Of a stretch of DNA of 64,000 nucleotides, positions 1-64,000 are shown one piece after another. The DNA lies in NCBI GenBank assembly GCA_002699145.1, contig PABK01000061.1:1-64000 (forward strand), in the 5' to 3' direction. The translations under genes and the position numbers were made by a program. The notes beneath the pieces are model-generated. The model worked only from the letters and a program-made list of their open reading frames with translations. It made no database searches and was not told the DNA's origin. The stretch is from Halioglobus sp. (GTDB lineage Bacteria > Pseudomonadota > Gammaproteobacteria > Pseudomonadales > Halieaceae). Numbering within the stretch: the stretch's first letter is position 1; every line of letters starts with the position of its first letter.

Positions 1-66
1 CCCTCCGGGCTGCCCTCGGTCGGTCGCGAGCCGCGTGGGGATGCGTCTCGCTCCACTCCCTCGGCG
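1..66 (-). repeat. Inverted repeat arm (partner 451-509)
   Basis: The reverse complement of 1-66 matches 451-509 almost base for base (GAGGGAGTGGAGCGAGAC, then CTCGCGACCGACCGAGGG, then CCCGGAGGG), apart from a short length difference in the middle and a few changes near the end. The arm starts at the window edge and may extend upstream. The pair encloses the 38-bp tandem repeat. Confidence 0.8.
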
Positions 67-175
67 CCAGCAAAGTGTTCCGCGCCGTTTTTTCCCACCG
101 CCCGGCCTCGAACGGGGAGTCTGTGGGGGCTGCGGGTGGTTTGCGGGTGGGTTTTACTTCCTTCTGACGCCTCTC

Positions 176-327
176 TTCGCCTGGCTTCCCCGCCGCTATT
201 GAGTTCCGCTGCGTTCGCCTGGCGTCTCGGCCGTTGTTCGGTTCCGTTGCGTTTGCCTGATTTCTCCGCCGCTGTTGGGCTCCATTGCGTTTGCCTGGCT
301 TCGTGCCCGTTGTTGAGTTCCGAGGCG
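176..327. repeat. 38-bp tandem repeat, four copies
   Basis: Four consecutive 38-bp units lie at 176-213, 214-251, 252-289 and 290-327, with a degenerate partial unit after them. Each begins TTCGCCTGGC or TTTGCCTGRY, has CCGYTGTT-like sequence in the middle, and ends near TTCCGYTGCG. The units differ by several substitutions but no length change, so the array is old or under relaxed constraint. The period is not a multiple of three, which argues against a protein repeat. Confidence 0.85.
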
Positions 328-450
328 CTTGCTTGGCTCTCTCTCGCATTCAACTCCTTTTTTTGCTTTTTGCTTTTCGCTTTTCTCTTCTTACCTCTCG
401 CTTCCCGTTGTCAGGCGGGAGGGTGGTCGCGGCGGGCCTCGCAAACCAGC

Positions 451-509
451 CGCCGAGGGAGTGGAGCGAGACCGCAGGGCTCGCGACCGACCGAGGGTAC
501 CCCGGAGGG
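451..509 (+). repeat. Inverted repeat arm (partner 1-66)
   Basis: This is the inverted partner of 1-66. Its core GAGGGAGTG followed by CGACCGACCG also resembles the cores of the direct repeats at 638-680 and 711-753. All four may therefore belong to one REP-like family present at least four times in under 800 bp. Confidence 0.8.
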
Positions 510-637
510 GCGTGTCTGGTAAGAGGCCCGCCGCGGCCGCACTCCCGCCGGCGATGCAGCGCAGAGGCCCTGCAAATGTTGGATAGTAGAGTCGAACAGA
601 AAAGAGAACCTCCCGGGTGGGCAGTGGCCCGAGAGGG

Positions 638-680
638 AGTGAGCTTTTCGACCGACCGGGACACCACCCGCCCGGGAGGT
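638..680 (+). repeat. 43-bp direct repeat, copy 1
   Basis: The segment begins AGTGAGCTTTTCGACCGACC and ends CCCGGGAGGT. It is repeated with few changes at 711-753, offset by 73 bp. Its 3' end (657-680) is also the inverted complement of 608-631, so the DNA or a transcript could fold into a stem of about 24 bp with mismatches and a 25-nt loop. Confidence 0.8.
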
Positions 681-710
681 CCGCCTGGATCGAACGGTAC
701 CCCACACGGA

Positions 711-753
711 AGTGAGCTCTTCGACCGACCGGGACACTGCCCGCCTGGGAGGT
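711..753 (+). repeat. 43-bp direct repeat, copy 2
   Basis: This is the second copy of the repeat at 638-680 (AGTGAGCTCTTCGACCGACC at the start, CTGGGAGGT at the end). It lies 37 bp downstream of the SRPBCC gene's stop codon on the minus strand, so it could act as a 3' REP-like hairpin for that transcript. Confidence 0.8.
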
Positions 754-790
754 TCGGTTAGCTCGAAGTGCTACCGGACGAGGGGGTGGC

Positions 791-1306
791 TCAGGTGCCG
801 GCGTCGCGGCCGGACTTGTAGGCCTTCAGGGCCGCCGGGGTCGTCGGCTCGCCCGTCTCGTAGTAGAGCTTCATGGCGGCGGCGACATCGGCGATGGTTC
901 TCTGCACCATGCCCGCCATGCGTTTTTCCAGCCAGCGGCCGAACAGCCCCCAGCCGAGGGTGTAATCCATCCTGGCGGTAAACAGCGTCGTGCCCGGGCG
1001 CTCGCCGTCTTCCAGTTCGTAATGGAAATGCGCCTCGCGGAAGGGCGCAGCGGGCTTGTCGCCCTTGTGCAGGCGGATGACGAAGCCGTGGCCGTCATGC
1101 CACTCGGTGACGGTCTCCTGGATGTAGCTCCTGGCGCTGCGGTAAACGTGGCGGCTGGCGCCCACACCCTCGCGTTGTTCGCTCACCACCTTGCAGTCGA
1201 CCAGCCCGGGTACGTAGTGGTGGGCGACGGAAATATCGCGCAGTTTTTCCCATGCCTGTTGGCGCGGCAGGTCAATGAGTACCCTGGCCTGTACTTCCTG
1301 GGTCAT
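791..1306 (-). CDS. SRPBCC (START-like) family protein
   Basis: A 171-residue protein whose pattern fits the SRPBCC/polyketide cyclase-dehydrase fold: an N-terminal strand with ARVLIDLPRQQAW, a central HYELEDGERPGTT region and a long C-terminal helix carrying MAGMVQRTIADVAAAMK. Members bind hydrophobic ligands in a helix-grip cavity; the ligand here is unknown. I chose the ATG at 1306 (MTQEVQ) because family similarity starts there, although the frame stays open further upstream into the divergent AraC gene. No signal peptide is seen, so it is probably cytoplasmic. It is divergent from the AraC gene with about 166 bp between start codons. Confidence 0.75.
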   Translation of the reverse strand: MTQEVQARVLIDLPRQQAWEKLRDISVAHHYVPGLVDCKVVSEQREGVGASRHVYRSARSYIQETVTEWHDGHGFVIRLHKGDKPAAPFREAHFHYELEDGERPGTTLFTARMDYTLGWGLFGRWLEKRMAGMVQRTIADVAAAMKLYYETGEPTTPAALKAYKSGRDAGT

Positions 1307-1472
1307 GGCTCGCTCCGCGTGTGCAGGAGCGACCATTGTACCACCGCTGGAGGGGCGCGTGGTCCGCGGGTGCGGCGTACGGTTTCGCCGGGTTCCGTGG
1401 TAACCTTGGTAGCCGCAACCTGCAGCAGCAACAGCATGAAAACGCGGGCGGCACGGACCGCCGGTTATCGCC

Positions 1473-2561
1473 ATGACAGAAATTACGGTGCAAGCGGGCA
1501 AGTTTGGTCGCCTGCTGCACTACCTCGAACAGATCGGGCTGGACGCGGCCGCGGTGGCGGCGCGCGTGAATATCGTGCCCGCCCGCCTCGCCGCGCTGGC
1601 GCCGGACTCGCCCCTGCCGGCGCTGCAGTACGCCAGGTTGTACAAGGCCGCGGTGGGCGAGATGCAGACCCTGGGCCACCCCATCCCCTGGGGAGCCGGC
1701 GTGGGCAGTGAGGCCTTCGACCTGATGTGTCGCTGCGTGATCTCCGCGCGCACACTGGGCGATGCCCTGCGCATCGCCGAGCGCTACGATCGCCTGCTGT
1801 ATCCCATGATCGGTTACAACATGCGCCTGCTCGACGACGGCGAGTCGCCCCACGTGCAGCTGAGTTACCGTATCAACCTTCCCGAGGACGACTCCGTGCT
1901 GGCGCCAGCCCACTGGGATCGCGCCGGTTTCCAGGCAACCGTGGCGCGCGCATCCGGGCTGGAAGTGTGGTGCGCCTTTTGCGGCTGGCTGACCGGCCAG
2001 CCCATGGAGGTGGAGGAGGTGTGCGTGGCCGCGCCCTATCTGAACAAGGCCTACGAGGAGGGACTTGCGGGTGTATTCCGCTGCCCGATTCGCTTCGAGG
2101 CCGGGGAGAACACCCTGCGCTTCCCGCGCGGCGAGCTGGCGCGTCGCATCGTGCACACGGCCGACTCGGTGGAGGAGTTTATCGACAACAGCGTCTATCA
2201 CCTGATCGCCGTGGAACGCACCAATACCAGCACCAGCAAGGCGATCAAGTCGCTGGTTGCCATCGACCTGCCCCAGGGCCTGCCGTCCTTCGCCGCGGTC
2301 GCGCGCAGCCTGCACATGTCCGAGTCCAGTCTGCGCCGGCGCCTGCAGAAGGAGAATACCAGCTACCAGGCGCTGAAGGACGAGATACGCTGCGAGGTGG
2401 CGATCGATCGGCTGCTCAACCAGGATGCCAAGGTAGCCGACCTGGCCGAGTACCTGGGCTTCACCGAACCCAGTTCCTTCGTGCGCTCGTTCAAGAACTG
2501 GACCGGGCAGACGCCGAAGAGTTACAAGGAACGCATCCGCGCGCTCGGCGAGTCCACCTGA
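1473..2561 (+). CDS. AraC-family transcriptional regulator
   Basis: A 362-residue protein with an N-terminal arabinose-binding-type domain (about residues 20-210) and a C-terminal AraC double helix-turn-helix. The latter carries AAVARSLHMSESSLRRRLQ and, further on, VADLAEYLGFTEPSSFVRSF followed by the usual WTGQTPKSYK end. This architecture is that of the OruR/ArgR-like AraC branch. It is divergent from the SRPBCC gene, which is a likely target. No effector can be deduced. Confidence 0.9.
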   Translation: MTEITVQAGKFGRLLHYLEQIGLDAAAVAARVNIVPARLAALAPDSPLPALQYARLYKAAVGEMQTLGHPIPWGAGVGSEAFDLMCRCVISARTLGDALRIAERYDRLLYPMIGYNMRLLDDGESPHVQLSYRINLPEDDSVLAPAHWDRAGFQATVARASGLEVWCAFCGWLTGQPMEVEEVCVAAPYLNKAYEEGLAGVFRCPIRFEAGENTLRFPRGELARRIVHTADSVEEFIDNSVYHLIAVERTNTSTSKAIKSLVAIDLPQGLPSFAAVARSLHMSESSLRRRLQKENTSYQALKDEIRCEVAIDRLLNQDAKVADLAEYLGFTEPSSFVRSFKNWTGQTPKSYKERIRALGEST

Positions 2562-2589
2562 GCAGCGCCGCGTTTGCGCGCACTGTGGG

Positions 2590-3162
2590 TCAGCAGGGCG
2601 GGTCCTCCTCGCGCAGGCGAATGGGCCCGAACTGAGCGGGGAAACGGCCGCGCATGCCGCGGTAAAAGTCGCGGAAGTACTGCATGTCTGCGCTGACGTC
2701 ACCGCTGGGGCGCATGCCGGGGCCGAAACCGCCGCGGCGTTTGCCGAAATCCAGGAAGGAGGGCACGATGGCTACATCCGCCTGGCGAGCAATGTGATAA
2801 AAACCTGACTTCCAGTACTCGGACCTGCCGCGCGTGCCCTCGGTGGGCACCACCAGCACCAGCGCCGGCGCGCGCGCAAACGCCTCGACCATTGTCCCGA
2901 CCAGGTTGCGCTTCTCGTGACGCACGACCGGCAGCCCGCCGAGAGCGCGCATCAGCCAGCCCATGGGCGGATAGAACAGGCTGTGCTTTGCCATCCACCT
3001 GACGCGGATGTCGAAGGCCGCGGCGAACAGCAGCATCAGGGGAAAGTCCCAGTTCGACGTATGCGGTGCGGCGATCAGGATGTAGCGGTCGAGTTGCGGG
3101 CGCGCGCCTTCCAGGCGCCAGCCCATCGCGCGCAGTATCCCGCGCGCCAGGCGTTGTTTCAT
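2590..3162 (-). CDS. PlsC-like 1-acyl-sn-glycerol-3-phosphate acyltransferase family protein
   Basis: A 190-residue protein with the HX4D acyltransferase motif in PHTSNWDFPL (near residue 33) and the second block VPTEGTRGRSEYWKSGFY (near residue 105), which matches the EGTR phosphate-binding motif. It is short for PlsC and belongs to the small soluble-looking acyltransferases that act on lysophospholipid or similar acceptors at the membrane. It is convergent with the AraC gene and divergent from the SDR at 3296. The true acceptor is unknown. Confidence 0.85.
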   Translation of the reverse strand: MKQRLARGILRAMGWRLEGARPQLDRYILIAAPHTSNWDFPLMLLFAAAFDIRVRWMAKHSLFYPPMGWLMRALGGLPVVRHEKRNLVGTMVEAFARAPALVLVVPTEGTRGRSEYWKSGFYHIARQADVAIVPSFLDFGKRRGGFGPGMRPSGDVSADMQYFRDFYRGMRGRFPAQFGPIRLREEDPPC

Positions 3163-3223
3163 GTGGGCAGGTCACCACAGCGCAAGGGCGCATCAGCATA
3201 CAGTGCGGCGGGCGAATTGCCAG

Positions 3224-3256
3224 CCCTGTCAAACAGGGCGCTGATGTATCTATAAT
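3224..3256 (+). promoter_or_regulatory. Candidate promoter with adjacent palindrome for the 3296 SDR
   Basis: A perfect TATAAT at 3251-3256 lies 40 bp before the start codon. A perfect hairpin palindrome, CCCTGT-CAA-ACAGGG, occupies 3224-3238 where a -35 box would be; no good -35 hexamer is seen. The palindrome could be an activator or repressor site. Confidence 0.35.
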
Positions 3257-3295
3257 CGGCGGCCGGTTCGGTAGCCAGAAAAACGGGAGTGAGAC

Positions 3296-4108
3296 ATGGC
3301 AAGGTTCAAGGACAGGAATATCGTCGTCACCGGCGGTGCCAGCGGCATCGGCGAGGCGACGGTACGGGCGCTGGTCGGGGAGGGCGCATCCGTCGTCATC
3401 GCCGACCTGCAGGAAGACCGTGGTCATGCACTGGCGGAGGAGTTGGGCGAGTCCGCGTTATTCCTGCGCACCGATGTCACCGCGGAGGAGGATGTGGTCG
3501 CTGCCATCGCGCTGTTGCAGGAACGTTTCGGCGCACTGCATGGCATGGTCAACAATGCCGGTGTCGTCGGGGCGGTCGGCTCGATCATGGAAACCAGCGT
3601 CGAGGCCTACGAGCGCACCATGTCCATTCTGTCCCGCGCGGTGTTCCTCGGTATCAAGCATGCGGCGCGCGCCATGCGCGACAACGGCTCCGGTGCCATT
3701 GTCTCCCTGGCCAGCACCGCCGGGGTGATGGGTGGGCACGGGCCGCACGTCTACACCATGGCAAAGCACGGGGTGGTGGGAATCACCCGTTCGGCGTCCT
3801 CGGAACTGGCGTCCCTGGGTATTCGCGTCAACGCCGTGGCGCCGGGGGGCGTACTGACGCCGATGACGGAAAACCTGGGGCAGGAGAATGCCCGGGAGGT
3901 CATCGCCGCCAACAACCCGTTGGGGGTTGCCTGTATGCCCGGGGATATCGCCAGCGGCATACTGTTCCTGCTCAGCGATGACGCGCGCCAGATCAGTGGG
4001 CACACCCTGGTGATCGACGCAGGTGTGACCACCGGCGGGCAGCCCGCTGCCTTCCACCTGGGCGAGACGGCGACCTTGCTGCAGGCGGGGGAAACCGCTG
4101 CGGGCTGA
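3296..4108 (+). CDS. SDR family NAD(P)-dependent oxidoreductase
   Basis: A classical short-chain dehydrogenase of 270 residues. It has the cofactor motif TGGASGIG (residues 12-19), NNAG (86-89), catalytic Ser140, and Y153-x3-K157 in VYTMAKHG. A C-terminal tail of about 20 residues after the usual end has no recognisable role. A good ribosome site (GGGAGTGAG) precedes the ATG. It probably oxidises or reduces an alcohol/ketone intermediate; the substrate is unknown. The Rieske gene follows 144 bp downstream behind its own operator. Confidence 0.9.
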   Translation: MARFKDRNIVVTGGASGIGEATVRALVGEGASVVIADLQEDRGHALAEELGESALFLRTDVTAEEDVVAAIALLQERFGALHGMVNNAGVVGAVGSIMETSVEAYERTMSILSRAVFLGIKHAARAMRDNGSGAIVSLASTAGVMGGHGPHVYTMAKHGVVGITRSASSELASLGIRVNAVAPGGVLTPMTENLGQENAREVIAANNPLGVACMPGDIASGILFLLSDDARQISGHTLVIDAGVTTGGQPAAFHLGETATLLQAGETAAG

Positions 4109-4122
4109 GCCCGTTACGGGCT
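4108..4122 (+). terminator. Short stem-loop after the SDR
   Basis: AGCCCG-TTA-CGGGCT forms a perfect 6-bp stem that begins at the last base of the SDR stop codon. No U-tract follows, so it is only a possible terminator or 3' stabiliser. Confidence 0.3.
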
Positions 4123-4149
4123 GTGCGGCGGGACTGTGCGGCGCAGCAA

Positions 4150-4171
4150 TAACAAACAAGGTTGACTGTTT
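4150..4171 (+). promoter_or_regulatory. Operator A with promoter for the Rieske gene
   Basis: One of eight copies of the 22-bp palindrome AAACARTCA-N4-TGACTGWTT; here the left arm is TAACAAACA and the right arm is a perfect TGACTGTTT. The right arm overlaps a -35 box TTGACT (4162-4167), with TATTCT (4185-4190) exactly 17 bp downstream. Binding of a repressor here would block the promoter. The downstream gene starts at 4253. Confidence 0.7.
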
Positions 4172-4252
4172 TTTTGTCAGGCGCTATTCTGGGATGAGTT
4201 GCCTGGGCCACACGCCAGGCGTCCACGCCATGCCGACAGGTACGACACGCCA

Positions 4253-5635
4253 ATGAGTGACGAGATCAAGTTGACGCCCGAGCAAATCGCCGCCCGCGAC
4301 CCGTCATACAGCTTCCAGGAGCTGCTGGACAGGGAGCGCGTGCCTGTGCCCGAGGCACTGCGCGAGAGCACCGACACCTACCTGGGCAGCGAGGACCTGC
4401 CCATCGAGCGCTGGACGTCGCGCGAATTCTTCGAGCGCGAGGTGGAGAAGGTCTGGCGCAAGACCTGGCAGATGACCTGTCGCGAGAGCCAGCTGCGCAA
4501 CCCCGGCGACTACTTCGTCTACGACATCGTCGACGACTCCATCGTCATCACCCGCACCGAGGCCGGTGAACTGCGCGCCTTCCACAATTCCTGCCTGCAC
4601 CGCGGGCGGGTGCTCAAACGCGGTGCCGGGCAGAGCCCCGAATTGCGCTGCCCCTTCCACGGCTGGAGCTGGAACCTGGAGGGCGAGTTCCAGGGCGCGC
4701 CCTGTGACTGGGACTTTCCCCACGTGCGCGCCGAGGAATTCAAACTGCCCCAGGTGCGCGTGGCGACCTGGGGCGGGTGGGTGTTCATCAACATGGACCA
4801 GCAGGGACCTGACCTGCCCGAATACATGGGCGTGTTGCCGCAACACCTGGCGCGCTGGAAGCACGAGCAACGTTACGTGTCCGCACACATCGAGAAGGTG
4901 ATCGGCGCCAACTGGAAAACCGTGCTCGAGGCGTTCATCGAGTCCTACCACGCCATCGCCACCCATCCGCAGCTCATGCCTTTCCAGGCCATCGACAATT
5001 CCCAGTACGATGTCTGGGGTGATCACGTGAGTCGCACGATTACCGCCTACGGCGTTCCCAATCCCTCGGATGCGCACCGGTTCTCCGAGCAGGAGTCGCT
5101 CGACGCGATGATGAAACTGGCCGGCAGCGAGGAGCGGCCACAGGTCGAGCCGGGCCAGACCGCACGGGAAAAACTGGCTGAAATCAGCCTGCCGGTGGTC
5201 AACGAACAGGCTGGCGAGGACCTGTCGGGACAAGCCACGATGTCCGAACTGATGGACTCCACCCTGTACCTGCTGTTTCCCAATTTCGCGCCCTGGGCCG
5301 GCCACCACACCATCATCAACTACCGGCACCGCCCCAACGGCAACGATGTCGACAGCAGCATCATGGATATCTACCTGCTGACCCGCTATCCCGAGGGCAG
5401 TGAACCGCCGCCGGACGCGGCGACCTGCAGCCTGGGTATCGACGAGCCGTTCAAGGACGCGGCGCATATCCTCGGACCGGGCCTGGCGAATGTCTTCGAC
5501 CAGGACGGCGCCAACCTGCCCCAGGTGCAGAAGGGGCTGAAAGCATCGAAGAAGGGCGCGATCACCCTGAGCAACTACCAGGAGGTGCGCATCCGCCACT
5601 TCCACCAGACGCTGGATAAATACCTGCAGTCCTGA
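4253..5635 (+). CDS. Rieske non-haem iron aromatic ring-hydroxylating oxygenase, alpha subunit
   Basis: A 460-residue protein. The Rieske [2Fe-2S] ligands are C114-x-H116 and C133-x2-H136 (CLHRG, then CPFHGW). The mononuclear iron histidines are H233 and H238 in ESYHAIATHP. Such enzymes use electrons from a reductase to hydroxylate aromatic, steroid or terpenoid substrates; no ferredoxin or reductase gene is adjacent. I chose the ATG at 4253 (MSDEIK) over an upstream ATG at 4229 or the open frame from 4199, because the latter is too close to the predicted -10 box to be the translation start. It is under operator A. Confidence 0.93.
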   Translation: MSDEIKLTPEQIAARDPSYSFQELLDRERVPVPEALRESTDTYLGSEDLPIERWTSREFFEREVEKVWRKTWQMTCRESQLRNPGDYFVYDIVDDSIVITRTEAGELRAFHNSCLHRGRVLKRGAGQSPELRCPFHGWSWNLEGEFQGAPCDWDFPHVRAEEFKLPQVRVATWGGWVFINMDQQGPDLPEYMGVLPQHLARWKHEQRYVSAHIEKVIGANWKTVLEAFIESYHAIATHPQLMPFQAIDNSQYDVWGDHVSRTITAYGVPNPSDAHRFSEQESLDAMMKLAGSEERPQVEPGQTAREKLAEISLPVVNEQAGEDLSGQATMSELMDSTLYLLFPNFAPWAGHHTIINYRHRPNGNDVDSSIMDIYLLTRYPEGSEPPPDAATCSLGIDEPFKDAAHILGPGLANVFDQDGANLPQVQKGLKASKKGAITLSNYQEVRIRHFHQTLDKYLQS

Positions 5636-5776
5636 CTCCCGCGACCTCGCCGCAGTCCCCCGGGGCCGTTCCCGGGCCTCTCAAGCCACCGTGCGCGATC
5701 GTCGCAGCGAAGCGGCGCACGGGCGCGTGTTTCTGGGCTATGCTAGTGCTGGTTGAATCAAGGGAGGAATGAATAC

Positions 5777-7309
5777 GTGAAACTGCCATTACTTGCGTGC
5801 AGGGTGTTGTCGCTGTTTGTGCTGGTGCTGTGTGCCGCGCCGGGTTGGGCGGCCGATAAACCGAACATACTGGTGATTTTCGGTGACGACATCGGCTACT
5901 GGAACATCTCGCGCTACAGCCTGGGCATGATGGGGTACCCCACGCCCAACATCGACCGCATCGCGCAGGAAGGCATGATTTTCACCGACTACTACGGCGA
6001 GCAGAGCTGCACCGCCGGCCGCTCGGCCTTTATTACCGGCCAGCTGCCCATCAGGACGGGGCTGACCAAGGTCGGCATTCCCGGGTCCGAGATCGGCATC
6101 CAGGCCGAGGATCCGACGCTGGCCACCCTGCTGCGCCCGCACGGCTACACCAGCGGGCAGTTCGGCAAGAACCACCTGGGTGACCGCGACGAGTTCCTGC
6201 CCACCAACCACGGTTTCGACGAGTTCTTCGGCAATCTCTATCACCTCAATGCCGAGGAGGCGCCCGAGGATCCGGACTACCCGCAGGACCCGGCCTTCCG
6301 CAAACGCTTCGGCCCGCGCGGGGTCATCCGCTCCTTCGCCGACGGGCGCGTGGAGGACAGCGGCCCGCTGACCCGCAAGCGCATGGAGACCGTGGACGAG
6401 GAGTTTCTCGCCGCGGCGCTGAAGTTCATGGACAAGGCGCACCGCGATGACAAGCCTTTCTTCGTCTGGTTCAACTCCACGCGCATGCACTATTACACGC
6501 ACGTCAAGGAATCGCAGCTGGGCGCGTCCGGCCAGGGTTTTTACAACGACGGCATGCTGGAGCACGACGGCCATGTCGGCGCGTTGCTGGACAAGCTGGA
6601 TGAACTGGGTATCGCCGACAACACCATCGTGCTGTACACCACCGACAACGGCCCCCATTACAACCAGTGGCCGGACGCGGCGATCTCGCCCTTCAGGGGC
6701 GAGAAGAACACCAACTGGGAGGGGGGCTTCCGTGTGCCCGCCATGGTGCGCTGGCCGGGCACCGTGCGGCCCGGCAGCATCAGCAACGAGGTTATGTCGC
6801 ACCTGGACTGGGTGCCCACCCTGATGGCCGCCGTGGGCGATGCCGACATCGCCGCCAAGCTCAAGCGCGGCAAGACGCTGGAGGGCCGGACCTACAAGGT
6901 GCACCTGGACGGCTACGACTTCCTGCCCTTCCTGCGCGGCGAGGCGGACAGCGGTCCGCGGCGTGAATTTTTCTACTTCAGTGACGACGGGCTGTTGACC
7001 GCCGCGCGCGTGGACGACTGGAAGCTGGTGTTCGCCGAACAGCGCGCACGGCGCTTCGATGTCTGGCGCGATCCCTTCGTCACCCTGCGCATCCCCAAGG
7101 TCTTCCACCTGCGGCGGGACCCCTTCGAGCGCGCCGACACCGATTCCAACAGCTACAACGTCTGGTGGGATCGCAAGATCGCCAGTGTGGGCGCGATGGG
7201 TACCGGCTCGGTAACGCGGCTGGTGATGTCGCTGCGGCAGTTTCCCCCGCGGCAGCGCCCGGGCACTTTCACCGTCGACCAGATTATGGAGGCGGTCTAC
7301 CAGAAGTAG
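5777..7309 (+). CDS. Exported arylsulfatase-type sulfatase
   Basis: A 510-residue type I sulfatase. The GTG at 5777 is preceded by AGGGAGG at the right distance and starts a clean signal peptide (hydrophobic residues 8-20, cleavage near GWA-AD at 25). The formylglycine motif is C78-T-A-G-R (CxAxR), and GDDIGYW carries the metal-binding aspartates. It should hydrolyse a sulfate ester in the periplasm after conversion of Cys78 by a maturase, which is not in this window. The 141-bp gap from the Rieske gene allows separate or shared transcription. The substrate is unknown. Confidence 0.9.
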   Translation: MKLPLLACRVLSLFVLVLCAAPGWAADKPNILVIFGDDIGYWNISRYSLGMMGYPTPNIDRIAQEGMIFTDYYGEQSCTAGRSAFITGQLPIRTGLTKVGIPGSEIGIQAEDPTLATLLRPHGYTSGQFGKNHLGDRDEFLPTNHGFDEFFGNLYHLNAEEAPEDPDYPQDPAFRKRFGPRGVIRSFADGRVEDSGPLTRKRMETVDEEFLAAALKFMDKAHRDDKPFFVWFNSTRMHYYTHVKESQLGASGQGFYNDGMLEHDGHVGALLDKLDELGIADNTIVLYTTDNGPHYNQWPDAAISPFRGEKNTNWEGGFRVPAMVRWPGTVRPGSISNEVMSHLDWVPTLMAAVGDADIAAKLKRGKTLEGRTYKVHLDGYDFLPFLRGEADSGPRREFFYFSDDGLLTAARVDDWKLVFAEQRARRFDVWRDPFVTLRIPKVFHLRRDPFERADTDSNSYNVWWDRKIASVGAMGTGSVTRLVMSLRQFPPRQRPGTFTVDQIMEAVYQK

Positions 7310-7320
7310 GGCGCAGGCAC

Positions 7321-7338
7321 GGCCGGCTGGCGCCGGCC
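7321..7338. terminator. Bidirectional stem-loop between convergent genes
   Basis: GGCCGGC-TGGC-GCCGGCC is a perfect 7-bp stem with a tetraloop in the 28-bp gap between the sulfatase and the lipoprotein gene. It has no T-tract but is well placed to end or protect both transcripts. Confidence 0.4.
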
Positions 7339-8669
7339 TAGAGGAACTCCTCGTAGTCGATTTCCACGGGATACTGCACCGTGCGCGTGCTGCCGTCCTG
7401 CATGCGCACGTTGCTGATGGTGACGGTGTAGGGCGTGTCGTGTTCCCAGCCGTCGACCATCCAGGCGAGGTTGTTCGCCAGCCCGTAGCCGCGCGTGTCG
7501 CTGGCCTGGCTGTGCACGTGCAGCGGTGTGCCCGTCGCCGTTTCCACCACACTCACACTGGCCGCGGAAAAGTGGTCGAAGCGGCTGGACATGCCCGGGG
7601 CGGGAATCATCGAGATGCTCCAGGGCGTCGGGTAGCCGCCGCTGGACACCATGTAGTACGGGTAGCGGCGGTAGGGGTAGGCCACGTACTCCAGTGCGGG
7701 ATCGACGTTCTCCTGCGGGACCTGGTTGAAGCCGAACACCTTCATGGCGGCGTAACCCCGGGCCTGGCCGAAGGTGGTGTAACCCAGCTGCGTATACAGG
7801 ATCCAGCGGCGATGGCCGGCCTGCATGACGTTGGACACGTTGAAATTGTCGTTCACCAGCCCGAGCGCGTAATAGGCCGGGTCGCTCTGGCCCGAGCGGT
7901 AGGACAGGTTGGAGCTGCCCGCGCCGGCGGCCGCCTGCTCGCTGTAGCAGGTATCGCCGGGTGAGGGGCTGTGCGTCAGGTAATCGTTGGCCAGCTGCAC
8001 CAGAGCCGCCTGCTGCGCCTGGGCAGCGAAACTGCTGTCGTACTGCACCGGCGGCAGGTAGTGCAGCTTGCGGATAAGGTTGACGGCGTACAGCAGGCGC
8101 TCGCCCGCCGCGCTGCTGAGTGACCCGGGGTCGCAGCTGCCGACATTGGGCGCCTGTTGATAGAGGAAGGCGTCGCTGCGGTGCCAGGAAGAATTCAGGC
8201 TGTCCAGCAATTGCGCCCATTCCGCCGGGTCATAGCGGCTCGGGTCCGCCTCCGCCACGAACTGCGGCAGCAGGTCGAAGGACTGGTCGGAGGCGAGTAT
8301 GGCCTCCAGCCAGGCATCGCCGGCGAATCCCACCGTGGTCAGCAGGCAGCTTCCCGTGTGGTCGCTGCACAGGGTTTTCTCGGCCCGCGCCCAACCGGTG
8401 AAGCGGTATCCCGGGTCCGCGTGTGCGGTGAAGGTGTGGTGGAAGCTGGTGTTGCTGATGTCGACCTCGCAGGCCTCGCCGGCCAGGCACACGGTGCCGT
8501 TGGTGCCCACCACGCGACCGCCCTCGGGCACCGTGATGAGTACCTTGCACCCGGCGAGCGTAAACAGTAACAGCGAGGCGGCGAGCGCGTGGCCGCCGCG
8601 ACGCATGACTGCCCGCCAGGGCCGAATGGCGGCCGCGCAGGCGCGCCCCGTGGAGTGCTGTTGCCCCAT
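7338..8669 (-). CDS. CAP/SCP-domain lipoprotein
   Basis: A protein of up to 443 residues with a lipoprotein signal ending in the lipobox LAGC, so it should be lipid-anchored. The first part (about 42-110) has paired cysteines and resembles repeat modules of surface proteins. The C-terminal half fits a bacterial CAP/SCP (YkwD-like) domain: ERLLYAVNLIRKLHYLPPVQ, then THSP, then the family hallmark GHRRWIL. The start is ambiguous. The ATG at 8669 has AAGGGG very close by, whereas the ATG at 8606 gives a normal 20-residue signal (MRRGGHALAA). The mature protein is the same. The function of bacterial CAP proteins is mostly unknown. Confidence 0.8.
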   Translation of the reverse strand: MGQQHSTGRACAAAIRPWRAVMRRGGHALAASLLLFTLAGCKVLITVPEGGRVVGTNGTVCLAGEACEVDISNTSFHHTFTAHADPGYRFTGWARAEKTLCSDHTGSCLLTTVGFAGDAWLEAILASDQSFDLLPQFVAEADPSRYDPAEWAQLLDSLNSSWHRSDAFLYQQAPNVGSCDPGSLSSAAGERLLYAVNLIRKLHYLPPVQYDSSFAAQAQQAALVQLANDYLTHSPSPGDTCYSEQAAAGAGSSNLSYRSGQSDPAYYALGLVNDNFNVSNVMQAGHRRWILYTQLGYTTFGQARGYAAMKVFGFNQVPQENVDPALEYVAYPYRRYPYYMVSSGGYPTPWSISMIPAPGMSSRFDHFSAASVSVVETATGTPLHVHSQASDTRGYGLANNLAWMVDGWEHDTPYTVTISNVRMQDGSTRTVQYPVEIDYEEFL

Positions 8670-8813
8670 GTCCCCTTGAACCCCGTTTGCCCCGAAGCTT
8701 TGGGGTAATTCTGGGCAGGGAGGCAGCGCGCCTCAAGGAAAATCTGTATTTTTCGCCAGTTTTTCGCCCGCCGGGCTATACGGCGCGCGAAATTCGCTGC
8801 CAATTGGGGCGCG

Positions 8814-8835
8814 GGGCGGCGCTATTGCGCCGCCC
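8814..8835 (-). terminator. Strong stem-loop downstream of the copper monooxygenase fusion
   Basis: GGGCGGCGC-TATT-GCGCCGCCC is a perfect 9-bp GC stem with a tetraloop, 27 bp past the stop codon of the gene at 8863-10665. No U-tract follows on the minus strand, so it may be a 3' stabiliser rather than a classical terminator. Confidence 0.45.
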
Positions 8836-8862
8836 GTTGAGGATGCGCCCCTTGCCCGGGGC

Positions 8863-10665
8863 TTACAGGCCGGCGACTTCCGCGTCTTCGGCTGCCTGCG
8901 CCCCGTGCAGCACGCTCTCCGGCGTATCGCCCACGTAGCGCAGGTCGGTAAAGCCGAAAAACATCTCGTGACGGGTCTGTAGCCCGAAAGTGACGGGGCG
9001 CTGCGGGTCCGGGTTGGCCGGGTTGCGCGCGGAGTTGTCCATGGCGCCGCGGGCGATCAGGCGCGTACCGGCGGGCAGGAAAACCGGCTCTTCCAGGAGG
9101 TAATTGAGCTGCCAGTTGAACTCGTATTTTGGCACCGAGAGCAGCAGCTCGGCGCTGCCGTCGGGGTACTCCGCGTGGAAGCTCATGTATTTCCCGCGGT
9201 AGTGCATGTGGGGCATCATGCTGTACAGCCAGGCGTCGCGCTCGATGACCTCGACCCCCTCCAGCTTGTGCTCCCTGGCGCCCGGAGGAATGAGGAAGCG
9301 CCGCTGCCCCGGCACCGCGCCGCTCATCACGTATTGCGGCGGCTCGTCGTGCAGGTAGATGCCGATCTCCGTGGCGTCGACGGTCTCCTTCCCGGAGGTG
9401 GTGTAGTGCATCTGCAGTAGCAGGTTGGTGCCCTTGCGCAGCAGCCGGCCGGTGTCGTCGCCGTACTGGTCAGGCTGACGTCCCGGCGCGAAGCCGCCGA
9501 CGCTCTCACGGTCCGGGTCGCCGTTGCGCAGGTTGCGCACCGACTTGTCCGCGGGGGTGGAGGCGTAGGCGATCACGTGGTGCAGCACCTGGCGGTCACC
9601 CGGCACGAATTCCATGCCGCGAATCCACACATCGCGATCCAGGTTCAGCTCCACCGGCACATAGCGGTAGTCGATCAGGCCGGTGGCGGGGATGTCCTGC
9701 GGTTCGACCTGGTAGACGAGGTCCGGCTCACCCAGGGTCCATTTCGGGTTGTCGTATACCCTCTGCGCCAGCGGGTCCTGCCCGTCCTCGTCCAGCGGTG
9801 CGCCGGCGTCGATCCAGTGCACCAGCGTCTGCAGTTCCCCGGGGGTGATTTCCACCACGTCGCGGATCGGCTTGCTCACGTGGGTGTCGATCTGGCCGGG
9901 CGGCATGCGTCGCGTCATCAATACCTCCTTCATCATGCGCGACCAGCCCTGCACCATCCGGTGATCGGACATGGCCCAGGGGCCGATACCGCCGTCGTGA
10001 TGGCACTCGATGCAGTTGTCTTCCAGGATGGGCACCACGTCCTGTGAGTAGGAAATACCCTGGCTGGCGTGCTGTTCGCGCGCCGGGAAGCTCACCAGGC
10101 AGCCCGGGGCCTCCGGGGTATCGGCAGCGACCTGCTCACCGGCCAGCACCGCGTCCAGTGCGTCGCGCAGGTAATGGTTCTGCGCGGCGGGTTTCTGCGT
10201 CTCGTAGCCGAGGCGGTCGTCCACCGGGCCGCGGTAGAGTATCTCGCGCGTCGACGGGTCGATGATGAAGGTCTCGGCGGTGCGGTCCACGCCCAGGGAC
10301 TCGGCCACCAGTTGCGCTTCATCCAGCAGGATCGGCAGGTCGTAACCGAATTCCTGCGCCTCGCTGGCGATACTGTCGCGGTCATCCTGGGGCTGCGGGT
10401 TGAGCATGAAAAACGCCACACCCCGTTGCGCGTAGGCGTCGCGCAGCGCGCGCAGGGTGGGCGCGCCGTTGCGCACGATGGGGCAGCCGTTGCCCTGCAC
10501 GAACAGCACCACCGCTTGCTGGTCGCCGTACCAGCTCAGCTGGTGAAACCTGCCCTGGTGGTCCAGCAGCGCGAAATCGCCGATCTTGTCGCCCACGGCG
10601 GCCGTGGCGGGCAGGCTGGCCAGCGCCGCGAAGAGCAGGGCCAGGACCGAATGCGCAATTTTCAT
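8863..10665 (-). CDS. Exported redoxin / cytochrome c / copper type II monooxygenase fusion
   Basis: A 600-residue three-part protein with a signal peptide (1-23). Residues about 25-185 are a thioredoxin/AhpC-TSA fold whose active site keeps one cysteine (GNGC61PIV). A single c-type haem site, C218-I-E-C221-H222, follows. The C-terminal part looks like the two-copper core of peptidylglycine monooxygenase/dopamine hydroxylase: H362-H363 and H420 fit the CuH site, H486-x-H488 and Met569 the CuM site, with near-identical spacing. It would act in the periplasm, with the haem plausibly feeding electrons to copper. The substrate is unknown. It is divergent from the RND exporter. Confidence 0.85.
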   Translation of the reverse strand: MKIAHSVLALLFAALASLPATAAVGDKIGDFALLDHQGRFHQLSWYGDQQAVVLFVQGNGCPIVRNGAPTLRALRDAYAQRGVAFFMLNPQPQDDRDSIASEAQEFGYDLPILLDEAQLVAESLGVDRTAETFIIDPSTREILYRGPVDDRLGYETQKPAAQNHYLRDALDAVLAGEQVAADTPEAPGCLVSFPAREQHASQGISYSQDVVPILEDNCIECHHDGGIGPWAMSDHRMVQGWSRMMKEVLMTRRMPPGQIDTHVSKPIRDVVEITPGELQTLVHWIDAGAPLDEDGQDPLAQRVYDNPKWTLGEPDLVYQVEPQDIPATGLIDYRYVPVELNLDRDVWIRGMEFVPGDRQVLHHVIAYASTPADKSVRNLRNGDPDRESVGGFAPGRQPDQYGDDTGRLLRKGTNLLLQMHYTTSGKETVDATEIGIYLHDEPPQYVMSGAVPGQRRFLIPPGAREHKLEGVEVIERDAWLYSMMPHMHYRGKYMSFHAEYPDGSAELLLSVPKYEFNWQLNYLLEEPVFLPAGTRLIARGAMDNSARNPANPDPQRPVTFGLQTRHEMFFGFTDLRYVGDTPESVLHGAQAAEDAEVAGL

Positions 10666-10692
10666 GTTTTTCTCCAGTGCCGTGCGGACGGC

Positions 10693-10721
10693 GTATTGGG
10701 ACTTTATGACTTCACGGTCAA
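10693..10721 (-). promoter_or_regulatory. Candidate promoter for the copper monooxygenase fusion
   Basis: On the minus strand, TTGACC (complement of 10716-10721) is followed after 17 bp by CAATAC (complement of 10693-10698), 28 bp before the ATG at 10665. A GGAG ribosome site lies just before the start. The -10 match is poor, so this is tentative. Confidence 0.3.
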
Positions 10722-10838
10722 AGTGTAGTCTATTGTGGCCCCGGGCTGAACACCCCGTGGCCGCGCCGGCATGAAAGCTTGGTAATGTCGCCCGCCATGC
10801 AATAACCTCCTGAACGATAAGGAAAAAAGTGAGAATCC

Positions 10839-13151
10839 ATGCAAGCGCTGATCAACGTCCTGTTGCACCGACGCCACCTGCTCACAGTCCTGACCCTGGT
10901 CCTGGGCGCGGTCATCGCCTACGGCACGAGCAAAACCCGCATCGACCCGTCCTACAACGCCATCCTCGACGAGGAGGATCCCTACCGCGCCCAGGTGGAG
11001 GAGGTGGAGGAGCATTTCCCGCCCAGCAGCGGGGTGCTGTTCGCCTTCATGCCCCGGCAAGGGGATATTTTCACCCTGTCCGGACTGCGCGCCATGGAGG
11101 AACTCACCGAGCGCTACACCGATGTGTTGTCCTCGGTGTCCGTGTCCTCGGTGATCAACTACCGCCTCGACGCGGTGGACGCGGACCTGCTCAACCGCGA
11201 TTACCTGGTGCCGGACATCGCCACGCTGGACGCGGCCGGCCTGGAGCGCATGCGCCGCGTGGCCCTGGCCGACGAGGGCCTGACCGACTCGCTGCTCTCC
11301 GCCGAGGGCGACCTGGCGCTGGCCTCCATTCGCTTCCGCAGCGACCTGGACGACCAGGAGCACCGCCTGGAGGTCGGTCGCTCGGTAGTGGCGCTGCGCG
11401 ATTCACTGCGCGAACGCTACCCGGACATGGATATCTACGTGCTCGGGCGGGTGCTGTTCGAGCTGGACAGCTACAACGCACAGATCAACGATCGCAAGTA
11501 CCTGGCGCCGGTGGTCGCCGGCATCTCCGTCCTGCTGTTGTGGTACTGCCTGCGCTCGGTGATCTACTCGCTGTGCGTGTTCGCCGTGGCCTTCGTCACC
11601 ATCGGCCTGACCACGGGCACCATGGGCTGGGCCAACCTGCCGTTCAACCAGATTTCCAACATGGGCCCGCTGGTGGTGCTCACCATCGCCATGGCGGACG
11701 GCATTCACATCGTCGCCGTGTATATACAGGGCCTGCACAGGTCGCTGTCCAAGGTCGAGGCGCTGCGCGAGAGCCTGGCGGTGAATATCCAGCCGGTGAC
11801 ACTGGCCACGCTGACCACCACCATGGGCTTTCTCAGTCTGAACTACTGTTCATCGCCGGGTATCTACGGCTTCGGCAACGTGGTGGCGATCGGGGTCTGC
11901 TGGGCCTGGGTGGTGACGCTGACCTTGCTGCCCGGCCTGCTGCTGCTGGTGCCGGTGAGGAAAATCCCCAAACCCCTGGGTGTGCGTGGCTTTATCGGCT
12001 TCGTGCAGCGCATCGGCGAGCGCCGCGGCGGGCTGCTGTTGTGGGGATCCGTGGCGATCATCGTCGCCACCCTGGCCATGCTGCCGCTGAACCGGGTGGA
12101 CTTCACGCGCTTCAGTTTCATCGACAAGGACTCCGACATTCACAAGGTGTACACCGCACTGTCGGAAAAAATCGGCAACGACCAGAGCCTGATCTACGCC
12201 ATCGACAGCGGCGAGTACTACGGCATCACCGAGCCGGAGTTCCTGCTGCAGGTGGAGGCGTTCTCCGACTGGCTGGAGGCGCAACCGGAAGCGAGCTTCG
12301 TCAACAGCTACACGCGTTTCCTGAAGACCATGAACAGGAACGAGCACGACAACGACGAGGCCTACGAGGTACTGCCCACGGACAAGCTGCAGGTCATCGA
12401 CTACCTGGTGAGCTACCAGTTGGTGCAGGAGATCGAGCCCAACCTGACGCCGATCTTCGATACGGACTACGCGCAGATCCGCATGGTGATCGGCACGTCG
12501 AACCTGTCCAACGCCCAGTTGCTGCACTTCAACGAGCGCATCGAGGCGTGGATCGAGGACAATCTCGACCCCGGGTACCGTGTGCTGCACGGCGACAACA
12601 GCATCCTGTTCGCACGCCTGGACCGCTCCATTTCCCTGCAGCTGCTGCAGGGTTTCAGTCTCAGTTTCCTGCTGATTACAGCCACCATGCTGGTCGGTCT
12701 GCGCAGCCTGCGCTACGGCCTGCTGAGCATCATGCCCAACCTCTTTCCCGCCACCATCGTGTTTGGGGTCTGGGGGCTGCTGGTGGGGGAGTTGAGCCCC
12801 TACGTGCTGATGCTGTTCTCGATCAGTATCGGGCTGGTGGTGGACGACTCGGTGCACGTGCTGTCGAAGTACATCCACGGGCGCCGCAAGGGCAGTACGC
12901 CGGAGCAGGCGGTGCGCTACTCGCTGGACCGCGCCGGCTCGGCAATCACCATCACCACGCTGGCCCTGGGGCTGGGCACGCTGGTGCTGGCGTTTTCCAA
13001 CACCTATTACTACCAGAACGTGGCCATGTTGCTCACGCCGATCATCATTGTGGCCTTGCTGCTGGACCTGTTCTTCCTGCCGCCGTTGCTGGTGCGTTTT
13101 GACAACTGGTGGGAAGGCCGCGCGGCGAAGGCGCGAGCGGCGCCCGCCTGA
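10839..13151 (+). CDS. RND superfamily exporter (MMPL/HpnN-like)
   Basis: A 770-residue inner-membrane protein with one N-terminal membrane helix, a large periplasmic loop, five more helices, a second loop and a final helix block: the 12-helix duplicated layout of the MMPL/COG1033 branch. Proton-relay-type residues appear in IAMADGIHIVAVY of the first repeat and SIGLVVDDSVHVLSKY of the second. Relatives move hydrophobic lipids such as hopanoids between membranes. It stands alone, divergent from the copper monooxygenase and convergent with the next operon. Its substrate is unknown. Confidence 0.88.
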   Translation: MQALINVLLHRRHLLTVLTLVLGAVIAYGTSKTRIDPSYNAILDEEDPYRAQVEEVEEHFPPSSGVLFAFMPRQGDIFTLSGLRAMEELTERYTDVLSSVSVSSVINYRLDAVDADLLNRDYLVPDIATLDAAGLERMRRVALADEGLTDSLLSAEGDLALASIRFRSDLDDQEHRLEVGRSVVALRDSLRERYPDMDIYVLGRVLFELDSYNAQINDRKYLAPVVAGISVLLLWYCLRSVIYSLCVFAVAFVTIGLTTGTMGWANLPFNQISNMGPLVVLTIAMADGIHIVAVYIQGLHRSLSKVEALRESLAVNIQPVTLATLTTTMGFLSLNYCSSPGIYGFGNVVAIGVCWAWVVTLTLLPGLLLLVPVRKIPKPLGVRGFIGFVQRIGERRGGLLLWGSVAIIVATLAMLPLNRVDFTRFSFIDKDSDIHKVYTALSEKIGNDQSLIYAIDSGEYYGITEPEFLLQVEAFSDWLEAQPEASFVNSYTRFLKTMNRNEHDNDEAYEVLPTDKLQVIDYLVSYQLVQEIEPNLTPIFDTDYAQIRMVIGTSNLSNAQLLHFNERIEAWIEDNLDPGYRVLHGDNSILFARLDRSISLQLLQGFSLSFLLITATMLVGLRSLRYGLLSIMPNLFPATIVFGVWGLLVGELSPYVLMLFSISIGLVVDDSVHVLSKYIHGRRKGSTPEQAVRYSLDRAGSAITITTLALGLGTLVLAFSNTYYYQNVAMLLTPIIIVALLLDLFFLPPLLVRFDNWWEGRAAKARAAPA

Positions 13152-13157
13152 GCCTGC

Positions 13158-13244
13158 TCAGTCGTCGCCCGGCAGTATGAAGGGCGCGGTGCTGGCGTCG
13201 TCTTCCTGCTGCTCGCGCCGGTCGGCTGCGTCGTCCGTACTCAT
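13158..13244 (-). CDS. Possible 28-residue acidic micro-ORF
   Basis: A tiny ORF whose ATG overlaps the stop codon of the upstream cytochrome/dehydrogenase gene (ATGA at 13241-13244), the usual arrangement for translational coupling. The product starts MSTDDAADRR and is rich in Asp, Glu and Gln. It ends 6 bp from the stop of the RND gene. No homologue is recognised, and it may be spurious. Confidence 0.3.
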   Translation of the reverse strand: MSTDDAADRREQQEDDASTAPFILPGDD

Positions 13245-14782
13245 CGCGCGACCGCGGGCGGTTCGACGGGCACCAGGCGCACGATCTTGCCCCCGTCCCG
13301 GTGTTCCAGCAGCAAGTAGACCAGGCCATCGGGTCCGGTCTCCACATCGCGGATGCGCGCCAGGGAGCGCAGCAGGACTTCCGAGCGCACAAGGCGGTTG
13401 TCCTGGTCCAGCACGATGCGGTACAGCTCGACGCCCTTGAGCGAGCCGACCAGGGCGTTGCCGCGCCAGCGCGGGAAGCGCTCGCCCTCGTAGAACACGA
13501 AACTCGACACTGCCGGGGCGGGGGTGAAGTCGACCACCGGCTGCTCGATATCGTTGCGGTCGAAGGTGATGTCCAGCCACTTGCCGTAATCCACCGGACG
13601 ACCGTCGTAGTTCAGTCCCAGCGAGTACAGCGGCCAGCCGTAGTTGCGCCCCGGCCGCAGCAGGTTCAGTTCGTCACCGCCGCGCGGCCCCATCTCGGTG
13701 GACCACAGTGTGCCGCTGCGCAGGTTGTATTCCAGCCCCTGGGGGCTGCGGTGACCGTAGGTCCAGGTGCTGGGGTAGGCCCGCGCCCTGTCGACGAAAG
13801 GGTTGTCGCTCGGGACGCGCCCGTCGTCGTGGACGCGGTGGACCTTGCCCCAGGGCTTGCCCAGGTCCTGCACCCCGTCGTAGTTGGAGTGGCCCTTGAT
13901 GCCGACGCTGATGTACAGGTAGCCCTGGTCGTCGAAGGCCAGCCGCCCGCCGGCGCCGATATCGGGCACGATGGAGTAGTACTGGGGCCCGGGGAACCAG
14001 ATCTCCTGCTCGTCCACCCAGCGGCCGTCGCGGATGCGTCCGCGCACCACGCGGTTGAAGCTGCGCGCCGGGAACCAGCAGTCCGGGCAGCGCTGGGTGT
14101 GGTGCAGGTAGATCCAGCCGTTGTCCGCGTAGTCCGGGTGTGGCGCGACATCCAGCAACCAGCCGTGCCCCCACACCAGCACCAGCTCGATGCTGTCGTC
14201 GAACACATCGGGCGTGCCCTGGATGAGTTCCGAGACGCTGCCGTCGGTGTCGACGATACGCAGTCCGCGCTGTTTCTCGCTCACCAGGATGCGCCCGTCG
14301 GGTAGCGGCGCGATGGAAAAGGGCAGGGGGTCCAGGTCCTCGGTGACCAGCTCCACCCGGAAATCGTGTTGCTGCGTGCTGACGACGCCCTGGGGAATCT
14401 GCACCGGCGCGTCGATCCGGAAGTCGGTAAACAGCCGGTCCACCCGCCGCTCGGCGATGTAGATGCCCAGTCCGCGTATCTCCTCCGGCGACAGGCGGTC
14501 GGCGAAGGCGGGCATGCCGGCCGCCGCGGCACCGCGGGCGATGCTCTTGCTCAGCTCGGCGACGCTGTCGCCCCCGACCAGTGCGGTGTCGACAAGGGCG
14601 GGCCCCTGCCCGGTGACCCCTTCCAGGTCGGCGCCGTGGCAACTGCTGCAGTGCGCCTGGTAGTTGGCGATAAAGGGGTCGACCAGGGGTTCGCCGCGCA
14701 ACAGGAACCAGGTGCCGCCGGCCAGCGGCAGCAGCAACAGGGCGGCCAGGTAGCGTTTCTTCAGGGTGTGGGTCCCCCGCAT
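13241..14782 (-). CDS. Cytochrome c fused to PQQ-type sugar dehydrogenase-like propeller
   Basis: A 513-residue exported or membrane-anchored protein. It has a hydrophobic N-terminus (11-28), a class I cytochrome c domain with C45-S-S-C48-H49 and a Met ligand region (AAGMPAFADRLS), then a beta-propeller of the soluble glucose/sorbosone dehydrogenase type from about residue 140. Propeller signatures include SIAPLPDGRILVSEK, GWLLDVAPHPDYADNGWIYLHH, STWTYGHRSPQGLEY and GPRGGDELN. It probably oxidises an alcohol or sugar with PQQ and passes electrons to its own haem in the periplasm. The substrate is unknown. Confidence 0.85.
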   Translation of the reverse strand: MRGTHTLKKRYLAALLLLPLAGGTWFLLRGEPLVDPFIANYQAHCSSCHGADLEGVTGQGPALVDTALVGGDSVAELSKSIARGAAAAGMPAFADRLSPEEIRGLGIYIAERRVDRLFTDFRIDAPVQIPQGVVSTQQHDFRVELVTEDLDPLPFSIAPLPDGRILVSEKQRGLRIVDTDGSVSELIQGTPDVFDDSIELVLVWGHGWLLDVAPHPDYADNGWIYLHHTQRCPDCWFPARSFNRVVRGRIRDGRWVDEQEIWFPGPQYYSIVPDIGAGGRLAFDDQGYLYISVGIKGHSNYDGVQDLGKPWGKVHRVHDDGRVPSDNPFVDRARAYPSTWTYGHRSPQGLEYNLRSGTLWSTEMGPRGGDELNLLRPGRNYGWPLYSLGLNYDGRPVDYGKWLDITFDRNDIEQPVVDFTPAPAVSSFVFYEGERFPRWRGNALVGSLKGVELYRIVLDQDNRLVRSEVLLRSLARIRDVETGPDGLVYLLLEHRDGGKIVRLVPVEPPAVAR

Positions 14783-14877
14783 TGTTATTGCGCAAAGGAT
14801 ACCGCGTCCGTCGTCGCCGGGCCTAGTGCTTTCAGCAGTCCACGGGAGCAGGTACCGGGCTGGCAGGCGGCCCCCAC

Positions 14878-15390
14878 TCAGGGTCTATAGCGCCGGGCCC
14901 TCTCGTAGACTGCGTCATCGCGGCGAGCGCCGCGCAGGCCGTCGGGCACCTGCTCGAAGTAGGGATCGTTGCTGCTGCGGGTATGGCTGAAGTCGACCCA
15001 CTCGCTGCGGTAGGCGAACTTCCACACGCCGGCGCGCCGCTCGTAGCGGTCGAGGTAGCGGCCTGCGATAATCACGTCCTCAAAGCCGTCACCCGCCGGC
15101 ACCTTGTGGTAGGCGTTGAAGTACACTTCGCCGAAACCCTCGTCACCCTCGATATCGATGAGCGTGTTACCCAGCATGTGGTGATTGCTCGCATGATTGT
15201 GCAGCGCCTCTATGCAATATTGCGCGAAGTCGCCTGCTGGCCCCCGGGTAAAGCCGTAGTCGCACCAGGCGTCGTCCCAGAACAGGGACAGCAGGAGAGC
15301 TTTATCCAGGCGGTCGAGGCTGCGCATGTAGCGGCAACACAGCTCGTAGATTTCCTGCTTCGCCAGCAGGGCGTCAACACGTTCGTCCAC
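14878..15390 (-). CDS. SnoaL/NTF2-like family protein (operon end)
   Basis: A 170-residue cone-shaped alpha/beta-barrel protein of the SnoaL_4 type: an opening helix (ALLAKQEIYELCCRYMRSLDR), then DDAWCDYG, and strand blocks GRYLDRYERRAGVWKFAYR. Such folds serve as dehydratases, isomerases or ligand binders. I chose GTG 15390 (VDERVD) because AGGGG sits upstream and it leaves 14 bp after the previous gene; the ATG at 15426 would overlap that gene. It is the last gene of the minus-strand operon that starts at 19918. Confidence 0.75.
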   Translation of the reverse strand: MDERVDALLAKQEIYELCCRYMRSLDRLDKALLLSLFWDDAWCDYGFTRGPAGDFAQYCIEALHNHASNHHMLGNTLIDIEGDEGFGEVYFNAYHKVPAGDGFEDVIIAGRYLDRYERRAGVWKFAYRSEWVDFSHTRSSNDPYFEQVPDGLRGARRDDAVYERARRYRP

Positions 15391-15404
15391 CTTTTTCCCC
15401 TGTC

Positions 15405-15929
15405 TTATTGTTTGAGGAACTGGCACAGCGGATCTTTGTCGCCCTGCGCCCCCCGGGTCAGTTCGCGGAATGCGTCGCTGTCGCGCTCATCCACCACCGC
15501 CAGGCGGTTGCTCCATTCGATAATCACCTGACGGTGTAGAAGTTTCCAGCAGTCCGCACGTCTCTGCAGCCGGTCCAGATAGCGCCCGTACACCAGCACC
15601 TCTTCACCGGCGCCGTGCACCAGGTGCGCCGCATGCACGTAGGTTTCGGTTAACGCGGTATCGCCGCCAATCTGGAACAGCGTGTTGCTGAGCGCGTGTC
15701 GGGTCAGTTCGTATTGTTGAGCCAGTACCGGCACCACCAGTTCGGCGAATGTATGAGCCGGACCCTTGAAGCTGCCGTAATCCACCTCGCCCTCGGGCCA
15801 GTAACAGTCCTTGAGAAGATCTGCGTCGAGGCGGTCCAATGCCCGGCTATGACTGGCGAGTACTGCCTGGATGGCCTGCTGGTCAGCGAGCTGTGCGGGC
15901 GTGGCAAGCGTTCCTGTCGAGGTGCTCAT
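15405..15929 (-). CDS. SnoaL/NTF2-like family protein
   Basis: A 174-residue paralogue-like neighbour of the preceding protein, with the same layout: QQAIQAVLASHSRALDRLD helix, PEGEVDYGSFKGPA, and VYGRYLDRLQRRADCWKLLHR strands. The adjacent pair may form a heteromer or act on successive intermediates. It lies 78 bp downstream of the Rieske gene at 16008 in the same direction. The exact reaction is not predictable. Confidence 0.8.
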   Translation of the reverse strand: MSTSTGTLATPAQLADQQAIQAVLASHSRALDRLDADLLKDCYWPEGEVDYGSFKGPAHTFAELVVPVLAQQYELTRHALSNTLFQIGGDTALTETYVHAAHLVHGAGEEVLVYGRYLDRLQRRADCWKLLHRQVIIEWSNRLAVVDERDSDAFRELTRGAQGDKDPLCQFLKQ

Positions 15930-16007
15930 AGGCGTGAACCCAGTGCGCCGCTATCACTACCGCCGGCAGCTGCCGCGCGTTGCGCAAGCAGCGAACCGAG
16001 AGTCGCT

Positions 16008-17156
16008 CTATCCGAGTACGGCGTGAATCTGCCGGTGCATGTTTTGCACACCGGGCTCGTTGCGGCCGACCAGGATCTTGCGCTCGATGCCGGCTTGCAG
16101 GCCGCGGTTGATCCTGTCCACCAGCGAGTAGTCCTCGGTGACCGCGACGTCGTTGATCATCTGGAAGTACTCCTCGTACTGCTGGCGTTCCTGGCCATCG
16201 GCAGGTTTCTCGGGCAGGAACATGCTGTGGTAGACCACTGACCGGTCGCGGGAGATGGGGTAGACGCGCCAGGTCTGGAAATGGTCATTGACCACGAAGA
16301 TCACGGTGTTGGGGAAGATGTAGTTGACGAAGGAGCAGTACTCGCGCGGCTGCCACTGCTGCTCGGGGATGTCCCGCAGCTCATTGATGGTCAGGGTCGG
16401 GGAGCCCATGGAGTGGTTGCGACCGTACTGGCGATAGTTCGCCACGTTGGAATAGGCCAACTGTCCGATGCTTTCCGGGTGCAGGAACTCGAAGTGGTAG
16501 TACTCGTGGAAGGTGTCCATGTTCAGCTTCCAGCTGAAGTCGGTGAACACCTGCTTGGCGCCCAGGTAGTAGTGGTTGTCGAAACCGAAACCGCACAGGC
16601 GCTCCTGCAGGCCCCCCAGGACCTCGTCGATATCGAAGTTCAGTTGCGGGTTGGGCATGACGAAGATCATACCGTGCTTTTCCTGTACGTCCAGGCGGCG
16701 CAGGCCGAGCGCATCGCGGTCGATGCCGTCGAAGCCCTCCTTGCCGAAGGGCACACCGATGAGCTTGCCTTGCAGGTCGTAGCTCCAGCCGTGGTAGGGA
16801 CAGCTGAACATGCGCCCTTTTTTCGCCTGGCCGTGAGCACACTCGTTCAGCGGCGCGCCGCGGTGGGAGCAAATATTGACGAACGCGTTCAGGCCGCCTT
16901 CGGGCGTGCGCACGATGAGTATGGGCACGCCGGTATCGTCGAAGGCGAAGTAGTCGCCGGGCTCTGGCAGCAGGCAGCTGGGGCCGACGAACTGCGGGTA
17001 GTTGCGAAACAGCTCCCGCTTCTCGCGTTCGAAGACCTCGGGGTCGGTGTACTCGTCGACATCGAGTTCCATGACGCTGTCGGCCAGTGTCGTGGTGTTG
17101 TGCTCCACCAGGTCCATGAGCACCTTGATTTCGTCTACCAGCTGTTCACGTTGCAT
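16008..17156 (-). CDS. Rieske non-haem iron oxygenase, alpha subunit
   Basis: A 382-residue oxygenase. The Rieske ligands are C96-x-H98 and C119-x2-H122 (CSHRGAP and CPYHGW). The catalytic iron histidines are H221 and H226 in HEYYHFEFLHP. It diverges clearly from the oxygenase at 4253 in length and sequence, so it likely acts on another substrate or step. It lies 15 bp downstream of an acyl-CoA dehydrogenase gene in an operon that carries no electron-transfer partner. Confidence 0.92.
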   Translation of the reverse strand: MQREQLVDEIKVLMDLVEHNTTTLADSVMELDVDEYTDPEVFEREKRELFRNYPQFVGPSCLLPEPGDYFAFDDTGVPILIVRTPEGGLNAFVNICSHRGAPLNECAHGQAKKGRMFSCPYHGWSYDLQGKLIGVPFGKEGFDGIDRDALGLRRLDVQEKHGMIFVMPNPQLNFDIDEVLGGLQERLCGFGFDNHYYLGAKQVFTDFSWKLNMDTFHEYYHFEFLHPESIGQLAYSNVANYRQYGRNHSMGSPTLTINELRDIPEQQWQPREYCSFVNYIFPNTVIFVVNDHFQTWRVYPISRDRSVVYHSMFLPEKPADGQERQQYEEYFQMINDVAVTEDYSLVDRINRGLQAGIERKILVGRNEPGVQNMHRQIHAVLG

Positions 17157-17171
17157 CGTGCTACCCCCTGC

Positions 17172-18359
17172 CTAAAGCCCCAGCACCATCCTGGCGATGA
17201 TGTTGCGCTGTATTTCCTGTGAGCCGCCGAAGATCGACGCTGCCCGGTTGTTCAGGTAGCGCGGCACCACCGAACTGACGTAGTCCGCGCGTACCGGGTT
17301 GCCGTCGGGCACCGGCTCCATGACGAAGCCGGTATAGCCCAGCACGTCCACCGCCAGTTCGTTCACCGCCTGTTCCAGGCGTACCGTGGTGACCTTCAGA
17401 ATCGATGATTCCGGCCCCGGGTTACCGCCGCCGCTGAGGTCGGAAAGGATGCGCAGTTCGGTGATTTCCAGCGCTTTCAGGTCGATCTCGATGCGCGCGA
17501 CGCGGCGGGCGATGTCGCCGTTGGTATCGAAGTGCGGGTTCTCTTCCCTGGCCCGGCGCAGCAGCCCGGACAGTTGATCCATCTCGTGGCGGATGCGGTG
17601 TGCGCTGAAGCCGCCGCCGCGCTCGAACTCCAGCAGGTACTTGGCGTAGCTCCAGCCCTTGTTCTCCTCGCCGATGAGGTTGCCCACCGGTACGCGCACA
17701 TCGTCGAAGAACACCTGGTTGACCTCGTGGTCGCCCGCCATGGTGATGATCGGCTCCACGCTGATTCCCGGGGTGTCCATGTCCACCAGCAGGAAGCTGA
17801 TGCCGGCCTGTGGCTTGGCGCTGTTGTCGGTGCGCACCAGGCAGAAGATATGGTCCGCCAGGTGCGCGTGGGTGGTCCAGATCTTGGAGCCGTTGACCAC
17901 GTAGTGATCGCCGTCTCGCTCGGCCTTCAGCTTCAGGCTGGCCAGGTCGGAACCCGCGCCGGGTTCGGAGTATCCCTGGCACCAGTAGTGCTCGCCACTG
18001 AGTATCTTCGGCAGGTACTCCGCCTTTTGCTCTTCGCTGCCGAAGGCCATGATCACCGGCGCCAGCATGAGCAGGCCCAGCGGAATCAGCATGGGCGCGC
18101 CGGCCTGGTAGCACTCGCGGCTGAAAATGTACTTCTGTGTGGGCGTCCAGTCGGTGCCGCCATGCTTCACAGGCCACTGGGGTACTGCCCAGCCTTTTTT
18201 TACCAGGATGGCCTGCCATTCCAGGGCCACGTCTTTTTCCACGAAGACACTGGAGTTATTGGCGGTTGCCTCGACGATATGCGGCGGCAGGTTGTGGGCG
18301 AGAAACTCCCTGACCTCCTGTTGAAAGGCCAGTTCTTCCTCGCTGAAATTCAGGTTCAT
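17172..18359 (-). CDS. Acyl-CoA dehydrogenase
   Basis: A 395-residue flavoprotein with the standard three-domain fold. The FAD/substrate signature is QGYSEPGAGSDLASLKLKAE (about 128-147), the flavin-contacting block is GSKIWTTHAHLADHIFCLVR, and the C-terminal motif is FGGSQEIQRNIIARMVLGL. It would introduce a double bond alpha-beta to a CoA thioester. Together with the SDR and Rieske genes of the same operon, it points to degradation of a cyclic or branched acid as its CoA ester. Spacing to neighbours is 12-15 bp. Confidence 0.92.
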   Translation of the reverse strand: MNLNFSEEELAFQQEVREFLAHNLPPHIVEATANNSSVFVEKDVALEWQAILVKKGWAVPQWPVKHGGTDWTPTQKYIFSRECYQAGAPMLIPLGLLMLAPVIMAFGSEEQKAEYLPKILSGEHYWCQGYSEPGAGSDLASLKLKAERDGDHYVVNGSKIWTTHAHLADHIFCLVRTDNSAKPQAGISFLLVDMDTPGISVEPIITMAGDHEVNQVFFDDVRVPVGNLIGEENKGWSYAKYLLEFERGGGFSAHRIRHEMDQLSGLLRRAREENPHFDTNGDIARRVARIEIDLKALEITELRILSDLSGGGNPGPESSILKVTTVRLEQAVNELAVDVLGYTGFVMEPVPDGNPVRADYVSSVVPRYLNNRAASIFGGSQEIQRNIIARMVLGL

Positions 18360-18371
18360 GCGCTTGCTTTC

Positions 18372-19139
18372 CTACAGTGGCTGCATCGCCCAGGCGATGC
18401 CCCGGCGCAATACTTCGTAGTATTCCGGTGTTTTCCAGGCGCCGTCTTCGGGCTCGGGGTATTCCTCGATCAGGGGTTGCATGTCGTACTTGCCGCGACA
18501 GTGGCCCAGGGTGAAGTACAGTACCTCGCCGGCACCGTACGGGTGCAGGTACAGCACCGGCTGTATGGCGGAATCCTTCTTCCAGTCGTCGCGCACGAAC
18601 TCCTGCACATCGTCCTGCCAGTTGCAGTGCATGAGGGTCTGGTGTTCCCCGTGCATCTTGCACAGGTACAGTTCATCGTCCACGGTGAAGACCGGGATGT
18701 CGCGGACCAGCGGGTGCGTGGGGTCTGTCGCGTGTACTTCGTAGGGCTGGATCGGCGGGTGCGCCATGAACTGGCTGCCCAGCATCTCCATGAAGGGCAC
18801 ATTTTCCTCCGGACAGTCGACGCGCAGGCCGCCGTCAGCGGCCGGCTCGAGGAAACGCAGGACGGAATTGGTGCCGTGCAGCGCGAACCACTTCCTGCCG
18901 CTTTTGACCCAGTCGATAAGGCGCAGGGTCTGCGCCTCGGTTGGCACCACGTCGCAGGTATAGGTGATGAGGAAGTCGCAGGCGCAGATCTCCTCGATCG
19001 CCGAGTAGTCTGCGCCGACCTGCACCTTGATGCGCGGCTGCTCGGCCAGCAGTTTCAGCAGTTCCAGCCGGGCGAAGTCGATATTGTGGTACTTGCCCCC
19101 CGCGACCAGGTAGACGTCGATACGATCTGCTTTGCTCAT
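18372..19139 (-). CDS. ThuA-domain protein
   Basis: A 255-residue protein of the ThuA (trehalose-utilisation) superfamily, a class I glutamine-amidotransferase-like fold. Recognisable blocks are GGKYHNIDFARLELLKLL, FLITYTCDVVPTEAQ, WFALHGTNS, DPTHPLVRDIPVFTVDDELY and LYFTLGHCRGKYD. The family function is poorly defined, and some members act in sugar metabolism. Finding it between an SDR and an acyl-CoA dehydrogenase in a catabolic operon is unusual. Its role here is unknown. Confidence 0.85.
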   Translation of the reverse strand: MSKADRIDVYLVAGGKYHNIDFARLELLKLLAEQPRIKVQVGADYSAIEEICACDFLITYTCDVVPTEAQTLRLIDWVKSGRKWFALHGTNSVLRFLEPAADGGLRVDCPEENVPFMEMLGSQFMAHPPIQPYEVHATDPTHPLVRDIPVFTVDDELYLCKMHGEHQTLMHCNWQDDVQEFVRDDWKKDSAIQPVLYLHPYGAGEVLYFTLGHCRGKYDMQPLIEEYPEPEDGAWKTPEYYEVLRRGIAWAMQPL

Positions 19140-19156
19140 TGCCGGCGCCGCCTGTT

Positions 19157-19918
19157 TTACAGTTGTACGCGCTTGGTGTGACCGCCGTCGGCGACCAGGT
19201 TGACGCCGGTGACGAGGCTCGCCGCCGGGCTGGCCAGGAAGGCCACCGCGTTGGCGACTTCCTCGGGCGTACCCAGTGCGCCGCGGGGAATCTTTGCCAG
19301 CGTGGCGTTGTAGAAGTCCGGCATGTTGTTCTTGATGAAATCCCAGTCGCCGCCTTCCACGAACACCGGCCCCGGGGAGACGCAGTTGACGCGAATGCCC
19401 TGGCCGCCCAGTGCGAGCGCCAGCTGCTGTGCGTGGATAATGACAGCGCCCTTGATGGCGTTGTAGGTCTGCGGCGCGGCGAACTCTTCTACAGCAGCAA
19501 TACTGCCGATAACGACGATCGAGGCAGCGTCGGATTTTTCCAGGAAGGGCATGGCCGCCTCGATGCCACGGGTGGTGCCCAGCAGGTCGATGTTGAAGTT
19601 GTTGGTCCAGCCCTGTTCGTCGACGCTGCCGCCGCCGGCGCTGACATTGGGTACGAAGATGTCGATGCCGCCCAGTTCCTCACCGGCGCTCTTGATCCAG
19701 GCCTGGTAGGAGTCCTTGTCGGCGACGTCGACCACCGCGCCGGTGACCTTCACGCCCTTCGCAGACAGGTCGGCCACGGCCTCGTCCACCTGCTCCTGGT
19801 TGCGGGAACAAATGGCAAGATCCACGCCCTCGTCCGCGAGCAGGTTGACGATAGCGCGACCGATGCCGCGGGTTGAGCCGGTAACCAGCGCTTTTTTTCC
19901 GGAAAGTCCGAGGTCCAT
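19157..19918 (-). CDS. SDR family oxidoreductase (first gene of operon)
   Basis: A 253-residue short-chain dehydrogenase with TGSTRGIG (14-21), catalytic Ser in VVIGSIAAVEE and Y-x3-K in QTYNAIKGA. The usual NNAG motif is replaced by PNVSAG. It is the first gene of the minus-strand operon SDR, ThuA, acyl-CoA dehydrogenase, Rieske, SnoaL, SnoaL. The reverse promoter from operator B (TTGTTT, 17 bp, TAACGT) is well placed to drive it. Confidence 0.9.
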   Translation of the reverse strand: MDLGLSGKKALVTGSTRGIGRAIVNLLADEGVDLAICSRNQEQVDEAVADLSAKGVKVTGAVVDVADKDSYQAWIKSAGEELGGIDIFVPNVSAGGGSVDEQGWTNNFNIDLLGTTRGIEAAMPFLEKSDAASIVVIGSIAAVEEFAAPQTYNAIKGAVIIHAQQLALALGGQGIRVNCVSPGPVFVEGGDWDFIKNNMPDFYNATLAKIPRGALGTPEEVANAVAFLASPAASLVTGVNLVADGGHTKRVQL

Positions 19919-20054
19919 ATGTGTTCTCCTGGGCAGATCTGGCGTGATGGGGTTTGCCGGTAGCCGGGCGGGGGGAGGGGCCGTAAGCCCCTGACCAGGG
20001 CGCCCGGGGCCGTATTTTCAGTGCGTCCAGCACGTTAGCAAACCTCTTTTGAAA

Positions 20055-20076
20055 AAACAATCAGATTTGACTGTTT
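20055..20076. promoter_or_regulatory. Operator B in a divergent promoter pair
   Basis: The best palindrome of the set: left arm AAACAATCA, right arm TGACTGTTT, 4-bp spacer. Forward promoter: TTGACT (20067-20072), 17 bp, TAGTTT (20090-20095), towards the zinc alcohol dehydrogenase. Reverse promoter: TTGTTT (complement of 20055-20060), 17 bp, TAACGT (complement of 20032-20037), towards the SDR-Rieske operon. One bound dimer would cover both -35 boxes. Confidence 0.75.
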
Positions 20077-20161
20077 ATTTTTTATCGGGTAGTTTCGACC
20101 CGGTTTGTGCGCTAGCCGACCCGTTCCGGGTCGCCCGATGCAGGCCTTTGCGAGGAGACAG

Positions 20162-21193
20162 ATGAAAGCGGCGGTATTCAAGGAAGTCGGCCAGCCCCTG
20201 GTGGTGGAAACCGTCGACGATCCCACGCCTGAGCCCGGCGAACTGGTGATGAAGGTCGGATACTGCGGCATCTGTGGCACCGACCTGCACGCCACGCGGG
20301 AGGGGCTGACCACGGCCTGTTGCGGCCAGATTCTCGGCCACGAGTACGTGGGTGAAATCGTCGAGGTTGGCGCGCGCGCCGAGGGCGACTGGCAGGTGGG
20401 CGATCGTGTCTGCGCCATGCCGTTTATCGCCTGCGGTCACTGCCTGCCCTGTGCGGCCGGTCGATTTTTCGAATGCGCCGACAAGAAAGTGTCGGGCGTG
20501 GACGACCAGGGAGGGTTCGCCGAGTACGTCACGACCGGCAGCCGTGAAACGTTGCTGCTTCCCGACACGCTGGAGTTACGCAGCGCGGCCCTGGTGGAGC
20601 CATTGGCCGTTGGCATCCACGCCGTGCGCGTCGCCGGGGTGCGCGCGGGCAGCCGCGTATTGATCATCGGCGCCGGCCCCATCGGGCTCACCACCGCATT
20701 GTGGTGCCGGTTTTTTGGCGCCCGCGATGTCGTCATCAGTGAACTGGCCCCGGCGCGCGCCGCGCTGGCCAAACAGATGGGCGCCACCGCGGTGCTGCAC
20801 CCGGACGTGGAGGAGGGCGCTGAGGGACTATTGCAGCAGTACGTGGATGCCGCGGGCGCGCCGCCGGACGTCATTTTCGAATGCGTGGGCGCGCCTGGCC
20901 TCATCCAGCAGTGCATCGAGATGGCGTCCTACGGCAGCAGTGTTGTGCCAGTGGGGGTCTGCGAGCAGCCGGATGCGATCATGCCGTTCCTGGGCCTGGT
21001 CAAGGAACTGCGCATCCAGTTCGCCATGGCGTACAACAAGGACGACTTCGAGACCAGTGTGGCGATGCTGGCGGAGGGTCGTATCGACGTGACGCCGATG
21101 ATCACCGATACCGTCTCGCTGGATGAGTTGCCGGAGGCGTTCGAGGCGCTGCGCACGCCCAGCGACCAGTGCAAGGTGCTGACGCAGCTCTGA
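20162..21193 (+). CDS. Zinc-dependent alcohol dehydrogenase (threonine dehydrogenase-like MDR)
   Basis: A 343-residue medium-chain dehydrogenase. Catalytic zinc residues lie in GYC35GIC38GTD and GH60E61. The structural zinc cysteines are C91, C94, C97 and C105. The NAD(P) site is GAGPIGLTT. It resembles the sorbitol/threonine/butanediol dehydrogenase branch. The ATG at 20162 has a strong GAGGAG site; the upstream frame begins right at the predicted -10 region. Transcribed divergently from the Rieske operon under operator B, it probably oxidises an alcohol intermediate of the same pathway. Confidence 0.9.
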   Translation: MKAAVFKEVGQPLVVETVDDPTPEPGELVMKVGYCGICGTDLHATREGLTTACCGQILGHEYVGEIVEVGARAEGDWQVGDRVCAMPFIACGHCLPCAAGRFFECADKKVSGVDDQGGFAEYVTTGSRETLLLPDTLELRSAALVEPLAVGIHAVRVAGVRAGSRVLIIGAGPIGLTTALWCRFFGARDVVISELAPARAALAKQMGATAVLHPDVEEGAEGLLQQYVDAAGAPPDVIFECVGAPGLIQQCIEMASYGSSVVPVGVCEQPDAIMPFLGLVKELRIQFAMAYNKDDFETSVAMLAEGRIDVTPMITDTVSLDELPEAFEALRTPSDQCKVLTQL

Positions 21194-22345
21194 TCAGGTA
21201 GACAGCGGCAGCCGGCGTTCGCGCACTTCCTTGGCCCGGTACATGGCCTGGTCGGCGGTGCGCAGCAGCAGGTCCACGTCACGGCCCTGGTCCGGCGCGA
21301 TGGCCACGCCGATGCTGCCCGTGGCGTTGACCGAGTGCTGGCCAATCTCGAAAGGCGCCTGCAGCGCCACGCGCAGTTGCTCCGCGATCATTTCCGCGAT
21401 CTCGACGCTCTCGATACCGTGCAGTACGATGGCGAATTCATCGCCGCCCAGGCGCGCCACCGTGTCCGCAGAACGGACATTGGCCTGCAGACGCTGGGCG
21501 ACGAGATTGAGGACGTCGTCGCCGGTCTCGTGGCCGTAGCCATCGTTGATCTGCTTGAAGTCGTCCAGGTCGACGAAAATTACCGCGGCCTTGTGCCTGC
21601 GCGCCAGTGCGTGCTCCACCGCCTCGCGCGCACGGGTGCGAAACAACTCGCGGTTGGACAGGCCGGTCAGCGGATCGTGCATCGCCTGGTGCGCGTAGAG
21701 GCTGCGCTCCTCGAGTATGCGGCGCGTCAACGCCTCGAAATCGCCCTCGTAACTGACCAGGCCCAGCACCAGCAGTCCCAGGGTGGTAAGCCAGGTCATG
21801 AAGCGGAACAGGCCCATCTCCGACTGCGGTATGACTTGCGGGAACTGTACCCCCATGGACTCCACCGCCAGCAGCACCAGCAGGCAGGCCAGGGCGGCCA
21901 GGCTCCATTGTATGCCGGCCCGCTTGCCCGCGATGAGGAACAGGAAGATCGGCACGACCAGGATCAGCGGCAGGTAGGGTGTGTCGGCAATGCCGCCGGT
22001 GATCATGCAGGGCGCGATGGTGCTGAAGGTGGTGGCCAGCCCGTACAGGTTGGCGGCGGGCAACAGTTCCTGCATGCGCTTGAAATGCCACAGTGTGCAC
22101 ATGTAGGTAGCGACCGTGACCACCGCGATGCCGGTGGCCAGCAGGTGCAGCGGGTTGTGCGTCACCAGGTACAGGGAGCCCAGGGCGAGGCCCATCATGC
22201 TGCCGGATAGCGCCGAGATGGCGAGCACACCCACCAGGACCAGCGCCCGTTGCCGGGAGTCCCGTAGCGTGTCCTGCAGTAGCCGGTCGGAAATAAAGTA
22301 CCGGTTCAGGACCTCGAAAAACTTGCTGACCAATTCCTGGTACAT
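21194..22345 (-). CDS. Membrane-bound diguanylate cyclase (GGDEF)
   Basis: A 383-residue protein with five to six membrane helices (about 33-200) and a C-terminal GGDEF domain. The active-site motif GGDEF is at 300-304. RSAD at 291-294, five residues before it, matches the inhibitory I-site RxxD, so product feedback is likely. It should make cyclic di-GMP at the inner membrane. Its stop codon directly abuts that of the alcohol dehydrogenase, with no intergenic base. Confidence 0.92.
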   Translation of the reverse strand: MYQELVSKFFEVLNRYFISDRLLQDTLRDSRQRALVLVGVLAISALSGSMMGLALGSLYLVTHNPLHLLATGIAVVTVATYMCTLWHFKRMQELLPAANLYGLATTFSTIAPCMITGGIADTPYLPLILVVPIFLFLIAGKRAGIQWSLAALACLLVLLAVESMGVQFPQVIPQSEMGLFRFMTWLTTLGLLVLGLVSYEGDFEALTRRILEERSLYAHQAMHDPLTGLSNRELFRTRAREAVEHALARRHKAAVIFVDLDDFKQINDGYGHETGDDVLNLVAQRLQANVRSADTVARLGGDEFAIVLHGIESVEIAEMIAEQLRVALQAPFEIGQHSVNATGSIGVAIAPDQGRDVDLLLRTADQAMYRAKEVRERRLPLST

Positions 22346-22537
22346 AACCCCACCGCCTGTTTATTGTTGTGGGTAGTCAGGCGCATCCATGAGATCCAGA
22401 TTCTAGTCGCAATCGCCTCCCCGGCGGGGGTAAAAAGTACAGAAAAGGCAGATTTCACACCGAGTGTGAGACCGGGCGCACAGTTTGTGCCCCCCGCGCG
22501 GCGCGCTCACCCTCGCGGCGGCCGCGATCTGGCGTGT

Positions 22538-23551
22538 TCAGGGATGGGCGGCCAGGTGCGCCAGTATGCGCCGGGTCACGTTCTCCGCCTGGTCAACGAA
22601 CAGCCAGTGGCCGGCGTCGAGTTCGACTTCCTCGTAGGGACCGGCCATGTACTGGCGCTGCAGTTCCACGCTACGCTGCCCGACGGCGCCGTCCCGCTTG
22701 CCCCACACGAACAGTGTCGGGGTCGCTACCGTGAGGTTGCGTGCGCGCTGCTCGTCGCCGCCGGCGGCCAGGGCGCGGTAGTAATTCAGCGCCGCGGTCA
22801 TGGCGCCCGGCTCGGCGAACAGCGCGGTGTATTCGTCCACTTGCCCCGGGCGCATGCCGGTGTAGAGGGCGCGCAGGCCGGCCAGGTCGTGCATGGTCAG
22901 CAGCGCCTCGGGCAGCCACGGTGTGGAGAACAGCAGGAAGTAGCTGCTGCGCGAGCGCTGTTGCGGATCGCTGCGCAGCGCCTCGGCGAAGGCCGCCGGG
23001 TGCGGTACGGACAGGCCGGTCCAGCTCAGCACTCGCTGCGGATGCTGCTGCACCACGGTCCAGCCGATGATCGATCCCCAGTCGTGCCCGGCGAGGTGGA
23101 AGCGCTGCAGTCGGGCCGCATCGGCGATGCCGATCACGTCGGCGACAAGCTGGTCGAGCTTGTACTGTCCAGTGCCCGCCGGCCGCGCCCCCGGCGAGTA
23201 ACCGCGCAGGTCCGGCGCGAGCACACAGTAGCCCGCCTGCTGCAGCGCGGGGATCAACGGCAGCCACATGGCCGAGGTGACCGGGAAACCGTGCAGCAAC
23301 AGCACCGCCGCCCGTGCGTTATCGCCCGCGCACCCGGCTGTGCGCAGGCGAAAACTGTGTCCGCCGGCGCGCAGTCGGTAGAGGCCGTCCCCGGCGCCTG
23401 GCGTGTACAGCGGCAGCGCGGCGGCATCACGACTGTAGTGATACTCCCTGTCCAGTGCGGCGCGGGAGCTGAGCGCGAGAAAGGCTAGCAGGCACAGCAG
23501 CAACACGGCGGCGAGCAGCAGTATCCACTTGCACAGTCGCAGTACAGTCAT
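22538..23551 (-). CDS. Membrane-anchored alpha/beta hydrolase, epoxide hydrolase-like
   Basis: A 337-residue hydrolase with one N-terminal membrane helix (about 7-29). The oxyanion motif HGFP is at 87-90 and the nucleophile elbow GHD157WGS puts Asp at the nucleophile position, as in epoxide hydrolases and haloalkane dehalogenases. The catalytic His is in DAGHWLFVD near the C-terminus. It probably opens an epoxide or cleaves a related bond at the periplasmic face. The 192 bp between it and the GGDEF gene contain nothing recognisable. Confidence 0.85.
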   Translation of the reverse strand: MTVLRLCKWILLLAAVLLLCLLAFLALSSRAALDREYHYSRDAAALPLYTPGAGDGLYRLRAGGHSFRLRTAGCAGDNARAAVLLLHGFPVTSAMWLPLIPALQQAGYCVLAPDLRGYSPGARPAGTGQYKLDQLVADVIGIADAARLQRFHLAGHDWGSIIGWTVVQQHPQRVLSWTGLSVPHPAAFAEALRSDPQQRSRSSYFLLFSTPWLPEALLTMHDLAGLRALYTGMRPGQVDEYTALFAEPGAMTAALNYYRALAAGGDEQRARNLTVATPTLFVWGKRDGAVGQRSVELQRQYMAGPYEEVELDAGHWLFVDQAENVTRRILAHLAAHP

Positions 23552-23581
23552 GTGATCTCCCGGCGGCGCCCGCAGCCCGGC

Positions 23582-24451
23582 CTAGTCGCGAAAATAGTCC
23601 ACGCCGACCACTGCCGTCCAGGCGTCGGCGAACGCGTCGTCGCCGGGCGTGCACAGCATGTCGATCCAGGCTTCCCCGCCAGCGCGCTCGCGCCCGGCGA
23701 TGACCTCGGTAGCGTCCTTGCCCACCGGTACGCGAAACGGTGGCTTCTCCCCCGTGATCACGGCTTCGATCGCCTCTGCGACCTCTGCCGGCATGGCCGG
23801 CTGGCCCAGGCCGGTTTCGAAAAACCGGGTCAGGCGCTGCACGTTCACCGGGTAGAGCGGGGGCGCTGCGGACGGTTCGACCTTGGTCCACATCGGCGTC
23901 ATGACGCAGCCGGGCTCGATGATCGACACGCGCGCGCCGAATTCCGCCATTTCCTGGGCCAGGCTTTCGCACAGGCCTTCCATCGCCCATTTGCTGGCCG
24001 AGTAGTGGCCGTGGCAGCCGGCGGCGTAGCGCCCGGCGAGCGAGCCGACCATGACAATGGTGCCGCCGCGCTGGGTGCGCATGGCCGGCGCCACGGCGCG
24101 CAGCAGGCTGACGTTGCCGAAATAGTTTGTCTCGAAGATCTCGCGCACTGTCTCCATGGGCGTCTCCTCCACGGAGGAGCCGGCGCCGATACCGGCGTTG
24201 GCCACCAGGGCGTCCAGGCGGCCGCTGGACTGCAGCACCTGCGTCACGGCGCTGTCGATGGAGGCCGGGTCGACCAGGTCCAGGCGGATGACGGTCACCG
24301 GCAGGCTTTCACTGGCGATCTTTTCGTGCAGCTCGGTCGCACTGTCGGGGTTACGCACCGAGGCGTAGACCTCGTGTCCGGCGCGCGCCAGGTGTAGCGC
24401 GGTTTCCTGGCCGATGCCTGTGCTGGATCCGGTGACTAGTATGACTGACAT
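23582..24451 (-). CDS. SDR family oxidoreductase
   Basis: A 289-residue short-chain dehydrogenase with TGSSTGIG (7-14), VANAGIGAG and the active-site run HGHYSASKWAMEG (YxxxK). The C-terminal extension of about 40 residues is typical of the longer retinol/17-beta-hydroxysteroid dehydrogenase-like SDRs. It sits 30 bp upstream of the epoxide hydrolase-like gene, likely in one transcript. Its substrate is unknown. Confidence 0.88.
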   Translation of the reverse strand: MSVILVTGSSTGIGQETALHLARAGHEVYASVRNPDSATELHEKIASESLPVTVIRLDLVDPASIDSAVTQVLQSSGRLDALVANAGIGAGSSVEETPMETVREIFETNYFGNVSLLRAVAPAMRTQRGGTIVMVGSLAGRYAAGCHGHYSASKWAMEGLCESLAQEMAEFGARVSIIEPGCVMTPMWTKVEPSAAPPLYPVNVQRLTRFFETGLGQPAMPAEVAEAIEAVITGEKPPFRVPVGKDATEVIAGRERAGGEAWIDMLCTPGDDAFADAWTAVVGVDYFRD

Positions 24452-24542
24452 GGTGTTCCTCTTTGCAGTTTGACGGGTAGGTTGATTTGGGTTGGCGCCC
24501 GGCTAGCCGCCCGGCGACCGCGTCACGGCGACCGCAGCCGGG

Positions 24543-24758
24543 CTAGGCTTTGTCACGGTCCTTCCTGTCCAGCACCGGGGCAGTACCGCGGCGCGACCTG
24601 GATTCGAGGCGGTATTCACAGCTGACGCAGCGGCGCATACCCTCGCGCATGCTCGTGTTCTGCGCGCGCAATTGCGCATTCTCCGCACGCAGGGTCTTTA
24701 CCTCGCGCTGCAGGCGGAGCAGGGTGCGTTGACCCCGCAGGAACTGGCGGATATCCAG
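24543..24758 (-). CDS. Small coiled-coil CxxC protein with probable non-ATG start
   Basis: A 71-residue ORF just downstream of the gene at 24769. The frame is open from inside that gene's last codons but has no ATG or GTG before Met37. A CTG at 24758 follows GAGG by eight bases, so translation may start there, coupled to the gene above. Leucines 16, 23 and 30 and Met37 are spaced by seven (leucine-zipper pattern) in KTLRAENAQLRAQN. Then C44-V-S-C47 may bind metal. The tail is basic. No family is recognised; that it is a real gene is inference from the heptads and the ribosome site. Confidence 0.45.
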   Translation of the reverse strand: MDIRQFLRGQRTLLRLQREVKTLRAENAQLRAQNTSMREGMRRCVSCEYRLESRSRRGTAPVLDRKDRDKA

Positions 24759-24768
24759 CTCAGGAGCC

Positions 24769-25575
24769 TCAGTGCGCCTGCCAGGTCATCCTGACGGTGC
24801 AGGATGTTTCCGGCAGGTGTGGGTCGAATTCCATTTTCAGGCCGCCGCCCTCACCGTTGAACAGGGCCTCGAAAGGACCCTTGCAAATGTACAGGCAGCC
24901 CTGCTCTGGGAGGGCGTCGGGGTTTGGCAAGCGTTCCGCCGGGCCGCAGGTGTGCCAGCCGCAGTCGGGTATCTCCATCACCGTGAGTCCGTTGGCCGGG
25001 TCGTACTCGGTGATGCTCGCCGGTCCGGTGAGCCAGTGTGCCGGGTTGAAGGTCTCGAACAGGAAGGTCGCCCAGCGCCCGGGTTTTTTCGACGTCCCGT
25101 CGGCGCCGGTCACCGGCTTCTTGTTCCTGTTCTTCTCCGACATGCTGTTCATCATCGCCAGGAATTCGGGCGAGTTCTCGTGCGACAGCGCGACCGATGT
25201 GCCGACCACGATGTCCTCGAACTGCTGTGGGCTGTAGTACCGGCGCAACTCCAGCAGCGCCCATTCCACCTCGCGCACGAAGTTGCCGTAGCGCTTGCGC
25301 CATTTTTCCCGGGGGGAGTCGAACCAGCGGATGTTCTCGCGCCGCGAGCGTATTTCCTGATAGTCGCGATCGACCTGCTCCTTGTCGCCGGACAGCCGCA
25401 GGATCGGCACGAAGGTGTGGCTGACGATGGGCATGGCTTTTTTCACCAGCATGGTGTTCGACATCCACATGTCGATCCATGCCTGCGGCCCCCAGTTGTA
25501 GTACCAGCCGCCGCGTTGGGCGGGAGCAACCCGGCCGCTGCCGCGGTCGCTGGCGATGACAGATGACTCGGACAT
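24769..25575 (-). CDS. Uncharacterised protein (ATC hydrolase/V4R-like C-terminal pattern)
   Basis: A 268-residue soluble protein. The ATG at 25575 (MSESSV) has GGGAGGA seven bases upstream. The middle contains NMSNTMLVKKAMPIV-like helical sequence and a Trp/Arg-rich region (REKWRKRYGNF). The C-terminal 80 residues, with DCGWHTCG, GCLYICKGPFEALF and PETSCTVRMTW, recall the cysteine pattern of L-2-amino-thiazoline-4-carboxylate hydrolase-like and vinyl-reductase-like domains, but I am not certain. It lies between the TonB receptor and the SDR, all on the minus strand. Confidence 0.65.
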   Translation of the reverse strand: MSESSVIASDRGSGRVAPAQRGGWYYNWGPQAWIDMWMSNTMLVKKAMPIVSHTFVPILRLSGDKEQVDRDYQEIRSRRENIRWFDSPREKWRKRYGNFVREVEWALLELRRYYSPQQFEDIVVGTSVALSHENSPEFLAMMNSMSEKNRNKKPVTGADGTSKKPGRWATFLFETFNPAHWLTGPASITEYDPANGLTVMEIPDCGWHTCGPAERLPNPDALPEQGCLYICKGPFEALFNGEGGGLKMEFDPHLPETSCTVRMTWQAH

Positions 25576-25659
25576 TTGCCTATCCTCCCTGGAAGCTGCC
25601 GGTGGCGACGACCGGTCCACCAAGTATGGTTTGCGTCGCGGCGCGCGGCAAGCGCGCCC

Positions 25660-28068
25660 TCAGTGCCGCAGGCGCAGCGTGACGCCGTACACCTCGCCGG
25701 GTGCGACGATACCTGCATAGCCGCCGAGCACGGGTATATCGATGCCGAAGGCGAAATATTCTTCATCCAGCATATTGCGCCCCCAAAGGGCGGCTTCCCA
25801 GCTGCCCTCGGGGTCGGTCAGCGTCAGGCGCAGGTTGACGAGGTTGATCGCGTCGTTTTTCAGTATTGGGTCGAGGTCCTGGTCGAGGTAGTAGTCGTCG
25901 ATATAGCTGTGCTCCAGCCGTCCCACCAGCAGCAGGGCGTCGCCCAGGTCCAGGTCGTACTGGGCGAAGGAGCTTACGGTCCACTCCGGCGCGTTGTCGA
26001 TGGGTTCGCCCGCCAGGTCCTGCACGCAGCCGCCGCCCAGTGTCGGGTTGCCGCCCTGGGCGCCGTCGCGGATATAGTAGTTGTAGACGGTCTGGTCGAC
26101 GGTGCACTGGCCGTTGTCGAACTCCTTGTATTCCGCCTTGTTGTAGCCGATGGCGGTGCTCACTGTCAGGTTTGCCGCGGGGATGAATACCAGCTCCAGC
26201 TCGCTGCCGTAGCTCTCCATGGAGCCGGCATTGGTGACTTCCAGCGTCGTGCCGTCGAAAGTCTGCGACTGGAAATCGTCGTAGTCGACGAAATAGAAGG
26301 TGCCGTTGAACTGCAGGCGGCGGTCCTGGGTCGAAGTCTTCCAGCCGATCTCATAGTTGGTGGCGATCTCCTCATCGAACTCCGCGCTGTGGTCGGCCAG
26401 CTCGCGGCGCTGGTTGAAACCACCGGACTTGAAGCCGCGGCTGACACTGGCGTAACCCATCACGTCGGGCGTGAAAAAGTAGCGCAGGTTGAGGGACGGG
26501 GAGATGTCGTCGTCGCTGCGGGTCTCGTCGTAATAGATGTCCGGGCCGGCGACGGGGGGAATGTCCAGTATGGATTCCGGGTCGGTGATCTGCGAGCCGA
26601 CGCGGTCTTTCTGCTCGTAGGTATAGCGCAGGCCCAGGGTGGCGCTGAATTCCTCGCTGATGTTCCACACCACCTGACCGAAGGCCGCGTAGCTGGTTGT
26701 CTCGTAATGGTTGTCGTCGGTATTGACGGTGCCGTCGGGGAAGAAGATATCTATCCCCATGTTTTCCACCAGCGCCTGTGACTGGACGAAAGTGCCCAGG
26801 GAGTCCAGTTCCGAGTAGTAGAAATACAGCCCGCCCTGGTAGTCGAACGTCTCGCCGCCGGGAGACGTGATACGCAGCTCGGAGGAGTACTGGTCGAGTT
26901 CTACATCCTGGGTCGAGGTCACCGCGTTGTACGCCGTGAAGTCGCCATCGAAGGCGCTGTCGGATTCGTAATGGCGCCAGGCATTGATGAATGTCAGCAC
27001 ATTGTCGCCGGTTATATCCTTGTTCCATTCCAGCGCCACGCCGCCGACGTCCAGTTCGTTGCGGGTGGGTCCGTCCAGCCAGTAGTCGTCGCCAAACGGG
27101 TCGGCGTCGGGTGGTGTGAACCCCTCAGAGTCCTGCATGGAATAGTATTGGTAGATAAGCTGGCCGTTGTCATTGAGGCCAAGGAAATCCTGGAACGCCT
27201 GGGAGGGGTCATTGGTACCGGGGGCGTTCAACGGCGAGAAGCCGTTGTAGTCGATGACCGCCAGCGCGCAGCAGTCGGTATCTTCCCTGGTGTAGTCCAG
27301 TGTGAGCAGGAATTCGCCGAGGCCGTCGCCGTCGCTCTCTACTCCGCCGTCGAAGCGCGTGCGCGACTTGAAGCCCCACTTGTGCGCGTCGTTCAGGTCC
27401 TCACCGTTGTAGGTGTTCTCGTACAGGTGATCGCCGTCGATGTAGAAGCCGGTGAGACGGCTGGCGTGTCCGCTGTCGCCCAGCGGGACGTTGACCATGC
27501 CGCGCAGTTCCAGCTTTTCGTCGCTGTTGTAGGTCAGTTCGCCTTCGCCCTCGAATTCCAGGGAGGGAGTACGACTGATGATGCTGATGGCGCCGGCGGC
27601 GGTATTCTTGCCGTACAGGGTACCCTGGGGCCCGCGCAGCACCTCGACGCGTTCGATGTCCATGAGGTCGGAGACGCTCATGCCGGCGCGGCCCTGGTAA
27701 ACGCCGTCGATGAAGATGCCGACGCTGGGGTCGATGCCCACGTTGGTGCCCACCGAGCCGATACCGCGTATCCGCACCGAGGTGGAACGCGAGTCCACGC
27801 CGGGGGTGATCGTCAGGCTGGGGGTGTACTGGTCCAGGCCCGCCAGTTCACGCACGCCGCTGTCTTCGAAGAAATCGCCGGTAAACGCCGACACGGACAT
27901 GGCCACTTCCTGCAGGCTTTGCTCGCGGCGGTTCGCCGTGACAACGACTTCCTCCAGGGCCAGCACCGGCGACGCCTGCTGCGCGGAGGCAGCGGGAAAA
28001 CAGCAGGGGGCGAGCAGCACCACGAGTACGGGAAAGCGCGGATTGGGCATGTTGGACACCAGTGACAT
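25660..28068 (-). CDS. TonB-dependent outer-membrane receptor
   Basis: An 802-residue receptor with a signal peptide (cleavage near ASA-QQ, residue 29), a TonB box-like segment EEVVVTANRREQ, a plug domain (IRGIGSVGTN, GIFIDGVYQGR, VEVLRGPQGTLYGKN) and a 22-strand barrel ending in GVTLRLRH with a less usual C-terminal His. It belongs to the Fe-siderophore/complex-carbohydrate receptor type often used for terpenoids, steroids and aromatics. It is divergent from a carotenoid oxygenase; the reverse promoter of operator C (TTGTTT, 17 bp, TAGGGT) is positioned to drive it. This suggests uptake of the regulon's hydrophobic substrate. Confidence 0.93.
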   Translation of the reverse strand: MSLVSNMPNPRFPVLVVLLAPCCFPAASAQQASPVLALEEVVVTANRREQSLQEVAMSVSAFTGDFFEDSGVRELAGLDQYTPSLTITPGVDSRSTSVRIRGIGSVGTNVGIDPSVGIFIDGVYQGRAGMSVSDLMDIERVEVLRGPQGTLYGKNTAAGAISIISRTPSLEFEGEGELTYNSDEKLELRGMVNVPLGDSGHASRLTGFYIDGDHLYENTYNGEDLNDAHKWGFKSRTRFDGGVESDGDGLGEFLLTLDYTREDTDCCALAVIDYNGFSPLNAPGTNDPSQAFQDFLGLNDNGQLIYQYYSMQDSEGFTPPDADPFGDDYWLDGPTRNELDVGGVALEWNKDITGDNVLTFINAWRHYESDSAFDGDFTAYNAVTSTQDVELDQYSSELRITSPGGETFDYQGGLYFYYSELDSLGTFVQSQALVENMGIDIFFPDGTVNTDDNHYETTSYAAFGQVVWNISEEFSATLGLRYTYEQKDRVGSQITDPESILDIPPVAGPDIYYDETRSDDDISPSLNLRYFFTPDVMGYASVSRGFKSGGFNQRRELADHSAEFDEEIATNYEIGWKTSTQDRRLQFNGTFYFVDYDDFQSQTFDGTTLEVTNAGSMESYGSELELVFIPAANLTVSTAIGYNKAEYKEFDNGQCTVDQTVYNYYIRDGAQGGNPTLGGGCVQDLAGEPIDNAPEWTVSSFAQYDLDLGDALLLVGRLEHSYIDDYYLDQDLDPILKNDAINLVNLRLTLTDPEGSWEAALWGRNMLDEEYFAFGIDIPVLGGYAGIVAPGEVYGVTLRLRH

Positions 28069-28157
28069 CTTATAGTTTTGCCGAGCCGACGGTCCGCCGG
28101 GGCAAGTGCGGACGGGTGCGGCTCCGATGGCGCAACCCTAGCAAAACGTCGCTTAAA

Positions 28158-28179
28158 AAACAAACAGAATTGACTGATT
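28158..28179. promoter_or_regulatory. Operator C in a divergent promoter pair
   Basis: Left arm AAACAAACA, right arm TGACTGATT, 4-bp spacer. Forward promoter: TTGACT (28170-28175), 17 bp, TAGGGT (28193-28198), towards carotenoid oxygenase 1. Reverse promoter: TTGTTT (complement of 28158-28163), 17 bp, TAGGGT (complement of 28135-28140), towards the TonB receptor. The two -10 boxes are identical and symmetric about the operator. Confidence 0.75.
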
Positions 28180-28233
28180 TTATTTTTGCGTCTAGGGTAG
28201 ACGTCGAATCCAAAGCCTGCAGCGAGGTCCAGC

Positions 28234-29664
28234 ATGTCCGCTCCGATGTCAGCCAGCAATCCGTTCCTCAATTTCCCCTACGGGTCGATCCAGATGGAGT
28301 GTGAGGCGCACGACCTCATCGTCGAGGGTGAGGTGCCCGCAGGGCTCAACGGCACCCTCTATCGCGCCGGGCCGAACCAGCGATTCGCGCCGCGCGGGGA
28401 CTACCACCTGTTCGCCGGTGACGGCATGGTCCACGCTTTCCATATCCGCGACGGCAAGGTGGATTACCGCAACCGCTGGGTACGCACCGCGAAGTGGAAT
28501 ATCGAGGACAAGGAGGGGCGCGCCGTCATCAACGCGATGAATCCCTTCGACTGCGACCCGGCGTACAGCGATTTCGTGCTCACCGACAGGGAGGGCCTGG
28601 CCAATACGGCGACGGTCTGGCACGGCGGCCGCCTGCTGGTCATGGAGGAGGGGCACCGGCCCTACGAGATCGACCCGGTCACGCTGGAATCCATCGGCAG
28701 TTGGGATTTCCGCGGCAAGTTGCAGACCGCGATGACGGCGCACCCGAAGATCGATCCGGACACCGGCGAGATGGTCTTCTTCGCCTACATGGCGACCGGC
28801 CCCTTTGCCGCGGATGTGATGGTGCACAAGGTCAACGCCGCGGGGATTCTCACCGAGAGCATCCACATCCCGACGCCTTACTCGTCCATGGTGCACGATT
28901 TTGTTGTCACGGAAAATTACATCCTGCTGCCGATCATGCCCATTACCGGCAGCCTGGAACGCGCCATGGAGGGCGGTCCGCCCTTCGCCTGGGAGCCGGA
29001 CAAGGGTGTGCACCTGGGTATCCTGCCGCGTCACGGCGGCGGTACCGAGGATGTGCGCTGGGTAGAGATGGACCTGTGTTTCGTCTTCCACTTCATGAAC
29101 GGTTTTGACCGCGACGGGGTGATCACGGTCGATGCCTGCCAGTTCGATAACGCCCCGCTGTTCCCGCTGCCCAGCGGCGAGGCGTCCGGCAGGGCGCAGC
29201 CCTTCCTGCACCGCTGGACCATCGATCTCAACGCCGCAGAGCCGCGCGCGACCTCGGAGTCCATCGACGAGTTCGAGTCAGAGTTCCCACAGTGTGACCC
29301 GCGCTACGCTGGCAGGGACTACCGCCACGGCTGGTACGCCTCCTGTGACGGCGAGCTGAAGAGCCCGCTGGCGGAAAACGACAATTACTATAACGTGGTC
29401 GGTCACTTCGACCACGAGACGGGCGAGGTGCAGCGCTACTCCTGTGGTCAGGCCATGACCTCCGAGCCGATCTTCGTGCCGGCCGCGGCGGACGCCGCGG
29501 AAGGGGAGGGCTACCTGCTGGCGGTGGTGACCAGCTTCGAGACCCGCACCAGCAGCCTGTATATCTTCGACGCACTGCAGCTCGCCGCGGGCCCGTTGGC
29601 CAGGGTGCACCTGTCGCACCGCGTCCCCGCGGGTTTCCACGGGGGCTGGCGCCCGGCGTCCTGA
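28234..29664 (+). CDS. Carotenoid cleavage oxygenase family protein 1
   Basis: A 476-residue protein of the RPE65/carotenoid oxygenase/lignostilbene dioxygenase family. The four iron-ligand histidines are visible: H170 (AHPKIDP), H221 (VHDFVVTENY), H286 (FHFMNGFD) and H469 (GFHGGW). These seven-bladed propellers cleave an olefinic double bond in carotenoids, apocarotenoids or stilbenoids with O2. The ATG at 28234 has GAGG upstream. Paired with a TonB receptor across operator C, it may act first on an imported substrate. Confidence 0.92.
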   Translation: MSAPMSASNPFLNFPYGSIQMECEAHDLIVEGEVPAGLNGTLYRAGPNQRFAPRGDYHLFAGDGMVHAFHIRDGKVDYRNRWVRTAKWNIEDKEGRAVINAMNPFDCDPAYSDFVLTDREGLANTATVWHGGRLLVMEEGHRPYEIDPVTLESIGSWDFRGKLQTAMTAHPKIDPDTGEMVFFAYMATGPFAADVMVHKVNAAGILTESIHIPTPYSSMVHDFVVTENYILLPIMPITGSLERAMEGGPPFAWEPDKGVHLGILPRHGGGTEDVRWVEMDLCFVFHFMNGFDRDGVITVDACQFDNAPLFPLPSGEASGRAQPFLHRWTIDLNAAEPRATSESIDEFESEFPQCDPRYAGRDYRHGWYASCDGELKSPLAENDNYYNVVGHFDHETGEVQRYSCGQAMTSEPIFVPAAADAAEGEGYLLAVVTSFETRTSSLYIFDALQLAAGPLARVHLSHRVPAGFHGGWRPAS

Positions 29665-29671
29665 GGCGAGC

Positions 29672-30814
29672 TCAGTAACCGCGCTCGATATCGACCACGT
29701 TCAGCAGCGGTTCGCCGGCGACGTAACGGCGCAGGTTCTCCACGGCGATGGTCATGGAGCGCTGCGCACTGTCGCCGCCGGTCGCGGCGACGTGGGGCGT
29801 GATGATGACGTTGTCCATGCGCCACAGCGGGTGATCTGAGGGCAGTGGTTCGGGGTCGGTGACGTCCAGGCCGGCGCCGTACAGGCTCCCGTCTGCCAGC
29901 GCGGACACCAGGTCCGCGGTCACCGTGCTGCCGCCGCGGCCGACGGAGAGAAAAATCGCACCGCGCTTGAGCGCAGCGAAAAACCGGCGATCGAACAGGC
30001 CGGTGGTCTTGCTGGTGAGCGGCAGCGCATTGACCACCACGTCGGCCTGCCCCGCGAGCTTGTACAGCTCGTCCGACAGGCCAACGTAGTCGACGAAATC
30101 CGGTCCCTCGCGGGAACTGTTACGCGTGGCCACGACGCGCATGCCCAGCGCGTGGGCGCGGCGCGCGATTTCCGTGCCGATACCGCCCAGGCCCGCCACC
30201 AGCAGGGTCTTGCCCGGCAGTTCGCCGAAGGACGGCGAGCGCGATATGCCGCGCTGCCACTGCGCCTGCGCCTGTGCGCGCTGGTAGGCGGGCAGCTTGC
30301 GCGTCAGCGCCAGCAGCATGGCGATGCTGTGCTCGGCAATGGTCGGGGCGGACAGGCGCTGGTTGTTGGTGAAGGTCATCTGTTGTTGCTGCGCCGGGCT
30401 CAGGCCCTGGCAGCGCTCCATGCCGACGCTGTAGTTGTGCACCCAGCGCAGGCTGGCGTCGGCGCGCTTGAGCAGTCCGGGATTGCACATGCCGAGCACC
30501 GCGTCGACCCCGGCCAGGGTCTCCCTGGACGGTACAACCGCACCTTTCTCATGCATTATCACCTGCACATCCCCGGCGACCGCGCGCAGCGCCGCCGCGT
30601 ACTGCTCGTTGGCGATACCCTTGCGCGACAACGGGTACACCAGCACGCGCCGCGGCCGCCAGTCCGGGATGGCCGAGGACGGCGTGGCGGCCTCGCGCAG
30701 GCCCAGTTCCGCGATCAGGCGCTGCGCCTGTGCGTCCGGCCCTGCGGCCAGCGACGGCCCGGTCGCCAGGATGGCGGTTAGCGCCAGTAGGGTGGGGATA
30801 ACGGATCGGTGCAT
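29672..30814 (-). CDS. D-2-hydroxyacid dehydrogenase with signal peptide
   Basis: A 380-residue D-isomer-specific 2-hydroxyacid dehydrogenase. The NAD site is GLGGIG, and the catalytic Arg (VGRGG), Glu (DPEPLPSDHPLW) and His (ITPHVA) are present. It begins with a convincing Sec signal (MHRSVIPTLLALTAILATG, cleavage near LAA-GP), preceded by AGGAGA. Export of an NAD-dependent enzyme is unusual. The frame stays open upstream to 31486, but the ribosome site and signal decide the start at 30814. It is convergent with carotenoid oxygenase 1 (7 bp between). Confidence 0.87.
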   Translation of the reverse strand: MHRSVIPTLLALTAILATGPSLAAGPDAQAQRLIAELGLREAATPSSAIPDWRPRRVLVYPLSRKGIANEQYAAALRAVAGDVQVIMHEKGAVVPSRETLAGVDAVLGMCNPGLLKRADASLRWVHNYSVGMERCQGLSPAQQQQMTFTNNQRLSAPTIAEHSIAMLLALTRKLPAYQRAQAQAQWQRGISRSPSFGELPGKTLLVAGLGGIGTEIARRAHALGMRVVATRNSSREGPDFVDYVGLSDELYKLAGQADVVVNALPLTSKTTGLFDRRFFAALKRGAIFLSVGRGGSTVTADLVSALADGSLYGAGLDVTDPEPLPSDHPLWRMDNVIITPHVAATGGDSAQRSMTIAVENLRRYVAGEPLLNVVDIERGY

Positions 30815-31008
30815 GTTGTCTCCTGCAGGGTCGGCGGGTATTCGGGAACGTTGCCTAGGATAGGTGTGCACCGCGCCCCTGGGAAGGGTGTCCACGAGAA
30901 ATGTCCACGAGGCAATGCGGCCCGCGACGGCTTGCAGGCGGGCGGCAATCGCAGGTGATGAAACGTCGTGAGCTTGTATGCGCAAGCGCTGGCGGGCGCC
31001 AGCGTCCG

Positions 31009-31131
31009 TCAGCTTTTGCCCGCGCGCGGCCTGCGCGATACCAGCGCCAGTGTGACGGCCGCCACGGACAGCGCCAGCAGGAGAGTTGCGGTAATCACCG
31101 CAAGAAAGCCCACCACACCTAGCTGCAACAT
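31009..31131 (-). CDS. Nested 40-residue single-pass membrane protein
   Basis: An in-frame ATG at 31131 has a near-perfect ribosome site (GGAAGGAG, seven bases upstream). It encodes MLQLGVVGFL..., one membrane helix over residues 5-31 and a basic tail (RRPRAGK), a typical small inner-membrane protein. It may be the only product of this frame or an alternative product of the 169-residue ORF. Its function is unknown. Confidence 0.45.
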   Translation of the reverse strand: MLQLGVVGFLAVITATLLLALSVAAVTLALVSRRPRAGKS

Positions 31132-31518
31132 GCGATTCTCCTTCCATTTCCGCGGGGCGGCGGCCAGGGGGGTCGACAGTCTCGCGGCGAACAGGGTTGT
31201 CACTGCTCCTCGCCTGGTCGCGCTGTCCGGCGCCGGGGGTTGCAAGCTCACGCCCGCAGCGACGGCGCCGCTGCGCTGGAACGTGAACTCCGCCGCGCGG
31301 CGCAAATCCGGGTTCATACCGCGCCCGTCGCCGCGAAAGTTGTACAGGTAGCGCGCGGTTTGCGCCGTCGTGGCTGCGCCCGGCTCGGGCATTTGTTGCG
31401 CCGGTGCCTCCGCCGCCATCGGCAGCGCGATGGCGCGCGTGGCGCCCCCGAGCAGCAGGCTCGTGGCGACCATGCCGGCACGACAAAATTGACTGACATT
31501 CCTGTCCACTGTTTCCAC
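31009..31518 (-). CDS. Putative exported protein with C-terminal membrane helix
   Basis: An open frame of 169 residues with GTG starts at 31518 or 31509, the latter better spaced from AGGGAAGG. It has a signal-like N-terminus (GMVATSLLLGGATRAIALPMA), a stretch containing YLYNFRGDGRGMNPDLRRA and one C-terminal membrane helix. No family is recognised. It precedes the exported dehydrogenase by 194 bp. A nested, better-supported short ORF occupies its last 40 codons, so the long version is uncertain. Confidence 0.4.
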   Translation of the reverse strand: METVDRNVSQFCRAGMVATSLLLGGATRAIALPMAAEAPAQQMPEPGAATTAQTARYLYNFRGDGRGMNPDLRRAAEFTFQRSGAVAAGVSLQPPAPDSATRRGAVTTLFAARLSTPLAAAPRKWKENRMLQLGVVGFLAVITATLLLALSVAAVTLALVSRRPRAGKS

Positions 31519-31622
31519 CTTCCCTGTCGGCGTGTCCTCTACGGCAGCGCGTACGATGCCCCGCCAGGCCGCGCCTGCACTATCAATCTAGAGTAGGAAA
31601 AACAGGTTTTGCAGGTGGGAGT

Positions 31623-31646
31623 TGCCTAGATTAGGCACTTGCCTAA
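31623..31646. promoter_or_regulatory. Overlapping TGCCTA/TAGGCA palindromes
   Basis: TGCCTA-GAT-TAGGCA (31623-31637) overlaps TTAGGCA-CT-TGCCTAA (31631-31646), so one central TAGGCA arm can pair either way. It lies between the last LuxR-type gene (stop at 31739) and the start of the ORF at 31518, which suits an operator for that ORF. GTAGGG palindromes occur beside the LuxR genes at 33255-33302, so the site may belong to those regulators; this is inference. Confidence 0.4.
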
Positions 31647-31738
31647 TTCAGGGGGCCGGGTCAGGGACCGGCCCGGGTGTCTGCTACCCGCCCAGCTCAG
31701 GCGCTTGTCGAACCCGGGCGGACCTCGCCCGCTACCGG

Positions 31739-32407
31739 CTACGCGTGCCTGCCGGGGAAAAAGCGCAAGGTGGGATTGCTGTCGAACCAGTCCGCATTGT
31801 CCATGATAAAGCGCGTCAGCCCGTGCCAGTTGACACAGCCGGCCAGGGAGCGGCAATCGCAGCCCGGGTGTTCCAGTTTGGCCCGCAGGTGGCGCAGGTT
31901 ACGCTGCAGGTCGCTGACGCTGACCTGCCGCGTCGCGGCGGTCACCTTGTCCGGTATACCGTGCAGCGCCGCGTGCACCAGACGCAGTTCCGCGCGTGTC
32001 AGCACTGTGCCGTTGTCCAGCGTCAGTGTCTCGCGCTCGCGGTCCAGTCTTTGCAACCAGCCGCGATACTGGCCGTCCAGGGCAAACGTCGAGGTCTCGC
32101 CGTCGATGCCGCCGTTGTCCGCGCGACGCTTGATCAGCGTGATCCTCACCCAGTCGCCCGTGGCGGACTGCAGCGTGGTTTGGGCGTGCAGGGACACGCC
32201 GCTGCCGATGATCCACAAATCCTGGCGGTAGAACAGTTCCGGGTCGGCAAAGCGGATTGCGTTGTCGGTGAGGTCATGCACGCGCATGTCCGGAACGTAG
32301 GGTGCGGGCAAGCCGAAAATCGCGCAGTTGGTATCGCAGATCTCCCGGTAGAACATGTCCGGACCCTTGTGGAAGCGCCCGAGCAGCGGTCCGGCTGGCG
32401 CGAGCAT
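31739..32407 (-). CDS. LuxR-type regulator paralogue A
   Basis: A 222-residue protein. The N-terminal region (GRFHKGPDMFY, FGLPAPYVPDMR) is shared with the two upstream paralogues and may be a PAS-like sensor. Residues 137-178 (LTRAELRLVHAALHG, then the SVSDLQRNLRHLRAKL recognition helix) fit a GerE/LuxR helix-turn-helix. After it comes a conserved tail with H180-P-x-C183-x-C185 and C191, then NW, DWFD and NPT. The start is 3 bp after the stop of paralogue B, so translation is coupled. It is the most diverged HTH of the three. Confidence 0.75.
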   Translation of the reverse strand: MLAPAGPLLGRFHKGPDMFYREICDTNCAIFGLPAPYVPDMRVHDLTDNAIRFADPELFYRQDLWIIGSGVSLHAQTTLQSATGDWVRITLIKRRADNGGIDGETSTFALDGQYRGWLQRLDRERETLTLDNGTVLTRAELRLVHAALHGIPDKVTAATRQVSVSDLQRNLRHLRAKLEHPGCDCRSLAGCVNWHGLTRFIMDNADWFDSNPTLRFFPGRHA

Positions 32408-32410
32408 CGG

Positions 32411-33151
32411 CTATGCCCGTCCCACATCGCAGCTGCAGTCCACTGGCTTGCGGGACGCCAGTTGCGCTGGCGACTGGCACATCGTGCCCGGGTAGCTGCG
32501 GTAGGATGGCATCATGTCGAACCAGTCGTAGCGATCCAGGATCATCTCACTGAGACCGTACCAGTTGACGCAGCCGTGGACGGAGTAACAGGCGCAGTGC
32601 GGATGCTCCAGCTTGTCGCGAACACGGCGCAGGCGCTTTTCGATGGCCTTGACACTGAGACCCACGGACCGGGCGATCAGCTTGCGCGGGATGCCGTGCA
32701 GGACGCCGTGCAACAGGCGCAGGTCGTCGCGGGTCAACTCCGCGCCGTTCGGCAGCGGCAAGACCTGTCGTGTGTGGTCCAGCTTGACTATCCAGCCGTT
32801 GTACATGCTGCGCAACGGCAGCAGGGTGACCTGTCCGGCGATGCCCCCATCGGCGCTGCGCGACTTGTGCAGGTACAGGCGCATCCACTCCCCGTCCACG
32901 CCGCGGACCAGTGCGTCGCAATGGATGCCGAGATTGTTCTCGATGATAGTGGTGTCTTCGCGCAGGTACTTGCCGGGATCGGTGCGCAGCGCGTCCGAGG
33001 TGAAGTCATCCCAGCGCATATCCGCGTGGTAGCCTTCCGGGGCGCCGAACAGGCGGGCGCATAGCGGCGAAATCGCCGTGTAGAAGTGATCCGGTCCCTT
33101 GTGAAAGCTTCCACGCAGGCCGGATTCGGGTGACGTCGTGGGCTCCGTCAT
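32411..33151 (-). CDS. LuxR-type regulator paralogue B
   Basis: A 246-residue protein with the same three-part layout: a sensor-like N-terminus (GSFHKGPDHFYTAISPL), a GerE-type HTH (LTRDDLRLLHGVLHG, then SVKAIEKRLRRVRDKL) and a Cys tail (HPHCACYSVHGCVNWYGL, then DWFD). The ATG at 33151 has GAGGGAGC upstream, better than the ATG at 33166. GTAGGG repeats lie 100-150 bp upstream. It is cotranscribed with paralogue A. Confidence 0.78.
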   Translation of the reverse strand: MTEPTTSPESGLRGSFHKGPDHFYTAISPLCARLFGAPEGYHADMRWDDFTSDALRTDPGKYLREDTTIIENNLGIHCDALVRGVDGEWMRLYLHKSRSADGGIAGQVTLLPLRSMYNGWIVKLDHTRQVLPLPNGAELTRDDLRLLHGVLHGIPRKLIARSVGLSVKAIEKRLRRVRDKLEHPHCACYSVHGCVNWYGLSEMILDRYDWFDMMPSYRSYPGTMCQSPAQLASRKPVDCSCDVGRA

Positions 33152-33254
33152 GCTGCTCCCTCGCATTCTGCGTCTGCCGGTTAACGTTGCCTGGCCTTGC
33201 GGGCGGCGGGCGGGCGATGCAGTTGCGATGGTGTTTCCGCGGACAATACCATAG

Positions 33255-33302
33255 AAAAAGTAGGGTTAGAATATGATACCGGGTAGGGTTTTCCCTACTT
33301 TT
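33255..33302. promoter_or_regulatory. GTAGGG/CCCTAC repeat cluster
   Basis: AAAAGTAGGG (33256-33265) is the inverted repeat of CCCTACTTTT (33293-33302). A second GTAGGG at 33283-33288 forms a tight hairpin, GTAGGG-TTTT-CCCTAC (33283-33298). The stop codon of paralogue C (33295-33297) is inside this hairpin, and paralogue B starts about 100 bp downstream. It could be an operator for B or a terminator/attenuator between C and B. Confidence 0.4.
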
Positions 33303-34113
33303 GAAGCCTGCCCGGGCTGGTGTCGAGCCGTGCCTGTAGTCGGGGCCTTGCCTGTAGTTGGGTCCGGTGTCTGTGCGCTCGCGTCCTGGCCCCCCGCGCC
33401 GGCGGGTAGTACTGGTAGGTCGGGTCGGGGTCGAACCAGTCCCAATCGTCCATGAGCATCGCGGTCAGGCCGTGCCAGTTCGCGCAGCCATGCACCGAGT
33501 AGCAGTGACAGTGCGGATGCGCGAGCTTCTCGCGCACACGCGCCAGGCGTTTTTCGATGGCCTTGACCCCGACGTTGAACGTGGCGGCTAGCAGTTTGCG
33601 TGGCATGCCATGTAGCACCCCGTGTAGCAGGCGCATGTCATCGCGGCTCAGCTCGACGCCGTTGTGCAGGGCCAGCACCTGGCGTTCGCGGTCCAGGCGT
33701 TGCAGCCAGCCGTGGTAGAGGGTGTCGAGTTCGATAAACGTAATGCTGCCATCGATGCCCCCGTCCGCGGCGCGCTGCCTGGCGATGAACATGCGAATCC
33801 ACTGCCCCTGGGCGCTGCACACGTTGGCCCGTGCCTGGACGGCCACGCCGGTATTGATGATCCCGAGGTCCTGCCGGTGATAGAAGTCCGCGTCGGTAAA
33901 GGCCACCTCGGAGTGGCTGAAATCGTCCATACGCATTTCCGGCACATAGGGTGCCGGTATGCCGAACAGGCGGCAGTTCAACTCGCTGATTTGCGTGTAG
34001 TACAGGTCCGGCCCCTTGTGGAAGCGTCCCTGCAAGGTGGTTGCGGGCCGACCCGGTCGGTCCTGCGCGGTGGGTTGCTGCTGATGCGGCATTGCGTATT
34101 CGCCCCCGTCCAT
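33295..34113 (-). CDS. LuxR-type regulator paralogue C
   Basis: A 272-residue protein, the longest of the three. The N-terminus has GRFHKGPDLYYTQISEL and FGIPAPYVPEMRMDDF, the HTH is LSRDDMRLLHGVLHG followed by GVKAIEKRLARVREKL, and the tail carries HPHCHCYSVHGCANWHGL, DWDWFD and DPTYQYYP. A basic C-terminal extension of about 35 residues (RTRAHRHRTQLQARPR) is unique to it. The start may instead be the ATG at 34092. The array C-B-A looks like two tandem duplications. Confidence 0.77.
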   Translation of the reverse strand: MDGGEYAMPHQQQPTAQDRPGRPATTLQGRFHKGPDLYYTQISELNCRLFGIPAPYVPEMRMDDFSHSEVAFTDADFYHRQDLGIINTGVAVQARANVCSAQGQWIRMFIARQRAADGGIDGSITFIELDTLYHGWLQRLDRERQVLALHNGVELSRDDMRLLHGVLHGMPRKLLAATFNVGVKAIEKRLARVREKLAHPHCHCYSVHGCANWHGLTAMLMDDWDWFDPDPTYQYYPPARGARTRAHRHRTQLQARPRLQARLDTSPGRLQK

Positions 34114-34353
34114 GGTGTTCTGGCACCCGCCGGCGACTGCAGCCAGGCCGGCGAGTATGGTCTGGATCCGAGGTAACGCTCGCGGACATGCGACGCAATC
34201 CCGCGCCGTAATGCCCGCCCCGCTCTTATGCTAACGGCTCCTGCCCAGGTAGAATGCCGCAGAGGCGCTGCGCGGTAAAGCCTGGTAGGCAAGGCCCTAC
34301 CCGTGTCGCGGGGTGGACAGAAACTGTCGGTGGCCGGCCGGGGGCGCGGCGCG

Positions 34354-35073
34354 CTAGAAAATCTCGTCGAAGAAATCCAGCATGGCGCGCCAGGAGCGCG
34401 CGTCGGCTTTGGCGCTGTAGACGGTGCCGAAGTCCGGGTTGTTCGCCCCCGGGCGGGTGAAGCCGTGCATGGTGTCGCCGTAGGCCACCAGTTGCCAGTC
34501 CGCGCCGCGGCGTGTCATCTCCGCCTTGAACGCGGCCACCTGCTGTGGCGGCACCAGCGGGTCGTCCTCGCCATGCAGCGCGAGTACGCTGGCGGTAATC
34601 GGCTCGCTGCGCAGTTCGTTGCCCTCGAGGCCGCCGTGGAAGGACACCACCCCGGCGACCTCGTCGCTGGCCCGGGCCAGGTCCAGCACGGCGGTGCCGC
34701 CGAAACAGTAGCCGATGGCGGCAATGCGCGCGGGGTCGCCGCCCGGGATGCGCCTGGCTGCCTCCAGCGCGGCGAGCATGCGCGCCGTCAGCAGCGCCCG
34801 GTCGCCCAGGAAGGGGCCCAGCGTGTCCATCAGCTTCGCCATGTCGGACTCGGTCCTGCCCTGGCCGTAGATGTCGATGGCGAAGGCGATGTAACCGGCG
34901 TCGGCGAGCTTCGCCGCCTTGTCGTGCACCTCCTCGACCAGCCCGTCCCAGGCGTGGGTCACCAGTACCACCGGCAGGGGGCCGCTGGCCCCCTCCGGGG
35001 TGTAGTAGACACCCTTGCAGGTCAGAGCGCCGTCGTCGGCGGGGTAGTCGTAGGGGGTTGCGATGCTGCTCAT
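34354..35073 (-). CDS. Dienelactone hydrolase family protein
   Basis: A 239-residue alpha/beta hydrolase with the dienelactone hydrolase triad: Cys123 in GYCFGG, Asp171 in GEDDP and His203 in TMHGF. Such enzymes open enol-lactones of aromatic catabolism or hydrolyse related esters. It lies 50 bp downstream of the nitroreductase gene and probably shares its transcript. Its end is 240 bp from the start of the LuxR array, which also runs on the minus strand. Confidence 0.9.
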   Translation of the reverse strand: MSSIATPYDYPADDGALTCKGVYYTPEGASGPLPVVLVTHAWDGLVEEVHDKAAKLADAGYIAFAIDIYGQGRTESDMAKLMDTLGPFLGDRALLTARMLAALEAARRIPGGDPARIAAIGYCFGGTAVLDLARASDEVAGVVSFHGGLEGNELRSEPITASVLALHGEDDPLVPPQQVAAFKAEMTRRGADWQLVAYGDTMHGFTRPGANNPDFGTVYSAKADARSWRAMLDFFDEIF

Positions 35074-35123
35074 GTCTGCGTCCTTGTCCGGTTGAAGGTG
35101 CTACCGGGCATTGTAGGGCGTTC

Positions 35124-35780
35124 CTACCAGGCGTCCAGGTGCAGCACCCCGTCCAGCGGCTTGCGCGGCGCGGCGCGGAAGTCGGTGCCCTGCGTGTGCG
35201 CCACAGGCACCAGGGCGACCTGCGCCACGTCCGCGGGGATGCCCAGTATCTCGCCCACCTCCTTTTCGTGCACCAGGTGCAGGGTGGTCCAGCAGGTGCC
35301 GATGCCGCGCTCGCGGGCGGCCAGCATGAAGCTCCACACCGCCGGCAGGATGGAGCCGTACAGCGCCGCCTGCAGCGCCAGTGGCGCCCCGGGCTGGTCC
35401 GGCCGGCCGCCGCAGCAGGGGATGAGCAGGGCGGGTACCCGGTGCAGGTTGTCCGCCAGGTAGCGCGCGGAGTCCAACACCCGGGCCTGGGTGGGCGCCA
35501 TGGCGGGGTCATCCTTGTGTTGCTCGGTGGGCTGGTTCGGGCCGGCGGCGTAATCATCGAAGGCGCGCCGGTAGAGGGTGGCGATGGCGGCGCGTTTGGC
35601 CGGATCGGTGACCAGTACGAAGTGCCAGCCCTGGGAATTCGACCCCGAGGGTCCCTGCAGGGCGATCTCCAGGGCTTCGCGCACCAGCGCCATGTCCAGC
35701 GGCCTGTCCAGGTCCAGGCGTTTGCGCACCGCGCGGGTGGTGGTCAGCACCTCGTCGGCGCTCAGGTTCAGGTGGGACAT
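35124..35780 (-). CDS. Nitroreductase family FMN-dependent oxidoreductase
   Basis: A 218-residue flavoprotein with the FMN-phosphate region TRAVRKRLDLDRPL, the GPSGSNSQGWHFVLV block, and GIGTCWTTLHL near the dimer-interface flavin site. The family reduces quinones, nitro groups or enones with NAD(P)H. The ATG at 35780 (MSHLNL) has AGGAG seven bases upstream and is preferred to 35837. It is divergent from the acyl-CoA dehydrogenase at 35978 with operator F between them. Confidence 0.88.
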   Translation of the reverse strand: MSHLNLSADEVLTTTRAVRKRLDLDRPLDMALVREALEIALQGPSGSNSQGWHFVLVTDPAKRAAIATLYRRAFDDYAAGPNQPTEQHKDDPAMAPTQARVLDSARYLADNLHRVPALLIPCCGGRPDQPGAPLALQAALYGSILPAVWSFMLAARERGIGTCWTTLHLVHEKEVGEILGIPADVAQVALVPVAHTQGTDFRAAPRKPLDGVLHLDAW

Positions 35781-35864
35781 GGGTGGACTCCTGTCGGGGT
35801 GGCTGGAGGCGGGGCCGGGCGCCCGCGGTCGGGACAAAGTCTAGGCCAGTTATGGTATAAAATA

Positions 35865-35886
35865 AAACAGTATCGCCTGATTGTTT
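35865..35886. promoter_or_regulatory. Operator F between nitroreductase and acyl-CoA dehydrogenase
   Basis: Left arm AAACAGTAT, right arm TGATTGTTT, 4-bp spacer; a near-perfect palindrome. On the plus strand TTGTTT (35881-35886) is followed after 17 bp by TAGCAT (35904-35909), a good promoter for the gene at 35978. No equally good reverse promoter is seen. Confidence 0.7.
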
Positions 35887-35977
35887 TGGGCAGACCCCTT
35901 TGCTAGCATGGTCGGCCAGCGCGTCGGCGCCAGCGGGCGGCGGCCTCCCGATCATATTCAGCGAGCAAGGGTACAGC

Positions 35978-37093
35978 GTGGATTTTTCCCTCAGCGAGGA
36001 ACAGGTTCTGCTGCGCGACAGCGTGCAGCGCTACGCGGCGGAGCAGGGGGGCGTGGAGCGTCACCGCAGGCTCGCCGCCGGCGAGCCCGGGTTCGACCCG
36101 CAGGCCTGGGCGCGCTTCGCGGAGCTGGGCTGGCTGGCGGTGCCTTTCACCGACGCCGACGGGGGGTTCGACGGTGGCGCCGTGGAACTCATGCTCATCG
36201 GCGAGGCCCTCGGCGCCGCCATGATGCGCGAGCCCTACCTGCATACCGTCGTCACCTGTGGCGGCCTGCTGCAACGCGGCGGCAACGCGCAGCAGCGCGC
36301 GCGTCATATCCCGGGCATCATCGAGGGCGCGGCCCAGTGGGCCCTGGCCTGCGTCGAAACCGGCAGCGATTACGACCTGACCCGCGTGGCCACGCGGGCC
36401 GGGGCGCAGGGCGAGGGCTATCGCCTGGACGGCGCCAAGATCGCCGTGCTCAACGGCCACTGCGCGGACCACTTTATCGTCACCGCACAGTGCGCGCGCG
36501 GGCTGACCCTGTTTGTCGTCGATGCCAACGCGGCGGGACTGCGCCGCGAAACGTTTACCGCGGTCGACGGCGGCCGCGGTGCGCACCTGCACTTCGACGG
36601 CGTGGACCTGGACGCGGACAGCGTGCTGGGCGCCGAGGGCGAGGGCGCCGCGCTGCTGGAGCGCGTGCTGGACACGGCTATCGTCGCCATGGGCGCCGAG
36701 GCGCTGGGCGCCATGCAGGCGCTGCTGGACGCCACTGTCGAGTACACCCGCACCCGCGAGCAGTTCGGCCAGCCGATCAGCCGCTTCCAGGTGCTGCAGC
36801 ACCGCATGGCCGATATGTACCTCAAGGTCGAGGAGACGCGCTCGCTGTTGCTCAACGCCGCCATCGCGGTGGACCAGGACAGCCCCGGGCGCGCCGCGGC
36901 CTGTGCCGCACTCAAGGTGAAGCTCGCCGAGGCCGGCCGTCACGTCTCCCAGGAAGCGGTGCAACTGCACGGCGGCATCGGCATGACCGATGAACTGGCG
37001 GTGGGGCACCACTACAAGCGACTGATGCTGCTCGGCCGCCTCTACGGTGACGAGAACCACTACCTGCAGAAGTACGTCGGCCTCGCCGCCTGA
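35978..37093 (+). CDS. Acyl-CoA dehydrogenase family protein
   Basis: A 371-residue protein with the acyl-CoA dehydrogenase fold: VDFSLSEEQVLLRDSVQRY at the N-terminus, EYTRTREQFGQPISRFQVLQHRMADMY in the helical domain and EAVQLHGGIGMTDELAVGHHYKRL near the end. The mid-domain substrate/FAD signature is degenerate (ALACVETGSDYDL), as in the smaller partner subunits of heterotetrameric steroid-type dehydrogenases. I chose the GTG at 35978 because it begins the family similarity. The gene is under operator F. Confidence 0.87.
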   Translation: MDFSLSEEQVLLRDSVQRYAAEQGGVERHRRLAAGEPGFDPQAWARFAELGWLAVPFTDADGGFDGGAVELMLIGEALGAAMMREPYLHTVVTCGGLLQRGGNAQQRARHIPGIIEGAAQWALACVETGSDYDLTRVATRAGAQGEGYRLDGAKIAVLNGHCADHFIVTAQCARGLTLFVVDANAAGLRRETFTAVDGGRGAHLHFDGVDLDADSVLGAEGEGAALLERVLDTAIVAMGAEALGAMQALLDATVEYTRTREQFGQPISRFQVLQHRMADMYLKVEETRSLLLNAAIAVDQDSPGRAAACAALKVKLAEAGRHVSQEAVQLHGGIGMTDELAVGHHYKRLMLLGRLYGDENHYLQKYVGLAA

Positions 37094-37096
37094 GTC

Positions 37097-38008
37097 TCAG
37101 CGCGCGGCGCGCCCCAGCGTCGCCAGCGCCGATCCCGCCACCACCAGCAGCGCGCCCAGCGCCCCCAGCCAGTCCAGCGGCTCTGCAGCGATAGATGTGT
37201 CCAGCCACCGGTTGAACAGCCAGGTGAAGAACAGTGTCAGCAGTGGCACCAGCGGCAGCACCGCGCTGACCCTGGACGATTCCCAGTGGCTCATCGCCAG
37301 GCCGAAACAGCCGTAGGCGATAATCGTGTTGAGGCCGCAGAAGGCCAGCAACAGCAGCGCCGTGGTATCCAGTTGCATGACCTGTAGCGGCTGCGCCAGC
37401 GGCAGCAGCAGCACACTGCCGCCCAGGCACACGGCCAGCAGGATGTCCCTGGCGTGGAAATCGAGCAGCAGTTGCCGTTGCGCCAGGCCGTAGCATGTCC
37501 ACAGCACGGCTGCGCCGACGAGTAGCGCCGCACCCAGCAGGTAGCTGTCGCTGGTGACGATACTGGCGCTGATACGTTGGTGAAAAAACAGGCCCAGACC
37601 CAGCGCGAGGGCGACCAGGCCGGCCCACTGGCGCGGCGCAAAGTCTTCGCCGAAGAAAGCCACGCTGGCCAGCAGCAGTAACAGCGGCGCGATCTGGATG
37701 AGAACCTGGGAGGCGCCAGGGTTGACCCGGTCAAGGCCCAGCACGTAAAGCACGTAGTTGCCCACCAGGCCGAGCAGCGCGACGACAGACCAGGCCAGGT
37801 GGGGGCGCGTGAAAAGGCGACGCAGCTGCGCACCGCTGTGGTGGCCGTACCAGGCCAGCGCGATGACAGCGGAAATACTGAAGCGGTACCAGGTCGCGGT
37901 GAGCGCATCCATGTGCGCCAGCACCGCCTTCAGGCCCAACGGCAGCAGGCCCCACATCAATGCGGTGACCAGGGCAAAGGTCAGGCCCAGCTTCCAGTTG
38001 CGGGCCAC
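37097..38008 (-). CDS. EamA/DMT-family transporter
   Basis: A 303-residue inner-membrane protein with ten predicted helices in two five-helix EamA repeats (for example LTFALVTALMWGLLPLGLKAVL and AALLVGAAVLWTCYGLAQRQLLL). Members export amino acids or metabolites; the substrate is not predictable. The GTG start at 38008 is 7 bp after the TetR stop codon, so the two are probably one transcript. It is convergent with the acyl-CoA dehydrogenase (3 bp between). Confidence 0.88.
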   Translation of the reverse strand: MARNWKLGLTFALVTALMWGLLPLGLKAVLAHMDALTATWYRFSISAVIALAWYGHHSGAQLRRLFTRPHLAWSVVALLGLVGNYVLYVLGLDRVNPGASQVLIQIAPLLLLLASVAFFGEDFAPRQWAGLVALALGLGLFFHQRISASIVTSDSYLLGAALLVGAAVLWTCYGLAQRQLLLDFHARDILLAVCLGGSVLLLPLAQPLQVMQLDTTALLLLAFCGLNTIIAYGCFGLAMSHWESSRVSAVLPLVPLLTLFFTWLFNRWLDTSIAAEPLDWLGALGALLVVAGSALATLGRAAR

Positions 38009-38015
38009 GGCGGGA

Positions 38016-38708
38016 TCAGGTGCTGGAGTGCCGCCCGATGGCGGTGCTCCCGCCTTCCTTGAAAATTTCTTCGAGGCGGTCGCAGAGGTAGTCGATCAGG
38101 CGCTCGACGCGCGCCTCACGGTCGGTCATCAGGCGACTGCTGGCCATGCCCTCCATCATGAACCTGCTGACGTCCATGGCCAGGAGAAAACGGTCGCCGG
38201 TCGCCAGCCACTCGGTGAACAGTGTCCCGTTGCACTCCAGTACATGCTGCTCGAACACCTGCTGGGAGCTTTCCAGAATGGCGCGCAGCTCCGGGTCCGT
38301 GCGGCTGGCAAAACTCAACTCGTTGTACACGGTGAACAGGTCGCCGTTAAGGTAATCCCAGTACGCCCGGATGCCCGCGCGCCGCCGCGCGGCGCCGGTC
38401 AGCGACGCGGGGATCTCGCCGATGCGCCGGGTGTAGTCTTCGAGGAGCTTGTCGTGCAGGTACTCCACCGCCGCCTGGATCAATTCGGTCTTGGAGGGGA
38501 AGTGGTGCAGCATGGCGCCGCGGGAGACCCCCGCGGACTGCGCCACCTTGGCCGTGGTGACGTTGGTGTAACCCAGTTCGATGAAGCAGTTGATCGCCGC
38601 GTCGAGGATGCGATCGCGGGTCATGGCGCTTTTCTGCGCCTGCCAGCTGATATCCCCGTCCCGTTCCGTGGGCCTGCGTTTAGCCGCAGGGTCTTTTTTC
38701 GCCGCCAT
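38016..38708 (-). CDS. TetR-family transcriptional regulator
   Basis: A 230-residue repressor-type protein with an N-terminal TetR helix-turn-helix (RDRILDAAINCFIELGYTNVTTAKVAQ, then SAGVSRGAMLHHFPSKTELI, about residues 31-75) and an all-helical ligand domain. It begins with a basic 28-residue extension. A degenerate copy of the 22-bp operator lies about 30-50 bp before its start codon, consistent with autoregulation. It is the only TetR gene in the window and so the best local candidate for the regulon repressor; this is inference. It is followed by the EamA gene. Confidence 0.92.
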   Translation of the reverse strand: MAAKKDPAAKRRPTERDGDISWQAQKSAMTRDRILDAAINCFIELGYTNVTTAKVAQSAGVSRGAMLHHFPSKTELIQAAVEYLHDKLLEDYTRRIGEIPASLTGAARRRAGIRAYWDYLNGDLFTVYNELSFASRTDPELRAILESSQQVFEQHVLECNGTLFTEWLATGDRFLLAMDVSRFMMEGMASSRLMTDREARVERLIDYLCDRLEEIFKEGGSTAIGRHSST

Positions 38709-38733
38709 GCGCGCCGCGCCTCGCTGGGAATAA

Positions 38734-38755
38734 TTAAAAACCGACCTGACTGATT
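38734..38755. promoter_or_regulatory. Operator H (degenerate) before the TetR gene
   Basis: Right arm TGACTGATT matches the consensus, but the left arm TTAAAAACC is poor. A second palindrome, CTGATT-A-AATCAG (38750-38762), abuts it, so the right arm may be read as paired half-sites in another orientation. Such a weaker site would fit autoregulation. Confidence 0.45.
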
Positions 38756-38809
38756 AAATCAGGACAAGAGTCGTTAATTATAGCCGAACGCCGCGCGCTC
38801 AGCTATCCC

Positions 38810-40276
38810 TCACTCGTTGATGCCGCCCAGGCACAGGTACTTGATCTCCAGGTAGTCGTCGATGCCGTACTTCGACCCCTCGCGCCCGATGCCCGACTCC
38901 TTGACGCCGCCGAAGGGCGCCACCTCGGTGGAGATGATGCCCTCGTTGACGCCGACGATGCCGTACTCCAGGCCTTCGCTCACACGCCAGATGCGGCCGA
39001 TGTCGCGGGCGTAAAAGTAGGCGGAGAGGCCGAAGGGCGTATCGTTGCCCATGCGGATTGCCTCTTCCTCGCTGTCGAAGCGTACCAGGGTCGCCACGGG
39101 GCCAAAGATCTCCTCGTGGTAGATGTCCATGTCGGCGTTGACGTCCGCCAGTACCGTGGGCCGGTAGAAGCCCTCGCCGTGTTCGCTGTCGACGCCGCCG
39201 CCGGTGAGCACCCGCGCGCCGCTGGCGGTGGCCTGCTCGACCAGGGCGCTGACCTTGGTCACCGCGTCGTCGTTGATCAGCGGGCCGATCTGCACGCCTT
39301 CCTCGGCGCCGTTGCCGACTTTCAACGCCTGTACCGCCGCCACCAGTTTCTCCGCGAAGGCGTCGAATACGCTGTCCTGCACGAGGATGCGGTTGGCGCA
39401 GACACAGGTCTGCCCGGCGTTGCGGTACTTGGAGGCCATGGCGCCGGCCACCGCCGCGTCGAGGTCGGCGTCGTCGAAGACGATGAACGGCGCGTTGCCG
39501 CCCAGTTCCATGGAGGTTTTCTTCACCGTCTCGGCGCACTGCGCCATGAGCACCTTGCCGATCTCGGTGGAGCCGGTGAAGGTCAGTTTGCGCACGCTGG
39601 GGTTGCCGGTCATTTCGCCGCCGATGGCGCGCGCGCTGTTGCCGGCGACCACGCTGAAGGCGCCGGCCGGCACGCCGGCGCGGTCGGCCAACTCGGCCAG
39701 CGCCAGCGCGCACAGCGGCGTCGCCGTGGCGGGCTTGAGTACCACCGTGCAGCCGCTGGCCAACGCCGGCGCCACCTTGCGCGTGATCATGGCGATGGGG
39801 AAGTTCCATGGCGTGATCGCGGCGACCACGCCCACCGGCTGCTTCAGCGTGACGATGCGCTGGTTGGGATTGTTGGCGGGGATGGTGTCGCCGTACACGC
39901 GTCGGCCTTCCTCGGCGAACCACTCGACGAAGGCGGCGCCGTAGGCGACCTCGCCGCGCGACTCGGCCAGGGGTTTGCCCTGCTCGGCGGTCATCAGCTG
40001 CGCCAGGTCTTCCTGGTTTTCCATGATCAGGTTGAACCAGCGGCGCAGGATGACCGCGCGTTCCTTGGCCACCACCTGGCCCCAGCCGGGCAGGGCGCGT
40101 TCGGCCGCCGCGATGGCGCGGCGGGTCTCGTCGGCCCCGGCGTTGGGGATACTGACGATCTCCTCGCGCGTTGCGGGGTTGCTTACCGCCATGGTGGCGC
40201 CGTTGTCGGCGTCCACCCAGGCGCCGTCGATGTACAGCTGGTTGCGCAGCAGCGAGGGGTCAGTCAGTGTGAGCAT
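38810..40276 (-). CDS. gabD: NAD(P)-dependent succinate-semialdehyde dehydrogenase-type aldehyde dehydrogenase
   Basis: A 488-residue aldehyde dehydrogenase. The catalytic Glu257 lies in SMELGGNAPFIVF and nucleophile Cys291 in NAGQTCVCANRILVQ, and the cofactor motif is FTGSTEIGK. The CVC pair and overall pattern match the GabD subgroup (succinate/glutarate semialdehyde). The pathway role is likely oxidation of an aldehyde produced by cleavage; GabD substrate identity is inferred only from similarity. It is the last gene of the minus-strand operon from 43879, 44 bp after the LLM gene. Confidence 0.88.
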   Translation of the reverse strand: MLTLTDPSLLRNQLYIDGAWVDADNGATMAVSNPATREEIVSIPNAGADETRRAIAAAERALPGWGQVVAKERAVILRRWFNLIMENQEDLAQLMTAEQGKPLAESRGEVAYGAAFVEWFAEEGRRVYGDTIPANNPNQRIVTLKQPVGVVAAITPWNFPIAMITRKVAPALASGCTVVLKPATATPLCALALAELADRAGVPAGAFSVVAGNSARAIGGEMTGNPSVRKLTFTGSTEIGKVLMAQCAETVKKTSMELGGNAPFIVFDDADLDAAVAGAMASKYRNAGQTCVCANRILVQDSVFDAFAEKLVAAVQALKVGNGAEEGVQIGPLINDDAVTKVSALVEQATASGARVLTGGGVDSEHGEGFYRPTVLADVNADMDIYHEEIFGPVATLVRFDSEEEAIRMGNDTPFGLSAYFYARDIGRIWRVSEGLEYGIVGVNEGIISTEVAPFGGVKESGIGREGSKYGIDDYLEIKYLCLGGINE

Positions 40277-40320
40277 GGAACAGGAATCTCCAGGTTAAAG
40301 CCCGTGTGAAGAGGGCGAGT

Positions 40321-41310
40321 CTACTTGCCGGCGAGCCGGGCGACAACGGGCGCAAAGGCCTCGACCATGTTGTTTTCGCCGTCGTCCATCACCGAGATAT
40401 AGGAAATGCCGTAGGTTTCCCGCCGGCGTTGCAATTCGTCGCAAATGAAGTCCACGCTGCCGATCAGGCAGTGCGGGTGTGCCAGGATGTCCTCGGCGCT
40501 CATCCCCAGCGCCTCGCCGATTGCCGCGGCGGTGGCCTGCGCCTGGTCGGTGACAATCGTGTTGTAGGCGCCGATCTCCAGTTCGATGTCGGCAAAGCGT
40601 GCACCCGCGCCGTGGCGAATCCAGTCGATTTTTTCCGCCGTGGCCGCGGCGAGGCCCGAGCGCATGCCGTCGGGACCGAGCATGCCGGCGCGGTTGTTGA
40701 AGTTCAGGCTGACGATATCGGCCTCTGCGCCGGCGAACTCCAGGATTCTGCGGCTGCCGCCGCCGATCATCAGCGGCGGGTAGGGCGTTTGCGCTGGCGC
40801 CGGCAGGCCGTGAAAGCCGTTCCAGTTGACGTTGTCGCCGCGCAGCGCCAGCGGCTCCCCGGACATGAACGCCTTGTAGGCGTGGACGGATTCGGCGAAG
40901 CGCTCGAAACGCACCGGGAAATCGTCGAAGGGCAGGCCCACGGCCTCGTACTCGTTCCTGATCCAGCCCGCGCCGAGGCCGAACTCCAGCCTGCCGCCGG
41001 AGAGGTAGTCCAGTGTCGCCGCCTCCTTGGCCAGCATGACCGGGTGGCGGTAGTCGTTGCAGAATACCCGGCAGCCGACGCGCAGGGTCGTGGTCTGCTC
41101 CAGCGCCATGGCGATGGCCGGCATCGCCGCGAGCATTTGCGGCGGGTGGAAGGTCGCATCCAGGGCCGGCCCCGGGCTGAGCACGTGATCGGCGAGGAAG
41201 AACGTGGAATAGCCCAGCGTCTCGGTCCTGGCGATCAGGGTGCGCCAGTTCTGCGGCGAGTCGGTATTGAAACTCTGCAGGGAAAAGCGGAAAGGCCGGG
41301 CTTGGCTCAT
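40321..41310 (-). CDS. LLM-class flavin/F420-dependent oxidoreductase
   Basis: A 329-residue luciferase-like TIM-barrel protein with RTETLGYSTFFLADHV, a central SGGRLEFGLGAGWIRNEY and GGGSRRILEFAGAEADIVSLN, all hallmarks of the F420-dependent LLM branch. Flavin monooxygenase activity is equally possible, because no F420 biosynthesis gene is present in this window. I chose the ATG at 41310 (MSQARP) with GGAG upstream. It sits between the molybdopterin enzyme and the aldehyde dehydrogenase in one operon. Confidence 0.87.
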   Translation of the reverse strand: MSQARPFRFSLQSFNTDSPQNWRTLIARTETLGYSTFFLADHVLSPGPALDATFHPPQMLAAMPAIAMALEQTTTLRVGCRVFCNDYRHPVMLAKEAATLDYLSGGRLEFGLGAGWIRNEYEAVGLPFDDFPVRFERFAESVHAYKAFMSGEPLALRGDNVNWNGFHGLPAPAQTPYPPLMIGGGSRRILEFAGAEADIVSLNFNNRAGMLGPDGMRSGLAAATAEKIDWIRHGAGARFADIELEIGAYNTIVTDQAQATAAAIGEALGMSAEDILAHPHCLIGSVDFICDELQRRRETYGISYISVMDDGENNMVEAFAPVVARLAGK

Positions 41311-41333
41311 CGACAGGACTCCATGTCGGCGCG

Positions 41334-43517
41334 TCAGGCCGGTGCGCTCGAGGTTTTGCTGATGGCCACGGGGATACAACTCTGGCGCGATATGCCCGAG
41401 TATTTCTCCTGCCGGCTGCGGTTGTCGACCAGGCGATTGGTGTTGCTGCCGATCTCCCGCACCCGCGCGTCGCTGTGCGCGTCGGGGTCCGGTGTGCCGC
41501 CCCAGCAGTGCGCCATGGACACCACGCCGGGGCGCACGTCGTCGCTGGCCGCGGCCACTGCGGGGATGGCGCCCTGCGCCGAGCGCACCTCGATGATGTC
41601 GCCGTCGCTTATGCCCAGCGCCGCCAGGTCAGAAGAGTGTATAAAGGCTGGGTTGGTTGTGCCTTTCTTTTTCAGCAGGCTCAGTTCAGGGCCCGTGGAA
41701 TTGTAGGTGTTTTTCATGCGCCGGCTGATCAGCAGGTGCGGGTAGTCGCTGTCGGCGGCGGCCTGCAGGTCGGCCAGGGCTTCGGCCAGTTCCTCCCGCA
41801 GTCCCGGCGGGAACAGTTCCAGGCGCTGTTGCGTCTGTGGGTCCGCCGGACCGACGATGACATCCTCGACGTCGAACACCTGGCCGCCGTCGGCGGCGCG
41901 GACCTGCGCCAGCGGCACGCGCGAGCCCCTGGTGATCGCCTCCAGTACCTCGAATTTCTCCGGCTTGCGCGACATGTCCAGCGCCGCGCCGTTGTCCAGC
42001 ACCAGGTCCAGCCCCAGGCGCTTGCCCAGTTCCCAGAACACTTCCCACTCCTCGATCTTGTCGCCACTGGCCTGCACCACCGCCTCGGTGTACTGGGAGT
42101 AGGGCCGGTCGTGCCAGATGTCGGTGAGCAGGGTGACGTCCTCGCGCTCCAGGCACTGCTTGGGCGCGAGCACGTAATCCGCCAGTTCCGAGGTGGGCGA
42201 CATTTTCAGGTCGATGCACACCAGCAGTTCCAGCGACTGCAGCGCGCGCAGGGTTTTTTCCTGGTTGGGCCAGGCCAGCAGCGGCTGGCCACCGACCACG
42301 ATGAGCGCGCGAATCTGCCCCTCGCCCTCGAGCAGGATTTCGTCGGCGATCACCGAGGTGGGCATCTCGGCCTTGGGCCCGTAGGGCGACAGCACCGTAC
42401 AGGCGCCGATGTCGTCACTGACGCGGCTCTTCAGCGCATCGTCCAGCCACTGCATCTGCGGCCCGGTGGCCTGCGCCAGCCGCGGAACGGGGGGCGTGAG
42501 GACGCCGGGATTGGGCATGCGCTCGCCCTCACGGCAGAAGCGGCCGCAGATGGCGTTCAGCGACTGCACCAGGTGTTGCAACAGGTTGGGGTGTGGGCCC
42601 ATCTCGGGCCCGGTGCCGGTCACCGCGGTGCCGCGCGGACCGGCGGCGAACAGGCGCGCCGCCTCGACTATCTGTTGCGCGGGGATGCCGGCCGCCGGCG
42701 CCACGGTCTCCGGCGTAAATGCGCGGACCTCGTCAGCGAGCTGCTCGAAGTGCGCCACGTGTTCGGCGCAAAAATCCGCATCGTGGCGTTGTTCCTCGAT
42801 GATCACGTGGATGATGCTCGCCAGCAACGCCGCGTCGTGGCCCGGGCGCACCTGCAGGTGCAGGTCGGCGCGGCGCGCCACCTCGGTCTCGCGCGGGTCG
42901 ATGCAGATGACCTTCATGCCGCGGCGCTTGCCCTCGCGCAGGGCGTTGGACGGGCTGAAGGAGGGGATGCCGCCGGGAATAGAGTAGTGCGACACCAGCG
43001 TGTTGTTGCCGATGATCATCGCCACGTCCGAGTCGTTCCACATGTGCCCGCCGCCGTTCCACCAGCCCATGCGCGCCGGCCCGATGGCCACCTTGGCGGG
43101 CTGGTCGATAGTGACGCTGGCGTAGTAGGACGGTGAGTCCATGGCGCTGTGAAAGGCGCGCGCCAGGTCGTGGGCGGCGGAGTTCTGGTAGGAGTAGGTG
43201 CCGTTGTAGCTGGCGATGCTGCGCGGGCCGTGGCGTTGCAGGATGTCGCGCAACTGTTGCGCGATCTCGTCCAGCGCCTGCGCCGTGGCGATATCCGCGA
43301 ATGCGCCGTCGGCCTGCTTTTTCCGGGAGCGTTGCAGGCGGCTGGGGTGATCAATCTGTTCGATCAGTTGCCGGCCCTTGATGCAGGTGTAGCCGCCGTA
43401 GATCTCGTTGTCGAGGTCCGGTTGCAGGCCCACCAGGCGGTTGTCCTGCACCGTGGCGACCATGGGGCAGTAGGCGTGGCAGAAGCGGCAGTAGGTCTTG
43501 ACGGTTTTTTCGCTCAT
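41334..43517 (-). CDS. Molybdopterin-dependent oxidoreductase with N-terminal [4Fe-4S] site
   Basis: A 727-residue DMSO-reductase-family catalytic subunit. An N-terminal [4Fe-4S] motif C10-x2-C13-x3-C17-x27-C45 (YCRFCHAYCP, then YTCIKG) is followed by the molybdopterin domains (IIGNNTLVSHYS, ICIDPRETEVARRADLHLQVRPGHD) and the C-terminal cofactor-binding barrel (NTYNSTGPE, IEVRSAQG). There is no Tat signal, so it is cytoplasmic. No dedicated electron-transfer subunit is adjacent. The ATG at 43517 has AGGAG eight bases upstream. It probably oxidises or hydroxylates a pathway intermediate; which one is unknown. Confidence 0.92.
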   Translation of the reverse strand: MSEKTVKTYCRFCHAYCPMVATVQDNRLVGLQPDLDNEIYGGYTCIKGRQLIEQIDHPSRLQRSRKKQADGAFADIATAQALDEIAQQLRDILQRHGPRSIASYNGTYSYQNSAAHDLARAFHSAMDSPSYYASVTIDQPAKVAIGPARMGWWNGGGHMWNDSDVAMIIGNNTLVSHYSIPGGIPSFSPSNALREGKRRGMKVICIDPRETEVARRADLHLQVRPGHDAALLASIIHVIIEEQRHDADFCAEHVAHFEQLADEVRAFTPETVAPAAGIPAQQIVEAARLFAAGPRGTAVTGTGPEMGPHPNLLQHLVQSLNAICGRFCREGERMPNPGVLTPPVPRLAQATGPQMQWLDDALKSRVSDDIGACTVLSPYGPKAEMPTSVIADEILLEGEGQIRALIVVGGQPLLAWPNQEKTLRALQSLELLVCIDLKMSPTSELADYVLAPKQCLEREDVTLLTDIWHDRPYSQYTEAVVQASGDKIEEWEVFWELGKRLGLDLVLDNGAALDMSRKPEKFEVLEAITRGSRVPLAQVRAADGGQVFDVEDVIVGPADPQTQQRLELFPPGLREELAEALADLQAAADSDYPHLLISRRMKNTYNSTGPELSLLKKKGTTNPAFIHSSDLAALGISDGDIIEVRSAQGAIPAVAAASDDVRPGVVSMAHCWGGTPDPDAHSDARVREIGSNTNRLVDNRSRQEKYSGISRQSCIPVAISKTSSAPA

Positions 43518-43534
43518 GGCGGGCTCCTGTGGTG

Positions 43535-43879
43535 TCACGCGGTGAAAAAATCCGCGCGGGGTTTGCCCTCGGGGTCGTACACCGGCTCTTCCAGGTCGAT
43601 GCGGTACTTCGACACCTCGGCGTCGGCGACACCGTACCTGCCCAGGCAGGCGAGCATGTCCCGGTAGTAGGGGCCCGCCAGGTGCGCGGCGAGGTGTTCG
43701 CTGCTGGCCCATTTTTCCAGCACGTAAACGCGCGTGTCGGAGGTGGGGTCGGCGCTCCAGACGTAGTGTTCACAGCCCGGCTGGGTACGTGTTTCTGCGA
43801 CCAGCGCGGCGCTCTCCGCCAGCGCTTTTTCACGTTCACCCGCCGGGAGGTGTACCGTGCCTGCGATGAGTATGGTCAT
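43535..43879 (-). CDS. Antibiotic biosynthesis monooxygenase (ABM) domain protein
   Basis: A 114-residue ferredoxin-like dimeric fold protein: ILIAGTVHLPAGEREKALAESAALVAETRTQPGCEHYVWSADP, then YVLEKWASSEHLAAHL with the usual conserved EKW and H. ABM proteins are cofactor-free oxygenases or simple ligand binders. It is the first gene of the minus-strand operon ABM, molybdopterin enzyme, LLM, aldehyde dehydrogenase, and is fed by the reverse promoter at operator D. The start at 43879 (MTILIAG) begins the domain. Confidence 0.85.
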   Translation of the reverse strand: MTILIAGTVHLPAGEREKALAESAALVAETRTQPGCEHYVWSADPTSDTRVYVLEKWASSEHLAAHLAGPYYRDMLACLGRYGVADAEVSKYRIDLEEPVYDPEGKPRADFFTA

Positions 43880-43977
43880 GGACGAGTCCTGCCCGGGCCG
43901 AGGCCCCTGGTACGTTATCAGTGGTGCGTTGCAAGACGGCAAGCGCGAAAAATGACGGTAGCAGAAGCGCCATTATA

Positions 43978-43999
43978 AAACAATCAGGGTTGACTGATT
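43978..43999. promoter_or_regulatory. Operator D in a divergent promoter pair
   Basis: Left arm AAACAATCA, right arm TGACTGATT. Forward promoter: TTGACT (43990-43995), 17 bp, TATGTT (44013-44018), towards the NADP reductase at 44047. Reverse promoter: TTGTTT (complement of 43978-43983), 17 bp, TACCGT (complement of 43955-43960), towards the ABM operon. The stretch TTTTTTGTCAGGCGCTAT downstream is identical to that after operator A. Confidence 0.75.
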
Positions 44000-44046
44000 T
44001 TTTGTCAGGCGCTATGTTGCTCGTTTGACCCACCCCGGAATACCTG

Positions 44047-45069
44047 ATGAGCGAATTGACGAACCGCCAGTACTACCTGGCAGCGCGCCCCAGTGGTTTG
44101 CCGACCGAGCGCGACGTGCCCTGGCGCGACGTGCCCGTGGCCGAGCCCGGCGAGGGCGAGGTGTTGCTGCGCAACCTGTACATTTCCCTGGACCCGGCAA
44201 TTCGTGGCTGGATGGGGGACGATCCCAACTACATCGAGCCGATCGCCATCGGCGACGCGGTGCGCAGCTCGGTGATCGGCCGCGTGGTGAAAAGCCGCAG
44301 CGACGATGTCGCGGTGGGTGATGTGGTGATGAGCGTCGGCGGCTGGGAGCGCTACACCATCGCGTCCGCAGCGGCGCTGAGCAAACTCGACGAGAGCGCC
44401 GGCATTCCGCTGAGCTACTTCCTGGGCGTACTGGGCCCCACCGGGCTGACCGCGTACTTCGGTTTGCTCGAGGTGGGTCGACCGCGCGCCGGCGAGACCG
44501 TGCTGGTCAGCGCCGCCGCCGGTGCGGTGGGCTCCATCGTCGGGCAAATTGCCAAAATGCAGGGCTGCCGCGTGGTGGGGCTGGCCGGCAGCGACGACAA
44601 GTGCGCCTGGCTGCGCGATGAACTGGGTTTCGACGCGGTGATCAACTACCGCAGTTGCGGCGACTGCGAGGCGGCGATCCGCCAGGCCTGCCCCGACGGC
44701 GTGGACGTGTATTTCGACAACGTCGGCGGCGAGATTCTCGAGGCGGCCCTGGCCTGCCTGAACAAGTTCGCGCGCGTCGCCGTGTGCGGCTGGATATCGA
44801 CCTACAACGAACCGGACGCGCCGGGACCCAGCGCGCGCAGGTTGTGGCAACTGGTCGCCAACAGCGTGACCATCCAGGGTTTCGTGGTACTGGACTACAG
44901 TGAGCGCTTCGCCGAGGGCGTGGCGCAGCTCGCCGAGTGGGTCATGGCCGGCAAACTGAAATTTCGCGAGGAAGTGGTGTCGGGGCTGGACAATATCCTG
45001 CCCACGTTCCACCGCCTGTTCGACGGCTCCAACCAGGGCAAACTGGTGATCGAGCTGCCCGAGGAGTAG
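44047..45069 (+). CDS. NADP-dependent medium-chain reductase (CurA/PTGR-like)
   Basis: A 340-residue zinc-free medium-chain dehydrogenase/reductase of the leukotriene B4/curcumin reductase type. The NADP site is AAAGAVGSIVGQIAK, YISLDPAIRGWM is the family's N-terminal signature, and FDNVGGEILEAAL and GFVVLDY follow. It should reduce alpha-beta unsaturated ketones or aldehydes. It is transcribed alone, divergent from the ABM-molybdopterin operon under operator D. Confidence 0.9.
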   Translation: MSELTNRQYYLAARPSGLPTERDVPWRDVPVAEPGEGEVLLRNLYISLDPAIRGWMGDDPNYIEPIAIGDAVRSSVIGRVVKSRSDDVAVGDVVMSVGGWERYTIASAAALSKLDESAGIPLSYFLGVLGPTGLTAYFGLLEVGRPRAGETVLVSAAAGAVGSIVGQIAKMQGCRVVGLAGSDDKCAWLRDELGFDAVINYRSCGDCEAAIRQACPDGVDVYFDNVGGEILEAALACLNKFARVAVCGWISTYNEPDAPGPSARRLWQLVANSVTIQGFVVLDYSERFAEGVAQLAEWVMAGKLKFREEVVSGLDNILPTFHRLFDGSNQGKLVIELPEE

Positions 45070-45245
45070 GTCGCTGCGGCAGCGTCGCTGTCAGCGGATT
45101 TTACACCCGCAGACCCGCAGCGCCTGCCGCGCGCCCACAGCCACCGGTTTCAGCCGCCTGGCAGGGTTATTGCTTGTCTTCGCGCCCGGGAGGTCGCGCC
45201 GCGAGCTCCGGGCAAACCCGTAGGACAGCCAGAGAAGGAATCGGA

Positions 45246-45923
45246 ATGCGCGCCTTTTTGCCACGGACGGTAGCACTTGGGCTACTGCTATGCCTCACCG
45301 GCCACGCCCAGGCCCTGGTGATCTATTCGGGAGTGCTGGATGCGCCCGGGCCGGTGCTGGATATCGACATCGACGGCGATGGCGGCGTGGACTTCGCGGC
45401 TGGCTGGATGCAGCGCGCGGTCGGCTCCAACGGGTATTTTTCCAGCGTCTACGGCCCGCGTTACAGCGTGAACATGGCTTACCTTGCCGAGCGGCGCTCG
45501 CCGTCTAGCTCTTACCCGGCGGCCTACGCGGCGCTGCTGCCGGGCGCGCAGATCGGGCCGCCGGGCGCGCCCGACCTGATGTGGACCGGGCTGTCCTTCG
45601 ACGGCATGTTCTGGGCCACGCGCAACTCGTCCCTGGAACCCACGGTTTACAGCGGCGCCTGGAGCGATGTGAGCCGCCGCTTCCTCGGGTTCCGCCTGGA
45701 TATCGGCGGCCTGGCCCACTACGGCTGGATGCGCTTCTCCACCGGCGGCGACGGCCGGGTACTGCTGCACGACTACGCCTACGCGGGCACACCCGGAGCG
45801 GTCATCGGCGCGGGCGTGGTCGCGTCTCCCGCTTCCCTGTCGCTGCTGGCGCTGGGACTGTCCCTGCTGTTGCGCGCGTCAAGGCGTCTGCGCGGCGCCC
45901 GCGTCGCGCGGGGTGTTGAATAG
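45246..45923 (+). CDS. Exported protein with PEP-CTERM-like C-terminal sorting signal
   Basis: A 225-residue protein with a signal peptide (cleavage near AQA-LV, residue 24), an acidic Asp-Gly stretch DIDIDGDGGVDFAAGW, a Gly/Tyr/Ser-rich middle and a C-terminal tripartite end: SPAS, a hydrophobic helix (LSLLALGLSLLL) and an Arg-rich tail (RASRRLRG). This is the layout of PEP-CTERM exosortase substrates with a variant motif. No exosortase is in the window. The ATG at 45246 has AAGGA upstream. Its 3' end overlaps the convergent gene by 45 bp. Confidence 0.75.
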   Translation: MRAFLPRTVALGLLLCLTGHAQALVIYSGVLDAPGPVLDIDIDGDGGVDFAAGWMQRAVGSNGYFSSVYGPRYSVNMAYLAERRSPSSSYPAAYAALLPGAQIGPPGAPDLMWTGLSFDGMFWATRNSSLEPTVYSGAWSDVSRRFLGFRLDIGGLAHYGWMRFSTGGDGRVLLHDYAYAGTPGAVIGAGVVASPASLSLLALGLSLLLRASRRLRGARVARGVE

Positions 45924-47177
45924 ACTGCCGGGACTGAAGCGCAGGGCGGGCAGCCAGCGCCCCAGCACGCGCAGCCAGCCATGTTCCTCGATCCAGGCCG
46001 CGTAGGCACGGTAGTCCGGGTCCCGCGACAGGTGGCGCTCCTCGGTGCGCGCGCGCAGCAGGTACACGCCGTTCAATAACAACAGCAGCAGGCACAGGCG
46101 CAGCGCTTCCCAGGCGGAGCCGCTGGCCATGAAGGGCATGGCGATCATCCAGTAGGACAGGTTCTTGCACACGTAGGCCGGGTGCTTGCTCCAGCGGTAG
46201 GGTCCGTTGGTTATGATGCCGCGGTGGGTGAGGTTGGAAAAACGGATGCCGAAGGACAGCGTCGCCCAGCTGTACACCGCGACCAGGATCAGAATCGCGC
46301 TGCCCCACAGCGTATACAGCGTGGGGTAGTCCCACAGCCACGCGCCCCAGCCGCGGCCGGACTGGTAGGCCAGGTACTGGGCGGAGAAAAAGGACCAGAA
46401 GGGCTGGTAGCACATGATCGCCACAGCCCAGCCGAGCAGGGTCGGCTCGGTGGAGCGGATGTGGGAATCGGTGGCGCGGAAGGTGCAGGCGTAGCCCGCT
46501 ACCGCCACCAGCAGGTCGACGTGAAAGATCGTCGCGTAGGCGAAGTCGAAGAAGTTTTTGAAACTGTCGAACAGCAGGCTGAAATCGTAAGTGCGATACC
46601 ACGCGACCTTGTCGCTCAGGTAGGTGAACATCAGCGGCAGGAAAAACAGTTTCACCAGCCAGCCCAGCAGGTGCTGCGAGAGCACGCCGGCGTCCACCCC
46701 GTCCAGGCGCAGCAGCGCCACCCGGCCGAGTTGCCAGTAGCCATCGCGGTGGCCGCCACCGCGGCGGTCCTGCCAGAAGAAATAGGGCACCGCGGCGACC
46801 GCCAGCCACGGCAGTACGCTCCCCAGCGCGGCGTAGAAGCGGTCGTAGAAGGAGCCGCGGTACTCGGGCAGCGCCCAGTAGACCAGCGCGACGAGCGCGC
46901 AGGTGCAGGCCAGCCCCAGCAGCTTGGTCAGCACCCGTGGCAGGTCCGTGGCCGCGGGCGCGGGTCTCTGCCCGCCGCCGTCGGCGCGCAGCCAGATGGC
47001 TTCCAGCAGGATCACCGGCGCGGCGTAGGCCAGGGCGACCAGGAAAACCGCAGCCTGGTCGTCCAGCCGCTGGCCGTAGCGCAGCACCCAGGCGCCCACG
47101 GCGAGAGAGCAGAGCAGGGCGGTGAGGTTGATGGCGTTACTGGTGACGGAGCGCGGCGCTCCCGGGTGGTTGGGCAT
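45879..47177 (-). CDS. Isoprenylcysteine carboxyl methyltransferase (ICMT)-like membrane protein
   Basis: A 432-residue polytopic membrane protein. The C-terminal part carries the ICMT/phospholipid methyltransferase signature: THRGIITNGPYRWSKHPAYVCKNLSYW, then RTEERHLSRDPDYRAYAAW. The N-terminal half (about 240 residues, several helices) is an extra membrane domain. It is 3 bp downstream of the MacB-like permease gene and so belongs to the efflux operon. It may methylate a lipid or exported small molecule; this is inference. Confidence 0.85.
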   Translation of the reverse strand: MPNHPGAPRSVTSNAINLTALLCSLAVGAWVLRYGQRLDDQAAVFLVALAYAAPVILLEAIWLRADGGGQRPAPAATDLPRVLTKLLGLACTCALVALVYWALPEYRGSFYDRFYAALGSVLPWLAVAAVPYFFWQDRRGGGHRDGYWQLGRVALLRLDGVDAGVLSQHLLGWLVKLFFLPLMFTYLSDKVAWYRTYDFSLLFDSFKNFFDFAYATIFHVDLLVAVAGYACTFRATDSHIRSTEPTLLGWAVAIMCYQPFWSFFSAQYLAYQSGRGWGAWLWDYPTLYTLWGSAILILVAVYSWATLSFGIRFSNLTHRGIITNGPYRWSKHPAYVCKNLSYWMIAMPFMASGSAWEALRLCLLLLLLNGVYLLRARTEERHLSRDPDYRAYAAWIEEHGWLRVLGRWLPALRFSPGSLFNTPRDAGAAQTP

Positions 47178-47180
47178 GGA

Positions 47181-48383
47181 CTAGTCTCGCAGTGATTGCA
47201 CCGGCGAGACGGAGGCCGCCTGTAGCGCCGGGTAGCTGCCGAACAGCGCGCCGATCAGCAGCGAGGCGCAGAAACCCAGCAGCGCGGCGTTGCCGCTGAA
47301 GGCCAGCTGCCAGTCGCTGTAGACATCCAGCAGCAGGGCGCCGACCAGCCCCAGCAGGATGCCGATGGCCCCGCCGGCCAGGGCGATCACCATGGACTCG
47401 GTGACGAACTGGGCGATGATGTCGCGCCGCGTGGCGCCGATGGCGCGGCGCAGGCCGATCTCCGGCCGCCGGGAAATGACGTTGAACAGCATGATGTTCA
47501 TCATGCCCACGCCGCCTACCAGCAGCAGCACGGCGGCGATGCCCAGCAGGAAGTACTGGAACAGCTGTTGCACGCGCTGCTTGTGGCGCAGCAGCTCGAT
47601 GGGAATGATGTACTCCAGCGCCGGCTCGCGCGCCGCCAGGGCCAGTGCGCGCTTGACCATTGCCAGCCCGGCCATCATCGACGCCTCGTCGCCGAAACGC
47701 AGCACCAGTTCGTCCAGGGCCTGGCCGCGGTCGCCGAACAGGCTGGCGCTGTAGGGAACGAATATCGTCTGTCCCAGCTCCTCCAGGTCCAGGCTCTCCA
47801 GTTGCGGCAGGCGCTGCGTGCTGTCGCCGAGCCAGCCGACCACCTTGAACCAGTGCCGGCCTATGCGCACCTGTTGCCCGATCACCTGGCCGCGCGGGAA
47901 CAGCGTCTTGCCGGCTTCCCAGCCGAGCACGCAGACGCGTGAACCCCAGCGCACGTCGTGATCGGCGAGGAAGCGCCCGCCGTGCAGGTCGCGCTGCAGC
48001 AAGTCGCGGTAGCCGCGCGTGGCGCCGGTCACGCGCACCGCACTGACCCGTGTCTGGTTGGCGACCACATCCCAGCTGCCCTTGCGCAGCGGCAGCAGTT
48101 GCTGCAGTGCGGGGCCGCCGAGGCGTTCTATGGCGCGGACGCGCTGCAGGGTCAGGGCATTGTCGCCGCTCTGCGCGGCGTTATTGCGCACCATGAGGGT
48201 ACCGGCGCCGAGGGCGCCGAGCGAGGCGCGCAGTTCCCGGCTGGCGCCCTCGCCGATGGCGGCGACCAGGATCAGGCCGCTGACTCCCGCGGTGATGCCC
48301 AAGGTGCTGAGCAGGGCCTGCAGGCGACGCCTGTTCCACAGGCGCAGCGCCGGCGCGAGGTAGCGCTGGACTAGACGGCGCAC
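47181..48383 (-). CDS. MacB-like ABC transporter permease
   Basis: A 400-residue FtsX/MacB-type permease: one N-terminal helix (LSTLGITAGVSGLILVAAIGEGA), a large periplasmic MacB_PCD domain and three C-terminal helices (LGIAAVLLLVGGVGMMNIMLFNV, then RPEIGLRRAIGATRRDIIAQFV). ATPase and permease are separate polypeptides here, unlike E. coli MacB. It overlaps the ATPase gene by 13 bp, so the stoichiometry is probably coupled. Confidence 0.92.
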   Translation of the reverse strand: MRRLVQRYLAPALRLWNRRRLQALLSTLGITAGVSGLILVAAIGEGASRELRASLGALGAGTLMVRNNAAQSGDNALTLQRVRAIERLGGPALQQLLPLRKGSWDVVANQTRVSAVRVTGATRGYRDLLQRDLHGGRFLADHDVRWGSRVCVLGWEAGKTLFPRGQVIGQQVRIGRHWFKVVGWLGDSTQRLPQLESLDLEELGQTIFVPYSASLFGDRGQALDELVLRFGDEASMMAGLAMVKRALALAAREPALEYIIPIELLRHKQRVQQLFQYFLLGIAAVLLLVGGVGMMNIMLFNVISRRPEIGLRRAIGATRRDIIAQFVTESMVIALAGGAIGILLGLVGALLLDVYSDWQLAFSGNAALLGFCASLLIGALFGSYPALQAASVSPVQSLRD

Positions 48384-49054
48384 GCGGGCAGCTCCTGCAA
48401 ATATCCCTCGCGCAGTTCCAGTACGCGCTGCGCGCGGCCCGCGACCGCCCGGTCGTGGGTGACCAGGATCAGGGCTATCCCCGGGTCCAGCACCGCCTCG
48501 AGCAGGGCGAGGGTGCGCTCGGTGTGCTGCGCGTCCAGGTTGCCGGTGGGTTCGTCCGCGAGTATCAGCCGTGGCCGGTTGAACAGGGCGCGGGCGATGG
48601 CGGCGCGCTGGCGCTCGCCGCCGGAGAGTTCGCCGGGCAGGTGGTCCAGCCGGTGCCCCAGGCCCAGCTCGCGCAGTAGCGCGACGGCGCGCCCACGCAC
48701 CGCGGCCGGTTCGCCGGTGCCGGCGTAGCGACCCGGCAGCGCCACATTCTCCACCAGGTCCAGGTAGTCGACGAAGTGATTGGTCTGGAAGACAAAGCCG
48801 ATCTTGTGATTGCGGATTGCCGCCAGTTCCTCTTCCGCCATGTCCGAGACGAGTTCGCCGTCCAGTTCATAGCTGCCCTCGTCGGGGCGGTCCAGGCAGC
48901 CGAGCAGTTGCAGCAGGCTGGTCTTGCCGGCCCCGGACGGGCCCATCAGCGCGAGGTATTCGCCGGCGGCGCAGTCCAGGTCCAGGCCCTGGAACACGGT
49001 GACCCGCCTGCCGTTCTCGCTGTAGGTCTTGTTCAGCGACCGCGCCCTGATCAT
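48371..49054 (-). CDS. ABC transporter ATP-binding protein (MacB/LolD type)
   Basis: A 227-residue nucleotide-binding protein with Walker A GPSGAGKT, the ABC signature LSGGERQR, Walker B LILADEPTGNLD and the switch His in VTHD. It powers the FtsX-type permease encoded immediately downstream. It lies 11 bp after the membrane-fusion protein gene. Confidence 0.95.
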   Translation of the reverse strand: MIRARSLNKTYSENGRRVTVFQGLDLDCAAGEYLALMGPSGAGKTSLLQLLGCLDRPDEGSYELDGELVSDMAEEELAAIRNHKIGFVFQTNHFVDYLDLVENVALPGRYAGTGEPAAVRGRAVALLRELGLGHRLDHLPGELSGGERQRAAIARALFNRPRLILADEPTGNLDAQHTERTLALLEAVLDPGIALILVTHDRAVAGRAQRVLELREGYLQELPACAV

Positions 49055-49065
49055 CCCCGCTGACC

Positions 49066-50532
49066 CTAGTTGTCGAACTGGCCTGGATAGACCAGGGAAA
49101 GCTGTTGCCCGGCCTGCAGGCCGTCGTTGACGACGATGAAGTTGCCGTCGCTCTCACCCAGTTGCAACTCGACGCGGCGGTGCCCGCCGCCCTCGCGCAG
49201 AAACGCCACCGGCACGTCGCCCTCGTAGAACACCGCCTCCAGGGCGACCTTGGTGACATCGGACCAGCTGCCGGTGAGCACCGAGGCGCGCGCGGACATG
49301 CCCGGTCGCAGGCGCTCGTCGATGTCCTCCAGGGCGATGCGCACGCGGAAAGAACGGCCGGCCTGACCGCTGTTCTGGTCGCTGGCCAGGGTGCCGATGG
49401 CGTCGACCTCGCCGCGCAGTACCATGCCGCGATACGCCTCGGGACGGATGCGGGTGAGCTGGCCCACGGCGACCTTGCCGATGTCTTTCTCGTCGATGTC
49501 GGCGTAGGCGACCAGCGACGACAGGTCCGGGATGACCGCGAAGGCGTGGCGGTTCCACAGGGAGTCGCCGACCTGCGGCTTGCGCTTCTCCGTGCCCTGG
49601 GACACGCGCTTGTACAGGATGATGCCGGTCACCGGCGCCCTGAGGGTGGTCAGCTCCAGGTGCTCCCTGGCCTTGTCCAGTTCCTGCTGCCGCGCCGCCA
49701 GCTTACTCTGCAGGCGCTTGATCGACGCCTCGTGTTTGATCGCGCGCTGCCGGTCGACGTCGTCGAAGCTGCCCTGTTCGCGCTGGCGATTGGCCAGCTC
49801 CATGTCGGCCTGCTGCTGTTCCGCCGGGAAGCTGATCTGCAGCAGGGTCTCCAGTTCGCGCCGGGCGATATCCAGCGCGGCGCGCGCCTGCTCCTCCTCG
49901 TCCACCGCGTTCTGCAGGTCGCTCTTGCGCGCCAGGCCCTGGGCGACCAGTTGCCGCTGGGTGTCGCGCTCGCGCAGCAGCCGCTTGTGTTCCGCCTGCG
50001 TGCGCGCCAGTTCCTTGCGCGCCAGTTGTTCCCTGGCGGGCTGCTCCACTTTTTTCAGTTGCGCGCGGCGCAGCCCGGCCAGCACGACCTGGTAATCGAT
50101 CTCCGCACGCCGCGCCCTGGCGTCCTGTTGTTGCAGCGCTTCTTCGGCCCGCGCCTGCATCAACGTGGCGCGCAGTTCCTCGATTTCGCCCTGCAGGCGC
50201 AGCACCTCATCCTCGAACGGACTGCGGTCGAAGCGCGCCACCACGTCGCCCGCCTGCAGCAGGCTGCCCTCGGTCGCCAGGTACAGTAGCTTCGCCTTGT
50301 TGCTGGGCAGCTCCGAGGACAGGGTGACCGACTGGCTGGCGTCGAGCAGGGCGGGCGCGGTGACGCGGATCTCGAAGGGGCCCTGGGTGACCCGCGTGTA
50401 GGGGGCGAAGGCGGCGCTGACCGCGGGCGGCTGGTCGCCGCTGAAAATCCACGAGCTGCCGACAGTGAGCACCGCCAGCACGGCGGCGCCGCCGAGGGTG
50501 GTCACGCCGGTGCGATTATTCAGGATCCCCAT
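49066..50532 (-). CDS. Periplasmic adaptor (membrane fusion) protein, HlyD/MacA-like
   Basis: A 488-residue protein with one N-terminal membrane anchor (TTLGGAAVLAVLTVGSSWIF), a lipoyl-like half (EGSLLQAGDVVARFD, and LRAPVTGIILYKRVSQGTEK), a long coiled-coil hairpin (about 115-330) and C-terminal beta-barrel domains. It links the ABC transporter to TolC. The start ATG at 50532 lies inside the 3' end of the TolC gene (13-bp overlap). Confidence 0.92.
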   Translation of the reverse strand: MGILNNRTGVTTLGGAAVLAVLTVGSSWIFSGDQPPAVSAAFAPYTRVTQGPFEIRVTAPALLDASQSVTLSSELPSNKAKLLYLATEGSLLQAGDVVARFDRSPFEDEVLRLQGEIEELRATLMQARAEEALQQQDARARRAEIDYQVVLAGLRRAQLKKVEQPAREQLARKELARTQAEHKRLLRERDTQRQLVAQGLARKSDLQNAVDEEEQARAALDIARRELETLLQISFPAEQQQADMELANRQREQGSFDDVDRQRAIKHEASIKRLQSKLAARQQELDKAREHLELTTLRAPVTGIILYKRVSQGTEKRKPQVGDSLWNRHAFAVIPDLSSLVAYADIDEKDIGKVAVGQLTRIRPEAYRGMVLRGEVDAIGTLASDQNSGQAGRSFRVRIALEDIDERLRPGMSARASVLTGSWSDVTKVALEAVFYEGDVPVAFLREGGGHRRVELQLGESDGNFIVVNDGLQAGQQLSLVYPGQFDN

Positions 50533-51935
50533 AGTGATTCGTACTGTCCGCTGGCCAGCGACAGTTCCATGTTGGCCAGGATGTAGTTGACCCGCGCCAC
50601 CAGGTGTCGGTGCTCCACCTCGTGCAACTGGTTCTCGCTTTCCAGCAGTTCCACCCGATTCAGGCGATCGTTGTCGTAGAGGATCTGCGCCTGCTCCAGC
50701 TGCCGGCGCGCCAGTTCGTGTTCGCGCGCGCTCAGTTCCAGCTGGCGCAGGTTGCGTTGCGCCTCGAACTGCGCGCTGCGCACGGCGATACGGGTGCGTT
50801 TGGTGATGTGCTCCAGCTCGCGCTGGTGCGACTGGTAGAGCAGGTAGAGCTTGCGCCGGCGGCTCTTGCGCTCGGTGCCGGCGAAGTCGGTGTCCATGCT
50901 GAAGCCTATGCCCCATTTCTGGTCGTCCAGGCTGAAACTGTCGTCCGCGTCCTCGCCTTCGCCGACCAGGGAGTAGTGCACGTCGATGTCGATTTGCGGC
51001 AGCTTGTTGTCGGAGAAATTGCCCAGTTTCTTGCGCGCCATGTCCAGCTCGTCACGCTTGCCCTGTATCTCGATACGGTTGTTCAGCGCCGTCTCCTCCA
51101 GCACCTGGGTGGGCATGTGCATCAGCGTTTCGTCGAAGCGCACCTGCGGATCCGGATCGATCGCCAGGTAGGTGTCCACCCCCATGCCCAGCATGAGCTT
51201 GAGGTTGTCCGCGGCGAGTTCGCGCTGGAACGCGGCGACCTCGGCGGCCTGCTCGGCATTGAGATAGCGCAACTCCGCGCGGCTCAGGTCCATCTCCGAC
51301 AGCTTGCCGGCGCGATGGCGAATGCGTGTGGCCTTCTGGATGCTCGCGGCGATGTCGCGCTGGGCCAGGGCGATGCGCTCCTTGTCCTGGGCGATGATCA
51401 GGTCGTAGTAGTGCGAGGTCACCTGGCGCGCCAGCTCCTGCTGTCCGATGCGCAGGATATTCTGTCGGCGCACATACTCGATATCCGCCCGCGTCAGCGC
51501 CAGTTGCCCCTCGGTGTACTTGTCGCGAAAGAACGGCAGCGTATAGGTAAAACGCAGCTCCGACAGTGAGCGGTCGCCGAAGTCCGAATTGTACAATCCC
51601 GCCGACAGCGCCGAGCCGGAGACGTTGCGCTTTTTCAGGTAGAGCCCCGAGTAGCTGCCCAGCTCCGCGCCCGAACGCACGTCGGAACGGCTGGTCGCCA
51701 TGAACTTGGTCTTGTAGGCCGCGCGGGCGCTGGCGTAGTCGATCTCCGCGATCTCGACCTGGTCGACCAGTTCCAGCTGGTGATGGTTGGCCTGCAGCGC
51801 GAGGCCAATGGCGTCTTCCAGTGTCAACGGCCGGTCTTCGAGCAGTGCGCCGCCCAGGCCGCGAAAGTCGCTGGCGTGGCTCTGCAGGCTCAGCGCGAGC
51901 AGCAGGGCGCAGGCCCGGAGAAAGCCGCGCGCCAT
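50520..51935 (-). CDS. TolC-family outer-membrane efflux protein
   Basis: A 471-residue outer-membrane factor with a signal peptide (MARGFLRACALLLALSLQS, cleavage near SHA-SD), two TolC repeats of long helices (for example SAREHELARRQLEQAQILYDNDR and DKERIALAQRDIAASIQKATRIRHRAGKLSEMDLSRAELRY) and strand pairs between them. It is the first gene of the operon TolC, adaptor, ATPase, permease, ICMT-like. An upstream ATG at 51992 would add 19 residues and spoil the signal, so I chose 51935. Confidence 0.9.
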   Translation of the reverse strand: MARGFLRACALLLALSLQSHASDFRGLGGALLEDRPLTLEDAIGLALQANHHQLELVDQVEIAEIDYASARAAYKTKFMATSRSDVRSGAELGSYSGLYLKKRNVSGSALSAGLYNSDFGDRSLSELRFTYTLPFFRDKYTEGQLALTRADIEYVRRQNILRIGQQELARQVTSHYYDLIIAQDKERIALAQRDIAASIQKATRIRHRAGKLSEMDLSRAELRYLNAEQAAEVAAFQRELAADNLKLMLGMGVDTYLAIDPDPQVRFDETLMHMPTQVLEETALNNRIEIQGKRDELDMARKKLGNFSDNKLPQIDIDVHYSLVGEGEDADDSFSLDDQKWGIGFSMDTDFAGTERKSRRRKLYLLYQSHQRELEHITKRTRIAVRSAQFEAQRNLRQLELSAREHELARRQLEQAQILYDNDRLNRVELLESENQLHEVEHRHLVARVNYILANMELSLASGQYESLWGS

Positions 51936-52031
51936 GCGGTGCCCGGCCCCCGGCGGGGCGGGGGCGTATGCGTTTGTAGCACTTGCTAGCATGATGAGGC
52001 GGCGGCAATACTCCCCGCGATCGCGCGCCCT

Positions 52032-53009
52032 CTACAACAGTTCGCCAAACACGTCGCCCACCAGCGGGGCGCCGTTGTTGCCGCCCCCGCCATCGGGCAG
52101 TCCGCCGCCATCGCCGACGCTGAACTCGCCCTCGAATTCGCCCAGGTCGCCGTCGATGGAACCGTCCAGGGAGGCACCGGTGCTGAACACGAAGTAGGTC
52201 CCGCCGCCACTGAGATTGAAATTGCCGTCCTCGTCACAGGGGCCGGTCAGTGTCAGGTCCACGTCGGGGCCGACAATGTCCAGGGTGAGGGTGTTGCCAC
52301 TCTTGGTGAATACCCAGGTGGAGCCAAACAGCGGTGAGTCGGGGTGGAAGTCGGGGTTGCTGATTTCCACGAACTCCACCAGCTCGTAATCGCCGCTGGG
52401 ATCCGTCTGGCTGCCGGAACTGCTGCCGGAGCTGCTGGTGCCGGAGCTGCTGCTGGTGCCGGAGCTGCTGGTGGTGCCGGAGCTGCTGGTGCCAGAACTG
52501 CTGGTGGTGCCCGAACTGCTGGTGCCGGAGCTGCTGGTGGTGCCTGAACTGCTGGTGCCGGAGCTGCTGGTAGTGCCGGAACTGCTGCCGGAACTCGAGG
52601 TGCCCGAACTGCTGCCGTCCGAGGAGTTGTTGTCGCCGTCGTCATCGGCGGCGATGTAGATCGCCCCCGCCGCGACCAGCGCGCCGCCGACCTTGATCCA
52701 GGTGGGTACGCCACCCTCGACCATATAGGTCATCTGGCCGCCGGGAAACTTGATGAGGTACTCGCCGTCACCGGGAAAATCGAACAGCAGGGCGCCGTCG
52801 TCGTCGGTCTCGCCCTGTGCCTGGGTGTTACCGCTGTCGTCGGTCACTCCCGGCGGAAAGATGATGGTGACGACCTGGTTGCTCACCGGCTCGCCGGTGC
52901 TGGAGACAAGGCTGACGTTCTGGATCACCGATGCCGCCTGCGGGATGTACAGGACACCGAGACCGAGAACCACCGCGATGCTCAGAATGGATTGCAGTAG
53001 ACGTTTCAT
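52032..53009 (-). CDS. Exported Ser/Thr/Gly-repeat protein
   Basis: A 325-residue protein. A signal peptide (MKRLLQSILSIAVVLG) precedes a beta-sandwich-like carboxypeptidase-regulatory type segment (VSLVSSTGEPVSNQVVTI, DDDGALLFDFPGDGEYLIKFPG), a possible membrane helix (GGALVAAGAIYIAAD), a low-complexity Ser/Thr/Gly linker (about 130-200) with an 11-residue period of the TTSSSGTSSSG type, and an acidic C-terminal domain with a single Cys. The ATG at 53009 has AAGGAG upstream. It lies just upstream of, and in the same direction as, the TolC operon. Its function is unknown; it is likely a surface or outer-envelope protein. Confidence 0.75.
   Translation of the reverse strand: MKRLLQSILSIAVVLGLGVLYIPQAASVIQNVSLVSSTGEPVSNQVVTIIFPPGVTDDSGNTQAQGETDDDGALLFDFPGDGEYLIKFPGGQMTYMVEGGVPTWIKVGGALVAAGAIYIAADDDGDNNSSDGSSSGTSSSGSSSGTTSSSGTSSSGTTSSSGTSSSGTTSSSGTSSSGTTSSSGTSSSSGTSSSGSSSGSQTDPSGDYELVEFVEISNPDFHPDSPLFGSTWVFTKSGNTLTLDIVGPDVDLTLTGPCDEDGNFNLSGGGTYFVFSTGASLDGSIDGDLGEFEGEFSVGDGGGLPDGGGGNNGAPLVGDVFGELL
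52425..52600. repeat. 33-bp period tandem repeat inside the Ser/Thr/Gly-rich protein
   Basis: About four to five copies of a 33-bp period built from GTGCCGGAGCTGCTG-type blocks encode the Ser/Thr/Gly linker on the minus strand. The period is a multiple of three, so copy number could change without frameshift. The plus strand shows a misleading VPELLVVPELL frame. Confidence 0.8.
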
Positions 53010-53305
53010 GCCATTGCTCCTTGAATTGTTATGCTTCGTCTGGCGTGGGGACGACCGCCCTGGGTCGGGGTAATAGCCACCGCGCCCGCCTGTGCCGGGG
53101 GTGAGCACACGGGTTGTTCACCCAGGGGGGAGGTAGTATTCATGTATAGCAGTTAATTGCGATAGCGCAACTTGCTGCGCGCGGCGCAGGTCGCCCTCGG
53201 TATACAGCCAGGTTTTCTTTGCCGGGTTTTCTGCGCGCGTCGTCGCGACCGAAGCAGGAGGAGGGGGCGTATCCGGGCCGCGCCGGATGCTCCGGTGCGA
53301 CCGTT
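53010..53305. other. Intergenic region, nothing recognised
   Basis: The 296 bp between the Ser-rich protein and the SnoaL gene contain no convincing gene, promoter or hairpin. Short minus-strand frames are shadows. It may hold the promoter of the Ser-rich protein gene. Confidence 0.5.
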
Positions 53306-53725
53306 TCAGGCGGGGCGGGTGAAGGCGCCGCTGAGGTCCGGCGGTCCCTGGTAGATGAAGTCGTACTCGCGACTGCGATACAGCCACTTGCCGTTGCGTC
53401 GCACGCAGGTATCCCGGTAGCGGCTGATAATGGCGGTCGCATTCCCTTCGAGGTCGCGGCAAAACTCCTGCAGGTAAACGTGACCGGAGGCGTGGTCGCC
53501 GTCTACCTGGTACAGGCAGGACGAGGGCAGGAGCAGGGCAAACTCGAAGGTATTCATCATCTGTCGCCACAGGGCCAGGACGTTGTCGCGACCGGCCACC
53601 GGTTCGCCGAGGAGGTGCCACTCGCCGTCCTCCGCCCAGGTGGAAATCCACGCGTCCGCGTCGTGGCGGTTGACGGCGTCGGCGTAGCGCGCCATGAGCT
53701 TGTGCAGTTCGAGTTCGTCGTGCAT
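53306..53725 (-). CDS. SnoaL/NTF2-like family protein
   Basis: A 139-residue SnoaL_4-type protein with LHKLMARYADAVNRHDADAWISTWAEDGEWHLLGEPVAGRDNV at the start and ISRYRDTCVRRNGKWLYRSREYDFIY at the end. The conserved W-x-E-DGEW block is typical of dehydratase/isomerase-like members. It is divergent from carotenoid oxygenase 2 with operator E in the 145-bp gap, so it is a likely member of the same regulon. Confidence 0.83.
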   Translation of the reverse strand: MHDELELHKLMARYADAVNRHDADAWISTWAEDGEWHLLGEPVAGRDNVLALWRQMMNTFEFALLLPSSCLYQVDGDHASGHVYLQEFCRDLEGNATAIISRYRDTCVRRNGKWLYRSREYDFIYQGPPDLSGAFTRPA

Positions 53726-53777
53726 GGTCAGACTCCAGGTGATGGGGCTGCGAGTACTGTAGACCCGACTCGATTAA

Positions 53778-53799
53778 AAAGAAACAGACGAGACTGTTT
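53778..53799. promoter_or_regulatory. Operator E between SnoaL and carotenoid oxygenase 2
   Basis: Left arm AAAGAAACA, right arm AGACTGTTT; the inner 18 bp AAACAG-N6-CTGTTT is a perfect palindrome. It lies 72 bp before the carotenoid oxygenase start. The flanking TTTTTCAGGC resembles the block after operators A and D, but the -35/-10 assignment is less clear here. Confidence 0.65.
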
Positions 53800-53870
53800 T
53801 TTAATTTTTCAGGCTGTTACTATCATCCACCCGACAGACCGGCCGGCCCCAGATTGACGAGGAGATAGCC

Positions 53871-55277
53871 ATGGACCTGAGCGCCTTTCCCTACCTGCAG
53901 GGCAACTATGCCCCCGTTGAGGAAGAACGTGATTTCGGCGAGGGCGAATTGCGCGTCGAGGGCCGGGTGCCGGAGCAGCTGGTGGGCGCCTACATGCGCG
54001 ACGGTGCAAACTGCGCCTTCCAGCCGAATCACTACGTCTACCCGCTGGACGGGGACGGCATGATCCACTCGATGTATTTCGACCAGGGCAAGGTGCACTA
54101 CCGCAATCGCTGGGTCGAGACCAGTCACCTGAAGACCGAGCGCCGGTTTGGTCGCACCATCTACGGCAGCGTGGGCAAACTGCTCGAGGTGCCGCAGGAG
54201 GTGATCGATGCCGGCGGCGAACCCAACCCGGTGCGCAACACCGCCAATACCAATGTCCTGTACCACGGCGGCAAACTGCTCGCCATGTGGGAGGGAGGCT
54301 TTCCCCACCTGCTCAACAACGACCTGTCGACGGTCGGCTTGTACGACTACGACGGTACGTTGCAGGCCGGCGACGCACTCACCGCACACCCGAAAATCTG
54401 TCCCGACAGTGGGCAACTGATATCCTGCACACAGCGCTGGGACAGCCCGGACTACCACGTGCAGATATTCGACCGCAACGCGCGACATGTTCGCACCATC
54501 CCCGTGGAATTCGAGCGCAAGGGCATCATCCACGACCTGCAGATCACCGAGAACTACATCATTATCTTCTACGCGCCCGCGTTCCACAGCCTGGAAAAAG
54601 CCATGAAGGGCGAAGACCCGTTCATGTGGGAGGCGGAGAAGGGTACCCGCATCGTCGCCATCCCGCGCGACGGCAGCGGCGACAACCTCGTGTTCGAGAC
54701 CGAGGCGTTTTTCAGCTGGCACTTCTGCAATGGCTTCGAGAGCGGCGGCAAGATTGTTCTCGACTACGTCTGGATCAATTCCATACCCTTTACCCAGGCC
54801 CAGGGCACGGGAGTCGAGAAGCAGCCGCGCCGCATGTATCGCATGACCCTGGATATGAAGACCCGGCAGGTGACCAACGAACAGTTCTCCGACGTCTTCT
54901 GCGAGTTTTCCCGTGTCGACGAGCGCCGCATGGGCAAGGACTACCGCTACGGTTTCGCCGCATCCTCCAACGTCGAGTGGGGCGACGCCCACGGCTACAA
55001 TTGCACGGGGCGTTACGACTTCCACAGCGGTGAAACCAGGTTGTGGGATTACGGCCCCGAGGCCAATGCCGGCGAACCGGTGCATGTGCCCAACCCGGAC
55101 AGCGAGCGCGAGGAGGACGGCTGGGTCATGTGTTTTGTACACAACCCCGGGGAGGGCGCCTTCCTGTCGATTGTCAGCGCCGGCGACTTCGACGACGGTC
55201 CGGTGGCGAAGATCCACATCCCCGGTCGCGTACCCAATGGCTTTCATGCCAACTGGATGCAGGGGTTGAAGTTCTGA
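53871..55277 (+). CDS. Carotenoid cleavage oxygenase family protein 2
   Basis: A 468-residue RPE65/carotenoid/stilbene oxygenase family protein. Iron-ligand histidines are H173 (AHPKICP), H221 (IHDLQITENY), H284 (WHFCNGF) and H459 (GFHANW). It shares the fold but not close identity with the protein at 28234, so the substrates or positions may differ. GAGGAG precedes the ATG. It is the first gene of a plus-strand operon of DUF35, thiolase, two SDRs, acyl-CoA dehydrogenase and KSI-like genes under operator E. Confidence 0.92.
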   Translation: MDLSAFPYLQGNYAPVEEERDFGEGELRVEGRVPEQLVGAYMRDGANCAFQPNHYVYPLDGDGMIHSMYFDQGKVHYRNRWVETSHLKTERRFGRTIYGSVGKLLEVPQEVIDAGGEPNPVRNTANTNVLYHGGKLLAMWEGGFPHLLNNDLSTVGLYDYDGTLQAGDALTAHPKICPDSGQLISCTQRWDSPDYHVQIFDRNARHVRTIPVEFERKGIIHDLQITENYIIIFYAPAFHSLEKAMKGEDPFMWEAEKGTRIVAIPRDGSGDNLVFETEAFFSWHFCNGFESGGKIVLDYVWINSIPFTQAQGTGVEKQPRRMYRMTLDMKTRQVTNEQFSDVFCEFSRVDERRMGKDYRYGFAASSNVEWGDAHGYNCTGRYDFHSGETRLWDYGPEANAGEPVHVPNPDSEREEDGWVMCFVHNPGEGAFLSIVSAGDFDDGPVAKIHIPGRVPNGFHANWMQGLKF

Positions 55278-55349
55278 CGGGGTGCCGCTCCCGGTTACTT
55301 ATGCAACACGACGAAGCAACGCAGCACAGCACAGCAAGAGTACGACTAC

Positions 55350-55775
55350 ATGAGCAGGGAAATACCAATCGCCGAGGGTTTGTTCACCTGGCCCGCCGAA
55401 CAACCCGCGTTACTGGGCAGCCGCTGCAACGACTGTGGGGTGGCGACCTTTCCCCAGGCGAGTTCCTGCATGGCCTGCTCCGGCGAGAACGTGAGCGTGG
55501 AGGAGCTGCCGCGGCGCGGCAAGCTGTGGACCTGGACCGTCCAGCGTTTCATGCCCAAGGCTCCCTACGACAGCGGCGAGACCATGGAGACATTCCAGCC
55601 CTATGGGGTCGGCTATGTGGAACTGCCCGGCGGGGTGCGCGTGGAGGGGCGACTGACCGAGAACGACCCGTCCCGGCTGTCCATCGGCATGGAGATGGAA
55701 GTGGTGTTCGAACCCTATCGCACGCAGGACAACGGTGACACGGTCATCGGCTTTTTCTTTCGGCCGGTGGCCTGA
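55350..55775 (+). CDS. Zn-ribbon OB-fold (DUF35) protein
   Basis: A 141-residue protein with a four-cysteine zinc ribbon (C26-x2-C29, C40-x2-C43) and an OB-fold (KLWTWTVQRF, VGYVELPGGVRVEGRLTE). DUF35 proteins bind thiolase-like enzymes and shape their active site, as in the steroid side-chain aldolase complex Ltp2-ChsH2. Here it directly precedes a thiolase-like gene (36 bp), so the two should form a complex. Confidence 0.9.
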   Translation: MSREIPIAEGLFTWPAEQPALLGSRCNDCGVATFPQASSCMACSGENVSVEELPRRGKLWTWTVQRFMPKAPYDSGETMETFQPYGVGYVELPGGVRVEGRLTENDPSRLSIGMEMEVVFEPYRTQDNGDTVIGFFFRPVA

Positions 55776-55811
55776 GGCCGTGGCCGGCAAGCGCAGACAA
55801 GAGACTCGAAA

Positions 55812-56954
55812 ATGGATGTAGCAATCGTCGGAATCGGCATTCACCCCTTTGGCAGGACACCGGCGCGCAGCGGCTTGCAGCAGGGCGCTTTCGCCGCCCG
55901 CCAGGCGCTGCAGGACGCGGGTACCCAGTGGCGCGACATGCAGTTCGCCTTTGGCGGCAGCGCCAGCGCCGGCAGCGCCGATGCGCTGGTCAACGAGTTG
56001 GGGCTCACCGGAATACCATTCATCAACGTGGCCAATGGCTGCGCCACCGGCGGCAGCTCGCTGATTTCCGCCTACAATGCCATCAAGTCCGGCGAGTACG
56101 ATATCGGCCTGGTCGCCGGCTTCGACAAGCACGAGCGCGGGGCCTTCAACGCAGACCCGGAAGCCCTGGGCCTGGGTCGCTGGTACGGCGAGGTGGGTAT
56201 GATGCTGACCACCCAGTTTTTCGCCATGAAGATCCAGAAGTACATGCACGACTATGGCATCAGTGCGGACACCCTGGCGCGGGTCGCGGAAAAGTCGTTT
56301 ATCAACGGCTCGAAAAATCCCAACGCCTGGCGGCGCGAGCCGATCTCGCGCGAGGAGATCGCCGGCTCGATAATGGTCAATGACCCGCTGACAAAGTACA
56401 TGTTCTGCTCGCCGTCGGAGGGTGGTGTCGCCCTGGTGCTGTGCCGCGCGGACCGCGCCGCGCAGTACACCGACACGCCGGTCTACCTGAAAGCGGCCAC
56501 GCTCAAGTCGCGCCGCTTCGGTTCGTTTGAGGTCTTTGCCCCCAGCCAGGCGCTGGAGCAGGTCGACGGGCCCACCGTCGACGCCGCGCGCACGGCCTTC
56601 GAGATGGCCGGTGTGGGGCCGTCCGACATCGATGTCATGCAGTTGCAGGACACCGAGGCGGGCGCGGAGATCATGCACATGGCGGAGAACGGCTTCTGCG
56701 AACACGGTGAGCAGGAGTCGTTGATCCAGTCCGGCGCGACCGCCATCGACGGCCGTATGCCGGTTAATACCGACGGCGGTTGTATCGCCAACGGCGAGCC
56801 CATTGGCGCTTCCGGTTTGCGCCAGGTCTACGAAAACGTGCTGCAACTGCGCGGCCAGGCGGGCGAGCACCAGGTGCCGGGCGACCCGCAGCTGGCCTAC
56901 AGCCATGTCTACGGCGCGCCGGGTATCAGCGCCGTCACCATCCTGCAACGCTGA
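55812..56954 (+). CDS. Thiolase-fold (SCP2/Ltp-type) protein, probable aldolase partner of DUF35
   Basis: A 380-residue thiolase superfamily protein. The nucleophile loop keeps Cys77 (NGCATGG). The usual catalytic GHP motif is GEP (GGCIANGEPIGASG) and the second catalytic Cys loop is replaced by YSHVYGAPG (Y363, H365, Y367). This pattern matches Ltp-type enzymes, some of which are retro-aldolases acting on steroid side-chain CoA thioesters. With the adjacent DUF35 protein, aldol cleavage of a CoA ester is more likely than thiolysis; this is inference. Confidence 0.85.
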   Translation: MDVAIVGIGIHPFGRTPARSGLQQGAFAARQALQDAGTQWRDMQFAFGGSASAGSADALVNELGLTGIPFINVANGCATGGSSLISAYNAIKSGEYDIGLVAGFDKHERGAFNADPEALGLGRWYGEVGMMLTTQFFAMKIQKYMHDYGISADTLARVAEKSFINGSKNPNAWRREPISREEIAGSIMVNDPLTKYMFCSPSEGGVALVLCRADRAAQYTDTPVYLKAATLKSRRFGSFEVFAPSQALEQVDGPTVDAARTAFEMAGVGPSDIDVMQLQDTEAGAEIMHMAENGFCEHGEQESLIQSGATAIDGRMPVNTDGGCIANGEPIGASGLRQVYENVLQLRGQAGEHQVPGDPQLAYSHVYGAPGISAVTILQR

Positions 56955-56961
56955 GGCGACC

Positions 56962-57738
56962 GTGAACGAATTGCTGCAACCCTTCCTGCTACAGGACAAG
57001 GTGGCGCTGGTGACCGGCGCCTCCAGCGGCTTCGGCCGTCATTTCGCCACGGTGCTGGCGCGCGCCGGCGCGCGGGTCGTGCTCGGGGCGCGGCGTACCG
57101 AACTGGTCGAGGAGCTGGCCCAGGGTATACGCGATGACGGCGGTGAAGCCGTCGCGGTGACCATGGACGTTACCGACAGCGCCAGTGTCGCGGCCGCCTT
57201 CGACCAGGCCGAGGCGGCCCTGGGCCTGGTTACCGTGGTGGTCAACAATGCCGGGATTACCATTCCCAAACCGTTGGTGGAACTGTCCGACGCGGACTGG
57301 GGCGGGGTGATTGACACCAACCTCAACGGCGTCGCCTTCGTCACCCGCGAGGCCGCGCAGCGCATGATCGCCGCGGAGGTCGGCGGCAGTATCGTCAATA
57401 TCGCCTCAATCCTCGCCGAGCGCGTGCAGAAATCGCTGACCAATTACGCCGCCTCCAAGGCCGCCGTGGTGCAGTTCACGAAGAACGCCGCACTGGAGCT
57501 GGCGCGCCACGATATTCGCGTCAATGCCTTGTGTCCCGGGTACTTCCAGACCGAGCTGAACCGCGACTGGTTCGATACGGCGGACGGTCAGGCGCTGGTC
57601 AGGCGCATCCCGCAGCGCCGCACCGGCCAGTTACACGAACTGAACGGGCCGTTGCTGCTGCTCGCTTCCGACGCCGGATCGCTGATGACCGGGGCGGCGC
57701 TGACCGTGGACGGCGGCCACGTGGTGTCATCGCTCTAG
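56962..57738 (+). CDS. SDR family oxidoreductase
   Basis: A 258-residue short-chain dehydrogenase with TGASSGFG, VVNNAGIT, catalytic Ser in NIASILAE and YAASK. The GTG at 56962 follows GAGGCGACC and lies 7 bp after the thiolase stop codon; no ATG is suitable. Probable hydroxyacyl-CoA or alcohol dehydrogenase in the carotenoid oxygenase 2 operon. Confidence 0.9.
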   Translation: MNELLQPFLLQDKVALVTGASSGFGRHFATVLARAGARVVLGARRTELVEELAQGIRDDGGEAVAVTMDVTDSASVAAAFDQAEAALGLVTVVVNNAGITIPKPLVELSDADWGGVIDTNLNGVAFVTREAAQRMIAAEVGGSIVNIASILAERVQKSLTNYAASKAAVVQFTKNAALELARHDIRVNALCPGYFQTELNRDWFDTADGQALVRRIPQRRTGQLHELNGPLLLLASDAGSLMTGAALTVDGGHVVSSL

Positions 57739-57815
57739 CAAGGGCAACGTTCACCTTGGCAGCGGCAGCAACCGCGGACGTTTCACCGCACCTCCAATAA
57801 AAGAGAACACGACAC

Positions 57816-58571
57816 ATGAGTACACTCGCAGGAAAGACGGCCATCGTCCTGGGCGCCTCGGGGGAGAACAACTTCGGCACGGCCATCGCGCGGCGCTTCG
57901 CGGCTGAGGGCGCGAACGTCGTGGTCTCGGCCCGGCGCCAGGCGCCGCTGGAGGCCCTGGCGGCCGAAATCGGCGGCTCTGCGGTGTGCTGCGATGTCAC
58001 CCGCGAGGCGGATATCGAGGCGCTGTTCAGCGCCGCCCGGGACGCTCACGGCGGCGTTGATATCGCGGTGTTCTCGGCGGGAATTCACGGCCCAGGCCTG
58101 ATCGCCGAGCTGAGTGCGGAGTCCATACGCCCGGCGCTGGAGGTAAGTTTTATCGGCGCCCTGCTGTTCTTCAAGCACGCGGCTGCGGTGATGGGTGAGG
58201 GCGGTTCGGTGATCACCGTGTCGTCCCTGACCGCGCGTCTGCCAGGTCCTGGTCTCGCCGTGTACTCCAGTGCGCGGGCGGGTATAGACCACGCCATGAA
58301 GGTGGCGGTCTGGGAGTACGAGGACAGGCGTATCCGCTTCAATTCCATCGCCGCCGGCCTGATCAACACCGACATGACCGCCCCCCTGTTCGACATGGAG
58401 GGCGTCGTCGAAAAGCACCTGGAGGCCACGCCGGCGGGGCGCATGGGCACCCTGGACGACATGGCCGAGGCGGCGCTGTTCCTGGCCGACGAGGCGCGTT
58501 CGGGCTTTGTCAACGGGCAGGTGCTGGACCTGGCCGGGGGACAGCAGATGGGGCGCCTGCCGCGTTTCTAG
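57816..58571 (+). CDS. SDR-fold protein with YxxxR active site
   Basis: A 251-residue SDR-fold protein. The cofactor loop GASGENNFG has a longer insert than in classical SDRs, somewhat like enoyl-ACP reductases. The active-site tetrad is changed: Tyr150-S-S-A-Arg154 puts Arg at the catalytic Lys position, with Ser136/137 present. It may be a reductase with altered chemistry or a non-catalytic partner. It lies in the middle of the operon, 77 bp after the previous SDR. Confidence 0.85.
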   Translation: MSTLAGKTAIVLGASGENNFGTAIARRFAAEGANVVVSARRQAPLEALAAEIGGSAVCCDVTREADIEALFSAARDAHGGVDIAVFSAGIHGPGLIAELSAESIRPALEVSFIGALLFFKHAAAVMGEGGSVITVSSLTARLPGPGLAVYSSARAGIDHAMKVAVWEYEDRRIRFNSIAAGLINTDMTAPLFDMEGVVEKHLEATPAGRMGTLDDMAEAALFLADEARSGFVNGQVLDLAGGQQMGRLPRF

Positions 58572-58688
58572 CAGGCTGGCCGGGGTTCCCCGGTAGCTGT
58601 GACAGTCCCGCCTGCGGCCGGCGCGGCGATTGCCTGTGTGCCGAGGTTGTGTACACTGGATTTCCCGCAACAATAACGAGACACCCCC

Positions 58689-59918
58689 ATGGCGATCGAC
58701 TTCAGTTTCGGTCCCGAGGTGGAACAGGCCCGGGAGAGTATCCGCCAGTTCATGCGCGATACCGTCAAGCCGCGCTACCGGGAACTGGCTGACAACAAGG
58801 GCGCCACCCGCGACGACTGGTCCGCGGCGATCAAGGCGCTGCGTGTGGAGGCGAAGAACAAGGGGTTCTGGCTGCCGCACATGCCGGCGGATGCTGGCGG
58901 CATGGGCCTGGGGGTGACCGCGCTGGCGGCGGTGGCCGCTGAGGCGGCGAAAGTGCCCTACGGGCCCTATATCATGAACGCCCATGCCCCGGACGAGGGC
59001 AACATGCACACGCTGTACCACTTCGCCACCGAGTACCAGCGCGAGAAGTACCTGCAGCCCCTGCTCGACGGAAAGGTGCGCTCCTGCTTTTCCATGACCG
59101 AACCGGACGTCGCCGGGTCCGACCCGACCCTGATCCAGACCACCGCGGTGCAGGACGGCGACGAGTGGGTCATCAACGGCCATAAGTGGTTTACCTCGGG
59201 CGCCCGCGGCGCCGCCTTTGCCATCGTCATCGCGCGCACCGACCCCGAGGCGGACATTCCGCAGGCGCGCAATTCCGCGTTCATCGTCGACTGTGACGCG
59301 CCAGGCTTCGAACTGGTGCGCGACGTGGAGACGATGTCCGGCAGCCACAATCACTGCGAGATCCGTTACAACGACGTGCGCGTGCCGCAAGCCAACCTGC
59401 TGGGGGAGCGCGGCGGTGGGCACAAGCTGGGGCAGGTGCGCCTCGGCCCCGCGCGTCTCGCTCACTGCATGCGTTGGCTGGGCGAGATCGAGATGGCCCT
59501 GGAGATGCTCATCGAGCGTGCCCAGAACCGTTTCGCCCACGGTTCGCTTTTGAGCGAGAAGCAGAGCATCCAGTGGATGATGTCGGACAGCGCCATGGAG
59601 TTGTACGCGGCCAAGTTAATGGTGTTGCACGCGGCCTACAAGATCGAGAACGGCATGGAGTTCAAACAGGAGGTGTCCATGGCCAAACACCACGTCGCCA
59701 ACACCTTGTGGCGCGTCTGCGACCGTGCGGTGCAGGTGCACGGCGCCCTGGGCTACTCCACCGACTCGCCGTTGTCGGGCATGCTGCAGCAGGCGCGCTG
59801 GGCGCGCCTGGCGGACGGCGCCGACGAGGTACACCAGATGCGTATCGCCGAGATACTCATGCGCACCTACAACGAGACCGGCTCGATCAACGGCGCCACC
59901 GGGGCGCTGCCCCTGTGA
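58689..59918 (+). CDS. Acyl-CoA dehydrogenase
   Basis: A 409-residue enzyme with the signature CFSMTEPDVAGSDPTLIQT, the flavin-contact block NGHKWFTSGARGAAFAIVIAR, and the C-terminal CDRAVQVHGALGYSTDSPL followed by RWARLADGADEVHQMRIAE. It would oxidise the acyl-CoA formed in the operon's pathway. It is the sixth gene of the carotenoid oxygenase 2 operon. Confidence 0.93.
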   Translation: MAIDFSFGPEVEQARESIRQFMRDTVKPRYRELADNKGATRDDWSAAIKALRVEAKNKGFWLPHMPADAGGMGLGVTALAAVAAEAAKVPYGPYIMNAHAPDEGNMHTLYHFATEYQREKYLQPLLDGKVRSCFSMTEPDVAGSDPTLIQTTAVQDGDEWVINGHKWFTSGARGAAFAIVIARTDPEADIPQARNSAFIVDCDAPGFELVRDVETMSGSHNHCEIRYNDVRVPQANLLGERGGGHKLGQVRLGPARLAHCMRWLGEIEMALEMLIERAQNRFAHGSLLSEKQSIQWMMSDSAMELYAAKLMVLHAAYKIENGMEFKQEVSMAKHHVANTLWRVCDRAVQVHGALGYSTDSPLSGMLQQARWARLADGADEVHQMRIAEILMRTYNETGSINGATGALPL

Positions 59919-60064
59919 CAGACGCGGACACTGTCCGCGACCGGCGCCAGATGAAAAACCGGCCGCAGGTTTGATTTTTCCACCTGCCGCGGTTGTCAGC
60001 CCGGCGGTGCTGTCCAAGAATGGGGCCGACCTGGCCATTACAGGATCACCAATGGAGACCCGCT

Positions 60065-60493
60065 ATGAACGAGAATAACCCCGCCTACCAGATGTCACTG
60101 GTGTCGCGTGAATGCCTCAGGACCAAGGACAAGGAGCGCTGGCTCGGCATGTGGGCCGAGGACGGCAAGATCGAGGACCCGATAGGACCCAGCATGCTCG
60201 ACCCGGAGGGCAAAGGCATTGTCGGTCCCGAGGCGCGCGAGGCGTTTTACGACAACAACATCGCCAATTCCGATATCGAGTACATCATCCACGAGACCTA
60301 CACCTCGCACCTGGAGTGCGCGAATATCGTCACCCTCAATATCGTTATGGATATCGAGGGCAAGAAGTTCAGCCAGCAGGTCAACGGCGTGTTTACCTAC
60401 GCCTGCAACGAGGAGGGCAAGCTCACCTCGTTGCGCGGTTACTGGGAATTCGCCGAGGGCGCGGCGACGCTGAAGGAAGTCGAGGCCGCCTGA
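60065..60493 (+). CDS. Ketosteroid isomerase-like (NTF2 fold) protein
   Basis: A 142-residue protein with an N-terminal helix (MSLVSRECLRTKDKERWLGMWAEDG) and the KIEDPIGPSM block that resembles the delta5-3-ketosteroid isomerase EDPVG region. The ATG at 60065 has GGAG seven bases upstream; the longer frame from 59993 has no such support. It is the last gene of the operon, convergent with the PPOX gene (13 bp between). Confidence 0.82.
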   Translation: MNENNPAYQMSLVSRECLRTKDKERWLGMWAEDGKIEDPIGPSMLDPEGKGIVGPEAREAFYDNNIANSDIEYIIHETYTSHLECANIVTLNIVMDIEGKKFSQQVNGVFTYACNEEGKLTSLRGYWEFAEGAATLKEVEAA

Positions 60494-60506
60494 TCGCGTC
60501 CGTGGC

Positions 60507-61022
60507 CTAGCCCTGCAGGGCCTCGCTGGTGGTATCGCGCATGACACCGCCGTCGAAGGAGATGGTTTTCTCCGGCACCACCTCGATGATGATGCGCGCC
60601 GGCGTATCCAGGAAGGCGACGAAGTCTTCCGGGGTCGGCGCGGGACTGTTGGCGTGGCGGGCGAAGTCGGGGTAGAACCAGTCCTTGGTCTCCTGGTCCC
60701 TGTGCAGGATGGCGCGGCCCTTGAAGGTGATGGACTGGCTGATCTCGTTGTCCACGCCGGCGCTGGAAATCACCACGGCGCAGCGCGGGTCGCGAGCCAG
60801 TGCTTTCATGCGCGCGCGTTGCTCGGTGGCGGTGCACCAGATGCGCCCATGGCGCCAGATGTAGCTCATGGTCACGCCCATGCCGTGACCGTCGCGCGTC
60901 GTCCAGATAAAGGTCAGTTCGTTCTGTGCCAGCAGCAACTGTTCCTGTTTTTCCGATGTCAGGCCGTACATGGTGACGTCGTCGTAGTTCTCGACCTGCT
61001 CTTGGGTATTGGTTTCGCTCAC
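60507..61022 (-). CDS. Pyridoxamine 5'-phosphate oxidase (PPOX)-class flavin/F420 protein
   Basis: A 171-residue split-barrel protein: LLLAQNELTFIWTTRDGHGMGVTMSYIWRHGRIWCTA, ARMKALARDPRCAVVISS, and FKGRAILHRDQETKDWF. It fits the F420/FMN-dependent PPOX branch. Its start is 148 bp from that of the divergent SDR at 61170, with operator G between. A reductase or flavin-binding role in the same pathway is likely. Confidence 0.85.
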   Translation of the reverse strand: MSETNTQEQVENYDDVTMYGLTSEKQEQLLLAQNELTFIWTTRDGHGMGVTMSYIWRHGRIWCTATEQRARMKALARDPRCAVVISSAGVDNEISQSITFKGRAILHRDQETKDWFYPDFARHANSPAPTPEDFVAFLDTPARIIIEVVPEKTISFDGGVMRDTTSEALQG

Positions 61023-61065
61023 TGTCGGAGTCTCCGGCGCGGAATGAAATGGGACTGGGCCAAAT

Positions 61066-61087
61066 AAACAGTACGTCCTGACTGTTT
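61066..61087. promoter_or_regulatory. Operator G between PPOX and SDR
   Basis: Left arm AAACAGTAC, right arm TGACTGTTT; AAACAGT-N8-ACTGTTT is a perfect 7-bp half-site palindrome. A TAAGGT -10 candidate follows nine bases after the arm on the plus strand. It serves the SDR-SnoaL pair and possibly the PPOX gene. Confidence 0.7.
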
Positions 61088-61169
61088 TGTGCTAAGGTAT
61101 CACGCCAGACATGAATTGCAAGCCTGCCGTGGCTGGCTTGCCGTCGCAACCGCTGAAAAAAGGAGTGTT

Positions 61170-61949
61170 ATGGGACGCGTAGAAAACAAGGTGGTATTGA
61201 TTACCGGTGCCGCGTCCGGCCTGGGACTGGCCAGCGCGCGCCGGCTCGCAGAAGAAGGGGCCTCGGTGGTGCTCGCCGATATCGACGAGAGACTGGGCCG
61301 GGAAGCGGCCGCCAGCGTCGACGGCGCCGTGTTCGAGCAACTGGACGTGACCAGCGAGGCCCAGTGGGAGGCACTGGTCGACCGCATCGTCGCGCAACAC
61401 GGCCGCCTCGATGTGCTGTTCAACTGTGCCGGGGTGGTCAGGCTGGCTTCCATCGAGCAGACCGACGAGGACATCTGGCGCCAGGTCCACAGCGTCGGCA
61501 CCGACGGTACCTTCTACGGCTGCAAGCATGCATTGCGCGTGATGAAGCCCGCCGGCAGCGGCTCCATCATCAACATGTGTTCGACGGCGAGCATCCAGGG
61601 CATGCCCGGTGTATTCGCCTACGCCGCGTCGAAAAGTGCTATCCGCGGCATGACCAAATCCATCGCCGTACTGTGTGCGCAGGAGGGCTACGGCGTGCGC
61701 TGCAATTCGGTGCACCCGGGCAATATGGACACGCCCATGCTGCGCGGTGTGCGCACGATCGTGGAGGAACACAATCCCGCCGCGGCCGCAGGCATGGACA
61801 GGATCTGGGTGGGAGAGCCGCTGGATGTCGCCAACATGGTGCTGTTTCTCGCCTCGGACGAAGCGAAGGCGGTCAATGGCGCGGCCATGGTCGTCGACAA
61901 CACCAGTACCATTACCGAGGGCGTGGTGCCCGCAGAAAACAAGGTTTGA
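61170..61949 (+). CDS. SDR family oxidoreductase
   Basis: A 259-residue short-chain dehydrogenase with TGAASGLG, NCAGVV, catalytic Ser in NMCSTASIQG and YAASKSA. AGGAG sits just upstream of the ATG at 61170. The C-terminal VVDNTSTITEG differs from the usual VDGG. It is followed 2 bp later by a SnoaL gene, under operator G. Confidence 0.9.
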   Translation: MGRVENKVVLITGAASGLGLASARRLAEEGASVVLADIDERLGREAAASVDGAVFEQLDVTSEAQWEALVDRIVAQHGRLDVLFNCAGVVRLASIEQTDEDIWRQVHSVGTDGTFYGCKHALRVMKPAGSGSIINMCSTASIQGMPGVFAYAASKSAIRGMTKSIAVLCAQEGYGVRCNSVHPGNMDTPMLRGVRTIVEEHNPAAAAGMDRIWVGEPLDVANMVLFLASDEAKAVNGAAMVVDNTSTITEGVVPAENKV

Positions 61950-61951
61950 AC

Positions 61952-62428
61952 ATGAGCGATACGCTACAAGATCTGGCCATCCGCGCGGCGCTGATAGACA
62001 ACTACAACCGCTACGCCCAGGGTCTGGACAGCAAGGACTGGAGCATGGTGCGCGGCTGCTTCAGCGACGAGATTTACATCGACTACGGCCCGCTGAGCGC
62101 GCCCACCGGCGACCCGGCGGTGCCGCGTCGGGCGGATGACTGGATGACCTACCTGCAGTACGTCATCCACCAGTTCGATATCACCCAGCACACCATCACC
62201 AACCACCGGGTGAGCATCGTGGGTCACGAGGTCAGCTGCCGCGCCTACCTGAATGCGGACCACGTCAAGTTCGATGACCCGGCCGTGCGCGTGGTGGCCC
62301 CGGACAACGTGGTCACCGTGGTCGGCGAGTACAACAACCACTACCGGCAGGAAGACGGCGCCTGGAAAATCTGTCGCTCCGAACTGGTGGTTAACTGGTC
62401 CGCCGGTAACATGGCGCTGTTCAGCTAA
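61952..62428 (+). CDS. SnoaL/NTF2-like family protein
   Basis: A 158-residue SnoaL_4-type protein, similar in layout to those at 14878 and 15405: LAIRAALIDNYNRYAQGLDSKDWSMVRGCF, then DEIYIDYGPLSAPTGD, and GEYNNHYRQEDGAWKICRSELVVNW. The ATG is 2 bp after the SDR stop codon. It may be a dehydratase or hydratase-like enzyme of the same step as the SDR. Confidence 0.85.
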   Translation: MSDTLQDLAIRAALIDNYNRYAQGLDSKDWSMVRGCFSDEIYIDYGPLSAPTGDPAVPRRADDWMTYLQYVIHQFDITQHTITNHRVSIVGHEVSCRAYLNADHVKFDDPAVRVVAPDNVVTVVGEYNNHYRQEDGAWKICRSELVVNWSAGNMALFS

Positions 62429-62434
62429 CGAACG

Positions 62435-63982
62435 CTACCCGTCGGCGAAGGCGAAGCGATGCCCGCGTTCGCCGGCGCTGACTGCGACTTCGCGCCCGAT
62501 TACGGTCTCGGCGTCCAGTGTGGCAAGCGCCCCCGGCTGCTCGCTGGACGCGAGGAAGCGCGCGCCGCCCGCGTCCTCGCACAGCACCACCCCCAGGTCC
62601 TGTTTATCGCGGCGCGCAATCACCGTGTAGCTGATCACCCGCCCTGCCGTGGGGTGCTCGCATTCGGGGCGTTGCGCTATCGACTCGGGCGCCACAACCG
62701 GTGGCTGCCAGTGGCGCCAGTCCAGCGCCGCGGCCGCGGACGCTTGCGTGCTGAGCACCGCCGCGGCGTGCTTGGACAGGAGGCCGCCGTTGGCGGTGAC
62801 CAGGGCGCGCGTCCCGGCACCGCGCAAACGCCACACCATCTCGGCCAGGGCGTGCATGCTGTAGTTGTTACCGGGTCCGCCGAAATAGGGCAGGCCCCCG
62901 GTGACGGTGAGCGCGCGGGAACCGTCTGTGGGTAGCTCCAGCGCTTCGCAGGCGGCGTGCACCGCGCAGGGAAAACAGCTGTAGAGGTCCAGCGGGTCCA
63001 TGTCAGCGGCAGTGCCCTCGATGCCATCCAGGACGGCGTCGAAGACCGCCGCCATGGCCGCGGAGCGCCCCGGCTCCTCGCGCCGGGACAACACGCGGTC
63101 CTCGCCCTCGGCGTAAGCGGCGACGTAGACCCAGCGCTGCGGCGCGATGCCCAGCTCCCGCGCCCGCCGCGCGCTGGTCAGCAGCAGGGCCGCGCCCTGG
63201 TTGACCGCGTCCTGGGCGACCAGGCGCCGTGTCAGGGGCAGGCTCACCGGGTAGTTGTCGCGGCTGCTCGCGGCCAGTTCATCCACGCTGTAGCGTGTGC
63301 GCTGCTGCGCGTAGGGGTTGTCCGCCGCCACCGCGCTGAACGGCGCCATCATGCACGCCATATACCGGCGGTGCTGCTCGCGGCTGTGTCCCAGCAGGTG
63401 CGCCTGGCGGGTTTCGATCAGCGCGTAGTAGTGCGCCGGCAACAGCATGCCGCTGTGTATTTCGGCGCGCGAGGCGAAGGGCTTGTCGAAGTCCCTGTTG
63501 TCCAGTGGCAGGTCGAAACTCTCGTTCCAGTCCGCTTCCAGGCCCTGGCGTAGCGCGTGGCGCTGGTTGGCGATGGCCTCGCCGCCGGCGAGCAGCACCA
63601 TGTCGCGCTCACCGCGGGCGATATCGGCCATCATTTCCAGCAGCAATTGCAGAGGGGCGGTGCCGCCGGTATGGCTGTAGATGTGGTGGGCGGGCGCGGC
63701 GCCGATGCGCGCGGCCACGGATGCCGGCGGGTTGTCGCTGCCGCCAAACGGAGAGCGCCATGCCGGGGCCGAGTCGGAGAACAGGCGCACGATGGCGATG
63801 CTGTCGATGTGGCTGGCGTCGACATCCACCTCGCGCAGCGCGTTCTGCGCGGCGCGGGCGATCATGTGCATGGGGCCGTGAATGGGCGGGGCCGCGTCCC
63901 CGGCGATGCGCTCGACGTACTGCCCGGCGGCGACGATCACCGGTGTGTGGTCTGCGATATCGCTTGTCTGTTCTGCGCTCAT
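62435..63982 (-). CDS. Thiolase-like protein type 1 (TLP1) with extra C-terminal domain
   Basis: A 515-residue thiolase-fold protein, longer than normal thiolases by an additional C-terminal beta domain (about 400-515), as in mycobacterial TLP1. The nucleophile loop is IYSHTGGTAP (about 101-110) with no cysteine, and the C-terminal thiolase motif is GGLPYFGGPGNNYSMHA. It therefore cannot be a normal thiolase and may bind or transfer CoA esters, or act by other chemistry. It is convergent with the SnoaL gene (6 bp between). Its promoter is just outside the window. Confidence 0.82.
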   Translation of the reverse strand: MSAEQTSDIADHTPVIVAAGQYVERIAGDAAPPIHGPMHMIARAAQNALREVDVDASHIDSIAIVRLFSDSAPAWRSPFGGSDNPPASVAARIGAAPAHHIYSHTGGTAPLQLLLEMMADIARGERDMVLLAGGEAIANQRHALRQGLEADWNESFDLPLDNRDFDKPFASRAEIHSGMLLPAHYYALIETRQAHLLGHSREQHRRYMACMMAPFSAVAADNPYAQQRTRYSVDELAASSRDNYPVSLPLTRRLVAQDAVNQGAALLLTSARRARELGIAPQRWVYVAAYAEGEDRVLSRREEPGRSAAMAAVFDAVLDGIEGTAADMDPLDLYSCFPCAVHAACEALELPTDGSRALTVTGGLPYFGGPGNNYSMHALAEMVWRLRGAGTRALVTANGGLLSKHAAAVLSTQASAAAALDWRHWQPPVVAPESIAQRPECEHPTAGRVISYTVIARRDKQDLGVVLCEDAGGARFLASSEQPGALATLDAETVIGREVAVSAGERGHRFAFADG

Positions 63983-64000
63983 GCACCGGCTCCGTCCGGT

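What the first reader, a model, noticed from the sequence alone, without database searches (positions are those of the whole stretch)
4150..61087. One 22-bp palindromic operator repeated before eight catabolic and regulatory transcription units
The palindrome AAACARTCA-N4-TGACTGWTT occurs at 4150, 20055, 28158, 35865, 43978, 53778 and 61066, and in degenerate form at 38734. Every copy is intergenic and within 45-160 bp of a start codon: Rieske, zinc alcohol dehydrogenase/SDR operon, carotenoid oxygenase 1/TonB receptor, acyl-CoA dehydrogenase/nitroreductase, NADP reductase/ABM operon, carotenoid oxygenase 2/SnoaL, SDR/PPOX and TetR. This points to a single regulon spanning about 57 kb. The TetR protein at 38016 is the natural candidate, but the AraC or LuxR proteins are not excluded.
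Basis: partly seen in the sequence, partly recalled or inferred. Interest (0 to 1): 0.88.

Follow-up and report, generated by a model that had tools for sequence, protein, structure and literature searches.

The report
TetR-controlled catabolic regulon in marine Halieaceae
One short palindromic DNA switch sits in front of many breakdown genes in a group of ocean bacteria, most likely bound by one TetR-type repressor, so that a large and still unidentified degradation pathway can be turned on together.

Summary
The palindrome is real. Seven copies lie at the stated coordinates (14 both-strand hits at up to 3 mismatches, 0.03 expected); an eighth, degenerate copy lies before tetR. The genome has nine places within one mismatch: these seven plus two elsewhere, before a cytochrome P450 and before a branched-chain 2-oxoacid dehydrogenase operon.

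The layout is conserved in Halieaceae. In 28 relatives' loci 71 sites were found, none inside recognised coding stretches; several first genes always carry a site (znADH2 16 of 16), operon-internal luciferase never (0 of 19). The P450 site is kept in 20 of 20 fetched loci.

The window's TetR is the best-supported binder. All 23 genomes with a close orthologue have at least three sites, against 2 of 117 others, whose contigs end where tetR would lie. Eleven of 11 remote relatives (40-44% identical, near-identical recognition helix) carry a variant dyad before their own tetR. AraC, the LuxR-like proteins and a second TetR are disfavoured.

One operator arm is often a -35 box, 17 bp from a -10-like hexamer, suggesting repression by occlusion. 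Binding, effector and substrate are untested. New member of a known kind.

The parts
4150..4171 (.). operator before Rieske oxygenase; TTGACT arm 17 bp before TATTCT
4199..5635 (+). Rieske ring-hydroxylating oxygenase alpha-type (start codon uncertain)
   Evidence: Pfam PF00848/PF00355
19157..19918 (-). SDR, first gene of a leftward unit that continues with ThuA-like, acyl-CoA dehydrogenase, second Rieske and two SnoaL_4 genes (14878-19139)
   Evidence: Pfam; operon by spacing
20055..20076 (.). operator between SDR unit and zinc ADH
20105..21193 (+). zinc-binding alcohol dehydrogenase (start uncertain)
   Evidence: Pfam
25660..28068 (-). TonB-dependent receptor
   Evidence: Pfam; site before it in 6 of 6 related loci tested
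28158..28179 (.). operator between TonB receptor and carotenoid oxygenase 1
28234..29664 (+). carotenoid-oxygenase family protein 1 (CCO1), nearest solved relatives lignostilbene dioxygenases
35124..35837 (-). nitroreductase-family protein, followed by dienelactone hydrolase-like gene (34354-35073)
   Evidence: Pfam; site 12 of 12
35865..35886 (.). operator between nitroreductase and acyl-CoA dehydrogenase
35900..37093 (+). acyl-CoA dehydrogenase (pimeloyl-CoA dehydrogenase-like; start uncertain)
   Evidence: site 14 of 19
38016..38708 (-). TetR-family regulator, proposed repressor
   Evidence: Pfam; model pLDDT 85.9; structure comparison; orthologues
38734..38755 (.). degenerate operator before tetR (18-bp core at 38738, one mismatch)
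43535..43879 (-). ABM-domain gene heading the molybdopterin oxidoreductase / LLM oxidoreductase / aldehyde dehydrogenase unit (38810-43712)
   Evidence: Pfam
43978..43999 (.). operator between ABM/molybdopterin unit and ADH_N_2-type dehydrogenase
44047..45069 (+). NADP-type medium-chain dehydrogenase/reductase
   Evidence: Pfam; site 16 of 16
53306..53725 (-). SnoaL_4 protein
   Evidence: Pfam; site 8 of 8
53778..53799 (.). operator between SnoaL_4 gene and CCO2 operon
53871..55277 (+). carotenoid-oxygenase family protein 2 (CCO2), nearest solved relative apocarotenoid oxygenase
   Evidence: site 8 of 8
55350..56954 (+). ChsH2/DUF35 OB-fold protein and SCP2-type thiolase, downstream of CCO2; SDRs, acyl-CoA dehydrogenase and SnoaL_2 follow (56803-60493)
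   Evidence: Pfam; PDB
60507..61022 (-). PNPOx-like protein
   Evidence: Pfam
61066..61087 (.). operator between PNPOx-like gene and SDR
61089..61949 (+). SDR (true start probably further downstream)
   Evidence: Pfam; start check

Best explanation
The palindrome is the operator of the TetR-family protein at 38016-38708. Consensus from 118 non-independent sites: AAWCARTCAR-N2-YTGAYTGWTT, with an 18-bp core AAWCAR-N6-YTGWTT; the two overlapping 18-bp registers, 4 bp apart, could allow two dimers. Without its ligand a TetR dimer covers the -35 box of divergent promoters and shuts off a peripheral catabolic pathway (two Rieske oxygenases, two carotenoid-oxygenase-family enzymes, a molybdopterin oxidoreductase, a luciferase-like oxidoreductase, dehydrogenases, DUF35/thiolase, acyl-CoA dehydrogenases, a TonB importer), an unlinked P450 and an unlinked bkd operon with its divergent TonB receptor. 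A substrate or CoA-ester intermediate would release it. Shown by computation: the sites, their conservation, their promoter position, their co-occurrence with tetR. Inferred: binding, sign of regulation, ligand, substrate.
Against: No binding or expression data. Co-occurrence is confounded with presence of the whole cluster. The site before tetR is absent in L056, L058, L059, L060 and L069, and in 8 others tetR follows luciferase at 16-111 bp without its own site; here it is degenerate. ACAD_b lacks a site in 5 of 19. The six genomes with 52-59% TetR have 0-1 sites by the strict pattern, although the looser matrix finds sites in their loci. bkd paralogues (52-54%) have no site, 0 of 8. The promoter scan found no promoter at 19800-20300 under its stricter rule. 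Sites in relatives are not independent samples.
Confidence: 0.85

Rival explanations
1. A different regulator, encoded elsewhere in the genome, reads the palindrome, and TetR merely travels with the cluster.
For: TetR presence is confounded with cluster presence; the genome encodes at least 20 other TetR-like stretches (22 matches).
Against: The variant dyad lies before remote tetR homologues in 11 of 11 loci with near-identical recognition helix; TetR2 beside the P450 is found next to it in only 3 of 20 loci.
Confidence: 0.08
2. The AraC protein (1473-2561) or the LuxR-like proteins (31739-34113) bind it.
For: They lie in the window; AraC is near the 4150 site; weak HTH hits at 32411 and 33295.
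Against: AraC orthologues (55-66%) are present in 12 genomes with 0-1 sites (G026, G029, G030, G036, G043, G046, G052, G132-G135, G139) and absent or only about 35% identical in nine with 3-6 sites (G115-G118, G121, G124, G129-G131). No LuxR-like homologue at E 1e-15 in the 28 loci.
Confidence: 0.03
3. TetR acts as an activator, or as both activator and repressor, rather than as a plain repressor.
For: Some TetR-family proteins do both (abstract of PMC2628434 on Vibrio LuxR, seen in listing).
Against: Operator overlaps the inferred -35 box and lies 17 bp before a -10-like hexamer, the usual repressor position.
Confidence: 0.1
4. The motif is only a strong promoter element, not an operator.
For: One arm looks like a -35 box.
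Against: Both arms are conserved as a dyad, 46 of 118 sites lack a good TTGACT arm, and the motif is absent as a rule from genomes without the cluster.
Confidence: 0.02

Closest known systems
CymR and the cym/cmt (p-cymene/p-cumate) operons of Pseudomonas putida F1 and Burkholderia xenovorans LB400
   Same: TetR-type repressor of a peripheral aromatic/terpene pathway; operator ACAAACAGAC-N6-GTCTGTTTGT (passage in PMC5224996) contains AAACAG-N10-CTGTTT, the same outer half-sites and 22-bp frame as here.
   Different: Inner bases differ (AC-N6-GT against TCAR-N2-YTGA); gene content differs; here eight sites in one cluster plus two unlinked sites. The CymR protein itself was not compared.
KstR2 (and KstR) steroid regulons of mycobacteria and rhodococci
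   Same: TetR-type repressor with a palindrome in divergent intergenic regions of a catabolic cluster including its own gene; KstR2 motif AnCAAGnnCTTGnT (passages in PMC3068626) resembles the AAGCAAGC variant of the remote relatives.
   Different: Spacing differs; NCBIfam KstR scores 27 bits against a cut-off of 280; no steroid ring-degradation set was sought.
Ibuprofen ipfABDE system (Rieske dioxygenase plus IpfD/IpfE thiolase)
   Same: Rieske oxygenase, sterol-carrier-type thiolase and OB-fold protein side by side in several relatives; ipfDE described as a thiolase removing propionyl-CoA (passages in PMC11347016).
   Different: Sequences not compared; no ring-cleavage dioxygenase was identified among the window genes scanned; carotenoid oxygenases and molybdopterin enzyme have no counterpart mentioned there.
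Lignostilbene / carotenoid cleavage dioxygenases (NOV1, LsdA, ACO)
   Same: CCO1 and CCO2 are RPE65-family proteins; CCO1 nearest NOV1/LsdA, CCO2 nearest apocarotenoid oxygenase.
   Different: CCO1 has Met and Glu where NOV1 has Tyr101 and Lys134 (role of those residues recalled); both score below NCBIfam cut-offs.

Membership tests
TetR/AcrR-family transcriptional regulators | N-terminal TetR_N HTH domain | tested here: met
   PF00440 E 3.4e-16, 59.2 bits against cut-off 24
TetR/AcrR-family transcriptional regulators | all-helical TetR fold | tested here: met
TetR/AcrR-family transcriptional regulators | ligand-released repression of a palindromic operator | not testable with these tools
   needs gel shift and expression data
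CymR regulon | operator AAACAG-N10-CTGTTT frame | tested here: inconclusive
   outer half-sites shared, inner bases differ
CymR regulon | orthologous CymR protein and cym/cmt genes | not tested
   no CymR sequence was compared
KstR steroid regulator | KstR equivalog score | tested here: not met
   NF033703 27 bits, cut-off 280
Lignostilbene dioxygenase (CCO1) | equivalog score | tested here: not met
   NF053778 409.1 bits, cut-off 800
Lignostilbene dioxygenase (CCO1) | Tyr101/Lys134 phenol-binding pair of NOV1 (recalled) | tested here: not met
   Met and Glu at the aligned positions
8'-apo-carotenoid cleavage dioxygenase (CCO2) | equivalog score | tested here: not met
   NF052295 296.7 bits, cut-off 675
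IpfABDE-type pathway | sequence orthology to IpfA, IpfD, IpfE | not tested
   only the gene-type combination was noted

The most novel reading that the evidence does not exclude
A TetR master switch controls a previously undescribed Halieaceae pathway that takes up a hydrophobic algal compound, perhaps an apocarotenoid or other isoprenoid, through TonB receptors, cleaves it with P450, Rieske and carotenoid-oxygenase enzymes, and feeds branched acyl-CoAs to a co-regulated bkd complex; the switch grew from a small Rieske-thiolase-DUF35-SDR module whose TetR still uses a close variant of the operator.
Probability: 0.25. Interest if true: 0.65.

Novelty: new member of a known kind. Interest (0 to 1): 0.45.

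Why it matters
Halieaceae respond to phytoplankton blooms (abstract of PMC10100682), and this gives a clean, testable regulon with a defined operator, about ten sites in one genome and a named candidate repressor. It links an unlinked P450 and a branched-chain oxoacid dehydrogenase to the cluster, which narrows the search for the substrate, and the TetR-operator pair could be used to screen for the ligand. The remote TetR relatives with a variant dyad offer a natural series for studying how a regulator and its operator change together.

Tried and rejected
AraC as binder: rejected by presence/absence. LuxR-like proteins at 31739-34113: only sub-threshold HTH hits and no homologue in 28 related loci. 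TetR2 beside the P450: next to it in 3 of 20 loci only. Canonical lignostilbene cleavage by CCO1: equivalog cut-off and recalled Tyr/Lys pair not met. Literature: eight searches listed no paper on this regulon; (Halieaceae, transcriptional regulator, binding motif, regulon) returned 0; PMC10100682 passages show no match for carotenoid, lignin, aromatic, steroid or P450. This covers only the open-licence library. Rfam scan of the window gave nothing. A promoter scan at one site found nothing under its rule. KstR2 and CymR were first recalled and then checked in paper passages.
Full report
Observation. The 22-bp pattern is exact only at 20055 and 43978. An 18-bp core, AAWCAR-N6-YTGWTT, fits six of eight exactly and the sites at 38734 and 61066 with one mismatch. 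At 20055, 28158 and 43978 two overlapping 18-bp registers 4 bp apart both fit at up to one mismatch. None of the eight lies in a called gene, and six lie between divergent genes.

Genome. The window's genome (G000, 5.2 Mb, 61 contigs) has nine places at up to one mismatch of a slightly looser pattern: the seven here, C3:401335 and C20:110525. The first lies between a P450 and a TetR/FMO-like pair, the second between a TonB receptor and E1/E1/E2 genes of a 2-oxoacid dehydrogenase.

Relatives. Named relatives of the TetR are Halioglobus, Haliea, Seongchinamella, Candidatus Litorirhabdus, strain HTCC2148 and other Halieaceae, plus Aestuariicella albida at 42%. In 28 such loci a matrix from the window sites finds 71 places at score 17 or more, none inside stretches matching window proteins, which cover 61% of bases. 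First genes carry sites: znADH2 16 of 16, nitroreductase 12 of 12, Mopterin 9 of 9, CCO2 8 of 8, SnoaL_c 8 of 8, TonB 6 of 6, ACAD_b 14 of 19, CCO1 5 of 7. ChsH2 has 3 of 7 and thiolase 1 of 7, znADH1 0 of 1; luciferase 0 of 19, ALDH 0 of 10, DLH 0 of 8, EamA 0 of 2, SDR_c 0 of 4 and the unknown 24769 protein 0 of 4 (homologues of at least 50% identity with the N-terminus covered). In L071, L072 and L074 a TonB-like gene lies between znADH2 and Mopterin, with sites on both sides. In L060, L062 and L064 a Rieske1 homologue sits beside the thiolase, whereas in the window it stands alone at 4199 with its own site.

Unlinked members. P450 relatives (E up to 1e-120) occur in 28 of 140 family genomes. 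I fetched 20 of the 28, own genome included; all 20 have a site upstream. For bkd E1, 15 of 18 genus genomes matched; 7 of 7 loci at 86-100% identity have a site, 0 of 8 at 52-54% do.

Which regulator. TetR matches at E up to 1e-30 occur in 58 of 140 genomes, 23 of them (own included) at 68% identity or more. By a strict 22-bp pattern all 23 have 3-8 sites, some of which may be chance; of the other 117, G119 and G120 have four and the rest 0-2 (Fisher p 2e-24 on hand-entered counts). In G119 the contig ends 242 bp past the znADH2-type site and in G120 it begins about 5 kb from it, so tetR would fall off the contig if gene order is as here. Genomes at 52-59% TetR identity have 0-1 strict sites although their loci hold sites by the matrix. 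AraC does not follow the sites. The recognition helix VSRGAMLHHF is invariant in 21 TetR sequences at 53-80% identity. Eleven TetR relatives at 40-44% identity (ten fetched plus L050, of 30 rows under 50%) have VSRGAMMHHF and, 11 of 11, an 18-bp dyad within one mismatch upstream of tetR, typically AAGCAAGC-N2-GATTGTTT; thiolase and ChsH2 homologues adjoin in 6 of the 11. A twelfth, L159, has a one-mismatch dyad between two divergent tetR genes. Before tetR in the closer relatives, 13 of 26 have an exact 18-bp core (1.3% of 3000 random stretches), six have tetR within 51 bp of luciferase, two at 81-111 bp, and five (L056, L058, L059, L060, L069) have no such site.

Mechanism. Over 118 distinct but related sites the consensus is AAWCARTCAR-N2-YTGAYTGWTT. 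In 72 the right arm matches TTGACT at 5 or 6 positions. In these the similarity to TATAAT peaks at a spacer of 17 (mean 3.03 of 6; 35 of 72 with four or more), while other spacers from 8 to 29 give 0.54-2.06 and at most 8 of 72. The -10 region lies outside the matrix, so this is independent of site finding. A dimer on the operator would cover the -35 box. Repression is therefore inferred. The promoter scan at 19800-20300 found no promoter under its stricter rule.

Pathway. Gene types come from Pfam. CCO1 is nearest lignostilbene dioxygenases and CCO2 apocarotenoid oxygenase, but neither reaches an equivalog cut-off, and CCO1 lacks NOV1's Tyr101/Lys134 (role recalled). The P450's nearest solved relatives include TamI and CYP142 steroid C26-monooxygenases; the thiolase is nearest SCP2-thiolases. 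Rieske, SCP2-thiolase and OB-fold protein together recall ipfADE (passages of PMC11347016). CCO2 is not seen between ChsH2 and SnoaL_c in L071, L072 and L074, so the carotenoid oxygenases may be later additions. The substrate stays open.

Known systems. The operator's outer frame equals that of CymR, and the variant in remote relatives resembles the KstR2 motif. This is a TetR-type catabolic regulon, new as far as the searches of the open-licence library go.

Noticed in passing
L081:4335-5642 (+), G000 contig C13: A 435-aa ORF with two separate matches to the window's TetR, so apparently a double TetR protein (compare Mce3R).
   Followed up: partly
window 31739-34113 (-): Three adjacent proteins of unknown family, two with sub-threshold sigma-r4/LuxR-like HTH hits; not found in the 28 related loci at E 1e-15.
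   Followed up: partly
L079:7030-10598: P450 divergent from a TetR and an FMO-like gene; the P450 is found in 28 of 140 family genomes, the TetR beside it in 3 of 20 fetched loci.
   Followed up: yes
L076 and L159: Two divergent tetR genes, both related to the window's TetR, with a dyad between them.
   Followed up: partly
L140-L147: bkd E1 paralogues (52-54%) on contigs that in some genomes also hold tetR; no operator within the fetched 1.5 kb.
   Followed up: partly
window 45879-51992 (-): ICMT-like protein and MacB/ABC/HlyD/OEP export genes inside the cluster region without an operator copy.
   Followed up: no
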